Shown: in pieces, positions 1 through 64,000 of the stretch
How the letters are laid out: every line of letters begins with the position of its first letter
Position numbering within the stretch: the first letter of the stretch is position 1
Source of the DNA: Escarpia spicata
Taxonomy: Eukaryota > Annelida > Polychaeta > Sabellida > Siboglinidae
Direction of reading: 5' to 3'
Assembly: GCA_963995525.1 (NCBI GenBank)
Contig: OZ023213.1
Location: 18,848,358-18,912,357, forward strand
DNA: 64,000 nucleotides
The notes under the pieces: model-generated
Databases searched by the model: none
What the model saw: only the letters and a program-made list of their open reading frames with translations
What the model was told of the DNA's origin: nothing
Translations under genes and position numbers: made by a program

Positions 1-274
1 TAGGTGGGCTTTCCTTGCTTGGGGGTTGGGGTGGGTGGGAGTTCACGATAGGTCTTGAAGATTTGGAGGTCGGTCAATATTCAATATTCATAATTATGCA
101 AACAATAATATTTTTGGTATAACATGCGGTTAGAATTCAATGCAAATTATTGGAGAGTGGGTCCGCTAAACGGAACAATTCCTCAGCGAACTATTTTCAA
201 GAAAACACGATAAAGTATCATTATTCGACTCATGTCTGTCAAAGCAGCGGCACGCCAATGTACGTTAAAGAGGA
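1..274. other. Stretch with no recognisable gene
   Basis: This stretch is AT-rich after a G/T-rich opening. I see no coding similarity, repeat structure or RNA gene here. Because exon 2 of the first gene copy starts at 1461, this sequence is probably intron of that gene, whose first exon would lie to the left of the window. No ATG-CAT-x-AAG-GTATGT first-exon block occurs between 1 and 1460. Confidence 0.4.
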
Positions 275-795
275 TCGTAAATCGCTTCTATTTTTCGCGT
301 GTTGGTTGAATTTTAATAGACATGACTTAAAAGTCGTGTTTATGTAATAACGGATCGCTCCATTGTGTACCACAGGAAACATGTGATTAGAAGATCACTC
401 CAACTAGATATCTACTATACGTCCGAGAGAACAAGAAAAGTCATGATGGCAATGATAGTGATGTGTCACTTGGCGGCCACGTTGAATTCCGTAATAGCCG
501 AAATATGTAGTCATTTTAAATAATAAATCTGGTTATGAATGTTGTTTACAGTCCTTGTTGGTGACAACACTCCCATTTTCAGTCGTGTATACATAAGGCG
601 GTGCATGTCTACGGTCGCACGTTCACGTTCGCACGTTTATGTAAACGCACTAACCACGCAAACATGCATACACACTCTTACCGGATGGTGCTGTGGGTAT
701 TTTTTGTTGCTGCTGTTGTTGCTATAGCATCTGCAGCTGCTGTTGTATCTAATCATCTATGTAAATTCAGAAACACAACGCTTAATAAGATACGA
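275..795 (+). repeat. Intron segment duplicated in inverse at 54003-54477
   Basis: This segment matches the reverse complement of 54003-54477. Shared landmarks include a block around 'gacttaaaagtcgtgttt', the 'ttttcagtcgtgt' block, the run of 'cgttcgcacgtt' motifs, and the CTG/TTG-rich 'gcatctgcagctgctg' stretch. It lies upstream of exon 2 of the first cysteine-rich gene and is probably intron. The small open frames inside it are not conserved between the two copies, so I do not treat them as genes. Confidence 0.65.
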
Positions 796-837
796 TTTTC
801 AACATGTACGTATTTGTAGAAAGCGAAGGCTATATGG

Positions 838-1205
838 AGGCATCACACCTACACTGCTTTCGGAAGATCTTGCGCATATCATGCAAAGACTATGTTACTA
901 ACGAAGACGTTCGAAACAAGCCATCGGACCTTACGAAGACCTCCTTACAACAGTCAAGAAGCGTAAACTGAAGTGGTACGGCCACATCTCACGATCATCT
1001 GGCTTTGCAAAGACCATCTTGCAAGGAACCGAAAATGGGGGGAGAAGAAGAGGAAGACAAAAAGAGAGATGGGAAGACAACATCAAAGAGTAGACGGGAC
1101 TGTAGTTCGCCGACTTTCAGAGGGCTGTGGAGAACAGGGAAACGTGGAGAGAGCTGGTTCCGAAGTCGTCAGTGGTGCCCCAACAATCCCTATGGGTTAT
1201 GGGAA
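838..1205 (+). mobile_element. Non-LTR retrotransposon fragment, RT C-terminal end
   Basis: Read across more than one frame, the sequence gives the basic tail typical of jockey/CR1-type LINE polymerases. It reads KKRKLKWYGHISRSSG, then GGRRRGRQKERWEDNIKE, then FADFQRAVENRETWREL. An in-frame stop and frame changes show it is dead. It has no EN domain or RT palm, so it is a fragment of about 120 residues inserted in the intron of the first gene copy. The overlapping small open frames here and on the other strand are shadows. Confidence 0.7.
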
Positions 1206-1460
1206 AATAAAGTGAAGAAGATACGGCAAAAATGTACAAAATGCTGTATTTCACAAACATGTTATCGACATGTGGTTGGCAAGTTATTGTCTGCTTTGTG
1301 AATTTACCAGGTAATATACATATGTATACCAAAGTCAATTCGCCGCGACCACTGAACACGCATTATTAAATCAGCCTCGGATATCATTTAAGCAATATAC
1401 ACGTAAATAATTCCTTCCCTTATAGTTATCTAACTTTGTCACTGAATCCGTGTGTTGCAG

Positions 1461-1754
1461 GTTTCGTGTGGTAGCCAGAGTGTTGTTCTGCTTTTGTTGT
1501 TGGCGACTTTCTGCTCCTTATCTCCACAAACGGGTGGCGCCAACATTCCCGATCATCTGAAGTACTATTTATCTTGCATCGAAGTGTGTGAGAAGGACAA
1601 CGCAAAGTGTTACAGTGATTGTGAAGTGAATAACAGTTGTGAGGCTTCTGAACAGTTCTGCAAGAATTTGTGTCTGAAGCTGTCTATAGCGTGCCATAGG
1701 AAATGCTACGGTGAGACAGGGAGGCTATTCCATGTACACAATCCAGACGCATAA
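1461..1754 (+). CDS. Nine-cysteine secreted protein, copy 1, exon 2
   Basis: This is the large second exon of a small secreted protein of unknown function. It starts right after the acceptor TGTGTTGCAG and ends at TAA 1752-1754. The first residues complete a signal peptide (VVLLLLLATFC, with likely cleavage near the TGGA that follows). The mature region has nine cysteines spaced x3-x6-x3-x5-x6-x3-x6-x3, exactly as in the other copies. An NNS sequon lies just before the fifth cysteine. The frame extends upstream only through a GTG, which is not a plausible eukaryotic start. The first exon is therefore expected outside the window. Flanks and sequence group this copy with the one at 47873. An AATAAA follows at 1893. 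Function is not recognisable. A secreted, disulfide-rich role is inferred. Confidence 0.75.
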   Translation, partial: VSCGSQSVVLLLLLATFCSLSPQTGGANIPDHLKYYLSCIEVCEKDNAKCYSDCEVNNSCEASEQFCKNLCLKLSIACHRKCYGETGRLFHVHNPDA

Positions 1755-2490
1755 CAGTACATTGATTGCATGCGAGCTAGGCACATTCCCATCGCATGGT
1801 AACAGAACGTTCATCAACACGGAAGCCTTGGGATACTGTGGATACGTTCTGAACATCATGTCTGTTGTGAGGTAAATAATATCTTCTGAACGAATAAAGA
1901 AACCAGAGTTCATCTACTTTGAAGGAAGCTCGCAATGACTAATAATCATTTACATATGTCGTTAATATATTAAGTATTTCAAATAGGTGTCCTTAAATTG
2001 TTGTATGTCATACGTCATTGTCATGTATTTAGTAGCTTTGTTGTCGTACAAAACATGTTTTATTCTACACTTCGGTTACCCACTTAACAATTATTACATG
2101 TGCTTTTAGATACCAGTAGATTAGCCCATTTAATAATACAATTATTCATGGTTATATAAGGTCAAAGGCTTCAGTTACATTAAGAAATACCTTTTCATGA
2201 TAATAGCTTTGTGGTCAATTTCACTTTTTCTGAAACAGTGATGGCATTCTTCTATCGTGTGGGACTATATTGTGATTACTGCAGCTCAGACAACATGGGC
2301 GTTGTCCTTCCCAAATCTTGCTTCAAAAAGCGCCATGCTGCAATTTAACAAAAATCAAACATTAGTTCCTCTGTTCCAACACGTCTGTTTGTGTTGATAG
2401 TTTAGCAATACCCTTATCACGAAAAACGTTCACTTGTTCCCAATGTTAATGGACAATATATTTTTTGGTAAATAACTAAAATCATACAAA
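1755..2490 (+). repeat. Conserved 3' flank of the gene family, copy 1
   Basis: The sequence after the stop is collinear with 48167-48540 and 48676-49390. Shared blocks include 'acattgattgcatgcgag', 'gtcaaaggcttcagtta' and 'cgttcacttgttccca'. Duplication therefore copied at least 700 bp of downstream DNA with the exon. No open frame is preserved among the copies. 2490-2895 is AT-rich with no visible feature. Confidence 0.7.
1893..1898 (+). promoter_or_regulatory. Poly(A) signal AATAAA for copy 1
   Basis: A canonical AATAAA lies about 140 bp after the stop of copy 1. The surrounding block 'atcttctgaacgaataaag' recurs after the 47873 copy, after its partial duplicate near 48820, and in decayed form near 22650. 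This supports a real 3' end rather than a chance match. Confidence 0.6.
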
Positions 2491-2895
2491 AAGGATATAT
2501 CTATATATATATATGTATAATCAAACTCCAATATTTTGTTTTTTGGTTTACTAATACTGTGTAGCACATAAGATAAAACTACTGTAAAATATTACAACCA
2601 TTTTTTTTTGCAAGCAGTTTCATGACATATTTGCATTATAAACGCGAACGTTTATAATGACATCCGTAGGTTGATGCTTTTACTGGAATCACATGTTAGT
2701 ATTCTAAAGGTATATTCATATTATTAAAAATTAAATCCAACTATATACAACGTATATATATATATATTTCCACTTAAAAAAAAATATATTGATATTTTAT
2801 TTCGAAAAATCATTGATACTAAAACAATGATTATTTATTATCACAACTACGATGGTAAATAAGTACACATAAGAGACACACAAATGTACCATCAA

Positions 2896-3185
2896 TATAC
2901 GTTTTTATATAGTGTAGAATGCAATACTCAGAACTGCTCTCAGCGCTTTACACGTAACTCCGTGGCAGACCTGTTCAATCGAACGCCATCTCAACTTCTC
3001 TGGGACGAATCCGGCAGCACTGCAATTGGTGTGCAAAGCTTCTTTGTACACAAATGTCAACAACTGTCTATACCCAGGAACTGATTCACACATCTGAGTG
3101 AACTGGAGCAACGTAGAGTGAACGACACACCAGCATAGGATTCGAATCCGGGTTCTCTTCCACTAGACGGTCGTAATAAACGGTG
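2896..3185 (-). mobile_element. tRNA-headed SINE, minus strand
   Basis: On the minus strand a tRNA-like head with a B-box core (GGATTCGAATCC, about 3139-3150) is followed by 'gtgaatcagttcctggg'. Next comes a body ending in 'gcgctgagagcagttctgag' and 'actatataaa', which resembles the LINE-derived tail of invertebrate tRNA-SINEs. There is no intact cloverleaf, so this is not a tRNA gene. The family name is uncertain. The SINE call rests on the B-box plus the conserved-looking body and tail. Confidence 0.55.
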
Positions 3186-4233
3186 ATGTCATAATAAAAG
3201 TTGCAGTGCTGTTGTCATATAGCTTGACTAATGGACATGTATAACAAAACAGATGCGGGATAATTTATATTATTTGACTTCATATAGCACAATCTAATTG
3301 GTACTGGTTTAAAATGAATAATATATTGTTTAGGAGAAGTCTGATATTAGACATATTGTGTCTTTATCGATGTCTGATTGATTTAGTACATTAACCGTCA
3401 TGTGTAATGTAAATTCATCAGTTGTAAATGCACGGTTTGATAGTCTTCTTCTTGTTTCAGTTTATCATATTAGTTTGCATTCATTCCACGTTATTCATCA
3501 CACCATGTCTAAAGTTTTAAGTTTACTGATGTTTTGCGTAGAAAATAAAGTTGTTATGTATGACGAAATAGAAAACAGTTGGCTTTGCAATGGTATCGAG
3601 TTTGTTTTCGTGGGATAATTAATAGTATGGTGAATGCGGACTTACAAAATGTGTTCCGCAGGTATCGGTTATATTTGTTATAATTGGGTACCTGTGGAAT
3701 AGCTAATGACTTATTTATATTAACTTCATCGCCTTAATGAGAATATTTCATATCTAGCTTGACAGGGAACACATAGTGAAACATATTTAACAACATATTT
3801 TGATTAAATATTTTGACTTAAACATAAGATAATTTTAACATAACATTTTGTTTATAGTCCCACCAGCATATATACAATATATATTTATACATTATTTGTT
3901 TTAACGGTAAATGATTGGTGTGCTAGCAACGAAAACACAATGCTAACATCCATTTTTTTCTGAAGAGTTTGTATAATTCCATTTAATGATAACAATAGGC
4001 TAGCCATATAATTTTGTTACAAACGTTATAATTCTAACACAACTGGCGCCTCTAGAATAACAACACTTATTGTTAAAATATATCATCATCATCCAGAATG
4101 TTTTTGGCGTTGGCTAGAATGTCGTACACACTTGCGACGGAGGTTTGTGGTGTTATTTGGTATAACATTTCCCATTCTTTATATCCTTTTTTTCCCTATT
4201 CGAACCCGTCTCGGGATGGTGTCTTTAACAAAG
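3186..4233. other. AT-rich stretch without recognisable features
   Basis: No family similarity, splice-bounded exon or RNA gene could be recognised. Several short A/T runs occur. The sequence separates the SINE from the CA/TG tract upstream of the first orphan exon. The open frame at 3400-3618 has no recognisable domain. Confidence 0.4.
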
Positions 4234-4605
4234 CGCACACACATACATATATACACACACACGCACACAAGCACACACGCACGCACGCACCCACACACGT
4301 TCATTCACAAGCACACGGACACATACTTACACACAAACCCGTACAAATATTCTAAATAAATATAATCAACTTTGTGTGTGTGTGTTTTTGTGTGTGCGTG
4401 TGTGTGTTTGTTTGTTTGTGTGTTTGTGTGCGCTTTCATGCGTGCGTGCGTGCGTTAGTGCGCGTGTGTCGGTTTGCGTGTTTTGCGTATGTTCCGGTGG
4501 CTCGGTGTGCCAGCGTGCCAGCGTGCCAGCGTGCCAGCGTGCCAGCGTGCCAGCGTGCCAGCGTGCCTGTGTGTTTGTGTGCTGTGTGCCTGTTTCGTAT
4601 GTGTT
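4234..4605. repeat. (CA)n - spacer - (TG)n microsatellite pair
   Basis: A CA/CGCA-rich tract (about 4234-4339) is followed by a short AT spacer, then a TG/TGCG-rich tract (4373-4605). The tract contains about seven copies of the 8-bp unit CAGCGTGC at 4508-4568. The two halves are complementary and could pair. The same arrangement lies upstream of the first exons at 10119, 23466 and 26111. Both strands show long open frames here, but they are simple-repeat artefacts. Confidence 0.85.
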
Positions 4606-4878
4606 TTCCCAAAAAATATGCCCGCTAAACGCAGCGGAAGAAAAGTCCACTAAACGCACCGGAATCTGATTGGTTATTTACTATTGACACCCTTCAGTTG
4701 AAGACCGTGGAGCCAACGCTGTTGTTTATCTTCTCACTACAGATATTGTTGTTATTTAATTATATCGTTCCTGGCCTAATTTACAGTGAATTGTTGCTTT
4801 TCAACGTGCCACGGCGCCTAGCATTTCTGGTTTTATCAATGCAATACTACACCATCGTTACTCAGCGCCACCGACGTT

Positions 4879-4890
4879 ATGCATGCCAAG
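4879..4890 (+). CDS. Orphan first coding exon (MHAK) of the cysteine-rich family
   Basis: ATG CAT GCC AAG is followed directly by the donor GTAAAAGTAT. The 5' side (cgttactcagcgccaccgacgtt) matches the 5'UTR blocks before the first exons at 23466 and 39687. The 12-nt exon ends in phase 0, matching exon 2. No exon 2 is recognisable before 20724. This exon may therefore be the remnant of a gene whose second exon was lost when the RTE and PIN-like sequences arrived, or an extra distal promoter. Upstream, 'ctgattggtta' recurs near 23220. Confidence 0.6.
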
Positions 4891-5880
4891 GTAAAAGTAT
4901 GACGATTTGGAAACACATGAAATTATTCAACTGTTCGTTGGAATTATGGTGTATTTTCTTAAGGTGATAGCCGGGCAGTTATGTTATGTAACACGAATAT
5001 GCCATTTGTAATGTTCGTCTACGACTCTTACAAGGTCATCTTGTTGAATCCGTTGTTTTAAATGAGTTGTTGTTGTTATCGTTGCAGTTATTATCAAATA
5101 TATATTCTTGACTGTTAACGTATTCGTCAATATTGGTCGATATATTTTGCAAACATTACTATAACTGCACTCTTTCCTAGTAAACTTACCTATTTCAAGT
5201 TCCATTTGTTACAATATTGTTTTCTCACTCATTTCTGACATTTCTGCGCTGGCTTTCTGTCCGATATCATATCATTTAATTGTTCATCAAGTTGGAAGAA
5301 TAATTTAAGGTGACGTTTATCATACAATTAACAATGATCACTCACGTCAACGTTTCGACTGCCGTCAGCATTCGTAATTTCTGGTTTGTTAATCCTGTGC
5401 TTAGATGGTGTGGCGAGCAGGCTGTCTCATACGTAATTCAGTCTGTATCACCCTCTTCTTGGTTCACGTTGAAACGGTCCAGAAACAAACCAGTTCCTCT
5501 GAAGACTGCCGACATCAGTCGAAATGTTGAAGTCAGTTCAGTTCTTAGTTGTGCCATGACGAACATTGGTTTCTTGTTGTTGTTGTTATTATTGTTGTTG
5601 TTGTGGCTGCTGTAGTAACAGCTGCTGCAGCGTTTCTGTTCCATTTTGTCAATTTCAGATGCAACTACTTAATTACCTGGTTAGGCTGATATGCAAATTT
5701 TGTCGAAATGTTGTTAGTACTTGTTATGTGTGCTTAACGAAATAAGGATCATTTAGTGCACATCTGGTTGGCCGCTTCAAGTGCATACACAGTACTTGAA
5801 TTGCAATAAATAAAGCCAACAAGGGCACATATGATACAGGAATCCGTTAAAATTAATTCGTGTTGCTATTTTTTCCTAAT
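4891..5880 (+). other. Intron-like sequence after the orphan exon
   Basis: No exon is recognisable. A (TTG)n/(TTA)n run at 5570-5605 is followed by 'gctgctgcagcg', which recalls the CTG/TTG block at 700-745. This suggests shared intron ancestry with copy 1. Open frames here lack domain similarity. Confidence 0.4.
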
Positions 5881-5881
5881 A

Positions 5882-7097
5882 ATTGTCATATCCTTCCTTT
5901 TATTAATCAGTTTCCACGAGTCTTCAATAATCCACTTTTCTCTGTTGGACTAACACTACATTCGCGCTCTCCTTTACGGCTTGAAGGAATAGCTGCCATT
6001 GCTCTTCTATGTCGGTTCCGTGTTGTAGCGCTTGGAATCTGTTCTAGTTTCCTCGTAAAATTGTTTTGATATGTCTATGTTCTTTAAGTTGTCTGTCGCA
6101 CATGGCCTGACCGTATTCATCGTTTTGACTCTCTTTAACTTCAAGCGGATTGTACTAATCACAAGGTTGTTGTCAGAGCCAACATCTGCCCCTCTATAGG
6201 TCCGAACGTCCTGTAGAGATGTACGCGGTATACTACTAATGCAGACACGATAAATCTCATTCGAAGTATTGCCATCTGGTGAGATCCAGGTTTTCTTGTG
6301 GATGCGTTTATGTTTGAAGAAGGTGTTGCCAATGCTGATACCACTGGCGGTGCCCACCGAGAGCAATCGTTCACCGTTATCATTAGTATTTCCAGCTGAA
6401 CCTTGAGGTCCAACCGTAGGTTACATGTCTCTTCTGTCTCCATCCAACAACATCCAATATGTCAAAGCTTGGTATCTCGTCAAGCACGTTCTGGAGGTGG
6501 TCGTAAAAGGTGTCCTGTTCCTTGTTTGTGGCGACTTCGGTTGGGGCATATACTTACACTACCGTGACTTTGACATGTCTGGTGTTGAACCTCGCTGTGA
6601 TGATGCGTTCACAGACTGGCTTCCACCCTATCAGTGCTTGTGTGGCATCCTTATTCAGGATGGTGCCAACTCCATGGATGTGGTGATTTTCATTTCCAGA
6701 GTAGAGTACAGTTTTATATCCGCTGTTGAAGCATCTCATCTCGCTTACGCATAGAAGATCTAAGTGGTAAGACTTCTATTCCTTCAGCACTTGTTCCATC
6801 CGCCCGCTCTGATAGTTCGAACGTTCCATGTGCCTACACTGGTGTTAAAGATATGGCTCATCGGGGATCGAGCTTCCTGACGGCTTTCACTTAACTCTGT
6901 TATAGATACATCTGTATATGCAGATGCGTCCTCATTTATGGGTGTGCCTTCTCTACTTCCCCTTGAAAGTGTACCGGAATGGCTTCTTCTTGTCGTTTCT
7001 GTAATAATGTTTGTTTTTACGGGGTAGGGATACTGGCCCTACGCCCAACCCTCCTCCTTTTTCAACCTGGCTTGGGACAGGCTTTGGCGGAGTTCGT
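5882..7097 (-). mobile_element. RTE-type LINE, 5' part with endonuclease, antisense and broken
   Basis: Reading from 7097 leftward, this matches the + copy starting at 56979. It has the GC-rich leader with 'ccaggttgaaaaaggagg', then an apurinic-type endonuclease like the craniofacial-development-protein-2/RTE group. That includes the AMRR/VSEMRCFNSG-like segment, YSGNENHHIHGVG, then GISIGNTFFKHKRIHKKTW and GADVGSDNNLVI. In the last motif the usual SDHN histidine is replaced by N. Several frameshifts and stops occur and homology ends near 5882, so the RT domain is missing. Both RTE copies begin at the same 'gaactc(t/c)gccaaag', which suggests this is the true 5' end. It probably deleted or overlaid the left arm of the adjacent PIN-like element. 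Confidence 0.8.
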
Positions 7098-7101
7098 AAT
7101 T

Positions 7102-7141
7102 TGCACTATACACGTATAAACGTAGTGTATAGTGCAAATAT
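7102..7141. repeat. Perfect short hairpin
   Basis: The sequence 'tttgcactatacacg' is followed by a short loop and then its reverse complement 'cgtagtgtatagtgcaaa'. The right arm continues into the DNA shared with 21681-21790. The left arm abuts the RTE 5' end. The arms may arise from the junction of the RTE insertion with the PIN-like element. Confidence 0.7.
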
Positions 7142-7416
7142 CATGATGAATATTAACATTCATATTTCTTTGTGAGGATAATTCTTGCATTAAGTAATCA
7201 TGTACGGAAGTCATTGTAAGGATGTTACAGGGATTATTATCCACAACCCTAGACAAAAGACTGTTTTATTCAATGCTATGCCATAAGCGTAAGCATTACG
7301 ACATCTTAGTAACTGCCGATATCGCCTAATAATCTTCATCTCATGTCTACTTCCATTCATCATCCATGTAATTAGGATAAGCAAGACCATCCTCAACATC
7401 CTCCTGCTGAAGTGAA

Positions 7417-8738
7417 TGTGATTGATTCGATTGCGCTTCGAGAAATGAAGGAAAGCAAGTACATCGCCGGTTTTCCCGATTGGTTCTACGATCCTATAAG
7501 TAGTCCCACCAAGACGATTGACATTCTAATGAAAGAAGCAGGAAAAAGGAAAAAAGGGCAGGCCAGTCATCGATTTTGAGAACATTTTTTTCCGGCTCTT
7601 GATGATTGGTCAGTGGCAGCAGATGGAGCTTGGGCCTTTGCTTTTAACTACGAACTGTTTGGAATACCTTCCATCGCTCATAGATGAGCATGGTTGTCCC
7701 CGCAAAGCCAACAGGCCGGGGCTGATCAAGCGCCTGGGTGTGCTAGCGATCTCGCAAACAGCTGCTGAAATTTTCATCGTGGATGTTCAGCATCTGTTCT
7801 ACTGCATCGTGTGGCCACACGGCGGCAGTCCCTCAGACCTCAACGCATCCATCCAGGGTCGTTTGAATCATTATCCAGATGGTACTGAGAAAATAAATCA
7901 TTATCTTCGACAAATACCAAGATGTATATGTCAAGGATCACGAGAGAATATGGGTGTCTGATGAAGTTACGAGCTCACCATCACCAGTCCTCTGCCCAAA
8001 AGATACGCAATCTTGAAGAGCAAGAACAACAATTGGAGCCTGGTGAGCGTGTTGTCTACCTTTAGTGCAGGAGAGAACGTTAGGATGGAGACTCGTAACG
8101 ATGGTGCGTTTGGTCATGATGAGGCGGCCATCACCATGATCTCCTATGTCATTGAGGCTGCCAACTCTGGTAAAAGCGTGATTCGTGTACATAGCGACGA
8201 CACAGACGTGTTTGTCCTACTGATCTATTGGGTGTATCGGGAGGAGCTGGAGTGCAAGGTGCAGATGGAGCGGTGGGATGGGACAGAGCTGGACATAAAC
8301 ACCACCTGCATTGACCTAGGGCCACAGTGTCTACAGTTACTTGGCATGCATGCCCTCAGCGAGTGCGACACGACTTCATATCCGTATGCCAAAGGCACCA
8401 TTAACGCACTAAACACCTTGCTCTCTGGAGACTTCCCAGGTTCGGATGATGTGCTGGGGGAGGTGATCCCCACGAAGGCGGATTTGATGGAGACAGCGAA
8501 AACCTTCTTCATCGCTCTGTATGGTCAGCCACCGGGGACATCCATGGAGTCTGCCTGTTTCACCAAGAGGAAAAAAGTCCAAAAGTCAATGCCCTGCATG
8601 CCTCCAACATCCACCATCCTGTTCATGCACGTGTTGCGGGCCCATCTGCAGGTGAAGGTGTGGAAAGCGGCATTCCAGCAAGCTTCACCCGATGAGTCAG
8701 CCGATATCACCAGATGTGACTACGTGCTACAAATGTAA
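7417..8738 (+). pseudogene. PIN/FEN-like element gene, frameshifted
   Basis: This resembles a multicopy animal gene family with a PIN/FEN-like nuclease core. A front part reads NVIDSIALREMKESKYIAGF then a stop. A middle part includes EIFIVDVQHLFYCIVW, which fits the first acidic strand of the fold. After a frameshift at about 7890 it continues as IIIFDKYQDVYVKDHER. The long frame from 8013 holds HDEAAITMISY, SDDTDVFVLLIYW (acidic residues about 62-65) and GMHALSECDTTSYPYAKG. The end has LPPTS-like PPTSTILFMHVLRAHLQVKVW. HDEAA replaces the more usual HDEAD, so a probable metal ligand is lost. It is best called a pseudogene. It sits beside a long inverted-repeat arm and is duplicated at 21781. 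The family's activity is unproven. The nuclease role is inferred from motifs. Confidence 0.65.
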
Positions 8739-9085
8739 CTGATTACCATTTTGTCTCACGAACAATTGTGTTAAATATGTTGTAAGATTATCTATTTATG
8801 TGCATGCATAAACTAACATATAATTTTATTCACCGAGATGTCAAATTTTTCCTTCACCTGACCTTCAGCATATGGCCTTGACCTTGAACTAAAAAAAGAA
8901 CACCATAAATTTATTGTACGCACGCCAACACACCTAAAATATATATTATACATTACTCTAAGATAAGTGGTTCAAAAGTAAAATTTTGAAGATATCGACC
9001 AGTAGCCATCTTGGATTCATGCAAATTACCAGATCTACCCAAAGTTGCTGTTGGGGTAACCAAGCTGAATTTGTTGTAGGACCCC
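8716..9085 (-). repeat. Long inverted-repeat arm (right) of the PIN-like element
   Basis: The reverse complement of this segment matches 21358-21680. The shared blocks are 'aacaaattcagcttggtt', 'actggtcgatatctt', 'aaaattttacttttgaa' and, at the inner end, 'tagtcacatct'. In the second copy the same outer end occurs in inverse at 22455-22509. The arm starts inside the last codons of the gene. The left arm is missing here, where the RTE lies. This implies an element of the form arm-gene-arm. Confidence 0.7.
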
Positions 9086-9452
9086 ATATGAGTACAAATT
9101 AATAAAAACAGTTCGTAGGATAGACTATTTCTAGGTTAATGAAATGAAAATATAATGTTGATTGTATGTAAGCTAAGCATACTTATATCGTCTTCAAACA
9201 GAACGACCATTAACATACCTTGGGATAGTGCTTACTGCCGAAATATTCGGAAATGAAAAGCAAGTATATTCTGAGATATATCTAAACAGTTTATTCTGAA
9301 GCACTACAAGAAACGGTAATTAATATATATCCAAGGAAGTTCATATAGTTAATACGTTATATAGTTATATAGTTAAGTATAACAAATGTTGACCTTGTGG
9401 TATGCCGCACGTAATTTAATATTATATGTGATAGTACAACTAATATTGCAAA
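9086..9452 (+). repeat. Segmental duplicate of 22500-22884 with gene 3'-flank relic
   Basis: 'ggaccccatatgagtac', 'gtaagctaagcatactta' and 'accttgtggtatgccgcacg' recur in order near 22500, 22590 and 22787. At 9237-9330 the block 'ccgaaatattcggaaatga' and 'acaagaaacgg' also match the 3' flank of the 24037 gene near 25025-25095. A gene copy probably once ended here and its coding exon was lost. No open frame is conserved. Confidence 0.6.
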
Positions 9453-9812
9453 ACACGCGCGCGCGCACACACACACAAACACATACAAACACATACAGTC
9501 GCACACGCACACGCACGCACGCGCGTACGCACTCACACAAAGCCAATTTTGTGTGCGTCATAGAATAGACCCATTCAAAAATTATACATAATATGTACGT
9601 GTGCGCGTGTGTGTATGTATGTATGTACGTATGTACGTATGTATGTATGTATGTATGTATGTATGTATGTATGCATGTATGCATGCATGTATGGATGTAT
9701 GTATGTATTTATGTATGTATGTATGAACGCTCTCGCTTGTGAATTTATTTATAAATATGTGTGCGTATGTGTGTGTGTGTGTATGTGCGTGCGCGCGTGT
9801 GTGCGTCGTTTA
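9453..9812. repeat. (CA)n - spacer - (TG/GTAT)n microsatellite pair
   Basis: A CG/CA tract (9453-9545) is followed by an AT-rich spacer with 'attatacataatatgtac'. Then comes TG with a long (GTAT)n run (9611-9725) and more TG to 9812. The order CA-spacer-TG and the 307-bp distance to the ATG at 10119 match the other copies. The open frames across it are artefacts of the repeat. Confidence 0.85.
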
Positions 9813-10118
9813 GTGCGACCAATGACCCATGTTTTCTGAAGTCTTGGTATGTGTTTCTATTATTTAACATGTTGACGTTGACTTTGGACAGTGCGTTGAA
9901 AGTCCACGAGTGTGAATGAACTGTCAACATAGACACCCTTCAGTTGAACACTGGGAGGCAGCCCAGTTGTTAGTGTAAGCTCATCGTTTTGTTTTCATTT
10001 CGAATTAGAATAATTATGTCGCTTGAGTATCTCTTACCTGGCCAGGTGTTCACCTGACCTACCTTATAACGTGGTACGCCGCCCAAATTTGTCATAATCA
10101 CGCTACGAAACCGAAGTG

Positions 10119-10130
10119 ATGCATGCCAAG
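10119..10130 (+). CDS. First coding exon (MHAK), probably of the 20724 gene
   Basis: ATG CAT GCC AAG is followed by GTATGTACTCCG, a strong donor. The next 100 bp of intron ('cgatttctagtaagcaatgtg') match the introns after 23477 and 26122. The exon ends in phase 0. The nearest downstream exon 2 is at 20724, giving an intron of about 10.6 kb packed with transposons. That pairing is inferred. An intervening exon 2 could have been lost. Confidence 0.65.
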
Positions 10131-10335
10131 GTATGTACTCCGATCGTGATGATCGGGACATATCGATTTCTAGTAAGCAATGTGTTGTGAATGATGCCAT
10201 GTAATTTATTATTGTTTAACACAAGTGTCACTTAATATCGCCTCCGTATTTCCAAGGTCAGGCTAGCAATTGTCTTTGGGAAGTTACCAGATATTAAAGC
10301 TAACTCTTTCGACCAGTGAGCATCCCGTACACTAA
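10131..10335 (+). other. Conserved start of intron 1
   Basis: The sequence following the donor is alignable with introns at 23478 and 26123 for roughly 130 bp, up to 'acaagtgtcac'. It confirms that first exon and intron were duplicated together. Nothing coding is seen here. Confidence 0.6.
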
Positions 10336-10838
10336 AGCGGCCCGAACAACAAGGAGAATCTGTCGAGACGCGGTTGAGACTCGTTTCTGATGCGTCTTGA
10401 CTCGCGTCCCTTTAGAGGGGGTGGTGGTCACCACATGCGAACATGGGAGGCCAGGGGTTTCTTACCCCCACTTTTGTATATATCAAACTGGAATTACTGT
10501 ACACAGTACTATAGAAAGGTGTGCAATCTGCACACCGGGTATCTTTTCCCTTGTGTAAACAGTCGGAATGCTGTAATTTAATATAACGGCAATTAAGTTT
10601 TTTTTTAGTAAATTACTAGCAACATTGAAGAATTATGATTATTATATATCTACAAAAAAAATTCCAGACGCGGTCAAGACGCGTTTTTGACTTGACCGCG
10701 TCTCGAGCATCTCGTCTCAACACGTCTCCTGTGAGTCTCGTGTCAGTCCCGAGGTGACGTGCCCGCACACCAAGGAGACGAGAATGTATCTCGAGGCAAG
10801 ACTGATCAATGCGCGCGTTCATGTGTCATGTGGACACA
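10335..10838. repeat. GAGACG/CGTCTC-rich repeat, copy A
   Basis: Clustered GAGACG and CGTCTC words in both orientations ('gtcgagacgcggtt', 'gaccgcgtctcgagc', 'acgtctcctgtgagtctcg') form a GC-rich island in AT-rich DNA. The right portion (10660-10838) matches 20030-20215 directly. It resembles the subterminal repeats of a non-autonomous DNA transposon. The ends could not be fixed and no protein is encoded. Confidence 0.65.
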
Positions 10839-11345
10839 CGGTGAATGCGAAACTAAAATGGCTAGGTTGTTGTTGCTAATTTTTGAAAACACGGTGAAAT
10901 AATCCAGTCTCAGAAGTCTCGACGCTATGTTCCCTTTCATTGCGCGAACATATATGCAATAGACAATACAGGTAGCCACTTTGACTGCTGTTCTACGGCC
11001 ACTGTGCAGTTCTACTGTATATTTTGTGAATGTACTAATTTGGTGACAATGTTATTTCGCATGCCAGCGTCTTATGTCAGTTAATTTAATATACCTAGTT
11101 AATCTAACTATCTGTTCTAAATAATATCATAAACTGGTGTGGAGTCTGAGCTAGTTTCTGTACCTATTAGTCATAACTGAAAAACATGTATGAGTGAGAA
11201 AATGGCTTCCATTTATTTAATACAGTAATCATAGTCATGGAATGCCGAAGAGCCCGTACATGGGGGTGACAATCACAATTGGTTACAAGTGCCATAGTAG
11301 GGGCGTACTTACCAAGTTGATTAGCCAAACACATACATGTAGGGG
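10839..11345 (+). repeat. Direct repeat, first copy (second at 18380-18955)
   Basis: About 500 bp from 'cggtgaatgcgaaacta' to 'acacatacatgta' recur with few differences at 18380-18955. A shorter third copy of the left part lies at about 20200-20290. The copies flank 7 kb containing the coiled-coil gene relic and pogo transposase. No open frame is conserved. Confidence 0.8.
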
Positions 11346-12320
11346 AAAACGGGGCTAGCAGCTACAGTTTTTAGAAATTCTGCCTCTCACTCAAAAACTA
11401 CACATAATAACTTGAAGCTATTGTATAGGTATTAAAACATGAAGTTTATTTGAAGAAACCACAAATATAAAAGAACTACATTATCTAATTTTTTAGATAT
11501 TACTGAATTAACAAGACAAAACATATGTATACAACTTGCCCCGATTACGGAATACAGGAATGTTGTTACGCCACACGGGGTACGTTGTTACACTGATTTA
11601 TAAAATAACAACGTAGGTATATATGCTTTCATGGCCTATTCTAACGAAATGTGCACCAGGACCCAAAATCCATTCCATTGCTTGCAACTTGTAGCATATA
11701 TAATATAACCGGTCACATCCAGTTTTTTCAAATAGATCTCTAAAAGACCGTGAAGGACATATATACTTTTCTATGAATTTGGTGAATATTTCTGAAGATA
11801 CAGTACTGAAACTGTTGGAAATTGTTAGTTTTCTTATGTCCGTGGGCAATTATTATTTTAATCATGCATGTCATTAAAATAAAACAACAATGTACCAATG
11901 ACGTTATAACAATATTTTTTGACTGAATAGATGTCTTGACTATTTGTTTTGATCCTAAACGAAGCACAAAATCATACAAAACATATTTTTACTCATTGCA
12001 CAGATTTTTTATATTATTTTTGGGGTGCTAATTTTGAAACAATATGTAACCTATTAAAATAAATATAAGGAAAAAGTGAATTAACTAAAGTCAGGAAACG
12101 GAATTAATCAATACAACAGCATTTTAAAGCTGCTGTCGTTTTCAAGTTAAACACACTCCAAAACTGTTTGAGTTTTAGTTTGGGAACTGAAAATACTATA
12201 CAACAAACACGATATTTGGTATACTCCATGGAAGGAGTATTCATTTGTAATTATTTTCAGAGAAAAAACATGTATGTTTGCTCTAGTATTTCGCGGATAT
12301 CATTAAAATGACGCTTTTCA
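11346..12320. other. AT-rich stretch, no recognisable gene
   Basis: Begins with 'ggggaaaacggggct' and contains 'ttgccccgatt' and 'cacacggggtacgttgttac', which hint at a decayed DNA-transposon end. I could not match it to a partner. Open frames on the minus strand have no recognisable domain. Confidence 0.35.
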
Positions 12321-12322
12321 AG

Positions 12323-12702
12323 AAAGTCCACCGACACCATGTCCTCCGACACCAACTCGAATGCGCTGCTGGTGCTGCCGGCTGGCAAATTATATTGTCC
12401 AAGAAATGTCACGCGCTCAGAAAGGGTGCCGCGAATATGTTTGTATCCAGTTTGTTCAAACATATTGAGGATAATTCTGTTTGTTTTAACGCAATTTGCA
12501 TTTATTTAGTCACCGGACACGATTATATTCCTTTTCAAACTTGTATTGACTTTCTTTATGGCGTTGTTGATGTTTAATTCAACGAACCGATTCATATGAT
12601 GTGTCTAAGCGAATATGTGCATGTACTGCATTACAACGTGCCTGCACACGTGATCTTCTTAGCTGTGGTGTCGGTGGACACGGGGTGTCGGAGGACACTT
12701 TA
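12323..12702. repeat. Short inverted repeats with GTCCaCCGACACC words
   Basis: GTCCACCGACACC and GTCCTCCGACACC occur at 12325-12352. Their reverse complements, GGTGTCGGTGGAC and GGTGTCGGAGGAC, occur at 12668-12698. A related 'tgtcggtggacac' is at 15703 and 'gttggaggacac' at 13020. The pattern suggests the ends of a small MITE or of a larger element reaching 15715. The intervening frame at 12308-12577 has no recognisable domain. Confidence 0.55.
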
Positions 12703-13149
12703 TTTATGTACCATGATACTAAAACTCCAAGTCCTATTTTCTTCAGCGTGAAGTACTGATACGCATGTACTGGTGGTATTTTGTTTTATTGAATGTAGAA
12801 GCTTGACGTAATTATTTGCAAATTTAGATGTAACTCTGTGGCAAGCAAATCACTTGAAATTCTTTGTAATAATGCGAGTAAATTACATAATCCAGGCAAG
12901 TATAAGCAATATGTGTTATATGTCAAAAATATACTGTCAGAGTTACAAATGATCAAACCGTAGTTCTCAGTGTATTAGCAACCGCTGCGTGCACACTTTT
13001 CTATTGTGTTGTTGCAGTGTTGGAGGACACGATATAACTGCTTGTTGTCGCGATTTATTGTTAATTACATTTGCTCGTAATACCATATTATATATATTGT
13101 TATATTGCGTACATGATATGATTATATAAATTGATGTACAACTTACAGT

Positions 13150-15050
13150 TTTATTAATACATTTTGCAAACAGATTGATAGGGCCCACAAAAAATGCAAG
13201 TAAATACCGAAAATGGAGGGAGAAATCAAAATTGGCCAAACAAAAGTTTCTGGAGGAGCAGAACCGAAAACGAAGGGTCAGATAAATAAAGTTTGCAGAC
13301 TTGAGTCCCGCGGGCCATGAAGCCCAAAAGGCCAGGAAACATCACAATGTAAGGAGCAACTGAATGCGAATTGTTAAAATGAGTGGCATTATTGCCTTAG
13401 GTCAACTGTCATAACACAAGTTATAACCATTTGTTATTTAAATATTATAACATATAGAAAACAAGTATTAACGTTGGTGATATAAGGATAAGAACAACAA
13501 AAATGGTCACATATGCTGTCTATGACGTGATAGATGACGTAGATGTGAAATGAAAATAAATCTATATACAAGCATATTGATAAAATGGTGGATGATACAT
13601 TGATGTACGTAAAATACCTAGACGCATCATTCGTAATTCCTATAAAACATTTCATACCCAAACTTATTTGTGAACGTTATACACATGTATATAACATACA
13701 CATATTCCTGCAATTCTTTCTTTCTTTCAGAGTTTGGTCTATCGTGAGAGGAAGAGACGAGAAAGGGCGAATAAAAAGATGCCGTTAGTTTCATACCAGA
13801 GGCTGTATCGGTAACAGGAAGTGAAACTAACATACACCGGTCCTCACGACTTACAAAACAAATAGGCCAAACATCTGTCATGACAGCACCACAATTGCCC
13901 CGCTTGGCTGGAGAAGTGTCCTTGAATCATGAAGTGTTAAGAGTGCAAGAGCAACATTCACCAGACGAAAATAGCAACGTTTATTCACAGATGTCAGCAA
14001 CCAGCAAGTTAGCAGTGAAGCTTCCATTCCAACTACCACAAATTGTTAAGAAAAGCACATCGCTGGCTGCTAGGTAATTGAGGATGGTCACCAATGCAAA
14101 TCATAAACTTCAGCAAAAGATATGGCGTTTAGAAAATAAATGTCAGCGTTCAAAGAAGCAGAACTTGTCTGCGAAGAAACGGCGTTCCCGTTTTCCACAA
14201 GTTGCCAGCCCTGACTCCCGGAAACAGGGAATGGTGATACCAGCCGGTTCGTTATCAGGTACATGTAGGTCATAACTTGAAAGTACGGGGCTCTCTACAA
14301 AAGATACTGATTTCGAACCTTCATCGTTCTCCAAACCACAGTTAGAATCATGTGTTGCGACTCATATCAGGATGGCGGAGGAAACAATGCGATCGGATGG
14401 TATAAACCCATCTGAACACAAGAAAGAGATCCTTAGCGTCATTTGAGTCTCTGTTGTGTGAGGTCAACGACATCTCGCCAAAAAACGACAGAAACTTCTT
14501 CAAGGATGTTCTGGATGGAACACATTTTCTTCGACATCGACCCACAAGAAGGACTCGGTACCCGAAGATAAAGTTCCCACTGGCGACGTCCAAGACGACG
14601 TTGTTAACGACCCACCTCATGTTCAGTATGATGCAGGCCAATTCATTGGTGCTGTGTACAATGACGAATCGGCAAAATCATCGGCACAACAGAAGCAGAC
14701 TGCGTTCCTGTCTCCTTCATGGAAAAACATGGTCAAAAGATCGTCTCGCACAAATGGGGACAACGTGATCTTTTGGCTGTATAGTACCACGACATCCTGG
14801 CAACCGTATACGAATCAACAAATTCACGACGGGGGTATGCCCGACTGTCAAAAGAAGATTACAGGAAGGCAGAAGTCGCGTTCCAAAATTATATTCAATC
14901 ACCATCATCACATCAACACGTATCTGTGCGTGACACATTCATCAAGCTGTTCGTGACCAATACAGAATTGTTCCGTGCTACGCTGAACGTGTCACTCTCC
15001 AGTGACGCCATAAGAACATTGAATGAACCACCCAGTGTCCACCAAAACCA
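13150..15050 (+). pseudogene. Degenerate element gene with basic coiled coil
   Basis: Scattered frames give pieces that look like one multi-exon, mobile-element-type protein. First comes NASKYRKWREKSKLAKQKF with EEQNRKRRVR (13168-13275). After acceptor 'tctttctttcag' at 13730 comes SLVYRERKRRERANKKM. Then NHKLQQKIWRLENKCQRSKK (about 14096-14155, coiled coil) follows, and near 14625 YDAGQFIGAVYNDES, which recalls a C-terminal domain seen in such proteins. Stops and frameshifts separate the pieces. The AATAAA at 15114 could be its end. The family name is not known to me. A repeat-derived origin is inferred from the style of the protein and flanking GTCCACCGACA inverted words. Confidence 0.45.
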
Positions 15051-15059
15051 ATAATGGTG

Positions 15060-16130
15060 TCGTCCACCGCCACTCCCTCTCTCCTAGTTAACATTTATTT
15101 TTGGTATAACGTTAATAAAAAGTATTTCATGCCATATGTGTTTTTTTTACTGTGTTTATGAAATATCTCCCAGCACTAATATCAACTAGCGGTTAACAAG
15201 AACACATATAGGCCAAATGAACCTTCTAAAATTAAGCACATGGAATATACATCCATTTGTATTCAAATTTGACATGGTTCTATGGTGAATATATTTATTG
15301 GAAAGAAAATGTACATCAAAACGTGAATGCACCAAGTGTTTAAGATACGGGTGTTCACAGACACCAAGGGAGGGGTTTCTCTATACCTATCTTACCAATA
15401 GTGCATATTGCCAGATGGTGTAACAAAAATTCAGGTGGCAAGTAAACATATTGGAGATATCATATAAAAATTAGTTGTATCTTTTTCAATCAATTCTGAA
15501 ATAAAATCACGATTGGCATGAAATGATTTTTTTGTTTTGTGTTTCACAGACTTTGTCATTAATATAGTTGTCATTGTTGGAAAGAAAGATAGTGCTACAA
15601 TAATTTGATTATTATGTTTTAAAAATAATATCAACATATATCGACTTCAGTAGCACTATATAACATTAGTTGGTATGTCTATTATGCAGAGAGCCACACT
15701 GATGTCGGTGGACACACCTACACAGAGATCATATTGTTGCCATAGCCATGGTAATTTAGATAGTAGATATATTTGTGAAATTTTCTAAGACATTACAAGC
15801 ACGTATATGTACAACCAGAGAAAACGAAAGTGCAATGTTTGCTATAAAACTGAGGTGTTGCACATTTCGGTAGAATAGGCTTCTGAATAAATGTCAACCA
15901 TCAACACTGAAAATGTGCCACATTGGAGCAGAATATTGGGCTACCATTCCAAGCCAAAACACTGATTACGTAAATGTAGAAAACCTTTGTTAAAGGGCCA
16001 ATCTAGGTCTCCATCAATCACTCAGTTTTGCTGCTTCTGTTTAAATGTCTCCATCTGATTCGCACATGTCGCAGACATAATAAGCACTCCTCATGGGCCC
16101 AATATTTGCAGCTCGTACACTGGATCCACT
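15060..16130. other. AT-rich stretch between element relics
   Basis: No gene is recognised. A 'tgtcggtggacac' word at 15703-15715 is the inverse of the one at 12325. The right end (16060-16136), read on the minus strand, may still be tail of the pogo transposase gene. Confidence 0.35.
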
Positions 16131-16136
16131 GCTCCC

Positions 16137-18060
16137 CTAGGGCAGAATCAGAGTAGTTCTCCCCACAGACATGACAGTGCCAAACATCATTACTAATATT
16201 TTGACCTTCTTTTTTGCTTTGCTTTTCTTTTGCCCCTGTTTGTAGCTCAAACGGTTTCTTTTACTGGTCTTGACTGCTGCTTTATCAGCTTGATTTTTCA
16301 TATTTAGCCGTTCAGGAGTGTCTGTCGGAATAACGGTATGCCGTTTCTTCCTGTTTCCTCCTTTAGTATTCCTTGGAGTAGCCTTTCTGAAAAGTCGCAA
16401 TGACTCTGGTGTCATGATTACATCAGGTAAACGACTGGTATCTTTCCCAGCCTTTGTGATGCCTGGCAGTTCTTTTCCTCCATCGGATTCGTTCGTAATA
16501 GTAGTAGGCACAGGTTCTGGAACGCCTTCAGACGAAGTGTGACTCTCATTAGGCCTACATGGTTGAGAGGATGGGGGTTGATTAACAACACTGCCACCAG
16601 TTCCGTCTCCATGATCACCTTGTGGTAGTCCTGGCTCCGCAGGTGTATCATCGTCACCCATTTCTTCAGCCTCGGGTTGTTGTGGCGCTTGCTCCTCAGG
16701 ACGATCGGTTACATCACTCGGTAGGAACTGAATCTGTTGTTGTTTTCTTGGCAAGTCGTAGATTGTCATAGTCTTTCCCGGGTGGGATTTCATCCAGCCG
16801 TCGCATGAAGCAGTGAAACATTTCTTGAATGGAACATACACACTCCGGTCCAATGGCTGGAGCATGTGTGAACAGTGTGGCGGGAATGTGACCAAAACTA
16901 TCCCATTCTCTCTGCAGTAATCTACCAGATCTATAGAGACACGAGAGTCATGATTGTCGAGCAGAAGCAGGATAGGCGTTTCTTTCGTGCACTTTGCGAC
17001 CGAAACAAAATGTTTCATGAATACAAAGATCTTTTTTCTCGGTCATCCATCCAGAACGATGCGCAGCCCCTATGCAGCCAGGAGGATCATCTCTAGCAAA
17101 AAGTGGTCCCTAAAGTTAACACGGGGGAACAAAAACATTGGAGGGATTGTGTTGTCATTGGCGCTGACTGTCACAGACAAAGTTACCATGGTTCCCCTCT
17201 CGGCAGACGTAGTAGCTCCAACCTGTTTTGAACCTTTTCCGACAACAATGCGACTTGGACGCTGTACTAGGGTGGTGCCTGCCTCATCTACATTGTAAAT
17301 GTCATGACATTGTAAATTATATCTACCCATTACATCAGAGGGGTTGTTGAAAAAGCACAGCACATTATAATTACTGAATCTGGTTGCTCTGCTGAGACTT
17401 TTTGCTTCCGGAGTACGCAAGGAAAGAGTAGTATGTATTTTAAGGAAATTATACAACCAGTCTGGACCTGCCATTTCCGCTTCAGTCCAATTATGTGGGA
17501 CGTTCATGTTGTGGCTGACTGCAAACTGGTAGGCAAACAGCCTGAGCTCTTTGAGTGTCAGTCCATAGTAGACCTTTGATGCTTTTAGTACATAATCTAC
17601 CAGAAGCTTCTCCTGGGCAGGGCTGAATACTAGTCTAGGTTGCCTGCATCCTGCGTCGCTGCATTTGCCAGCTCTTCGTTTCTTGCAGTAATGGTACAGG
17701 GTCATAAAATTGATCTGGAAAACTCATGTTAATCTAGACGACAACATTAGGCTTAACGGGCGTCATTTTTATGATAATCCAATGGGAAGGAGTTAGCCTA
17801 ATTTCCTTAAATATTGACTGTTTGTAATTTTCTTGTAGAACAAGTTGGCCTTTGAGCTATAAAGTAAATACATATATCACTCTGACAAAGGCACAGTCAC
17901 ACGAGCCAAAGTTGGGTCCTAACCACCATCTTACGTTTTAATCATCTGCCACCTTTCGTAAGCTTTCATGATATTTGATTACTCGTTCATATGCCCTCTC
18001 CATAATTGCAGCAGTACATCTCTCCGCTTGATCTGTTTTCGTTTTGTACGTTCGAACTAT
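16137..18060 (-). pseudogene. pogo/Tigger-type transposase with intron, inactivated
   Basis: The minus strand encodes a DDE transposase of the pogo group. Exon 1 (18060-17935) is a psq-type helix-turn-helix starting VRTYKTKTDQ and reading SLRKVADD. Its start codon is ATA instead of ATG, and a TAA replaces the codon after ADD. The donor GTAAGATGG and acceptor TTTTCCAG bound a 220-bp intron (17715-17934). Exon 2 from 17714 continues NFMTLYHYCKKRR, then the CENPB-type segment (PDWLYNFLKIHTTLSLRTPE) and YNVDEAGTTLVQRPSR (first D). It also has VTLSVTVSANDNTIPPMF. A frameshift at 17018-17095 precedes the part with LLLLDNHDSRV (second D) and HMLQPLDRSV (third D). A lysine-rich tail follows. It is dead as a transposase. 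Ends of the transposon were not identified. Confidence 0.85.
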
Positions 18061-18379
18061 GGTTCTTAGTGCTGGAATGAAAAATTACAGAAACTAAGAC
18101 TTAACACATTACTTTCAAATCATCAGGTCAAATTTATTGAATTATAATATACATAGGTGCTATTATAAAAGACGTGAAGCCGGAAATACTTATCTTTCGG
18201 AACAAAAATCGTATTTTAGCCCGTAACTTTGCCGGGAGTGGATTCGATTCGGCCCGCTTCTCATGCCTCATGGGTTGTAGTGAGGTAACCGCGTATTGTG
18301 AAACCTGGCTCCATCTGTAGACCAGTGTATTAATTAATGCCACTGTATAAACCTACCACTGTATTAAAGTAGCCCCTGT
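18061..18379. other. Sequence upstream of the pogo transposase
   Basis: No exon is seen beyond the ATA. The minus-strand frame at 18134-18343 has no recognisable domain. The sequence 'aagtagcccctgtttcggtg' at the boundary with the direct repeat may be a transposon end, but no matching left end could be fixed. Confidence 0.3.
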
Positions 18380-18955
18380 TTCGGTGAATGCGAAACTACA
18401 ATGGCTAGGTTTTTCTTGCTAATTTTGGAAAACACGGTGAAATAACCCAGTCTCAGAAGACTCGATGCTATGTTCCCTTATGTTGCGCAAACATAATTAT
18501 ATGCAATATGCGATACAGGTAGCCACTTTGACTGCTGTTCTACAGCCACTGTGCAGTTCTGCTGTATATTGCATTGCGCCTATACGATAGTGGAATAACA
18601 CTACACAATCTGATTGTTTTGGCAATTAATAGATTTTCCTTAGTAAAGAATGGACAATGTTATTTTGCATGCCTGCGTATTATGTCATTAAATTTAATAT
18701 CCCTACGTAATCAAACTACATGTTCTAAATAATATCATAACATGGTGTGGAGTCTGAGCTAGTTTCTGTACATATCAGTCATAACTGAAAAACATGTATG
18801 GGTGAGAAAATGGCATTCCATTTATTTAATACAGTAATCATAGTCATGGAATGCCGAATAACCCCTACATGGGGGTGACAATCACGATTCGTTACAAGTG
18901 CTATAATAGGAGCATAATTACCAAGTTGATTAGCCATACACATACATGTACAAAT
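18380..18955 (+). repeat. Direct repeat, second copy (first at 10839-11345)
   Basis: Nearly identical to 10839-11345, including 'gaaaacacggtgaaataa', 'ggtgtggagtctgagcta' and 'catgggggtgacaatcac'. It carries one extra block around 18565-18650 ('tgcattgcgcctatacgatag'). A short (GTAT)n/(TA)n tract follows at 18957-18990. Confidence 0.8.
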
Positions 18956-18990
18956 ATGTATGTATATGTATGTATATATATATATATACA

Positions 18991-19690
18991 TAGAGCACCT
19001 TTATTCATTAGGTGTTGGGTTACCATGAATCTCATTTCACTTGCTCACCATAGTTAGGGGCTTAACTAATTTTTTCCCGTGTATAATATTTTGCTGGGGG
19101 ATCGAGTACCCCAGCCGTTCTGTTTGTACATGTACATTTTCGAGCAGAGTGGAAACGGAATGTTGCTTACTGTACAAGACAGAAGCGGCAACTGTATTTG
19201 AAATACTTCTCATCCAGCGTAAACCTGCCCTCCGCCATTCATCTGTTATCAGGGGGGCCAATGGACAATGTTATTTCGTGGCAAAAAAATTAAATCTCCG
19301 GGTAAGTATGTGGGAGGAGTAATACTTTTTTAAGCAAAACACTTCAAAAGATGCAATTTTGTGACAACAAAACATGTTTTTTAGCCAAATAATATACCTG
19401 TTATTGTTAATTCCGCAAAATAGGATACACTCTGGGGTTACTTTTAAAAAACAATTCTAGAAAATATGTATTTTAGAAAATCTGTGTGTTTAGCCAAGTA
19501 ATGCGTATTTAAGTTATAAACGCACATTTTTGTTGGTCAAAAACGAAACGATGTTGGGATGGAAGGTGTGCCCCTCTTCCATCCATGTTGTTTTGGACAA
19601 AACACTTGAAAAGATGCATTTTTGTGACACTTAGATTATGATTTTCAGCCAATTATTATACTTTTTTGTTCAAAAGGAGGTCCGAACTTC
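18991..19690. other. Stretch without recognisable gene
   Basis: Contains two similar blocks, 'aaaacacttcaaaagatgcaattttgtgac' near 19335 and a close relative near 19600, and a third near 20510. The repetition suggests an old repeat with roughly 270-bp and 900-bp spacing. The frames at 19037-19322 lack recognisable similarity. Confidence 0.4.
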
Positions 19691-19699
19691 CTGGGCCCA

Positions 19700-20290
19700 C
19701 TTCTGGATCTGCACTATTGTAAGACCCACGACCCACCATTTGACTCCAGGCCAGCTCCTCTCTGGAACTGCACCGTCTCATCTCGACCGCGTCTCGATGG
19801 TAAACCGCCGCACACCAAATCTGGACACAAGACACGGTGAAGCCAAGTCAGGACGACGTCAAGACACGTCGAGACGCTCCCAATATATGAAACATGTTAA
19901 ATTCGCTCAAGATTCTCTCGAGACTGTATCGAGACGGTCTCGAGAACCCCGCACACCACGCGGTCGAGACGCGGTCGAGACGCGGTCGAGACGATTGCGG
20001 GCTACTTTGGGAGACTCGCCGGAGACGCGATGGAGACGCATTTTTGACACTTGACCACGTCTCAAGCATCTCGTCGCATGCAACTCTTGCCGGTCTCTCG
20101 CCATTCTACGGCTAGCCTCGACGTGATGTGTCCTCACACCACGAAGACTAGAATGCGTCTCGAGGCAAGACGGGTCGATGAGCTCGGTCATGTGGACACA
20201 AATCTAATGCAATAAAATGCAGGGTCCTTCTTGTTCATTTACTGAAGAACACGGCGAAACAACACAGTCACAGAAACGTAGAGCACCAAC
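19700..20290. repeat. GAGACG/CGTCTC-rich repeat, copy C
   Basis: Dozens of GAGACG, CGAGAC and CGTCTC words occur here, with three back-to-back 'gcggtcgagac' units at 19970-19995. The right half matches 10660-10920. Open frames on both strands are rich in R/E/T/S because of the repeat and are not conserved in copy A, so I reject them as genes. Confidence 0.65.
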
Positions 20291-20723
20291 CGCCTTAATA
20301 TTCACTGTGTTCCGACCAATAACCAATGCATATGGATTTTTCATGAGCATTACGGGTAAACATGAGAACGGGTAACTTGGAAAACTTTACCACATTGGCT
20401 AAGGGGCTAGACAAAAAGAACCGTCGATGTTGGGTGGGTTAAAAAAAAGAAACATCCAGGTATGTGTGTGGGAGGATTTGTCCCCTACACAAGCATTAAA
20501 TTTGTTTTTGACAAACCATTTGAAAAGGTACAATTTGTGACCTAAGAAAAAGGTTTTTAGCCACGTGATGAGTAATTGCAGAACCTATATTTTAGTTATA
20601 GCGTTGTTGACATCTATAAGCGTGTTTTATTAAACCAACGGCGGATGTTATTTACATTACTAACGTAAACCGTCCATTCCATTTATTATCATCTTACCTC
20701 GTCATATTATCTGTGTGTTGCAG

Positions 20724-21005
20724 CTTTCCTTTGGTAGTCCGGGAGTTGTTCTTCTTCTGTTGCTGGTGAGGTTCTGCAGCCAGTTTCCTGAAGCGACCTG
20801 CTCAGAGTATGATCTGCCATACTATCTCTCGTGCATCGATGGGTGTCTGAAGGAAATAAAACAGTGTTTCAGAGATTGTGAGAATAATAATACATGTGCG
20901 GCATCTCGAGAGTTCTGCAAGGACATGTGTATGAAAGCGGTGATTGCGTGCCATAGGAACTGTTTCGACGAGTCAGTGAGGTTGTTCCATGAAGCTAACA
21001 CTTAA
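20724..21005 (+). CDS. Nine-cysteine secreted protein, copy 2, exon 2
   Basis: Exon 2 follows TGTGTGTTGCAG and ends at TAA 21003-21005. It encodes a signal-peptide core (VVLLLLLVRFC) followed by a mature segment starting near SEYDLPYYLSC. Nine cysteines occupy the family positions, an NNT sequon precedes the fifth, and there is one extra cysteine at the signal-peptide boundary (EATCSEY). The end FHEANT is shorter than in copies 1 and 5. The start codon must come from an upstream first exon, most likely 10119-10130 in phase 0. The 80 bp before the acceptor match those before 24037 ('ccatttattatcatct'). Molecular role is unknown. Secretion is inferred. Confidence 0.75.
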   Translation, partial: LSFGSPGVVLLLLLVRFCSQFPEATCSEYDLPYYLSCIDGCLKEIKQCFRDCENNNTCAASREFCKDMCMKAVIACHRNCFDESVRLFHEANT

Positions 21006-21357
21006 TCAGCTATAACAAGAATATCTCCACTGCGTAGTAACATGGCGATGACAAGTGAAAAGATTAGTATTAGTTAGGGGATCATTTATAAACCCCCAGC
21101 TATGGTTTTGACAAGGACCACTTATTGTGATAAGACATTATAAAATACACGTCTTGTTTGCTAGTGTGGATTTTATTAATAAAGAATATCATGTAATTTG
21201 TTTTTAGTATATGGGGAATGTTTGTTTGGTTTGTTATTGTGTGTGTTGTATTGTTAGTACCCACACGTATAACAGTACATTTCAATCCATTTGACATTAA
21301 TATGTATTCAATAGCCAACCTAGAAATGTTATATTCTTCTTTGTTGATTTATACTGA

Positions 21358-21680
21358 CATGGGTTCCTAAAACAAATTCAGCTTGGTTGCCCAAATAACC
21401 TTGAGCAACTATAGTAATTTGAATAAATGGTCAAATTAAATGGCCACTGGTCGATATCTTGAAAATTTTACTTTTGAAACACTTGTCCCAGAATGATGTA
21501 TAATACATCTTTTAAAGGGTGTTGGGGTGCGTGTAATCCATTTTTAATGTAACATTTTCACTTCAACGTCAATATCAGATGCTGCACTTAAAGGGGTAAT
21601 CTTACAAAATTTGATACATATGTTCGTAGGAAAAAAACAGTAATCAATCATATTTAGAACATGTAGTCACATCTATTACA
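21358..21680 (+). repeat. Long inverted-repeat arm (left) of the PIN-like element, copy 2
   Basis: This matches the reverse complement of 8716-9085 along its length. Its outer 60 bp match the reverse complement of 22455-22509. It directly precedes DNA shared with the left side of copy 1 (7119-7225). It is the best evidence that the PIN-like gene is carried by an element with terminal inverted repeats of about 350 bp. Confidence 0.7.
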
Positions 21681-21780
21681 CGTAGTGTATAGTGCAACTA
21701 TCACAATGAATGTTGGCATTCATATTTTTTTTTGAGGAAAATTATTGCATTAAGTAATCACGTACGGAAGTCATTATAGG

Positions 21781-22455
21781 GATGTTACGAGGATTGGAGA
21801 CTGGCAAAGATGGTGGGTTTGGTTATGATAAGGCGGACATCACCATGATCTCCTTTGCCATTGAGGCTGCCAAGTCTGGGAAAAGCGTGTACTTAGTGAG
21901 ACACAGACGTGTATATCCTACTGGTATATTGGGTGTATCGAGAGAAGCTGGAGTGCAAGGTGCAGATGGTGCACTGGGATGGGACATTGGTGGATATCAA
22001 CGCCATCTGCGCTGACCTAGGGCCAGAGTGTATGCAGCTGCTTGGCATGCACGCCCTCAGCGGGTTGCGAACCGACCTCATTTCCATATGTCAAAAGCAA
22101 GATCAACGCACCAAATATCTTCCACACAGAGGACTTCCCAGGTTTGGATGATGTGCTGGGGGAGGTGGGCGCCACGCAGGCGGTTCTGATGGATAATATG
22201 AAAACCTTCTTCTTCGCTCTGTATGGTCAGCCACCGAGGATATTCATACTCTTCACCAAGAAGAAGAAAAGTGACAAAGACAAGGCCCTGCTTCCAACAT
22301 CCACCAACCTATTCGTGCACATGCTGCGGCCCAATCTTCAGGTCATGATGTGGAAAGCGGCAGACCAGCAAACCTCACCCGCTGAGTCAGCCGATATCAC
22401 TCACTTCGGGTGGGAGATCCAGGATGGCGTCACCAATTTATGCAAATTACCGTAG
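21781..22455 (+). pseudogene. PIN/FEN-like element gene, second copy, internally deleted
   Basis: Frames switch at least three times: YDKADITMISFAIEAAKSGK, then LLVYWVYREKLECKVQM with DLGPECMQLLGMHALSG, then DDVLGEVGATQAVLMDNMK and LPTSTNLFVHMLRPNLQV. It corresponds to residues about 25-241 of the 8013 frame. The part equal to 7220-8080 is deleted. HDEAD-like acidic residues are kept (YDKAD), but the DTDV motif is destroyed by a frameshift. A clear pseudogene. Confidence 0.7.
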
Positions 22456-22510
22456 TTGCCCAAATGTGCTGTTTGGGCAACCAAGCTGAATTTGTTATAG
22501 GACCCCATAT
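22455..22510 (-). repeat. Truncated right arm of the PIN-like element, copy 2
   Basis: 'gggcaaccaagctgaatttgtta' followed by 'ggacccc' is the inverse of 21358-21400. Compared with 8716-9085, the inner 260 bp of the arm are deleted. The inferred element spans about 21358-22510. Confidence 0.65.
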
Positions 22511-22674
22511 GAGTACAGATCAACAAAAAAGTTAGTAAGATAGGACATTTCTAGGTTCATGAAATGACAAATGGACTATTGATTGTATGTGAGCTAAGCA
22601 TACTTATATCGTGGTCGAACAGAATGACCAAGGTCTAAATAATATGTTCTGAACCAATAAACAAAGAGACGGAC

Positions 22675-22727
<53 letters not shown>

Positions 22728-22884
22728 AAGAAGTTAATATAGTTAATTATAAGTTATATAGTTAAATATGGAAAATGGTGACCCTAAACCTTGTGGTATG
22801 CCGCACGTCAGTTTAATGTGTTTAGTGTCTGTGTGGTTGCAAGCTATTTAATATTATATATGATAACACAACTAATACTGCAAA
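22511..22884 (+). repeat. Flank duplicate with 3'-end relic and (TA)n tract
   Basis: Matches 9086-9452. 'tgttctgaaccaataaacaaagag' (AATAAA at 22656) resembles the poly(A) region of the gene family, so it is probably a relic. A pure (TA)n tract fills about 22678-22725. Confidence 0.6.
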
Positions 22885-23158
22885 ACACGCGCGCGCGCGC
22901 GCCCGCACACATACACACTCGCACACACTCGCACACACTCGCACACACACGCACATACGCACGCACGCACGCACGCGCGCTCTCTCTCTCTCTCTTTCAC
23001 ACACACACACACACACTCGTACGCGCACACGCACACGCACACTCACACGCGCACACACACGCACACACACATATACACACACATGAATACATGAACGTGC
23101 GTGTGCGTGCGTGTGCGTGTGCGTGTGCGTGTGCGTATGCGTGTATGTGTGTATTTGT
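22885..23158. repeat. (CA)n - spacer - (TG)n microsatellite pair
   Basis: CG/CA repeats with a short (CT)n insert (22980-22996) run to about 23094. 'atgaatacatgaac' is the loop, then TGTGCG repeats run to 23158. The ATG at 23466 is 308 bp downstream. Long frames in both directions are repeat artefacts. Confidence 0.85.
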
Positions 23159-23465
23159 TTTGTAGTGTGTTTACGTGTATATGTGATACTAAAAAGTCCA
23201 ATGATCGTACCGAAATCTGATTGGTTATTGACAATGTTGACATCCTTCTCACGGACACCCAGGAACCAGCACACTTGACCATGATAGTACGCTGCTACTC
23301 AAGTGCATACTCGAAAAGAGGACTTAAAGGTAACTGTGCTAAGTGTCTCTTACTGACCTGGTCTAACGTGTAATAATCCACTTGTCTTACTACATTGCCC
23401 GCCTCCATCGTTTGCTTTGATAACAAAATACAACTCCGGCGTTACTCAACGCCACTACCGAAGTT

Positions 23466-23477
23466 ATGCATCTCAAG
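23466..23477 (+). CDS. Nine-cysteine secreted protein, copy 3, first coding exon (MHLK)
   Basis: ATG CAT CTC AAG is followed by the donor GTATGTCCTCCG. The 5'UTR block 'caaaatacaactcc' with 'cgccactaccgaagtt' recurs before the exons at 26111 and 39687. It joins exon 2 at 24037 in phase 0 over a 559-bp intron, the shortest in the cluster. This makes it the clearest complete gene model here. Confidence 0.75.
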
Positions 23478-24036
23478 GTATGTCCTCCGTAGTTATTGAC
23501 CGGGAAATCACGATTTCTAGTTAGCAAATGTTGTGGTGCGTGACATGTAACGTCTTATATTTTGTATAAGACAAGTGTCATCTAAAGTAGTCTCCTTAAT
23601 GTGATGTTTCTGCTTGCGTAATGTCATTTTCATGTTACGTAAAGGTAAACATACTTATCATTCAGAACGATATCCATCAATAATGCTGGCTCGTTTGTGC
23701 AAATGTTACATGTATTTTTTATATAAATCAATTGATTAACTATTAACGTATATAATTGTTGTCCCTGAATACATTCATGCAATTCTCAAAACATATATCT
23801 TCATGTGAATGCGCAATACCATTAGGCCGTGTTTAAAAACCCACGTGACCGACCAATGCAGCAGTTTGCAGGTTAATGTCAGCCTAGGTGATTTACCACG
23901 TGAATAAACCAAAGTCAAATCTTTCAACCAGTAATTATATTATGTTATTAACCCGTTTGGAATATTATTTAAACAACATTCACACGTACCATTCTTTCCA
24001 TTTATTGTCATCTCACTTCGTCACGATATGTTGGAG

Positions 24037-24324
24037 CTTTCAGATGGTAGTCCACGCGTTGTTCTGCTTCTGTTGCTGGCGAATTTCTGCTGCCAGTTTT
24101 CGGAAACGGCTGGCACCAATTTCCCCGAACATCTAAAGTATTATCTCTCGTGCATCGGTGTGTGTGAGACGGAAATCAAAAAGTGTTACCATGATTGTAG
24201 GCAGAACAACACTTGTGCAGCGTCTCGACAGTTTTGCAGAAACCTGTGCATGAGAGTGGCTGTAAAGTGTCATAGGAAATGTTATGACGAGTCAATGAGG
24301 CTGTTCTTCGAAAATAAGACTTAG
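24037..24324 (+). CDS. Nine-cysteine secreted protein, copy 3, exon 2
   Basis: The exon encodes a signal-peptide core (VVLLLLLANFCC), an AG-T type cleavage region, and a mature segment with the invariant nine cysteines. An NNT sequon precedes the fifth cysteine. It ends at TAG 24322-24324. The acceptor is unusual: the family TTGCAG is TTGGAG here. The preceding GTG has become ATG, so an ATG-TTG-GAG frame opens 9 nt before the splice point. Either GAG is used as a weak acceptor, or this copy is read from its own ATG, or it is unspliced. Exon 1 is at 23466. Function is unknown. Cysteine-rich secreted role inferred. Confidence 0.75.
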   Translation, partial: LSDGSPRVVLLLLLANFCCQFSETAGTNFPEHLKYYLSCIGVCETEIKKCYHDCRQNNTCAASRQFCRNLCMRVAVKCHRKCYDESMRLFFENKT

Positions 24325-24329
24325 GCACA

Positions 24330-24655
24330 CTCACCCGCATTCAGTCCTCTTCGTGTCCGAGGTATCAACTAGAGAGCGTACCTCTGTCGGTCGGCAGCCC
24401 GAGCGTTGATCGTACTCCACGTCATCTAGCAGGCCTTCATTTCGTTTTCAACTGTTTGTGTCCAAGTCTCTTTCAGTCGAGCTCGTCTCCATCTTCTGTC
24501 CGCTGTTCATCACAGGGCTGTCTATGGTAGTGCATCAGTGGGCATTCTGCAAATGTGCCCTAGCCATCTCCGTCTTCGTCTCTTGATCTTTGTAGTCAGG
24601 GATATTGAGTCTGTCTGGCGGAGCTGCACTTCACTGCGATTGTTTTGAGCCAAAC
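24330..24655 (-). mobile_element. LINE fragment, RT C-terminal end, antisense
   Basis: The minus strand reads TKIKRRRRRWLGHICRMPTD, then DRRWRRARLKETWTQTVENE and INARAADR, the basic C-terminal tail of non-LTR polymerases, with stops. It lies between the stop of copy 3 and the block 'agtcagctatacacaaaatac' that is the normal 3' flank (compare 21006). It is therefore an insertion into the 3'UTR region. Confidence 0.7.
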
Positions 24656-25240
24656 TACCTAGTCAGCTATACACAAAATACTTCCACAGTGAAGTATAAT
24701 GGCGACAACAAAGGATTAGGTTAATATTAGTTTGGAGACAATTTATAAACAACGAATATGCTATTGACAAGGTCCACCTATTGTAATAAGACAATTATAC
24801 AATACATTCCTTGTTTGGTTGTGTGAACATAACGAATACATAATATAATATGGTTTTTTATTTAATATGTACGCAATGTCTGTTTGTGTTGTTCTTAGAG
24901 TTTTCTCCTGTTACTATCGTATCCACACTTATAACAGTACATTTATTATTTATATGCCCAACGCACACTTATATTATCGTCTATGAGAAGAGAGCTCATG
25001 AACACGAAGTCCATGATGTACTGCCGAAATATTCGGAAATGAGTAACTAATTTATTTTGAGATAACTAATATCTTCCGAACCAAGACAAGAAACGGAATT
25101 TATATAAATTAAAGGAAGCTCGCAATAGTTAATCATAAGTTATGTAGATCGTTATTATTTATTAAGTAATAAAGGTTGCCATAAAACAGATAATTGTATG
25201 ACACGTCACTGTCGTGTTTTTAGTATCTCTATTGTCGCAC
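24656..25240 (+). repeat. Conserved 3' flank of copy 3
   Basis: Matches the flanks at 21006-21200 and 27727-27860 ('tggcgacaacaaagg', 'ttagtttggagac', 'acattccttgtttg'). It also contains 'ccgaaatattcggaaatgag' as at 9237, and 'aaaggaagctcgcaatagtta' as at 1920. The frame at 24850-25050 is not conserved. Confidence 0.6.
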
Positions 25241-25417
25241 GAAACATGGTATTCTACGTGTCCGGTTACTCTCTAGGCAAGGAAAGTACGGGCCTTCTGA
25301 TGTTAGCAGATTAACAATTTTTTCTCTAAACCTACCTTGGGGTCACCAAGATCGGAAGCTTCAGTTTAATTGACAAAATATATACAGATTGAAATTCTGC
25401 TATCACGCTGGTACATA

Positions 25418-25803
25418 CACGCATGCATACATACACACACACATATACACACACTAGTCCACACAGACGCACACACACACACACACACATGCACGCACGC
25501 ACGCACGCACGCACAAACTTTTATGAATATTCTTAAAAAAACAATATATATATATATATATATATAAATTGTGTACGTGCGTGTGCGTGTGCGTGTGCGT
25601 GTGTCTTGTGCGTGCACGTGTGCGCGTGTGTGTGCCCGCGTGTGCGCGTGTGTACGCGTGTTTGCGTGTAGTGTGTGTAGGTGCGGGCGTGCATGTGCGT
25701 GAGCATGTGTGGGTGTGTGCATGCGTGTGCGTGCGCGCGTGTGTGGTGTGTATGTGTTTGTGTGTGTGTGAGTGTGTGTGCGTGTGTGTATGTGTGGTGT
25801 GTA
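25418..25803. repeat. (CA)n - (TA)n - (TG)n microsatellite pair
   Basis: CA/CGCA repeats (25418-25515), an AT spacer with (TA)n (25545-25566), then TG/TGCG repeats to 25803. The ATG at 26111 is 308 bp downstream, as for copy 3. The four long frames crossing it are artefacts. Confidence 0.85.
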
Positions 25804-26110
25804 TGACCAACGACCCATGCATGGTATGTGTTTCTTTTAGCAAGCTGACCTTGACATTGAACAGGCGCCTGATTGTTTGTTCACCATTGACATACTTGTG
25901 ACACCCAGGGACCAACACAGATGTTCGTCTTAACGCAATGCTATACAATTTTACTCTCGAAAAGAGTACACAGAAATAACTGAAGTGTCACTTATTAACC
26001 TATTCCAATATATACTCACTTGCCTTAAGACGTGGCCTGCTTCCGACATATAGGCTTGATCAAGAAAAGAAAATACAACTGAGGAGTACCTCAACGCTAT
26101 CACCGAAGTT

Positions 26111-26122
26111 ATGTATTTCAAG
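26111..26122 (+). CDS. Nine-cysteine secreted protein, copy 4, first coding exon (MYFK)
   Basis: ATG TAT TTC AAG is followed by donor GTATGTACTCCG. The 5' block 'agaaaatacaactg' and 'gctatcaccgaagtt' match the other copies. Two of four residues differ from MHLK, but the reading phase and donor are unchanged. It joins exon 2 at 27439 over a 1316-bp intron. Confidence 0.75.
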
Positions 26123-26719
26123 GTATGTACTCCGTAGCTGGTGATCGGAAGTCACGATTTCTAGTTAACAATGTGTTGTAAAGCGTGACACGTGAAGTTT
26201 TACATCTCACATAAAACATGTCGTATTTAAACCCTGCATACACGTCATAACGCAACTGGGTTTTAGTGTTAACAAGGAGCTAAATGTGAAGACGTAATAA
26301 CTATAATGCTAGATGCGTTAATGTTTTTTACGTAGGCCCTATTTATTTATAATAGGGCATGTCATTGGAATTACCCACACTGCTTTGATATTGGCTTAAT
26401 AACGTTTTGAGGGGATCGTTTTTGCACTACTCACAAATGTAATAGAAATAAAATTATATGTATTATAAAAAAATAAGTACAACAACAATTATTAGAAACA
26501 TATGACAGACTCATCCGGGATATGAACACGGTACCTATCGCAAACGAAGTGATAATCATTCATGGCACAGTCGCTTAAAACGACGAAGAAAATGGCGCAA
26601 GTTGAAAGCTCCGCTTGTCATTTTGATCTAGAAGAGGAACATCCACATCTGTTGCAGAAGAGGTTCTGTTTATACAATTAATGATACATCAAACGTATAC
26701 GGAAATGATGACCATTTAT

Positions 26720-27015
26720 GAATAGTTCCATATTACACTGCTGGGTAGTGGCGGCAGTTCCAGCCGCTTCCAACAGGAGTGCATATATCACGTGTCGCAA
26801 CCGTCAGTCGCGTCGTGGTCGCGTCGTGACTTTGTAGGTTGTGCCTCCACAATTGGATCTTTCGCTCGCGTATTGTCAATTTTATTTGGCGAAAAGGCAC
26901 AGACAGCTACATAGTGTCCAATATTATGTCCACTAGGAATTTTAACACATTTGTGCAACTGCTGCACGCAGTTTTGTTAACATCACCAGACAAACTATTG
27001 ATTTATTTAATTGTG
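26720..27015 (+). repeat. Intron segment shared with 41265-41590
   Basis: 'gcctccacaattg', 'atttggcgaaaa', 'tttgtgcaactg' and 'caccagacaaactatt' occur in the same order in the intron after the exon at 39687. The shared segment ties that distant first exon to this gene family's intron. The frame at 26839-27024 is not conserved. Confidence 0.65.
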
Positions 27016-27438
27016 GACACATAATACATTTACGCAGTTGATGCATCCAATACGCCTTTGCCAACAATATTAATAACAGTTATATACATGAATAATATTA
27101 CCATTGATGCATGCATCTCATAAATCAAACATTCCCACATATCGTTATCACTTTATCACTGTAACTACCTTGCCTTGTGTTTTTGTTATAATGAAACACT
27201 TTTGGGACCAGAATGTCAACAAAATATACGACGCAATGTCGGATCACATCACGTGTTCAGCATCCATTTTTTATGGCTTGATGGAAGTTTTGCCAAGGTC
27301 ACATGATGGATAGATCAATTCTCAATACTTCTTTCGATCATTAAATAGGTTTCATTAACCCGTTTCGGATATTGTTTAAATAATAAACACTTAAATAATT
27401 CCGTTATTGCCATCTAACTTCATCATCGTGTGTTGCAG

Positions 27439-27726
27439 CTTTCTGGTGGTAGTCCGAGTGTTGTTCCGGTTCTCTTGCTGGCGATTTTCTGCTGCCAGTT
27501 TCATGATCCGGCCTGCGCCATCGACCCCGAAAATCTGCCGTACTACATCTTTTGTATCAATGAGTGTAAGAAGGAAAAAGAAAAATGTTATAACGATTGT
27601 GAGGTGACCAGCGATTGTGTGGCTTCTCGGCAGGTTTGCAAGAACCTATGTCTAGAGGTGGCGTTATCTTGCCAAAGGAAATGCTACTTTGAAGCAGAGA
27701 AGCTATTAAATGGACCATTTCTTTAA
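27439..27726 (+). CDS. Nine-cysteine secreted protein, copy 4, exon 2
   Basis: After acceptor TGTGTTGCAG the exon gives a signal-peptide core (VVPVLLLAIFCC), a HDPACA-type boundary with an extra cysteine, and the nine-cysteine mature segment. It ends at TAA 27724-27726. This copy is the most divergent. The fifth-cysteine loop reads EVTSDC, so the N-glycosylation sequon present in the other complete copies is lost. The region is rich in lysine (KKEKEKC), and the tail is LLNGPFL. With exon 1 at 26111 it forms a complete two-exon gene. Function unknown. Confidence 0.75.
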   Translation, partial: LSGGSPSVVPVLLLAIFCCQFHDPACAIDPENLPYYIFCINECKKEKEKCYNDCEVTSDCVASRQVCKNLCLEVALSCQRKCYFEAEKLLNGPFL

Positions 27727-28200
27727 TCAGATAAACTTCCATAGTGAGCATGGCGATAAAACATTTACAGATTAGTATTAGTTTTAAGTTTACCTCAGAA
27801 ACTCCCAAATGTGCTTCTGACAAAAACCGTCTATAGTGATAGGACATTATATACAATTTACTTCACTTCTTGTTTGCTTGTGAGAATATAACGTAGTTTG
27901 TTTTTAAAGTATAAGGAATGTGTGTTTGTGTTACTACGATAGTGCTTAAAATGTATTGCCTTGTTCTTCTTCTTGTCGTACCCCGCACATGATGCGTTGC
28001 CATTTCTTGGCGCATGTCTTAGCCAGGTCCGTGACGACGGCTAGGTCTTCGTGTGTACACGGAACGCCCAGCAGTCGGCAGCAGATTAGGTCGGGCATTG
28101 TCTGTTCTTCTGCGCAGTCAATTTATGTTGGCTGCGTCCCATTAATGTAGCCCCACGCCTCCACAATTATAACAGTACATTTAGTTAGGTACCTTAGCAA
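27727..28200 (+). other. 3' flank of copy 4 and a repeat fragment
   Basis: 27727-27955 is family 3' flank ('agcatggcgataaa', 'attagtattagttt'). 27956-28165 ('gtaccccgcacatgatgcg', 'ggaacgcccagcagtcggc') is GC-richer and resembles a fragment of a dispersed repeat, but I cannot name it. No conserved frame is present. Confidence 0.4.
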
Positions 28201-28204
28201 CTTG

Positions 28205-28720
28205 ATGGGGACAGACCGGATAAAAAAAAAAAAAATTGTCATGCTTTGTTGAACAATACGATTTAACTGTTTGATCGGAGTCAGTCATAATTTTGGTTGG
28301 GTCCATAAGTTTTCACCGTCCCATCCGTGGAACATATAAATGCAGTGTTTCTGAATTTTCCAGGTAATGTGGCACAGACCGGATAACATTGCCAAATAAA
28401 TTGGAGTTAGCAAGTTGTTTGCGTGGGTCCATCATGTGTACCCGTTATTGGACCTAAATTTAAAGGACCATATTTTTATTTTTCCTTCAATAATAATATT
28501 TCACTTTTTGATCTGTGTCAGTTTAAATGTGGGGGTTCATAATTATTCACCCCCACTGAAGTGATAAATGTTGTTTTACTGAATTTGTTTCATGGGATAT
28601 GTGACAAACCGGAAGAAAGCACCACAATTTTAAACAGAATGCTTTCATTTTTAAATCGAAGTCGGCACATTTTGGGTGTATCCATGGGCCCGAATTATCA
28701 GAGTTTGGAAAGCCATAACG
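28205..28720 (+). repeat. Degenerate tandem repeat
   Basis: The word 'caga/caaaccgga' recurs at 28212, 28375 and 28605. It is accompanied by 'gatcggagtcagt' / 'gatctgtgtcagt' / 'aatcgaagtcggc' and by 'gggtccataag' / 'gggtccatcat' / 'gggttcataat' / 'gtatccatggg'. Units are about 160-230 bp and diverged, and the array contains an A13 run. The frame at 28561-28779 falls within a unit and is not repeated. Confidence 0.55.
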
Positions 28721-29985
28721 AGGAAACCATCTTTGTTGTAAACACAGTCTGTGCGATCGAAGCACTGGGCAAAGATTAGTACGACAACAATGATCGGGGA
28801 TTGTTTACATCCCGCATTCCATCCATGTCCCATTAATGAAGAGCTTACTCGCCCTCTACACATTTCTTACGTCACAATCCAATACTAAATAGGCGGGAAA
28901 TATGTTACTGTTGAAGAATTGATTGACCTTGTTCTCTCTGTTATGCATCGTCTTGCAGCAAAGCATCTTTACGTGAGTGCATTTTTCAGACAAGAAACGT
29001 ATCCATTACTCCCTCTTTCCCATTTCCCTTTTTACAAAAAAAGCAACGTCACCAGGTTTGATGAGTATGAACTGTTGTTGTTGCTCACACCATGAAGCTC
29101 TTAGTTAACTCCAACAGTATTGAAATTGTCCTCAGCAGCATCAAATGATCCACAAGAGAGTAGCGTGGTTTTCCTGTGGTAAAGAGACTCGCTGGAAGGT
29201 AACTTGGGACAACTAGTACTTCCAATAAACAGGATATACTTCCATAGCGATGTCACAAAGCAACATGATCTACTTCCATTTGTCTCCACTAAAATCTCCA
29301 CTATCCAGGTTGGAAGGAAGTCAAATCAGGCACCTCAGTGATCGTCGGTAGGTACAATTATGATATGCTACAGTGTAACCTCGAGGAAACAAATCTGCAA
29401 ATGCTGGTCCGTGTGCAGCATGTTTCAGAAACGGGAGCATCACCATATTTGATTCGCACTGACATGGGTATCCTTGTGCTTCCAACAATTAAGATGTATG
29501 AGCAAGTCACGTTGTTTTTCAGATAGCCTTTGGGACAAGCAATTACTGTATTCATCATAATGGTACCAGGATCTGTCATGCTCTGTGATAATACAAGTCG
29601 ACGTCCTTATAAGTTTCCACGGTTTAGCCGAGGTACAATACGACGACTGCATTCTTAGGCAATGGTTGGGAGGCAGTATGAACAACCTAGACTGCATACC
29701 CTGAAGTGACCAAAGCATTAATTTACATGGCACTGAATCCATGTCTCGTGCTGGCCATGGGACATGAAGAGGCTGCCATGACACCCTGTGGTCAGTGTTC
29801 GCCGTAAGGCTCAAAATGTCAAAGGCTACTCGGGCCTGTAACCTGAGAAAGTCGCGGGGCCGACTAAGGATTTGAAGACCAGGCAATTCTAAATGAGCTG
29901 AGCCAGAGCTCCAGCAAGATTTCGCTGTCGGATCATGACATCGGAAGAAGTAGTGGTGTTGAAGATGTTTCTCCTTTGTAGTATG
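28721..29985. other. Stretch with no recognised gene
   Basis: The longest frame is on the minus strand at 29440-29886 (148 aa), with others at 29101-29301 and 29338-29526. None shows a domain I recognise, a signal peptide or conserved neighbours. The moderate GC content suggests decayed coding or transposon DNA, but I cannot support a call. Confidence 0.35.
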
Positions 29986-29989
29986 TTAT

Positions 29990-32318
29990 GTAGTGACACC
30001 TTAATAACCTCAATGAAACATTGAAGCATGTAGGGCCTTAGTCAGGATTATTCCCAGCTTACAAAACTTTTTGGGTCAATACCAACAGGGCTGTCAAAAT
30101 ACCATGGAACACTTATTGATAATATTTGTTTATCTAATCTCTCTGAAGAATTCTTCAAATCCTCAGCGGGTATTCTTATAAGCAATATTTCTGATCACTT
30201 TCCTCATTTTCTTTGACTGGATTACCTCAAAACGTCTAATGCTATACCAAGATGTATACAAATAAAGCAGCATAATTCTGACTCACCCAATAAATTTATA
30301 TTGAAACACAAAACTCAAATATGTATGAAAAATTTAACAAGGATATTTATGCAGATCTCAATAAAAACTATGATATTCTTGATAAAATTGTTACTACTGC
30401 TTTGGAAAAGATCTTGCCTATTAAAATAATAAAAGTTACTAAATAGAAATTTAATTGGATTACTCAGGGCATTATTAGGTCAACTGAGCTTATAAATAAA
30501 TTGTACGCAATAATAAAATAGACTCCGGTAATTACGGATGAATACCGTAAACTCAAATACTAATTTGCATACTTTAATATAACTTTTAAAATATATATTC
30601 GATTGGCTAAGCAAATGCATTATCTGTACAGTTTTGAAAAGCATAAATATTATATTAACATTATATGCTTAATTAAAGAAATTAAAAAAAATCCAAAGAA
30701 AGAACATTTTCCGGATTCGGCCACAGTGGACGGAGAAATGGTAAGCGATAAATGCATTATTGCAAATGAATTAAACTCGTTTTACATATAAATATTGGTT
30801 CAACTCTCACATCTAAGTTAACTACAAAAGATGATAAATTCTACAAATATTATTTGAAAAACCCAACACTTCCCACTTTCAGTTTTAAATCAATTGAAGT
30901 AGATACTTATGTCAGCATAATTGATCGCTTACCTCCAAAATCAAGTTGCGGAATAAATGGTATATCAACCAAAATATTAAAGTTAATAAAACATGTTATT
31001 ATCAAAGCAGTCACAATAATTACCAATCAATCTATAATGACTGGTATATTTCCAAACAAATAAAACATTGCTAAAGTTATTCTCCTTTTCAAAAAGGTGA
31101 TAATTATTATTATATGTAACTTTGACAATTGTCGTCCAATTTCGATTTTGATAATATTTGATCAAATACATGAATATCATTCCAATATATTATACTATAA
31201 CAGCCAATACGGTTTTAAGAAGAAACATTCTACTGAATTTGTGACATTCGAAGTGATGGATAGTATTATACAATAGCTTGATAAATGGGCTACGCCAATT
31301 AATATATACCTTGATTTATCAAAAGCGTTTGACACAATTGATCATAATATATTGCTACATAAATTAAATTAATAAAATGATACGGCAGTTGATATTTGTA
31401 GGAATCATTTATGCAATCGCCAACAATACGTAGAAATTAAAAAATGTTAAGTCTAAAGAAACAGTTATCACCACTGCAGTTCTACAAGGTTCAATTTTAG
31501 GACCACTCTTGTTTATTATTATACACACCAATGACATAACATTTTCGAGTGACCTTTTTAAATTGGTAACATATGCAGATGACACTACCCTTACTATTAC
31601 ACAAACGTCATTTAAAGTGTCAGAAGTCCAAATGCAAAATTAACAAAGAGCTCACGAATGTTATCGATTGGTTGAAAGCAAATAAACTTTCACTAAATAC
31701 CCAAAACACTTAATTTATTATATTTTTATATACCTCAAAGGAAAATAGAGTACCCTCTATTAGAAATAGATGGGACATTCAATGAAGGTGTAAATTAATT
31801 CAATTGTTTAGGCTTTACCATCAATAAACATTTAAACTGGCAGAGTCACACAAACAAAATAGCAAATAAAATAACTAAAACAATAGGAATCCTAAATATA
31901 CTTAAACACTTTTTTCAATTCATACATTAAATGTTATGTATAATTATCTGAATCTCCCTCATATTAATTATAGTATCCTCTTACGGGGTCATCAGGCACC
32001 ACGAATTTTCAAATTACACAATAAAAGCAATGCGAATAATATCCCGAAGTAAATACAATGCTTACACAAGACCTATTTATAAAACACTACAATTACTAAA
32101 GTTGGATTACATTTATAGAATTAAGCAACTACAATTCTACTACAAATGAAATAACAATCAGTTACCTGAATATTTCAAAACTATTCATTCACCGGCATCT
32201 TTATAGATATATATCTTTACATTTGTTTCCATGTATGTTTTATAATGTGTGTACGCGCCTATGAACGGGCTGGTCCCGGAGATACGGCGCTATAGAAATG
32301 CTAGTAATAATAATAATA
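29990..32318 (+). mobile_element. Degenerate L2/CR1-like LINE, endonuclease tail to 3' end
   Basis: Across broken frames it reads GTLIDNIFV and AGILISNISDHFP (endonuclease end), then KSSCGINGISTKILK. Next come NCRPIS, YGFKKKHST and INIYLDLSKAFDTIDHNILL (RT motif A). The RT motif C region lies near 31570 ('tatgcagatgacac', YADDT). Many stops and an A/T-rich drift show it is old. The 3' end has 'cggcgctatagaaatgct' followed by (AATAAT)n at 32300-32320, the typical tail of this LINE type. N-terminal endonuclease sequence is absent. Confidence 0.75.
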
Positions 32319-32620
32319 TTCATTGCACACACAACTATGACATCATCAACACAACACACGTAAACAAAATGATCTGCGTATGGCTAGAGTCAAATATGAA
32401 TTTGCCAAAAAAATACTGTATGCGCCCCTTACACATACATCCTCCTATGCAAAGCAACAATGCAAGACAAGTGTAGATTTAAATAGGCCAACTTAATGAC
32501 ATTTAGCTTTATTCGTTTACATAACTCATAAACTACAACATAAATACATCAATACATATTCACAACAAGCATGCCGGCCCCAATGATATTGCTAACCACT
32601 ACCTACAAGTCGTAGACGTA

Positions 32621-34192
32621 GGGGAAGTAGGGGCATGTCCGCACACTTAAGGTGAAGCATGCCGTACCTACTGCACTGTGTGTGCCAAAAGGGTGATATT
32701 TGGCATTCAAAAAGAGCAATCATATTAGTTTGTTGTTGTTTGTCAAGAGGTCACATTTCCCATTACATATTTAAATATTTTGTAAAATGTAAAGGTATAC
32801 CTTTGTGAGGACATGCCCCAAGGTACGGGGCAAAGCCGCACACTGTGTGCGGTTATGCCCCATGCATGGCGTAGCAACAGAGTCTCCCAGAACAGACTGT
32901 GAACTGCATATATGTGTACGAGTATATTATTATAATAATGTGTATTGGTAGGTGTAGGCCACAGTCACGTGCACCATTTGAACTGACAAGAAACACCAGA
33001 AAAATACAAATCAACACATTTTACATTAGAAAAGTGAAGAAAGTACAGTCATAAATAGGTCTTGAAACATAGCCCTAGTTTAAAAAAACCTAGTTTCGGG
33101 AAGATAGATTAACAATTATTTGGAAACGTACTCCTAAAGCATCACCTCTCGTAACAATCAAAGCAAATTTCGAAATGCAGCTTGTCCGACGGCTCCTAGA
33201 ACAGCATGCTCTCGTAACCTTTTTTAGCGCCGGTTATGACTTTGTTCTTATTCTTTATGCGATCTCGCAGTGTTGACCAGGGCACATTGAATTGCTTCGC
33301 AATCTGGCGATATCCAACGCCCCCTTGTTCCACAGTTCAATAGCCGGTCGCATGTTTTCATCACTCCATGACTGTTTGTTGGTTTTCCTCCTATAGCGTC
33401 TCACCATTGTGCACCTGAAGCAATCACGCCAGCTATTAGCCTAGACCAGTTGCAGTGTTATTTAACCTATATAGACTACCGTGTTATATTTAATTTGCCA
33501 TCGTGGTTATGTACGCCTATACGTAATTATAAATAAATCTTCATTTGTTTAAATGTAATATGGTACTAACGATATACAATGTGGCAAAATGTGAGGCCAA
33601 CATGATACAGTCTAATGCACATTGAAGCAGCGAATGATTTATGTGCGGTAATTATAAATAATCATCATGTAGTATATAATATCGACGTTTCCAATAATAC
33701 ACGCACTAAGCTATTGAAGTATCTAAATGTATATCTAAGTAGGTTACATATAACCGCCGACAAACGGGGCATATCTGCACAGCGTGTGGGGTATGTCCGC
33801 ACAGGCGTGTGCGGTCCTGCCCCAAGCATCCAACACGTGAACATTTCCGAATTGTTCGAAAATGCTGCTTATGAAAGTAAGCTGTATTTCAATTATTACA
33901 ACACCGTTAAAATGCAGGTTGTAATTATATAAGTACATTCGTATGAAAGCTTCACTGTTGATATAATATACGTGACAGTATTTGAATAAAATTACATCAG
34001 TTTTTTACGAAAACAATGTTTTATTTCATAACTATTTGCTTACAAAACTCTAATCAAATAGCATATGCAAATGGTCGATTTGGGGGTTAGACGCTACTGT
34101 TTGACATGATTCCACTAACCAGATGTTACGCGATGTGTCAATAATAGGGTGTGCGGACATACCTCGAGGTGCGGACATGAACCTACTTCCCC
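32621..34192. mobile_element. Non-autonomous pogo element with 24-bp TIRs and TA duplication
   Basis: The left end starts GGGGAAGTAGGGGCATG. The right end is its reverse complement with two mismatches in 24 bp. A TA flanks each side (32619-32620 and 34193-34194), while unit 2 has the unoccupied site 'gacgtattacc' at 36655-36665. Subterminal words 'gtgcgg(a/t)catg/atg' recur inside, near 32640, 32850, 33790 and 34150. The only coding relic is the pogo-type DNA-binding domain at 33407. At 1572 bp, with no catalytic domain, it cannot move itself. Confidence 0.92.
33215..33407 (-). pseudogene. psq-type helix-turn-helix of a pogo transposase, frameshifted
   Basis: From ATG at 33407-33405 the minus strand reads MVRRYRRKTNKQSWSDENM. 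After a one-base shift near 33325 it reads GVGYRQIAKQFNVPWSTLRD then RIKNKNKV. This is the N-terminal DNA-binding domain of pogo/Tigger-like transposases. The CENPB-type and DDE parts are missing. It lies inside the TIR-bounded element and supports its classification. Confidence 0.85.
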
Positions 34193-34495
34193 TATTACCA
34201 ACCACCAGTACTAACTATCTCACGACACTATATTTACCATTGACACCGTAGCAGTGGGGGTCACTCCGCCAACAGGTCACCTAGCACAATTAGCAGCCTA
34301 CTTTATTTACCGCACTAAAAATCCTGAGTACATTACTGAGATCCAGTGAGAGGGAAAACCTAGGTCAAACCTCGTGTACTTATATAACAGGGAAAAGCGT
34401 CCAAGAATCTACATTGTATACAATTAAGCATCAAGTGTGGTACAGGGAGGAGGGTGGGAGACAAAATCACAACTTGAATGACCATAAACCAATAG

Positions 34496-36192
34496 ATTTA
34501 ACAAGACAAGATTTAACAAGATTGCCATCCAGAGAATTAACTCTAGATGGCAGGTGGACAAGGAAGCCCTTTGGTTTATCGAGAGCCCAACCCATTTATC
34601 TACATATATCCAGCCCTTCTGAGGTATTTGTCGATTTTATTTTTAAACATATTCACACTACTAGCACCCACACAATCATCAGATAATCTGTTCCATTAAT
34701 TCACAGTCCTTTGTGAAAATGAGAACTTTCTTACGTCTAATCTACGCTGCTCCTTTACTAATGTAACTTCATGTCCTTTAGTCTTTCTATGCTTCTTAAC
34801 TGAAAAAAACATATTTCTATGAATATTTTCATAACCAGTCAATATTTCAAACACTTCTATCTGATCTCCTCTCAATCACCTGGTCTCTAGTGTCGTTAAA
34901 CCACATTCGTTTAGGCGTTTTTTATAACTAAGATCCCTCAGTTTTGGTATTATTTTAGTCGCTCTCCTCTGTACTCTTTCTAGCATATCTATGTCCTTCT
35001 TGCGATATGGCCTCCACGCTTGTATACAATATTCTAAATGAGGCCTAACTATTGTTTTGTACAGCGGTATTATTAGTTCTTTTTCTTTATATGCTATATT
35101 TCGCCTAATCAATCCAAGGATTTGATTTCCTTTTGAAGCTGCAATTCCACACAGCTTTGAAATCTTCATGTCATCACTAATTGTCAGCCCTAAGTCTTTT
35201 TCTTTTACAGTAGTAATTAGTACAGTTCCCCACATTCTATATTCTACATATTCGTTCCCATGTCCTGTGTGAAGGCATTTACATTTCCCAAAATTGAACA
35301 ACATTTGCCTCTTTTCAGACAATTTGATCAACCTGACAAGATCATCTTGTAAATGCTGTCTATCTCCATCACTTTTAATCCTTCTAAACAATTTTGTATC
35401 ATCTGCAAATTTCAACACCTTGCTAGCTATATCATCGCCCAAATCGTTTATATATATTAAGAATAATATAGGTCCCAGTACTGATCTCTGTGGAACCCCA
35501 CTCAAAACTGATTTCCAGTTTGAAGCCTCACCATCAACAACTACCCGTTGTATTCGGTCAATCAGCCATTTTTCTATCCAGTTAGTTATACCATTTCCTA
35601 TGCTATGGGCCTTTAGTTTAAGCAGTAATCTTTCAAGTGGCACTTTGTCGAAAGCTTTTTGAAAATCTAAGTAGATGATATCTACTGGTGATCCATCATC
35701 TATCCACTTAGTGATATCTTCCAAAAAAACATAACATATTTGTTAAGCAGGACCTCGCTTTTAGAAACCCATTTTGAGATGGGTTTATCAAGTTATGTTT
35801 AACAAGAAAATCCACCATGTGATCTTTAATTAGTCTTTCTAATAATTTACAAATCACCGATGTTAAACTAACTTGTTTCTCGAACCTTTCTTAAATAACG
35901 GTATAATGTTTGCTTCTTTCCATTCTAAAGGAACCACTCCCTCTTCTAATGACAAGTTGAAAACTGTTGCAAGCGGTATGGTAATTTGTTCTACAATTTC
36001 CAATAGTAGTTTGGGTGGAATACCATCCACTGCAGGTGATTTATTATCCTTCATAGCCCTAATTTTCTTAGCTACCATTTCTGGGGTTACAATTAACTGT
36101 CTTAAATAGTCTGATTCTGCCACCTTGAACTTAGCAGTGAACTAATGTCTTCTCTGGTAAACAATGAACTAAAATACTCATTTCGGTCTTCT
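34496..36192 (-). mobile_element. CR1 LINE, 5'-truncated insertion with AATAG duplication
   Basis: The element reads on the minus strand and is flanked by AATAG at 34491-34495 and 36193-36197. Unit 2 has a single AATAG at the matching site (38532-38536). The RT spans two frames. 36123-35863 gives KIRAMKDNKSPAVDGIPPKLL and VVPLEWKEANIIPLF. 35724-34876 gives SPVDIIYLDFQKAFDKVP (motif A), SGVPQRSVLGPILFL (motif B, with R for the usual G) and KFADDTKLF (motif C). It ends GLTTLETR. The 3' end has short repeats of TCTTGTTAAAT. ORF1 and endonuclease are absent through 5' truncation. Confidence 0.92.
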
Positions 36193-36457
36193 AATAGCAA
36201 TAACAAATTCAACAATAAAACACAAAATGAAGTAAATGATTCGTCAAGCGAAAACCACGCGCAGAACCGCTCAATCAATATCTCCGTGAACGGCGCATTG
36301 GGACGAGCCCGTTCATACTACGAGGACTAATTACTGCTATGTAATCTTACGCGTACGAGTAAGTCCGCTCTCTTTATTGTCCACCAGGTTACCGTTGGCC
36401 TACTCCGCTAGGGGACACCACCTTCCTTCTTACACCGCTACTTCACATAGGATATTT

Positions 36458-38796
36458 GTATGCGTCCCTGACACTTACATCCTCCTATGCAAAGCAACAA
36501 TGCAAGACAAATGTAGATTGAAATAGGCCAACTTAATGACATTTAGCTTTATTCGGTTACATAACTCATAAACTACAACATAAATACATCAATACATATT
36601 CACAGCAATCATGCTGGTCCCAGTGGTATTGCTAACCACTACCTACAAGTCGTAGACGTATTACCAACCACCAGTACTAACTATCTCGCTCTCTATCGGT
36701 GGGGGTCACTCCGCCACCAGGGCACCTAAAATCAAATGTGACCGACCCCCACCAACTAACCGCCATGCATTGTTACCGACATTGATGTCATTAACACAAA
36801 ACCACCACCGTTGGAATGTAGCTATTAAACCGATTTCATAAATATATGCCATATACGTACGATACCCCTGCTGTCTCCGCCACTATCAGAGACGCAGGTA
36901 TACCTTAACGCTACCATGTAGTTAAGCAACCGCTGCTGCCTCCGCCCCTGTCAGAGACATATCCCTACTGCTAACTTCTAGAAACACTGCTCCCCCTATA
37001 CAAGTAAGATATACCGCTGCTGCATCCGCCCCTGTCAGAGACATATGCCTACTGCCAACTTCTAGAAACACTGCTCCCCCTATACAAGTAAGGTATACCA
37101 CTGTTGTCTCCGCCCCTGTCAGAGACATATGCCTACTGCCAACTTCTAGAAACACTGCTCCCCCTATACAAGTAAGATATACCGCTGCTGCCTCCGTCCC
37201 TGTCAGAAACATATGCCTACTGCCAACTTCTAGAAACACTGCTCCCCCTATCCAAGTAAGATAAATCGCTACTGCCTCCGTCCCTGTCAGATACACATCC
37301 CTACTGTTAACTTCTAGAAACACTGCTCCCCCTTTACAAGTAAGATATACCGCTGCTGCCTCCGCCCCTGTCAGAGACATATGCCTACTGCCAACTTCTA
37401 GAAACACTGCTCCCCCTATACAAGTAAGATATACCGCTGCTGCCTCCATCCCTGTCAGAGACATATGCCTACTGCCAACTTCTAGAAACACTGCTCCCCC
37501 TATACAAGGACTTAACAAGTGAACCGATATGAACAGCAAAGATTCATATACCGCACCATTATGAAATAGCTCCCCGTATGCATCCCTCAAGTCATATTAT
37601 AACAAAATATATTGTATATTATATACAATTGACACTTGCCATCTCGTTGAATGTGAACACTACATATTCGTCTAGCTCTCCTCTTTACAACAACTGCCAT
37701 TCTCATCCCAGAATGCTACACCTCCCACTCACCAGTACTTACGACAAGATGCTATGTATCCACCTGACTGACTTGACTGCGGATACTAACTTCCTTAGTT
37801 AAATGCGACTTCTTGCACCCGTCAAGACCCATTTCACTGGCCAACCCCATGTTTTTGTTAGTTTTTATTTTTTTATTTTTTTTATTTATTCTCAGCATTA
37901 CAACAGCTACAGTACGACAACTGCCGCTACCAGTACATTAATACAAAAACAAGCTAGCTTGTTACACTGCTGCCTACTTGCCTAAGTACCACGCTAACCA
38001 TCTAACATACCAGAAAGTCACTGACCAAACTATTAGTATTACACGGGCGTTCGCCACATTCCCTCTATCTCCCCATTATCGTCGTCCCCCAATACCCTTC
38101 ACGGCCAAAAAGACGGCACCCCTGCCAGACACTGTCGCCCCGAAAGTCGAAACCCAGCAAACTAAATCCTGCAATAAGTGCCCTCAAAATCCGAACCCGT
38201 TACGAAACGCAACTCCGACGATGCTACAAATCTCTCCAGCTAAAATCATAACTGTCACCCAAAAATAGCGTTAAGGCTTTACCATCCCCACAACCTGCCA
38301 TCATTTACACCTAACCACTCTAAGAAATGATAGTTAGCTTCTTTTTTGTTTTGTTTTCCACTCCTTCCTGCACGACGCAAATCCGTTATCCGTCGTATGC
38401 CTTGCTCAAAATGGCGTCGTACTGATCGACACGAGGTATCTGCTCAACTTTCTTGCTCCAACCACCGCAAATAAAAGCCACTAACAAGACCATATTAACA
38501 GACAAAATCACAACTTGAATGACCATAAACCAATAGCAATAACAAATTCAACAATAACCCACAAAATGAAGTAAATGATTCGTCAAGCGAAAACCACGCG
38601 CAGAACCGTTCAATCAATATCTCCGTGAACGGCGCATTGGGACGAGCCCGTTCATACTACGAGGACTAATTACTGCTATGTAATCTTACGCGTACGAGAA
38701 AGTCCGCTCTCTATATTGTCCACCAGGTTACCCTTGGCCTATTCCGCTAGGGGACACCACCTTCCTTCTTACACTGCTACTTCACATAGGATATTT
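36458..38796 (+). repeat. Tandem repeat unit 2, with both transposon-free sites
   Basis: Carries the empty pogo site (36659-36662) and empty CR1 site (38532-38536). It also carries an 84-bp minisatellite and an AT/CA-rich middle (37590-38500) with no gene I can recognise. Short frames there (37578-38268) are proline, threonine and serine rich, without domains. Confidence 0.7.
36922..37590 (-). repeat. 84-bp minisatellite, seven units, open on the minus strand
   Basis: Seven units of 84 bp each encode 28 residues around CIGGAVFLEVGSRHMSLTG on the minus strand. Because 84 is a multiple of three, a single open frame of 222 aa spans the array. Changes between units include both silent and replacement sites, with CKGG.. 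and WIGG.. variants. No signal peptide, start context or homologous protein is evident. I class it as a minisatellite and leave coding as an open possibility. Unit 1 lacks it. Confidence 0.75.
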
Positions 38797-38799
38797 TTT

Positions 38800-39407
38800 A
38801 TATATCGCGTAATTTAGACAGTTAATAATACTTTAGACACTAGCATTCAGAAAAAATTATACACACAGTTTACATGGTTTCACAACTTACATCACAAATT
38901 GCATTATTCTAAATTAGGAATCATGGTGTTTTATCCATAATGGCTATATTTGTAATTCTTAAAGCAGTGATTATAATTATTTACTAATCTGATAATAATA
39001 TGTACATGTTGTTATAGTTTACTCCCCGACCTTAAATATCATTCCTATTACCAAAGTATTAATTTTTTAAATGTCTATGCGGACAAGGTCAAACATATTG
39101 CATCTTGAATCTTCTTAAACCAGGAAAGTAGGTGCTGCTAATGCTAAAAGAATAACGTTTTTATAGTAAACCTACCTGTGGGTTTACAGGACCAAAGTCA
39201 AAATAACTACATGAATTAAAGGTATTGTTATCAATTCCTCTTTTTCTTATAAGCTATGCTGGTTTTCTGTTATGACGTGGGACTGTTTCAGATAGTGATT
39301 TATTCTGTCATATAGGGGGAAACATGACAGGATCGAACATGATTTAACATTATAGAAGCTATGCTATGTTATTTTAATGCTTTCTAATTATTGTGTTGTA
39401 TATAATA

Positions 39408-39447
<40 letters not shown>

Positions 39448-39686
39448 GGGCGGTTCTCACGATCCATGGACACATTGTCGAATTAGTGACGTTCAGTTAT
39501 TGTTTTCATCTATTAATATAACACAAGAGATATATTGAAGAATTGAAGACAAAACATGGGACATCTTATTATGGCTACTACTGTATTTCTGGTACTACCA
39601 CACGAAACCACAAAGGTAGCCTCCATCCTCTAATTTTGTTATAACAAAATACAACTCCACTGTTATTCTACGCCAATACCGAAGCT
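38800..39686 (+). other. AT-rich flank and presumptive promoter of copy 5
   Basis: A pure (TA)n tract lies at about 39411-39444. 'gttataacaaaatacaactcc' at 39638-39658 is the conserved 5'UTR block. Unlike the other first exons, no CA/TG pair is present. No separate gene is recognised. Confidence 0.5.
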
Positions 39687-39698
39687 ATGCATCTCAAG
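39687..39698 (+). CDS. Nine-cysteine secreted protein, copy 5, first coding exon (MHLK)
   Basis: ATG CAT CTC AAG then donor GTATGTACTCCG, with the conserved 5' block 'cgccaataccgaagct'. The downstream DNA at 41265-41590 matches the intron of copy 4, and 47590-47760 matches the intron of copy 3 near 23755-23920. This exon therefore most likely joins exon 2 at 47873 across an intron of about 8.2 kb expanded by insertions. Confidence 0.7.
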
Positions 39699-40699
39699 GT
39701 ATGTACTCCGTTGTTGATAATCACGAGTTCAAGCGTGACATGTTAGCATGACCACAGCTATAAATAGAAATCGCTGGTTGAACAAAATCGCTTAGATGCT
39801 ATCAGTTGACACATCAAACAGCGACGTCTGCTTGGGCCAGAGACAACCATGCTAGTGAACGGCAATAAGTCACTGCAGCGTACACAGCACTGCATACAGT
39901 TTTCATCCTAATTGTTCACACTATATTACTAACTGACTCCAATGAGTCAGTCTTGTAAATGTACAATAGGTTCAGACTGTTGCCTCACTAATATGCCTGT
40001 GTCTGTGACAGCTCTATAGGCCTACATTTGGTACACCCACTGTCGCAGGGATGAGTACGCCTGTTTTGAATTACTCAATTGTTTGTGTTTCCCATGTATA
40101 TCTTCCAATGTCATGGTCACTGAAATGGTCATCAGCAGCAGCTTGCGAAAACACAGCATTGATAATTTCCTAGCTGCTCCACAACAGCCACTTGCACCTG
40201 CAGATCGAGATTCTTTTTGAATGTTATGTGGCCAATTTCCTCAGGGACACGTCTCCTGCAAAAAGAGTTCAGTCTCATATAAAGTGTCAACATAAATAAC
40301 TTTACATCTGGGAATCTGCAGAGGCTAATAATTAACTTTTACCAACAATTATTAGTCGTATTATTATCCCATAAAGCTTTTTGGTTAATACAAAACGAGC
40401 CGCCCAAGCCAGGCCTCTGTACAATAATATTATTAAATAACTTCTTTTCATATAATTCAACCAACTTAAGTACGTTACTGTCAATTTAAACTGTTATTAT
40501 TTTCTAAATGAATCGTGCAGAATGTTACCTGTCTTGTATAATTGAGTATTCGTACCTGTGGAAAGAGATGCCAGATCCTGTCTTCTGGCGGTTAGTACAG
40601 TTGTAAGCTTCAAGGGAAATAACCATATTCGATGTTTAAAAAAACTAGTGTCACCAACAGCCTCCATGTACTGTTGAGATTTAAAAACAGATGCATGTT

Positions 40700-41260
40700 A
40701 CTTGCAATAGTGTGAGGCACCCAACTGTCAACAGTTATGAATAATCCAACTGGGATGCTAATCTTTGATTAAACTCATTTCCCTGTCACAACCCTTCCCC
40801 CAAATGGCTAAGCTGGCAGCTGTAGCCTGCCCCATTAATTAATCAATCATCAGTCACTTTATAAAGGGAACACAATGAGAAATCATCAAGTGAAATATTT
40901 CTTGTGCCAGTTATTTATTACATGTTTTTAATGTTGTCACTTTAAACAGTTCTATGTTCACATACATAAATATAACACATTAGTTGAACTTATATAGGTT
41001 GTCCAATGCTTACTCCACTGTGAGCCACCAAACTGTCCACCTCTTTGGATAATGCAACTACTGGGACGTTAATCTCAGGTTATCTTTTTCCAGATCACTA
41101 CCCCACCGAACCCAAATGACTAAGCTGGTGGTTGCTGGCCTGCCCCATTAACTAATCATGCTATATGTTATATAGGGAACACAACTATACCTCTTTAAGT
41201 AAAAATGTCCTGTGTCAGGCATGTATTACATGTTATATATATTGTCAAACATAAATGTCA
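40700..41260 (+). repeat. Degenerate tandem duplication, about 300 bp units
   Basis: Two copies share, in order, 'ccaactgtc', 'aactactggga(c/t)g(t/c)taatct', 'aaatggctaagctgg' / 'aaatgactaagctgg', 'cctgccccattaa', 'atagggaacacaa', and 'tgtcaggcatgtattacatgtt' or its relative. Starts are about 300 bp apart (40725 and 41025). No coding frame is seen. 39780-40700 shows nothing recognisable. Confidence 0.6.
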
Positions 41261-41264
41261 TAGC

Positions 41265-41590
41265 AATGGATGCAACAGTTCCTGCCGTCCAATTGGATGA
41301 CAGTCAGCGGTCCACAGCAACGTCACAGCAACGAGCCAGCGTATCGCTCTAGGCTGTAGGGGAATGATTAATGAGTGTAACCCTATGAACATGACACAAT
41401 TGTCACATATACGTTAGGTAAAGCCTCCACGATTGCATTTTATCACCCGCATAATTTCGATTTCATTTGGCGAAAAAGTAAATTTACATTGTTTCCACTA
41501 CTTTGTTCACTACGAATGTTAGCGTGTTTGTGCAACTGACGAATGGAGTTTTTGTAAACTCACCAGACAAACTATTATCATACAGATGAC
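41265..41590 (+). repeat. Intron segment shared with 26720-27015
   Basis: Matches the intron of copy 4 (see the entry at 26720), with one added block 'gtaggggaatgattaatgag'. It ends just before the (CA)n tract, where the inserted inverted-repeat structure begins. Confidence 0.65.
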
Positions 41591-41657
41591 CTACTTGACT
41601 TATAGGCGAGTGCCAAATCCCCCAAAAGTGCTTTATTTTAGGAGTTTAAATGCCATC

Positions 41658-41818
<161 letters not shown>

Positions 41819-41819
41819 C

Positions 41820-43650
41820 CAACATGTTATATCATGTGGAAACTCTTCCCGTCCCAAAGAAGCATGTCCTAGAGCTGCCAAGTGGTGCAGTGAGCGTGAA
41901 TCCAAGGTCAACCAAGGTCAACCAAGGTCACCGTCAAATGATGAATTTTCGAAATTGTGCTGTTCCGCAATCGCCTTAACATTATATGGTTGCATATCTA
42001 CTTTACTTTACTTTATTTAGAATATGGCCAAGTCATATATTGTTGGAAAGCATATTGTATCACCGCCACAATTAGGTACAATATGCAGGTGTAACCTGGT
42101 ATGGTACGTGTGGAGCTAAGATCAAACAAGGTCACCGTGAAATGATGAACATTCGATTTTTGGCAATACCGCAAAAGTAATAAAGTTACAATGACCTGTA
42201 ACTACTTCATCTGTAATTCGTATACTTTATGAATGAAGCATTTCTCTCCGTCAAACTGAGATATCACTTGGAGCTGTCAGTTGATGGAGTACATGTGAAG
42301 CGACGATCAAACAATCACCGTCAAGTGATCAATGTTCGAAATTGCGTCATCCCGCAAACATCATACAATATAAATGGTTGCGTACATCTACTTTACTTAT
42401 CTATTGATAGAATTGTCGTATACCTTTGCAAAGGTAACTGGCTCCCCGTGAAAACGGGATACGACGGGAGCTATCAAGTGCTGCAGTAGGTGTGGAGTGA
42501 AGGGTAAACAAGGTCACCATCAAACGAAGAATGTTCATAACTTCGTCACTCCGTAGAAGTTCAACACTTACAAGGCGTGGAGTTGTAAAGTGGTGCTCTA
42601 GCTGTAGAAGGTATGCTAAAGAAGGTAACCGTCAAAAGATGAATTTTCGAAATTATGCCTTTCTGCTATAATAGGTTAGCCAACATGTGAAGTTGTACTT
42701 TTAACTGCACTTTTTATTAATAGCAGGAATTCGTTCTAGACCCATCACACAAGGGATAAGAAAATAGGCGTATGTGGATGTGGATGGATGATTTTGAAGG
42801 TTATTTGAAGGTCACAAACTCAAATTTGTGTCAAAATAGCTTTATTAATAATTGACATCTTCGTGTTCACAACGTTGCATAAAACCAAACATGTTATGGT
42901 TTGTACATGCATTCTCTGTGTTATCAGGTGTTGAACTTTGAATTTTCTCTTAAGCATATGGGATAATATAATATAAAAACGTGTGTCTATCGCGTATACC
43001 AAAGTTGTTTACACACCCAATTATTCTTTCTAAGCCTGTTTGTATATATTCGTGTTGATATAATGTACATATAATTTATAACTACACATGCATTTGATCA
43101 TAAACATGTCGTGATAGTCAAACAACGTGCTTAGATATAGTTAGGATGTTGAGGAAGAGAGGTGGCAATCGCAGATTAGAACTCTATTCGCTAAACAGTC
43201 GACCAAGTGTCAGATGTTTTGAGGAACGAGACAATTCAATATCTCATGGAGGAATCCAAATTTTAGGATCTGATTGACATACGTGGGAACTATAAAGATC
43301 ATGTTGGACATCATCGGGGCTGAGAAGATTGGCGACTATAAATTATATAACCTTTCGCTGCAATTGTACACTGGCTAACCATCTATGACCATATAAGCTA
43401 TGCCCTCCCGATGGAGAACAGTCTCTCTGGCAGATGTGAAACACCCCTAGAAGACAGCACCAGAGGCTAGTGCAGTATTCATTAAACGATATCTTGTTGT
43501 GAAGAAAACAAAATGGCGGTTCAACCAGGTGCCTGATGATCAGACAATTGAGCCAGTTACTAGCACTTGCAGGATGCATAATGGGATCATCGGTATTACA
43601 AAACGTTCGAACCAGTTCGCCCTGTATTTTGAGGGGCACGAACATTCATC
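41820..43650 (+). repeat. Large inverted repeat, left arm
   Basis: Matches the reverse complement of 45370-46985 along its length. Examples are 'agagctgccaagtg(g/a)tgcagt' at 41870, 'caaacaaggtcacc', 'cacacaagggata' at 42746, 'tggcaatcgcagattagaactcta' at 43160 and 'ctcccgatggagaacagtctctctggcag' at 43405. The outer 850 bp are themselves a tandem array of about 180-200 bp units. Each unit has a 'aaggtcaccgtcaaatgatgaa' type core followed by 'ttcgaaatt(g/a)tg'. This resembles long, repeat-rich terminal inverted repeats. Confidence 0.85.
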
Positions 43651-43735
43651 TACAATAGGGGATAGCCGCGTTCACACAGGCATTCTGATACCTTCTTCCT
43701 CGTGTATGTTTGGATATATGGTGATATAGCTATAT
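43380..43735 (+). pseudogene. Element gene fragment (YDH..YA / KxTK domain), left arm
   Basis: The + strand reads YALPMENSLSG, then after a stop VVKKTKWRFNQVPDDQTIE and MHNGIIGITKRSN. This corresponds to a region of multicopy invertebrate proteins where a DHxNYARW motif is followed by a basic K-T stretch and a DQxxE motif. Frames are broken. The inverted partner is at 45329-45780. Biochemical role of this domain is unknown to me. Confidence 0.55.
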
Positions 43736-43895
43736 ACTCACAGTCTGCCTGAAACCAAATCTTTGCGTGGTGATTAGCTTGTGCAATATGAAGTTGTAGG
43801 GTGGAGGGTGGGGCGTTGCTGTCCTGCCCGGACATATATGCTGGCACGTAATTGGCATAGTAACATCCATACAAGCAAGATATGTGTCGCATGTC
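43735..43895 (-). pseudogene. Fragment of PIN-like family C-terminus
   Basis: The minus strand reads NAPPSTLQLHIAQANHHAKIW followed by FQAD. This aligns by eye with LPTSTNLFVHMLRPNLQVMMW at 22305 and its relative at 8605. It lies in the spacer between the arms of the inverted repeat. The fragment suggests the structure once carried a full PIN-like gene. Confidence 0.45.
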
Positions 43896-45060
43896 GCACA
43901 TGAGTTCTCAACGTAGGACGACAGCGTGAGCGGTCTTGAAACTATTAAAGTATTGGAGCAGAAAAGTGAGATAACCTTTTAAATAGTGATACAAGCACCG
44001 ACCTTGGCATGGACACTAATAAGGGACCACCTTTTGAAAAAAGCCCATTAGCCACCGGAAATTTCAAAATGAATGTGTAATGAACATTCATAATCCTAAA
44101 TCGACTTCTTACCCCCACATTTCCCCATATATACATGTTACTGTACCATCAGACCAATCAAATGGAGTTCAACACAATAATTCTGTCGCCATTTAATAGC
44201 TGTGAGTCACTCAGGTCAGATGTTCCGCCACGTCAACAATAGTAGAAGCTATCGACTGATAAGTCTAAATTTATCAACGACTTCAAAGTGACCATGAAAA
44301 TGTACTTGTTTGTCTTTTATTTCTGTCTTTTCACTTATAACACTTATCAACTTAATGTTCACTTAACGTTACAGTATGAACTTGCTTGTTCCAGATGGCT
44401 TTCTAGTGTTTGTCCATATTGTCCACTCAATGTCTTTGCACTTATGGCACCCCTTTAATCATCCATACCGATTATGAGTCAAGTCTGGCATCTGCAGCTG
44501 CACGTGACACAAAAGGCTGATGTTGAATTCATGTTAGTGCGTGGAAGCTCAGCGGGCTATCATTCGCTAGGTTGTGTAAGACTTTCAGGGTGTGAGAAGT
44601 CCGAAAGTACCAAGACACTGGGCAGCTATACCTTTGGTGTTGAGTTAATGCCACCTCCAAATATGGCTATAGAAAGCGGAAATGGGGATAGCTAAAGCTT
44701 CATGGTATTCACCGGTTACACTATTCCTCCAGTAGTGACACCATTGACATATTTCTGTAACAGCTTTATGTCAACTTTGGTAGTGTTTTGTGCATTGTGT
44801 AGTTACAAAGGTTTATGAACCTTTCTTCCTCGGTGCGTCATGAAACGATGTACATTCTTCAACCAGTCGTTGCTTCACGGTGATGTTAACCTACTATGTT
44901 TCTTTGTCTTTAGGTTTTAGATGAGTTGACAGTTGACCAAGTCACTTGCAGCAGAGTATTTCGCTGCCATATGTACTAAAGGCATGTCGTTATTATGTGG
45001 GTCAATTAGGTTTCTACTGTAGGCTCCTCTATGGAGTTGTCGACGATATTGCTGGCACAC
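43896..45060. other. Centre of the inverted-repeat structure
   Basis: No intact gene. The + frame at 44474-44695 (73 aa) has no recognised domain. The region is probably decayed element DNA. Confidence 0.35.
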
Positions 45061-45069
45061 ACACACGCT

Positions 45070-45790
45070 TCACAGGAAAGCAACTCCGTCGCCAAGTAGC
45101 AAAAACAATGAACAAAAGGCCACAACGCTTGCGTCCGTAACCATCGCTCCCATATGAGTCAGTTTTTCCATATTCACCGTAAGTTCCTCTGAACACAGCA
45201 AGAACTTTGTGACAAGCTTCATTGGATTATCAGCGTCACGTTTCCATGCTTCATCCGTGGCCATATACCATCAGAGGAGTTGAACGTGTTCTCTTCCCCA
45301 TCTTCCATACGTAAGAGGAGTTTCTTGACTACTGTGACGTCCGTAAGCGTTCTGACCATGTGACGCAAAACGTATTCATGGCTTGATCGTCCCTTGTAAG
45401 GCTGATGATGCCTGTATGCATCTTGCATAATCTATACATCAATTCAATTGGCTGATCAACTGGAATTTGGTTGAAGGGCCTTTTGGTTTTCTTCAAAACA
45501 AAGTGTCCTTTAAAGAATACTACACGAACATCTGGTCCTGCCTTCTCGGGGTGTTTATTATCTGCCAGAGAGACTGTTCTCCATCGGGAGGGCATAGTTT
45601 GTATGATCGTAAGTGGTTAGCCAATGTATAATTGCACCGAAATATTCTATGTAGCTGCCAATCGTCTCAGCCCTGATGATGTCTAGTGTTATCTCCATAG
45701 TTTCCACGGATGTCAACCAGAACCTGAAATTAGGATACCTCCTTGTGATATTAAATTGTCTCGTTCCTAAAAAAAACATCTGACACTTGG
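45070..45790 (-). pseudogene. Element gene fragment (YDHTNYA / KKTK domain), right arm
   Basis: In minus-strand order there is RRYPNFRFWLTSVETMEITL, then IHWLTTYDHTNYALPM. After a frameshift comes VVFFKGHFVLKKTKRPFNQI, with PVDQPIEL and GIISLTRDDQAMNTFCV, then a lysine/aspartate-rich part (NPMKLVTKFLLCSEEL). This is the better preserved of the two inverted copies. The layout matches multicopy, transposon-associated proteins of fish and invertebrates that have a W..xxDHxxYARW core. The protein's activity is not established. Frameshifts near 45590 and 45330 inactivate it. Confidence 0.55.
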
Positions 45791-46985
45791 TCGACTGTTT
45801 TGAGAGTAGAGTTCTAATCTGCGATTGCCACCTGTCTTTATCAACATCCTAACTACTTTTGGACAAGTTATTTAACTTTCACGTCATGTTAATGACCAAA
45901 TGCATGTGTAGTAATACATAATCTGCATATTATATCAACAGGAATATATTTGTGTACAAGTTTGAGTTTGTGACATTAAAATAACCTTCAATATCGAGGG
46001 TGCCATCCACATCCACCTATTTGTTATCCCTTGTGTGAGCAAGATTTCCTGCCATTAACAAACATTTCGAAAATTCATCTTCTCACGGTGACCTTGATTA
46101 ACCTGCACTCCACAGTTAGAATACTATTATACAACTCCATGCCATACCACATTTTGATGACGATCCAATACGCATTCAAACGTATGTAAAATGGCATAGT
46201 ATATGTTGAAGAAGTAGCTACGCAACTACTGGAAGTGTAGAACTTTTGCGGAGTGGCGTAGTTTTGAACATTCGTCGTTCGATGGTGACCTTGTTTAACC
46301 TTCACTCCACACCTATTGCACCATTTGATAGCTCCCCGTTGTATCCCGTTTTTACGGAGAGCCAGTTGCCTTTCCTGTATACGACATTGCCATGAATGGA
46401 AAAGTAAAGTAGATGTACGCAACCATTTATTTTGTATGATGTTTGCAGGATAACACAACTACGAATGTTTATTTTTTGACGGTGACGGTTTGATCGTCGC
46501 TCCACACTTTTTCAATCAACTGACAGCTCTTTGACATATCTCGTTTTGACGGGGAGAAATGTTTCTTTCATACGGTGTATGACCCGTACATGAAGTAACA
46601 CAGGGTCATTGTAATTTTATAACTTTCGCGTTATTGCAAAAAAATAAATTGAATGTTCATCATTTCACAGTGACCTTGTTTTGCTCTAGCTCCACTCGTA
46701 CCATATCAGGTAACACCACCATATCGTACCCAGTTCCTATGTGGAGACAATAGTCCTTCCAAAAATGTATGACGTGGCTATCTTGTTATTAAGTAAAGTA
46801 GACATGCGACCATTGTAATGTTAAGACGAATGCGGAAGCGCTCAATTTCAAAAAATCTCCATTTGACGGTGACCTTGTTTGATCTTGGATTCTCGCTTAC
46901 TGCATCACTTGGCAGCTCTACGACAGGCGTCGTTGGGATGGAGAGATGTATAGGTTTCAAACGATGTAATAATTGGGAGTGTGTA
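45370..46985 (-). repeat. Large inverted repeat, right arm
   Basis: Partner of 41820-43650, with the same tandem 180-200 bp substructure at 46060-46985 ('ttcgtcgttcgatggtgaccttgttta' and relatives). The arm is about 200 bp shorter than the left, from internal deletions. The spacer between arms is about 1.7 kb. Confidence 0.85.
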
Positions 46986-46996
46986 TGGGGTTGCAT

Positions 46997-47590
46997 TTAC
47001 ATCGGTCCGATAGGTGGTTTTACTGCTCGCCTATTAAACTCTTTGGCCAATTTGTCCTGTCTAGAGCACACCGCTCTGCTGCTAAAAGCGGAAGTCCAGT
47101 GTCCTGTCTAACGTGGTCACTCCACCTCCTCCACGCCCTTCCTCCTTTTCTGTGTTCTTTATAATGTTCATTGAAGGCTATTCTTATGATGTTTGTGTTT
47201 GGTATACGGCGAACATGTTATACTGGAGTCGTTTTTGTCTGTTGCAACGCATCTCATCTCAAAAGCTTTAAAAGACTGCGATCATACTGTCCAGGTGTCT
47301 GCGCCATAGATTATAATAGGCAGCAAAAGGGCCTTATATAATCTGGTTTTCATTTTTTATTGAGATGCCTCTCCTTGACAATATGTTATATCCGAATGTA
47401 CAAATGGCTGCTGACGCTAAGGCTATTCGTCTGTTAACATATCTTATTGTACAAAGTACAAAACTGTCCAAGAAACAGAACTCTCTCACAGTCTCGAGTT
47501 CTTTATTTTCCAGGAAGATATGCTTGTCTGCTAAGGTGATTATGTTGCATTTGGAGAGATTGATTTTATAGATAACATCTGGCAATTCTG
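46997..47590 (-). mobile_element. LINE fragment, RT thumb and C-terminal end, antisense
   Basis: The minus strand reads LPDVIYKINLSKCNIITLAD, then ELETVREFCFLDSFV, RRIALASAAICTFGYNILSR and, in shifted frames, EKEEGRGGG with RTDVNATPYTLPII. This is the post-RT region of a non-LTR polymerase (a 'FxYLGS' relic and the RRIxxA stretch). It lies just outside the inverted repeat, within the intron of copy 5. Confidence 0.65.
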
Positions 47591-47872
47591 GACCGTGAAT
47601 ACATTCAATTAATTCTCAAAGCTTGAATCTATAAGTGAAGGCACAATATCATTAGGTCGTGATTCACAAAAAGGTTACCGACAAATGCAGTGGTTTCCAA
47701 GCTAATATCTGCTTTGCGAATTTACCAGGTTATATATACCAAAGTCAATTCGCCCCGTCTATTGAACAGGCTTTATTAAATCAGCTACGGACATCATTTA
47801 AGCAATGTACACATATATACCATTCCTTCCCTTATTGTCATGTAACTTTGTTACTGTATCCGTGTGTTGCAG

Positions 47873-48166
47873 CTTTCAGGTGGTAGCCTGAGCGTTGATC
47901 TGCTTTTGGTGTTAGCGATTTTCTGCTCCCTCTCTCCACAAGCGGCTGGCGCCAAAATGTCCAACTACCTGGAGTACTATTTTTCTTGCATTGACGTGTG
48001 TGATAAGGATAACATAAAGTGCTTCAGTGATTGTGAAATGAATAACACTTGTGAGGCTTCTCAAAAGTTCTGCAAGAACATGTGTTTGAACCTGAGGGTA
48101 GCGTGCCATAGAAAATGCCACGATGACGCAACGAGGATTTACATGGAAACACTTCCAGACGTATAA
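47873..48166 (+). CDS. Nine-cysteine secreted protein, copy 5, exon 2
   Basis: After acceptor CGTGTGTTGCAG the exon encodes LSGGSLSVDLLLVLAIFC, a signal-peptide core in which an aspartate interrupts the leucines. The mature segment keeps all nine cysteines at family spacing and an NNT sequon before the fifth. It ends at TAA 48164-48166. Residues KMSNYLEYYFSC and the long tail YMETLPDV are close to copy 1, and the 170 bp before the exon also match copy 1. The first exon is at 39687. The interrupted hydrophobic core could weaken secretion. Function unknown. Confidence 0.75.
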   Translation, partial: LSGGSLSVDLLLVLAIFCSLSPQAAGAKMSNYLEYYFSCIDVCDKDNIKCFSDCEMNNTCEASQKFCKNMCLNLRVACHRKCHDDATRIYMETLPDV

Positions 48167-48238
48167 CAGTACATTGATTGCATGCGAGCTAGGCACATTC
48201 CCATCGCGTGGTAAATATTATCTTCTAAACGAAAGTAA

Positions 48239-48244
48239 AATAAA
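48239..48244 (+). promoter_or_regulatory. Poly(A) signal AATAAA for copy 5
   Basis: AATAAA in 'gaaagtaaaataaaccgg', at the same relative place as 1893 in copy 1 but closer to the stop (about 75 bp) because the intervening block is shorter. Confidence 0.55.
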
Positions 48245-48540
48245 CCGGAGTTTAAGTACATTGAGGGAAGCTCATAATAGTTAATCATAAGTTGCATAAG
48301 TTGTTAATATATTAAGTATTACAAATAGGAGTCCTAAAACATAACGTCGTTGTACGCCATACATAATTTTTTTCTACACTTCCGGTTACCCTGTTTAAAT
48401 GATTACGTGTGCCTTTCGATACTATCAGATTACCCCTTTTAATTATACCATTACTCATGGTTGTGTAAGGTCAAAGGTCAAATGCTTCAGTTACGTTAAC
48501 ACATACCTTTTCATGTTAATGGCTTTGTTGTCAATTCCAA

Positions 48541-48675
48541 TGTGAAATGAACAATACTTGTGAGGCTTCTCAACAGTTCTGTAAGAATGTGTGTCTGAAG
48601 CTGTCGGTAGCGTGCCATAGGAAATGCTACAATGAGACAGCGAGGCTATACCATGAAACACATCCAGACGCGTAA
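48541..48675 (+). pseudogene. Truncated sixth copy, C-terminal 44 codons
   Basis: Starts abruptly at TGT GAA ATG AAC, in the middle of the coding exon, and runs in frame to TAA at 48673-48675. It keeps six of the nine cysteines, the NNT sequon and the CHRKC end. The sequence just before it (to 48539) is the family 3' flank up to 'gtcaattcca', and the same flank follows intact at 48676-49118. The structure is a tandem duplication of roughly 0.55 kb with breakpoints inside exon 2 and the flank. It lacks splice acceptor and signal peptide, so it is not a working gene, but it could be a downstream cassette. Confidence 0.85.
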
Positions 48676-49390
48676 CAGTACATCGATTGCATTCGAGCTG
48701 GGCACATTCACACCGCATGCTAACAGAATGTTCAACAACATGGAAGCCTTTGGATATTGTGGAAGCATTCGGAAAATCACGTTTCTTGTGTGGTAAATAT
48801 TATCTTCTGAACGAAAATAAAAGAAACCGTAGTTTATCTTCATTGACGGAAGCTCATAGTAGTTAATAATTAGTTACATAAGTCGTTAATATATTAAGTA
48901 TTACAAACAGAACGTTGTTGTCATGTACTTAGCATATATGTTGTCGTATGAAACATAACGTTTTATTCTACACTTCCGATTACCCTCTTAATTTTTTATA
49001 TGCCTTTAAATACTAGCAGATCACCCCTTTTAATAATACGATTACTCATTGTTATATAAGGTCAAATGCTTCAGTTATATTAATAAATATCGTTTCATGA
49101 TAATGGCTTTGTTGTCAATTCCACTTTTTTTCTGAAGTAATGCAAGCATTCTGCTGTCGTGTGAAACTAAACTGCCATCACCGCAGGTCTGACAACACAG
49201 GAGTTGTGCTTCCTACGTCCTGCTTCAAACTGCGCCATGCTGCAATTTAACAAAACTCAAACATTGGTTCCTCTGTTCCAACAGGTCTGTTTTTCGTTGA
49301 TAGTTTAGTATTATCCTTACCACGAGAGACGTTCACTTGTTCCCATCATTAAAGGACAACATCCTTGTTGAGTAAATAGCAACAATCATA
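48676..49390 (+). repeat. Conserved 3' flank following the truncated copy
   Basis: Collinear with 1755-2490 up to 'atcatacaaaaa', where a CR1 element begins. It contains a second AATAAA-like end near 48814-48822 ('gaaaataaaagaaacc'). Confidence 0.65.
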
Positions 49391-51978
49391 CAAAAATATT
49401 ATATTATCATCAAACTCCACCATGTGATCTTTAATTAGTCTTTCTGATAATTTGCAAATCACTGACGTTAAACTCACTGGTCTGTAGTTCTCGCACTTGT
49501 TTCTGGAACCTTTTTTAAATAACGCTATACTATTTGCTTGTCTCCATTCTAAAGGAACCACTCCCACTTCCGATGACAAGTTGTAAACTGTTGCAAGTGG
49601 TATGTTAATTTGTTCTACAATTTCCAATAGTAGTTTGGGCGGAAACCCATCCACTCCAGGTGATTTATTATCCTTCATAGCCCTAATTTTCTTAGCTACC
49701 ATATCCGGGGTTACAATTAACTGTCCCAAATAGTCTGATTCTGCCCCCTTCAACTTAACCTCTGGTACTGGCAGTGAACTAATATCTTCCCTCTAAACAC
49801 TAATTCAGGTCTTCTGCCAATAAGAATCCTTCCGATATTATATTTCCAGCACTGCCTTCTAGAGGACCGACCTTATCCTGAACTTTCTGTTTGCTCCGAA
49901 CATATGCATACAAACTCTTGCTGTCTTGTTTTATATTGCAGGCTATTTTTTTCATTGCTTCTCTTGGAATTTCTAATTTCAGTTGTAGCTTGGTTTAGTG
50001 CTTCTTTATAATTGTTTTAGTCTTCGTTATTTCCAGTATGTCTATATGATTTCAACATCGTTTGTTTGTACTTAATTTTTGTAATGGCTCCTTTCGATAT
50101 GTATTTCTTTCTGGACCGTTTCCCTTGTTTTTTCAAGGGAACAAATTTATCGATGATGCACTCTATTTCACTCTTTAAGATATTCCAGCATTCTGTTGTT
50201 GACTTATTTTTCAGTGTGTTTTTCCAGACTTATTTTTCAGTGTGTTTTTCCAGTCTATCTTTCCTAAATATTTTTTAATTTCCTTATATGTTCCTTTGTG
50301 AAAATTTCTCCTAAACTGCTTTTTATTATTTCTTTCAAATTTTATATTGATGGTAACATGTATCTGGTTGTGATCACTACTGTCAACTAGTTGTGATCAC
50401 TATTGTCAACTAGTTCATTCTGTGAGGCAAAACTATGTCTAACACATTCTCACCCCTGGTTGGCTCTAACACATGTTGAGATATGAAACTGTCTTGTACT
50501 AAAACTAGAAACGTGTGGTCCTCACTCCCCGTACTCTGAAGACATTTATATTGTATATGACCATGGTTATAATCCCCCATAATAATACAGTCTCGTTTGC
50601 TCACTTCCCTTATAGCGTTTAGTATTTTGTCATTCTCTTTTACTCTTATGCTTGGACTTTGATAAACTAATCCCATCGTTTTTCACAAACGTTACACCAA
50701 ACAGCCTCTTCCCAATATCTTCCTGTCTTTCCAATTTTATTTCATCAGCCTGGATAGATTCTTTAACATATAAAATAACTCCACCTCCCCTTCTTCCCAT
50801 TCTATCTTTCATGAATATTACATAGCCTGTTACTCCCATGATTCGGTAATACCTATTATGTGAGGGTCAATATCTTCTACCATAATGTTTACTTCAATTC
50901 TTTTGTTGAATATGCCCCTTGCATTTAAACAAACGCATTTATATCCTGATTCAGAACAGTTTTCTAGGCTGTACTTTGCTGATTTATTTATGCTGTCTTT
51001 ATATCTGCCTCCAGTTTCAGGCTTCTCTGTGATTCCCCCCTGCGAATCTAGTTTAAACAGAAGCAGTCTGTTCCACTGTCAACAGATTGCAGCAAGTTAT
51101 CTGAGAAAACCGCTGCCCCCTTCCCACTTAGATGGACCCCATCTCTCATGTACATAGCCTCCCTCCCAACAAAGTATCCCCATACATCTACGAATCCCAC
51201 CCCCTCTTCTTTACACATCTGCTCAACTAGTGCGTTGATCGCCATCCTCTTTCAGTTTCTATATGTTGGCTCAGAATAGAGTCGCCCATAAACACCCTCT
51301 CTTTTCTCAATGCCCCCTCAATCACTGCCTCAAAGTAGCTCCTTCTCCGGTTTGCATCTGTCTGGTTGTCTTGTCTTGTTCTCCTGTTATCTGCTCTCCT
51401 GTCACAATCCCGTTCGTTCCATTCGTTGCTGACGCTGTTTCTTTTGTCACCTTACCTCCTGTCATCGCCCCTCTCAACTTCTCTTCTGTCACATTAACTC
51501 TCACTTCCTTTCTTTCCGTCATCTTTCCACCCATTGCATTTCCTTCTCTTCTCTCCCGTCTCTTTTCCCTCCTACCTCTTTCTCTACGGTCACTTTCTCC
51601 CCTGCCACCTTCACACGCCTTTCACATTTCCTGCCAACGATCCTCCAATTTCTTCCCCTACGATCACCTTCCCTCCTCTCAGTCTCCTTTCCTCGGTCTT
51701 CTTGCCACTACTCTGCTCCTTCAGTCTCACAGTATTCCTACACTCTCTCTCTGTCGTCTCTCTCCATTCTATCTGTCTCCTTGCTGATTCCTATCTCCAT
51801 CCCCTTCACAATATCTACCAACCTAGCTACCTCCTTCTCCAGACATTCCACCTTCCAACACCCCACGCACTGATAGGTGAGTCCCTCTTCTTTGGTCTCT
51901 GCCCATCATTTCCCATAGCCGTATAGGGCAAAATCCACCCATCTGTGGCAGTCGTCGCACACAAAGTGTCGCTTTGCC
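49391..51978 (-). mobile_element. CR1 LINE with PHD-like finger, esterase, endonuclease; truncated in RT
   Basis: In minus-strand order: a cysteine/histidine finger (FVCDDCHRWVDFALYGYG .. YQCVGC, 51965-51850), a basic and charged linker, a GDSL-like esterase end (EEGVGFVDVWGYFVGREAMY, RDGVHLSGKGAAV, 51205-51100), then endonuclease. The endonuclease has VILYVKESIQADEIKLE, IIMGDYNHGHIQ and ENVLDIVL. It ends in the RT fingers (KIRAMKDNKSPGVDGFPPKL, VVPLEWRQANSIALF). The element stops at about 49391 within RT. Frameshifts are frequent. PHD finger plus esterase is the known ORF1 layout of CR1 elements. The pyrimidine-rich + frames at 51263-51926 are its antisense. Confidence 0.85.
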
Positions 51979-52375
51979 TTGACTTGTGTTTTTCCAGACT
52001 ATCTTTGCTAAATATTTCATCATTTCCTTATATGTTCCTTTGTGAAAATTTCTCCTGAACTGCTTTTTATTATTTCTTTCTAATTTTATATTGATGGTAA
52101 CATGTATCTGGTTGTGATCACTACTTCCCAGTGGGTCACATAATTTGACATTGTCAACTAGTTCATTCTGTGAGGCAAAACTATGTGTAACACATTCTCA
52201 ACCCTGGTTGGCTCTAACACATGTTGAGATATGAAACTGTCTTGTACTAAAACTAGAAACGTGTGTCCTGAAGACATTTATATTGTATATGACCATGGTT
52301 ATAGTCTCAAATAATAATACAGTCCCGTTTGCTAACTTCCCTTATAGCGCTTAGTATTTTATAACTAACTAAATA
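51979..52375 (-). mobile_element. CR1 LINE internal fragment
   Basis: Matches the endonuclease-RT linker of the neighbouring CR1 copies. It retains the block 'cttcccagtgggtcacataatttgaca' at 52124-52150, which is missing from 50380-50415 and 54650-54705. It shows the older arrangement and so gives polarity to the changes shared by those two copies. Confidence 0.7.
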
Positions 52376-52384
52376 ATAATATAA

Positions 52385-52615
52385 TTATATATGTATGTGT
52401 ACGAACGTGCGTGCGTGCGCGAGCGTGAGTGAGAGAGTATGTAAGAGAGTGTGTGTATGCGTGTGCGTGAGTGTGTGTGTGCTTGTGTGTGTGATTGTGT
52501 GTATGTGTATTTGAGTGTGTGTGTGTGTGTGTGTATGTGTGTGTGTGTGTGTGTGTGGGAGTGAATTTGGCGTGTGCGCGTACATGTGTGTGTGCGTCTA
52601 CGTGTCCTTGTGTAG
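52385..52615. repeat. (TG)n-rich microsatellite
   Basis: TG with TGCG, GA and TGTA interruptions. There is no matching CA half and no first exon follows within 600 bp, unlike the gene-linked tracts. Open frames across it are artefacts. Confidence 0.85.
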
Positions 52616-52739
52616 AAACTTCAACTTCATCACATTATTAAGCAATTTTAGGTTATTTGCTTTAATAAAAAATTGTTTTTACATTATGACCGGTATTTTT
52701 CAAACTACACAATGTTTGTTATCGTGCATAAATACATAG

Positions 52740-53300
52740 AACCAATGTTAAAAATTACTGCCGACCCGGAGACCCGATACCGCCAAATATTTCGTCGGAC
52801 CGGTAACTTTGAAAAAGTGCCGGCCAGTAAGACCGGCACATTGTAAAATGAAAATAATGGACCACTTATCTAGTATCCGGGCAAGCAACATTCCAGGTAT
52901 ATTTTTATTACGAAAATATTGTGTCTTAACACGCTTTTGATGCCCTAGGTGCTATCCGGTTTGTCTGAGTCTGCGCCTCTGCTGCCGCGCGTTACCGCTG
53001 TGAGGGATGTAGCCACTTACGTTGTCGGAAACTGGTCGCTCTTTGGGCTTCAAAAGTGTGATAAGAAACGGTATTGTTTCACGTAGATATGCATGGGATA
53101 ATGTTGAATGATGGCAGTAACGTATAAGGTTTCAAATTTAGGCAACCATTTTTACTGTAAAGACGAAGTCGAGGTGAGTCTGGATACTATAAAATAATAG
53201 CAACATTTGTATACATCCGAACGTGAAATTTAACGTAAGCATGGTACAAAGACAAATTGGAAAAACAACAAAATGTCGTGCTGATCAATGCTGATAGATT
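52740..53300. other. Stretch preceding the hAT relic
   Basis: Contains 'gaccggtaactttgaaaaagtgccggccagtaagaccggc', an inverted pair of CCGGT/ACCGG words suggestive of decayed element DNA. No frame is recognised. Confidence 0.35.
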
Positions 53301-53309
53301 GATTGAGTT

Positions 53310-53510
53310 TTGTTTCTTAGTGCTGGCACTTCCAGCGAGTTCCGTTGAATGTGAACGAGGCTTCAGTTTCGAAACCGCATGAAGTCGTCCACAGTGTCCG
53401 CTATCATCGCCATCCAGCTGCATTCACCCGACATGGCTGACTTCAAACTCACATCAGCTAATCAACTGTGGAATACATCCGGCGCGAGGAAGCCCAACTT
53501 CAAATACGAG
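53310..53510 (+). pseudogene. hAT-type transposase C-terminal relic
   Basis: Over two frames the + strand reads LALPASSVECERGFSFETA, then ending SPDMADFKLTSANQLWN. This matches the dimerisation end of hAT transposases (SxxxERxFS followed by the L..L.I and W segment). The usual basic I-K segment after ERGFS is degraded. No TIRs were found. Confidence 0.65.
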
Positions 53511-54002
53511 TTGGACTCGACAGTTAGTCACTGTCCGAGTCCAGGTCGGATTTAGCTGGAGTCTTTTCGGAGTCTGAATACACCAGCAGGCATTCGTATC
53601 GTGGTTTTGTAGTAATTTGCAACATTAATGTTTTTCTGTTAACAATAAACTGTTGCCTATGTTGTCATTTTATATTCGCTGATTCATTAATCTTAATATC
53701 GTAACTTAAAAAGGACAGCACACTTGACCTGAACTAGTATATTAGTAATTGTCATGCGTTACGACTATAAATGTATAGTATTCGTGTAATTATGTTAATA
53801 TTTCCACCACCAACTTTTAACTGGGACCACGATCTTTTGAAAGTTGAAGGTCCGACTGACCACCAACCTTTCAGCTAATATGAAGAACACTGCATTGAAC
53901 CCACAAATATAAATATATGGATGGCTGTTAATTGTGTTTGATGAAATGTAATTGTACGCGTGTAGATGTGATGTCTCTATATTGCTTTTGCTTTCCACAA
54001 AT
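53511..54002. other. Stretch without recognisable gene
   Basis: AT-rich, with no conserved frame. The minus frame at 53795-53998 has no domain. Confidence 0.35.
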
Positions 54003-54477
54003 ATGTACTTATTAAGGGTTGTGTTTCGGAATTTACATAGTTCATTAGTAACAACAGCAGGCTGCAGATGCTACCAACAGCACCACCCGGTAAGAGAGCG
54101 TATTCTGTTTGCGTGAGTTTACGTGAACGTGCGAACGCGAAAGGGCGACTTTGAACATACACCGCCTTAAGTAAACACGACTGAAAAATGTGTTATCTTC
54201 AAAAAGGGCTGTGACAACCTGATTTATATTTTTAAATGACTATATATATCGGCTCTTTCGGATTTCAACGTGGCCACCAACTGACACACCACCATCATTG
54301 CCATCATGACGTTTCTTGTTCTCTCGGACGTATAAAAGATATCTAGATGGGGTGATCTTATAATCATGTATTGCCTGTGGTACAAAATATAGCCATTGGT
54401 TATTACATAAACACGACTTTTAAGTCATGTCAATTAAAATTAAACCCACACGCGAACAAATAGAAGTGATTTACGAT
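54003..54477 (-). repeat. Inverted copy of the gene-family intron segment (275-795)
   Basis: Reverse complement of 275-795, ending exactly where a CR1 begins at about 54478 ('gtgatttacgatg'). It is the only piece of the cysteine-rich locus found in minus orientation. It suggests that an inversion or inverted duplication reached the right side of the window. Confidence 0.7.
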
Positions 54478-56770
54478 GTTCATTGCTGTTATGGGGGATT
54501 ATAACCATGGTCATATACAATATAAATGTCTTCAGAGTACGGGGAGTGAGGACCACACGTTTCTAGTTTTAGTACAAGACAGTTTCATATCTCAACATGT
54601 GTTAGAGCCAACCAGGGGTGAGAATGTGTTAGACATAGTTTTGCCTCACAGAATGAACTAGTTGACAATAGTGATCACAACTAGTTGACAGTAGTGATCA
54701 CAACCAGATACATGTTACCATCAATATAAAATTTGAAAGAAATAATAAAAAGCAGTTTAGGAGAAATTTTCACAAAGGAACATATAAGGAAATAAAAAAA
54801 TATTTAGGAAAGATAGACTGGAAAAACACAATGAAAAATAAGTCTGGAAAAACACACTGAAAAATAAGTCAACAACAGAATGCTGGAATATCTTAAAGAG
54901 TGAAATAGAGTGCATCATCGATAAATTTGTTCCCTTGAAAAAACAAGGGAAACGGTCCAGAAAGAAATACATATCGAAAGGAGCCATTACAAAAATTAAG
55001 TACAAACAAACGATGTTGAAATCATAGACATACTGGAAATAACGAAGACTAAAACAATTATAAAGAAGCACTAAACCAAGCTACAACTGAAATTAGAAAT
55101 TCCAAGAGAAGCAATGAAAAAAATAGCCTGCAATATAAAACAAGACAGCAAGAGTTTGTATGCATATGTTCGGAGCAAACAGAAAGTTCAGGATAAGGTC
55201 GGTCCTCTAGAAGGCAGTGCTGGAAATATAATATCGGAAGGATTCTTATTGGCAGAAGACCTGAATTAGTGTTTAGAGGGAAGATATTAGTTCACTGCCA
55301 GTACCAGAGGTTAAGTTGAAGGGGGCAGAATCAGACTATTTGGGACAGTTAATTGTAACCCCGGATATGGTAGCTAAGAAAATTAGGGCTATGAAGGATA
55401 ATAAATCACCTGGAGTGGATGGGTTTCCGCCCAAACTACTATTGGAAATTGTAGAACAAATTAACATACCACTTGCAACAGTTTACCACTTGTCATCGGA
55501 AGTGGGAGTGGTTCCTTTAGAATGGAGACAAGCAAATATTATAGCGTTATTTAAAAAAGGTTCCAGAAACAATTGCGAGAACTACAGACCAGTGAGTTTA
55601 ACGTCAGTGATTTGCAAATTATCAGAAAGACTAATTAAAGATCACATGGTGGATTTTCTTGTTAAACATAACTTGTTAAACCCATCTCAACATGGGTTTA
55701 TAAAAGCGAGGTCATGCTTAACAAATATCTTATGTTTTTTGGAAGATATCACTAAATGGGTAGCCGAGGGATTAGTGCTTAAACTAAAGGTCCTTGGCAT
55801 AGGAAATGGTTTAATTAAATGGATAGAAAAATGGCAAATTGACAGAAGACAACGGGTTGTAGTTGATGGGAGGCTTGAAACTGGAAATCAGTTTTGAGTG
55901 GGGTACGAAAGGGATCAGTACAGGTACCTTTATTATACTGAATATATATCAACGATTTGGACAGTGATACAACAAGCAAGGTGTTGAAATTTGCGGATGA
56001 TACAACATTGTTTAGAAGGATTAAACGTGATGAAGACAGACAGCATTTATACGATGATCTTGAAAGGTTCAATTTTGGAAAACGTAAATGCCTCCACACA
56101 GGACATGGGAACGAAGATGTAGAATATACAATGGGAGGTTATGTACTAAGTACTACTGTAAAAGAAAAGGGTTAACCATTAGAGCTGATATGAAGGTTTC
56201 AGAGCAGTGCGGTATTGCCGCTTCAAAGATAAATCAAATCCTTGGATTGATTAAGCGAAACATAACGTATAAGGAAAAAGAGCTAATAATACCGCTGTAC
56301 AAAACAAATGTTAGGCCTCATTTAGAATATTGTATTCAAGCGTGGAAGCCATATCGCTGGAAGGACATAGATATGATAGAAAGAGTGCAGAGGAGAGCAA
56401 CTAAAATTATACCAAAATTGAGGCATCTTAGTTACGAAATACGCCTAAAAATGTGGTTTAACAACACGAGAGACGAGGAGATTGAAAGGGGATCAGATAG
56501 AAGTGTTTAACATATTGAATGGTTATTGATAGAAATATTTTGTTCTCAGTTAATAAAGATAGAAAAACCAGAGGACATGAAGTTATAACATTAGTAAAGG
56601 AACAGTGTAGATTAGATATAAGAAAGTTCTCATTCACATAAAGGACTGTAAATGAATGGAACAGATTATCTCCTGATTGTATTGGACTCCCGATAAGCCA
56701 AAAGGCTTCCTTGTCCACCTGCCATCTAGAGTTAATTTTCTGGATTGCAATCTTGTTAAATCTTGTTATA
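54478..56770 (+). mobile_element. CR1 LINE, 5'-truncated, + strand
   Basis: Begins within the endonuclease (VMGDYNHGHIQYKCLQST) and continues through a linker with stops. Then comes RT: KIRAMKDNKSPGVDGFPPKL, NCENYRPVSLTSVICKL and HGFIKARSCLTNILCF. Motif A is deleted: after DITKWVAEG the text jumps to LVLKLKVLGIGNG. KFADDTTLFRR (motif C) and the C-terminal VRPHLEYCIQAWKPY remain. The 3' end has TCTTGTTAAAT repeats at 56748-56775, as in the copy at 34496. It shares private changes with 49391-50680. Inactive. Confidence 0.88.
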
Positions 56771-56978
56771 TCTTGTTAATATCACATTGGTTTCGAAAAT
56801 ATAATATTTACGGAAAGACACACAAAAGAAAAGAAAATCTAAAAAAGGGCTGTTGAGTTTGAGTTATATCGTTTCTTATCGTTTATAAAGTTGAACTGGA
56901 CATCATGCGCTTACCATTGATTGGACGGGAAAATCTATGACGTGCCACAGCGTTCGCACTTAATTATATTTGCTAATG

Positions 56979-59690
56979 AACTCTGCCAAAGCTTACTCCA
57001 AGCCAGGTTGAAAAAGGAGGAGGGTTGGGCGTAGGGTCAGTAACCCTACCCCGTAAAAATAAACCCTACTACAGAAACGACGAGAAGAAGCCATTCCGGT
57101 ACACTTTCAAGGGGAAGAAGAGAAGGCACATCCATAAATGTGGATGCATCTACCCCCGATGAGCCATATCTTTATCGCCAAAACTAACACCAGAGTAGGC
57201 ACATTGAACGTTCGAACGCTTTATCAGAGCGGGCAGATGGAACTAGTGCTGAAAGAAACGAAGGCTTACCACCTAGATATTCTAGGCGTAAGCGATATGA
57301 GATGGACAGGACAGGGACGCTTCAACAGCGGAGATAAAACTGTACTCTACTCTGGAAATGAAGATCACCACATCCATGGAGTTGGCATCATCCTGAATAA
57401 GGACGCTACGCAAGTACTGATAGCATGGAAGCCAGTTATTGAACGCATCATCACAGAGAGGTTCAACACCAAACATGACTAAGTCACCGTAGTGCAAGTA
57501 TATGCCCCAACAGAAGTCGCCACAGACGAGGAAAAGGACACCTTTGACGACCAACTCCAGAACGGGCTTGACGAGATACCAAGCTTTGACATAAAAGTGG
57601 TGGTAGGAGACTTTAACGCGAAGCTGGGTGGAGACAGAAGAGACATGTATACTACGGTTTGACCTCACGGTTCAGCTGGAAATACGAATGATAACGGTGA
57701 ACGATTGCTCTCGATGAGCACCGCCAGTGGTATCAGTATTGGCAACACCTTCTTCAAACATAAACGCATCCACTCGAAAACCTGGATCTCACCAGGCAAT
57801 TCATCGACTGAGACTGATTACGTCTGTATTAGTATTAGATGGCGGACATCTCTACAGGACGTCCGGATCTATAGAGGGGCAGATGTTGGCTCGGACCACA
57901 ACCTTGTGATTGGTAAGATCCACTTGAAGTTTAAGAGAGTCAAGATGGTGCAGACGGTCAGGCCATATGCGACAGATAACGTAAAGAACACAGACATATC
58001 AAAACAATTCTACGAGGAAACTAAGAACAGATTCCAAGCGCTACAACACTCAACCGTCCTAGAAGAGCAATGGCAGCTATTCCTTCAAGGTGTAAAGGAG
58101 AGCGCGAATGTAGTTTTAGGAAGGAGAAGATGGTCCAACAGAGAACAGTGGATTACTGAAGACTCGTGGAAATTGATTGATAAAAGGAAGATCAGAAGAG
58201 ATCAAGCAGCTAGAAACCTCCAACAATGGAGATCATCAGATGAGGAATACAGGAAACTGGACAAGGAAGTAAAAAAGAGCTGTAGGACAGATAAGAGAAA
58301 ATGGTTAGAAGAGAAAGGCAAAAAATCGCAAACAGTAGCAGAACGGAATGACTCGAAAACGCTGTATAGGATTGTGAGAGAGCTAACTAGCGTAAAAAGC
58401 AATTCCAACATACCAATAAAAGTCAAAGATGGCAGAGTGCTTCTAACAAGCTAGGAACAAGCCACGAGGTGGATCGAACACTTCCGAGAAGTACTAAATC
58501 AACCAACACCTACCATACTCTTCAACTTCGAACAGGAACCAAACGCAAAGGAGCTCGATGACACCACCAATGACATCACTAGGACAGAAGTCTCCAAAGC
58601 CATCGATAGCCTCAAGAACAAAATGGCAATGACGGGGTTGTAGACGAGTTAAGCTACTTGTTCAATCTGATCTGGTCTGACGAGGAAGACCCTGATGATT
58701 GGAGACGAGGGGTGATCGTGACGTTACCAAAGAAGGGGTGCCTGAGCGATTGCAATAACTGGCGAGGAATAACATTGGTGTCAGTACCTGGAAAGGTGTT
58801 CTGCAGCGTGATCCTAAATCGGCTGAAGACAGCAGTTGACCAACACCGAACTTTGGTGTTAAGTGGATAACTAATAGGTTGACAGACCCTGACTTTGCCG
58901 ATGGCATTGCACTGCTCAGCCACATGCCGGAGATCCTGCCAGAGATTACCAATACTTTAAACGACAATGGAGAGATGGTCGGATTACGAATCAGCTAAGA
59001 GAAGATAAAAATATGGTCAGCTGGTGATGGATCTGACCCCACATTGTGATCGGTCAGCAAGACTTGCAATGCGACGAGAACTTCCCTTACCTCGGAAGCT
59101 ACATCTCTAGGGAAGGCGACGCTGAAGTAGATGTGCGAGCGATGATAGGCAAGGCATCAGCAGTATTCCAAAGACTACGTCCAATATGGTCCAGTTCCAC
59201 CATCAGAAAGGACATAAAACTACGTCTTTACATGTCAATCGTAATACCAGCAGCGATATTTGCCTGCGAAACGTGGATGAATACGGCTAGGGTATCTAAA
59301 AAACTAGTCATATTCCACCGGCGATGTCTCCTGTTCATATTGGGCATATCATGGAGAGAGCACATCACTAATGAAGAAGTGATGAGGAGGGCAGGTCTGG
59401 ATAGCCTGCATGACATAGTTAAGTCTCGACGACGGAGACTAGTGGGACATATCCTACGCCTACCAAGAGAGAGAATAGCACATGTAGTAATGGAGTGGGT
59501 GTTTGAAGGTGGAAACAGAAGGAGAGGAAGGCCGATTAAGACCTGGCGCAAGGCATTTAAAGAAGATCTGGCAGAAATGGAAATTACCTGGAATGAGGCC
59601 AAAGAAATTGCGAAAGACCGTAATAGATGGAGAAGGCTACTCGCCCGATGTCTCGAAAGTAACAGGAGGAACTAAGTCTAAGTAATGATC
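56979..59690 (+). mobile_element. RTE-type LINE with internal RT deletion
   Basis: The 5' end 'gaactctgccaaag' equals that of the copy ending at 7097. Endonuclease (57170-57920): TRVGTLNVRTLYQSGQMEL, LDILGVSDMRWTGQGRF, VVVGDFNAKLGGD and DVGSDHNLVI are all visible, with stops at 57481 and 57661. A linker region follows to 58454. RT fingers appear at 58650-58860 (DWRRGVIVTLPKKG, NWRGITLVSVPGKVF). Then the text jumps at about 58865 to DPDFADGIALLS (motif C with G for D), so motifs A and B are lost. The 59046-59675 part is the basic tail (LGSYISREGDAEVDVRAMIG, RRRLVGHILRLPRERIAHVV). It is dead but nearly full in extent. Confidence 0.88.
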
Positions 59691-59694
59691 ACAA

Positions 59695-61394
59695 ATATGT
59701 ATAGGCACACTTGGAGAGGAACGGGGTTTCCAACTTACAATATATTTCCTTAGCACAATGAGATGGTGATGACAAGTGGATATATTAACGTTGGGTAGAA
59801 GATCGTTACGAATCATTTTCGTTATAACCTCATTTGTGTGTAGTTTGGATATTTCACCGAAATATATTTATTACACCTGAGAGCAAATATAGATGCAATA
59901 TAGCAAAATCTTGAAGTGGTGGTGGGAACGACACATCACATATACAATGAGAGATTAAAATATAATCACCCTTACAAAAACACAGTTGGCTTAGGTAACA
60001 TAGATAATTACATTGTAGTATATATGGTCATTGTTTGAAGTGAATTATTTGCTCGCATTATTCTCACACATCTAAACATTTTTGTAGAACGTAAGTACCA
60101 CGAGTACCAATGCAGTTTGCGCTCTAGCAAAGGAACTATAGACATGGTATTTCCGGAAAGAAACCAAAAACAGCTACAAGGGAAAGCAAGGAACCAGTAT
60201 ATGCCCAACCATATAGCTTGTGTGAATATTACGAAAACTTTCGATTAAATAAATAAAAATGCCCTCCTCACTGTAGCGGCACCTCGTGGATTAAAGGGGG
60301 TTACCAAGTTGATTGCCACATCATGTGTCATGTTTTCGCCCACGCACGCCACACTTTCAAAAATCACTCAACATAGACACCACCTCTGGCGACGAGCATG
60401 AGATATCTAGAATGACGAAAAAATAGGCAATCTTGTGGTGGCAACTACGACGCAGTTCAGCGTTTAATGGCGTGACATCGATGGCGAAAAACTCACGCTG
60501 CAGCAAAGAGTAGGCACTTCGATGAATTCTGCTAACTGTGTCGTTTCGCGTGCGTCGAATTGCGATCACCGCGCAGCGCCGTCTCGTTTGCCGGCGCGGG
60601 AGTACGTTTTGTTTCAACTCGTATTTTGACGCCCCTTTCCGGTTGCTTACCTCATTCAATGCGGATTCTTGTAGAGCGTAAGTTGACATTTCATAACGTC
60701 TTTTTCTGGTTGAAATTTGACAAAAATTAAGCTACATTTCATCGATTTGACGGCATAACTGTGTTTCAATTGTAACTTTTGTATGATTGGATTTATTTGG
60801 AACGAAAAATATTGTATTTAGATAGATCTATAGGTATCGATTTACTCTGTGTTTAAATTTGGGTGAAGCGCACGCACGCGAAATGTGGTTTTAGCGCCAT
60901 TCAAAACATGCAAGATTTGTCTGATTTTGATCGATCTGTGTCAGTCAGACCGACAGCGCGTCACCTGACTGACCCAGTTACAACTTACAGATCATAACTT
61001 ATTCCATTTCTCTGAATTTAAATTATTACAGAAACAACGTATATTCTGACTTTTAGATAATTTTTTTAATTTAATTTTAAGTTTCTATTTATGAATAGGA
61101 CTATATACTATATAGATACGGTAATACTAATACGGGCCAAGCATGGTAGTTTTAGGCTGTCACAGAATCGAGTGTAAGTATTAATAAATTGGCGGTACCC
61201 GATTTGACATAGCAAGTTATAAGTTCACGTGCACTAGGACTCGGAGTGAACGAGAGACATAACGTAACATCAGATATGTATATACGAGAAGCCAACTGGC
61301 ATTCCCATTTAATACATCAACAATAAACATATGCGGTTCAGTGATAGTTGGCCAACCGTTACTCTGCTATGACATTATATTTAACACCATACAT
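59695..61394. other. Stretch without confidently recognised genes
   Basis: 59740-59840 weakly resembles the 3' flank of the cysteine-rich genes ('gatgacaagtg', 'gggtagaagatc'). A GC-richer patch at 60430-60640 holds a minus-strand frame at 60357-60689 (110 aa). It is arginine-rich and starts MSTYALQESALNEVSNR. I see no domain in it. It might be a first exon, but I cannot support that. 60700-61394 shows nothing I recognise. Confidence 0.35.
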
Positions 61395-62205
61395 TGTACT
61401 CGACGAGTATGCATCCAACTACGAATTTACATGGGAGACAGTATAAACACCTGGTCACTTACATGAAAACGGGTATACACCGTTGTAAAGTCTATGAACT
61501 GTAACCAATGAATGTCTCGTGATGTGCGAATGTCAACGTTCGCATCCGGCGAGATGTCAGGACGAGAGTGCAACACTTTCTTCTGCTCAAATGTTCGTCT
61601 GGCCTCGAATGGCCGTCCTGCCCTTATATAGCTTGATGGCCGGAAGTTAGTCTGACCAATTAAAACACTTAATACAAATTAAAGTCGCTTCAAAAACCAG
61701 CTCCCGAAACCTTTCACACGTCGAAGCAAACCATTCAACTCCCTGAGTTTAAAATAGATTTTGCGTCTGGCTATATAAGTGCTCATACAATCTTAAACTT
61801 ACGTGAATTACTTACATAATTAATATCACTGGATTCCCTGTATCGAGCCGGATACCACAATATTCATCGTACATTCCAACTCTCATGAATTAATCCATAC
61901 TTTTAATAAAACACACACTCTATTCATAAGCTAGTGGTGACCCTAGTGTTTTTCACACCTACATTTCAGTAAACAACTTTTATAAGTTCATAATATAATC
62001 TTCTTATAACCACAACATATGTAGTTTGCCAGGTCACCATATTATCAGTCATGTTAAATAATGTCTACAGGTACCAAATTTGGTATACCTAACCGTAGAA
62101 TTAGTGGTGTACGCTACAAATGAAATGAATGAAATCCGACTTGTCGGCAGTTAAAACGTTACCCGCCTTAATCGCCAGAGGGCACCAGCGTATACCTCCG
62201 TGACA
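61395..62205 (-). mobile_element. Solo LTR, minus strand, flanked by ATACAT
   Basis: The segment begins TGTACTCG and ends CCGTGACA on the + strand, so it is TG..CA bounded. It is flanked by ATACAT at 61389-61394 and 62206-62211. In its own orientation (minus) it starts TGTCACGGAGG, as many Gypsy-type LTRs do. It has a TATA box CTATATAAGGG at about 61622-61632, leaving roughly 230 bp for R and U5. No primer-binding site, gag or pol lies next to it. A recombined (solo) LTR is the simplest reading. Family assignment is tentative. Confidence 0.75.
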
Positions 62206-62211
62206 ATACAT

Positions 62212-63435
62212 ACCAGAGATGGCAGCACCATCAAAACCACTGTTCTAAAGCCTGATTAAATTCTATACAAACCACTTTGTGACATAGGCCAGCCGCCAGG
62301 GCTGGTTATTGCTTACCCTGACCTGGCCTAGGCTTGGACATGGTTTATGCCATTATTTATGGTTATGCTTTTAATTTTATTTAGACTTAGAAATAATAGA
62401 AAGTTCGTTATGTAATAATTTTAATTAATTGTTGTTAGTTACCTATTAAAATCAACAATTTGTTAGAAAATTTGTTTTTGCAGTAAAATATGTAAATTAT
62501 TTTACTTAATTTGTTTTAAAACTGTTTCATAACGAACAGTCACTGCAAAAAAATGTTAAACCATGTAATATAAACCATAAATGCCGTGATCAGTTGTAGC
62601 ATCATTTGTTTAATTGTGTGACAACATGCAATAATTAAACACCACAGTTATACCTCTCAAGTATCACAATTATGAATTTATGTGTGCTCTCTTTGAATAA
62701 GAGAGGCAGGGATATGAAAATTATTTCACAAGATTTGCATGTAGAATCAAAACAGTCATTATTATATGATACACGATACCCTTTTTATTTCAGATATTGT
62801 TCGCAGTTTCATGCATCAGTGTCTGACAGTTAACTGTGAAGATACCGAGCCACAGTCGTCTGAATATGGCACCCACCACCTGCTTGCATACGTACGCATT
62901 TAATCTGACTGATTATATACCTGGTGTCTACATTGAACAGTGTCCATTTTAAAATGACACGAACATTACTTATATACATCATGTTGAAGATCACAATGTT
63001 ATTTTACAAGATACTGAAATATGAACCTTGCAGCACAGATCTTACAGCCTACTGGCATTAAATTATGAGACAATCAACTTATAATATTACAAAAAGACTG
63101 TATTATGAGCAGAGCAGACTTCTTCATGGCTTGACTCTCATGGGCCATGGGGAGTAACACAGAAAGCAATCTTGCATTTGGCACATTTGGATTCAGCGAC
63201 GGAATACTGTGAACAATTTATAAACATTACTTCATCAAGTTTATATTAAAATACAGAACATTATGAAGCAGGGACAATAGATTACTGGTCTGTACAGAGC
63301 CTGCAGCATTCATCCAACCAGTCAAGACACAGTCACACATAGACACAGTGAACTAGGAGTGTGAATATTGTATTTCTTTGTTGTGTATTGATCTGAGTTT
63401 GCTATTTAGTCAATATTTACTTAATAATAAAGGTA
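62212..63435. other. AT-rich stretch, no recognisable gene
   Basis: Contains a GC patch 'ggccagccgccagggctgg' near 62289 with CCAGCC/GGCTGG inverted words. The remainder is AT-rich. No exon, domain or RNA gene could be recognised. Confidence 0.35.
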
Positions 63436-63439
63436 TTTT

Positions 63440-64000
63440 TAATGCTATATGGTTAATGTATAGTTATTATAATGTTTAATGTGGTTGTAAACATTGCATA
63501 TATTATGTAACTGTCTTCATAATTATGGACATTCCAGCCTTTCATCGAAATGTAGCTGTCAGTCGTTAGCGTACTAATATTAGCCAATATTAACTTATTA
63601 ATTAAGTCATTGTTAAAGTGAAATGACTGGTTAATGTATATTTATTATCATAATTAATGTGGTTTATTGCTTTCATAAATTATACAAATATCTTCATAAT
63701 CATGGACATGATGGCCTTTTACTGAAATGTGTCAGTCTGTCGAGGTCGCATGGTAATTACCCAATCTTGACTAATTAATTAAATTATTATTAAATGATGT
63801 AATGTATATTTATTACCATTATTAATGTGGTTATACACATTGCATAATATGTATAAATATCTTCATAATCATAGACATTATGGTCTTTAATTGGAACGTG
63901 TTGGTCTGTTGAGTTTGCATGCTACATTACTAAAATTAACTAATTAATTGCATTAATTTGGTTATAGTTTGTACTAAAAATATTATATATTGTAAATTTA
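63440..64000 (+). repeat. AT-rich tandem repeat, about 170-180 bp unit
   Basis: 'ttaatgtatagttatt', 'ttaatgtatatttattatc' and 'gtaatgtatatttattacc' start units at 63451, 63632 and 63799. Each unit continues with 'aatgtggttt/ttgt/ttat', then 'cttcataat(t/c)at(g/a)gaca', then a 'gt(c/t)(a/g)gt(c/t)(t)gt' core, then 'taattaatt'. Three units are visible and the array runs off the window, so it may be the edge of a satellite. Confidence 0.75.

Follow-up and report, generated by a model that had tools for sequence, protein, structure and literature searches.

A tandemly expanded family of probably secreted nine-cysteine proteins with a putative 12-nt coding first exon in the tubeworm Escarpia spicata

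Exon layout and the 12-nt first exon

The window, by which we mean the whole 64,000-nucleotide stretch of DNA analyzed here, contains five open copies of a large second exon, and the spacing of their nine cysteines (C-x3-C-x6-C-x3-C-x5-C-x6-C-x3-C-x6-C-x3-C) is identical in all five. All lie on the + strand. Copy 2 (20724..21005) encodes a signal region, a nine-cysteine mature part, and a stop; copy 3 (24037..24324) follows the acceptor TTGGAG, and the nine-cysteine pattern recurs in copy 4 (27439..27726) and copy 5 (47873..48166). The first exon of copy 1 (1461..1754) would be located upstream of it. The other four copies are 47 to 59% identical to copy 3, and a truncated sixth copy (48529..48675, + strand) keeps seven of the nine cysteines. 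When a somewhat looser cysteine pattern was run through all six frames of the window, it matched the five exon-2 copies, one (CA)n array, and nothing else. Thus, the five nine-cysteine copies on a common strand described in the sequence-only reading were confirmed, both in their coordinates and in their cysteine spacing. Pieces of transposase and reverse transcriptase are also present in the window.

The same reading had listed five first exons with a GTATGT donor. Five ATG-N9 modules on the + strand are indeed present, but the donor holds for only four of them, which have the form ATG-N6-AAG|GTATGT. By position, the module at 10119..10130 (MHAK) pairs with copy 2 across a 10593-nt intron (GTATGT...TTGCAG), that at 23466..23477 (MHLK) with copy 3 across 559 nt, that at 26111..26122 (MYFK) with copy 4 across 1316 nt, and that at 39687..39698 (MHLK) with copy 5 across 8174 nt. 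The fifth module, at 4879..4890 (MHAK), has the donor GTAAAA and is an orphan, with no exon 2 ahead of the next exon 1. A profile of the five modules and their flanks recovered the same five in the window and no sixth place above threshold. The window yielded no first exon for the copy at 1461, so the number of complete pairs with GT-AG borders is four and not five.

Several observations favor a first exon with 12 coding nucleotides. Across 314 kb of the cluster, a motif derived from these first exons occurs 19 times on the + strand and twice on the - strand, while in 20 resampled sequences, the mean was 0.05 and the largest count was 1. The modules recur with conserved flanks. Furthermore, four of the five window copies have no in-frame ATG ahead of the mature part, either in the open frame upstream or in the signal part. 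Independent support comes from the Lamellibrachia satsuma gene model LSAT2_021944 (P0003), which begins with MDVK followed by FSVGK...; precisely four residues thus precede the exon-2 homology, the number expected from a 12-nt first exon. It could be argued instead that there is no 12-nt coding exon, and that translation begins elsewhere or in a longer upstream first exon; copy 3 does have an in-frame ATG, which lies 9 nt ahead of its acceptor, and the exon-1 pairing in the window is purely positional. Given the four copies that offer no such ATG, the recurring modules, and the four residues of P0003 in the right place, we consider this alternative highly improbable. The proposal of a tandem nine-cysteine family with a 12-nt first exon is therefore supported by the P0003 start and the recurring modules, and the two-exon anatomy, with its predicted splicing, is very probably correct.

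The family has no name in the databases searched, where the only named relatives are from L. satsuma. The database relatives illustrate how easily such a family can be missed. P0004, P0005, and P0006 carry RVLQ, RALQ, and VLQ, respectively, ahead of the exon-2 homology, as if the acceptor had been read through, and P0002 begins inside the mature part. In all, four of the six relatives in the databases seem to be cut short or to begin at the wrong place, so the expectation that annotation based on open reading frames would miss the true start seems to have been realized in these entries. The family is easy to overlook both for this reason and because as much as 10.6 kb would separate the 12-nt exon with the start codon from the rest of the gene. 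Searches of Pfam, Rfam, and PDB gave no relative that passed the thresholds. For instance, the Pfam curated cut-off was reached by none of the five window copies or the 24 members of profile A5 that were scanned, and the lowest Pfam E among those 24 was 0.0058, for one member against DUF7863. We read the family as lineage-restricted.

A 692-kb cluster and the integrity of its copies

The family is much larger than the window shows, with about forty clustered copies. In the 1.06-Gb host genome, there are 53 matches to the family, and 43 of them lie within 692 kb (contig C10, 18.611-19.303 Mb), 40 of these 43 on one strand. Exact cysteine spacing is kept in 28 of the 35 exon-2 places read, and also in a family member on another contig, C5. 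One may ask whether most copies are degenerate remnants, or fragments that travel with mobile elements, rather than working genes. In seven of the 35 places, the cysteine pattern is incomplete; several places contain stops, and the window does hold transposase and reverse-transcriptase fragments. Nevertheless, 28 of the 35 retain nine cysteines with no indel between them, dN/dS in the core is 0.18 to 0.54 among the window copies, and relatives exist in another species, all of which makes this explanation even less credible than that of a start outside a 12-nt exon.

A predicted helical hairpin with a cysteine ladder

In the predicted spliced products, the most hydrophobic 12-residue window starts at residues 11 to 14. 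With cleavage judged by eye, the signal would be cut off about 31 residues from the start, and the protein would then be released outside the cell; the mature part is 60 to 70 aa long. We infer that these are small secreted proteins. Among 28 copies, net charge ranges from -5 to +6, and 17 of the 28 have an N-glycosylation sequon just ahead of the apex cysteine.

The AlphaFold model of mature copy 3, built from 24118-24321, has a pLDDT of 92.3, a pTM of 0.73, and helices at residues 4-30 and 34-67. For the divergent relative P0006, the mean pLDDT is 77.8 and the pTM is 0.55, with helices at 27-55 and 60-93 and pLDDT blocks of 87-97 across residues 31-80. In both proteins, the positions of facing cysteines have a constant sum (12+55=16+51=23+44=27+40=67 in copy 3 and 38+81=42+77=49+70=53+66=119 in P0006). 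This mirror symmetry about the hairpin turn implies that four disulfides are nested one inside the other, with one cysteine left over at the apex. Thus, an antiparallel two-helix hairpin with a cysteine ladder is the probable fold, in which facing cysteines would be joined as I-IX, II-VIII, III-VII, and IV-VI, as the spacing suggests, and the fifth cysteine, at the turn, is predicted to be unpaired and free to join two molecules. As a scaffold, such a ladder would be both compact and stable, properties that could interest protein designers, and our searches found no described animal example of a four-rung scaffold.

One close parallel may be the alpha-hairpinins of plants, such as BWI-2c, EcAMP1, and the walnut Jug r 2 leader, which also consist of two antiparallel disulfide-stapled helices, an arrangement that is predicted here, and whose layout is resembled by the inner four cysteines of the tubeworm family (CX3C-X12-CX3C). 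The Foldseek overlap covers 29 to 39 columns at 0.8 to 1.3 A, but with E values of only 3.2 to 5.5, and the Pfam and PDB sequence searches gave no sequence match to them. In a portion of one report (PMC7191063), EcAMP1 is given two disulfides, and the plant forms described come from multi-module or vicilin-type precursors. In contrast, the tubeworm family has nine cysteines, four CX3C motifs, and four predicted rungs, and it is an animal family with one domain per gene.

Diversification and possible roles

Site models, run with a custom script on a fixed tree with gene conversion left out of the model, gave p=2.4e-5 for M1a vs M2a, p=0.0023 for M7 vs M8, and p=5e-4 for M8a vs M8, which suggests that a few sites in the mature part are under diversifying selection. 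One pair of copies, L022 and copy 2, has dN 0.41 and dS 0.13 in the mature part; it is the most extreme of the ten pairs compared (Fisher p 0.013-0.027, uncorrected). In local alignments, its nucleotide divergence is 27% in the mature part, 5% in the signal, 11% in the neighboring 107 intron nucleotides, and 19% in the 3' flank. However, when fixed flanks are aligned globally, the values are 0.42 on the upstream side and 0.41 on the downstream side, and the flanks then change at least as fast as the mature part; the faster mature change appears in the local alignments only. Mean omega is also alike in the signal (0.61) and the mature part (0.59), which counts against the explanation preferred below. 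Given that dN/dS among the five window copies is 0.18 to 0.54 in the cysteine core and 0.19 to 0.80 in the whole mature part, we do not extend the adaptive reading to most of the change.

Overall, the explanation that we prefer is that the 692-kb cluster encodes secreted hairpins acting as fast-changing effectors between animal and microbe, to which we assign a probability of roughly 40%. The rigid hairpin would serve as a scaffold, its variable outer positions would bind microbial or other non-self targets, and block duplication would supply new versions, such that the surface could change while the cysteine ladder remains fixed. The microbe-facing role by itself is slightly more tentative. 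Many copies carry a near-neutral or acidic charge, in contrast to classic membrane-active peptides, which counts against this explanation. Selection between host and microbe can give rise to gene sets of this sort, in which a family restricted to one lineage and probably secreted has expanded in tandem and shows signs of diversifying selection. Two abstracts describe the molecular upkeep of symbionts by tubeworm hosts as largely unknown or unclear (PMC6194059, PMC6908572).

A more specific version, which we consider doubtful, is that the family is a tubeworm counterpart of legume NCR or aphid BCR peptides, a ladder-hairpin arsenal with which the animal would admit, confine, or digest its chemosynthetic symbiont. 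In the BCR peptides of aphids, a signal peptide precedes a mature part of 44 to 84 aa with 6 or 8 cysteines, and expression is limited to the cells that harbor symbionts (PMC6594739). The tubeworm proteins would also have a secretion signal, ahead of a short cysteine-rich mature part (60 to 70 aa), but they have nine cysteines in the 28 intact places; BCRs were not among the protein search matches. If the counterpart idea were true, the variable charge would be the means by which individual copies deal with different microbes.

Other roles can be imagined for such proteins. The attractin of Aplysia (sea hares), for example, is a small secreted disulfide-stapled helical hairpin with six cysteines that acts as a water-borne pheromone. 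The nine-cysteine tubeworm proteins, which are also small predicted helical hairpins and have a signal-like start, might similarly be secreted chemical signals or gamete-recognition proteins, with copies diversifying for species or partner recognition. The surface change indicated by the site models, the near-neutral charge of many copies, and the apex sequon in 17 of 28 would fit such a role. It seems unlikely, since attractin is absent from the PDB sequence matches, from the database matches, and from the 50 Foldseek matches listed out of 95, and about forty copies are, in our judgment, many for one signal.

Vanabins of ascidians are likewise small, cysteine-rich, helical proteins, although they have eighteen cysteines. 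The tubeworm family might instead comprise mucus, tube-matrix, or thiol-based sulfide- or metal-binding proteins, with the unpaired apex cysteine as the working group, a part also proposed for free cysteines in siboglinid hemoglobins. The odd number of cysteines would suit a thiol role, and Vanabin2 (1vfi) is weakly present in Foldseek (TMq 0.32, rmsd 5.9 A), but its E is 3.5, and metallothionein was matched by only 1 of 24 members (E 0.073). Free cysteines of L. luymesi hemoglobins have been hypothesized, in a section of one paper, to bind sulfide (PMC6862839). On general grounds, selection at a few surface sites would not be expected for a matrix protein, and we regard this family of roles as less plausible still than that of signals.

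Exon copies and their pairing in the window

The six-frame scan for the nine-cysteine pattern located five copies of exon 2, all on the + strand, at 1461, 20724, 24037, 27439 and 47873 (copies 1 to 5), as the sequence-only reading had proposed; the only other match to the pattern was a single (CA)n array. The spacing C3C6C3C5C6C3C6C3C is common to all five, identity to copy 3 is 47-59% for the remaining copies, and an AG lies directly 5′ of every intact exon 2 (TGTTGCAG in four, TGTTGGAG in copy 3). A sixth copy at 48529-48675 (+) keeps seven of the nine cysteines.

The five first exons proposed from the sequence are present, but the common donor attributed to them is not: the modules at 10119, 23466, 26111 and 39687 read ATG-N6-AAG followed by GTATGT, whereas the donor at 4879 is GTAAAA. 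A profile built from these modules and their flanks (120 nt on the 5′ side, about 80 nt on the 3′ side) found the same five places above threshold in the window and no others. Pairing by position gives four exon-1/exon-2 genes joined in phase 0, with predicted introns of 10593, 559, 1316 and 8174 nt; within the window, no exon 1 was found for copy 1 and no exon 2 could be assigned to the module at 4879. An upstream ATG in the open frame or signal part is absent in four of the five copies; copy 3 could start without exon 1, because an ATG lies in its upstream open frame 9 nt 5′ of the acceptor.

Support for this exon model comes from the tubeworm Lamellibrachia satsuma, the source of all named relatives. 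A protein search with the five copies matched LSAT2_021945 (E 2.8e-20) and a nameless 62-aa protein, and its second round added LSAT2_021944, whose locus number adjoins the first and whose contig has an identical length. The latter protein begins MDVK, then FSVGK..., and thus has exactly four residues ahead of the exon-2 homology, matching the MHLK|LSGGS predicted in the window; judged by sequence, this start supports the 12-nt first exon independently. P0004, P0005 and P0006 appeared in the third round; their homology is preceded by RVLQ, RALQ and VLQ, respectively, as if the acceptor had been read through, while another relative, P0002, begins within the mature part. From their protein sequences, these four look like the mis-annotated starts that had been anticipated. 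The LSAT2_021945 model seems to be a fusion of three parts: MDVK, another signal-like segment that has a tail free of the cysteine pattern, and a normal exon 2. This may hint at paralogs with a common signal but without the hairpin.

The cluster and its divergence

We searched the 1.06-Gb host genome, in which the window spans C10:18848358-18912357, with a majority protein sequence typed by eye (cut-off E<=1) and obtained at least 53 matches, at least 43 of them at C10 18.611-19.303 Mb (40 on +, 3 on -), including separate fragments of a single copy in some cases. Contig C5 carries a member (E 2.8e-4, or 1.4e-12 with LSAT2_021944 as query) that has the same nine-cysteine spacing as the window copies. 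Weak extra matches (E 1e-4 to 0.2) at C10 10.78-11.01 Mb, C608 and C2 may be older relatives or chance. The 314 kb of cluster DNA that we read (all of 18.60-18.80 Mb, the window, and 3-kb pieces around the best matches) hold 35 exon-2 places (tblastn E<=1e-4), 28 with the exact spacing, and 23 exon-1 profile matches. Twenty of the latter have the ATG-N9-GT core and encode MHLK, MHAK, MYLK, MYFK, MQLK, MLTK, MHNE, MHPE or MHTE, a length fixed by the pattern. At least one block duplication is evident from similarity within the cluster: 18795517-18800512 and the window block from copy 3 to copy 4 share pieces of 85-90% identity.

Comparison of the window copies gives a dN/dS of 0.18-0.54 for the cysteine core and 0.19-0.80 for the whole mature part; therefore, the frame has been kept. 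Site models, fitted with a script of ours to 58 codons of the mature part in 20 sequences (two near-identical sequences excluded, tree fixed, gene conversion ignored), favour a class with omega 2.6-2.9 at 6-14% of sites (M1a/M2a p=2.4e-5; M7/M8 p=0.0023; M8a/M8 p=5e-4), and three mature positions have a posterior >0.9 under both M2a and M8. Mean omega is the same in the signal and mature parts, and the net charge of the latter ranges from -5 to +6. For the cluster member L022 and copy 2, mature dN is 0.41 and dS 0.13, and local alignments give divergences of 27% (mature), 5% (signal), 11% (adjacent intron, 107 nt) and 19% (3′ flank). Three things count against a mature-part excess: this pair is the most extreme of ten compared, its uncorrected Fisher p is 0.013-0.027, and global alignment of fixed flanks gives distances of 0.42 and 0.41.

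Predicted hairpin and possible roles

For the mature segment of copy 3, with an input of eight sequences, AlphaFold predicts helices at 4-30 and 34-67 (mean pLDDT 92.3, pTM 0.73). For the distant relative P0006 (77.8 and 0.55, both ends of low confidence), it places them at 27-55 and 60-93, with blocks of 87-97 over residues 31-80. We infer a ladder of four nested disulfides that leaves one apex cysteine unpaired, because the four outer pairs are mirror-symmetric about the turn in both models (12+55 = 16+51 = 23+44 = 27+40 = 67 in copy 3; 38+81 = 42+77 = 49+70 = 53+66 = 119 in P0006). Only the nine cysteines are invariant among 24 aligned members chosen as intact, and a sequon, NN(T/S), immediately precedes the apex cysteine in 17 of 28 copies. 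Foldseek returned no match to the predicted structure at E<=1e-3; among the matches listed were alpha-hairpinins (29-39 columns at 0.8-1.3 A, E 3.2-5.5) and vanabin2 (TMq 0.32), and VIA-align found generic helical pairs only.

The tandemly expanded family probably encodes secreted proteins, predicted to be rigid hairpins with a disulfide ladder and a surface that changes between copies, and it looks most like a putative effector repertoire directed toward microbes. Signalling or gamete recognition may instead be the role of these proteins, as may thiol or sulfide binding. In outline, the predicted proteins resemble aphid BCR peptides (PMC6594739). Membership in either the BCR peptides or the alpha-hairpinins was rejected on the features tested.

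Mobile elements and repeats

Broken transposase pieces at 16137-17723 (-) match DDE_1 (E 5.5e-10) and, below threshold, a DNA-binding domain of the Tc5 type; they sit within the 10.6-kb intron predicted for the 10119/20724 gene. Reverse-transcriptase fragments occur at 34876-36141 (-), 49349-49792 (-) and 55277-56510 (+), with RVT_1 at 34879-35742 (E 3.7e-17) and, below the cut-off, at 55277-55894 (1.5e-6); the fragments near 35.9k and 49.5k share a 263-nt stretch at 91% identity. Two copies of one sequence lie at 7965-8738 and 21900-22455 (+), sharing pieces of 166-182 nt at 81-85% DNA identity, and the first is a 257-aa ORF with no Pfam match. An 84-bp tandem repeat at 36929-37508 (6.9 copies, 92% matches) has long open frames on both strands.
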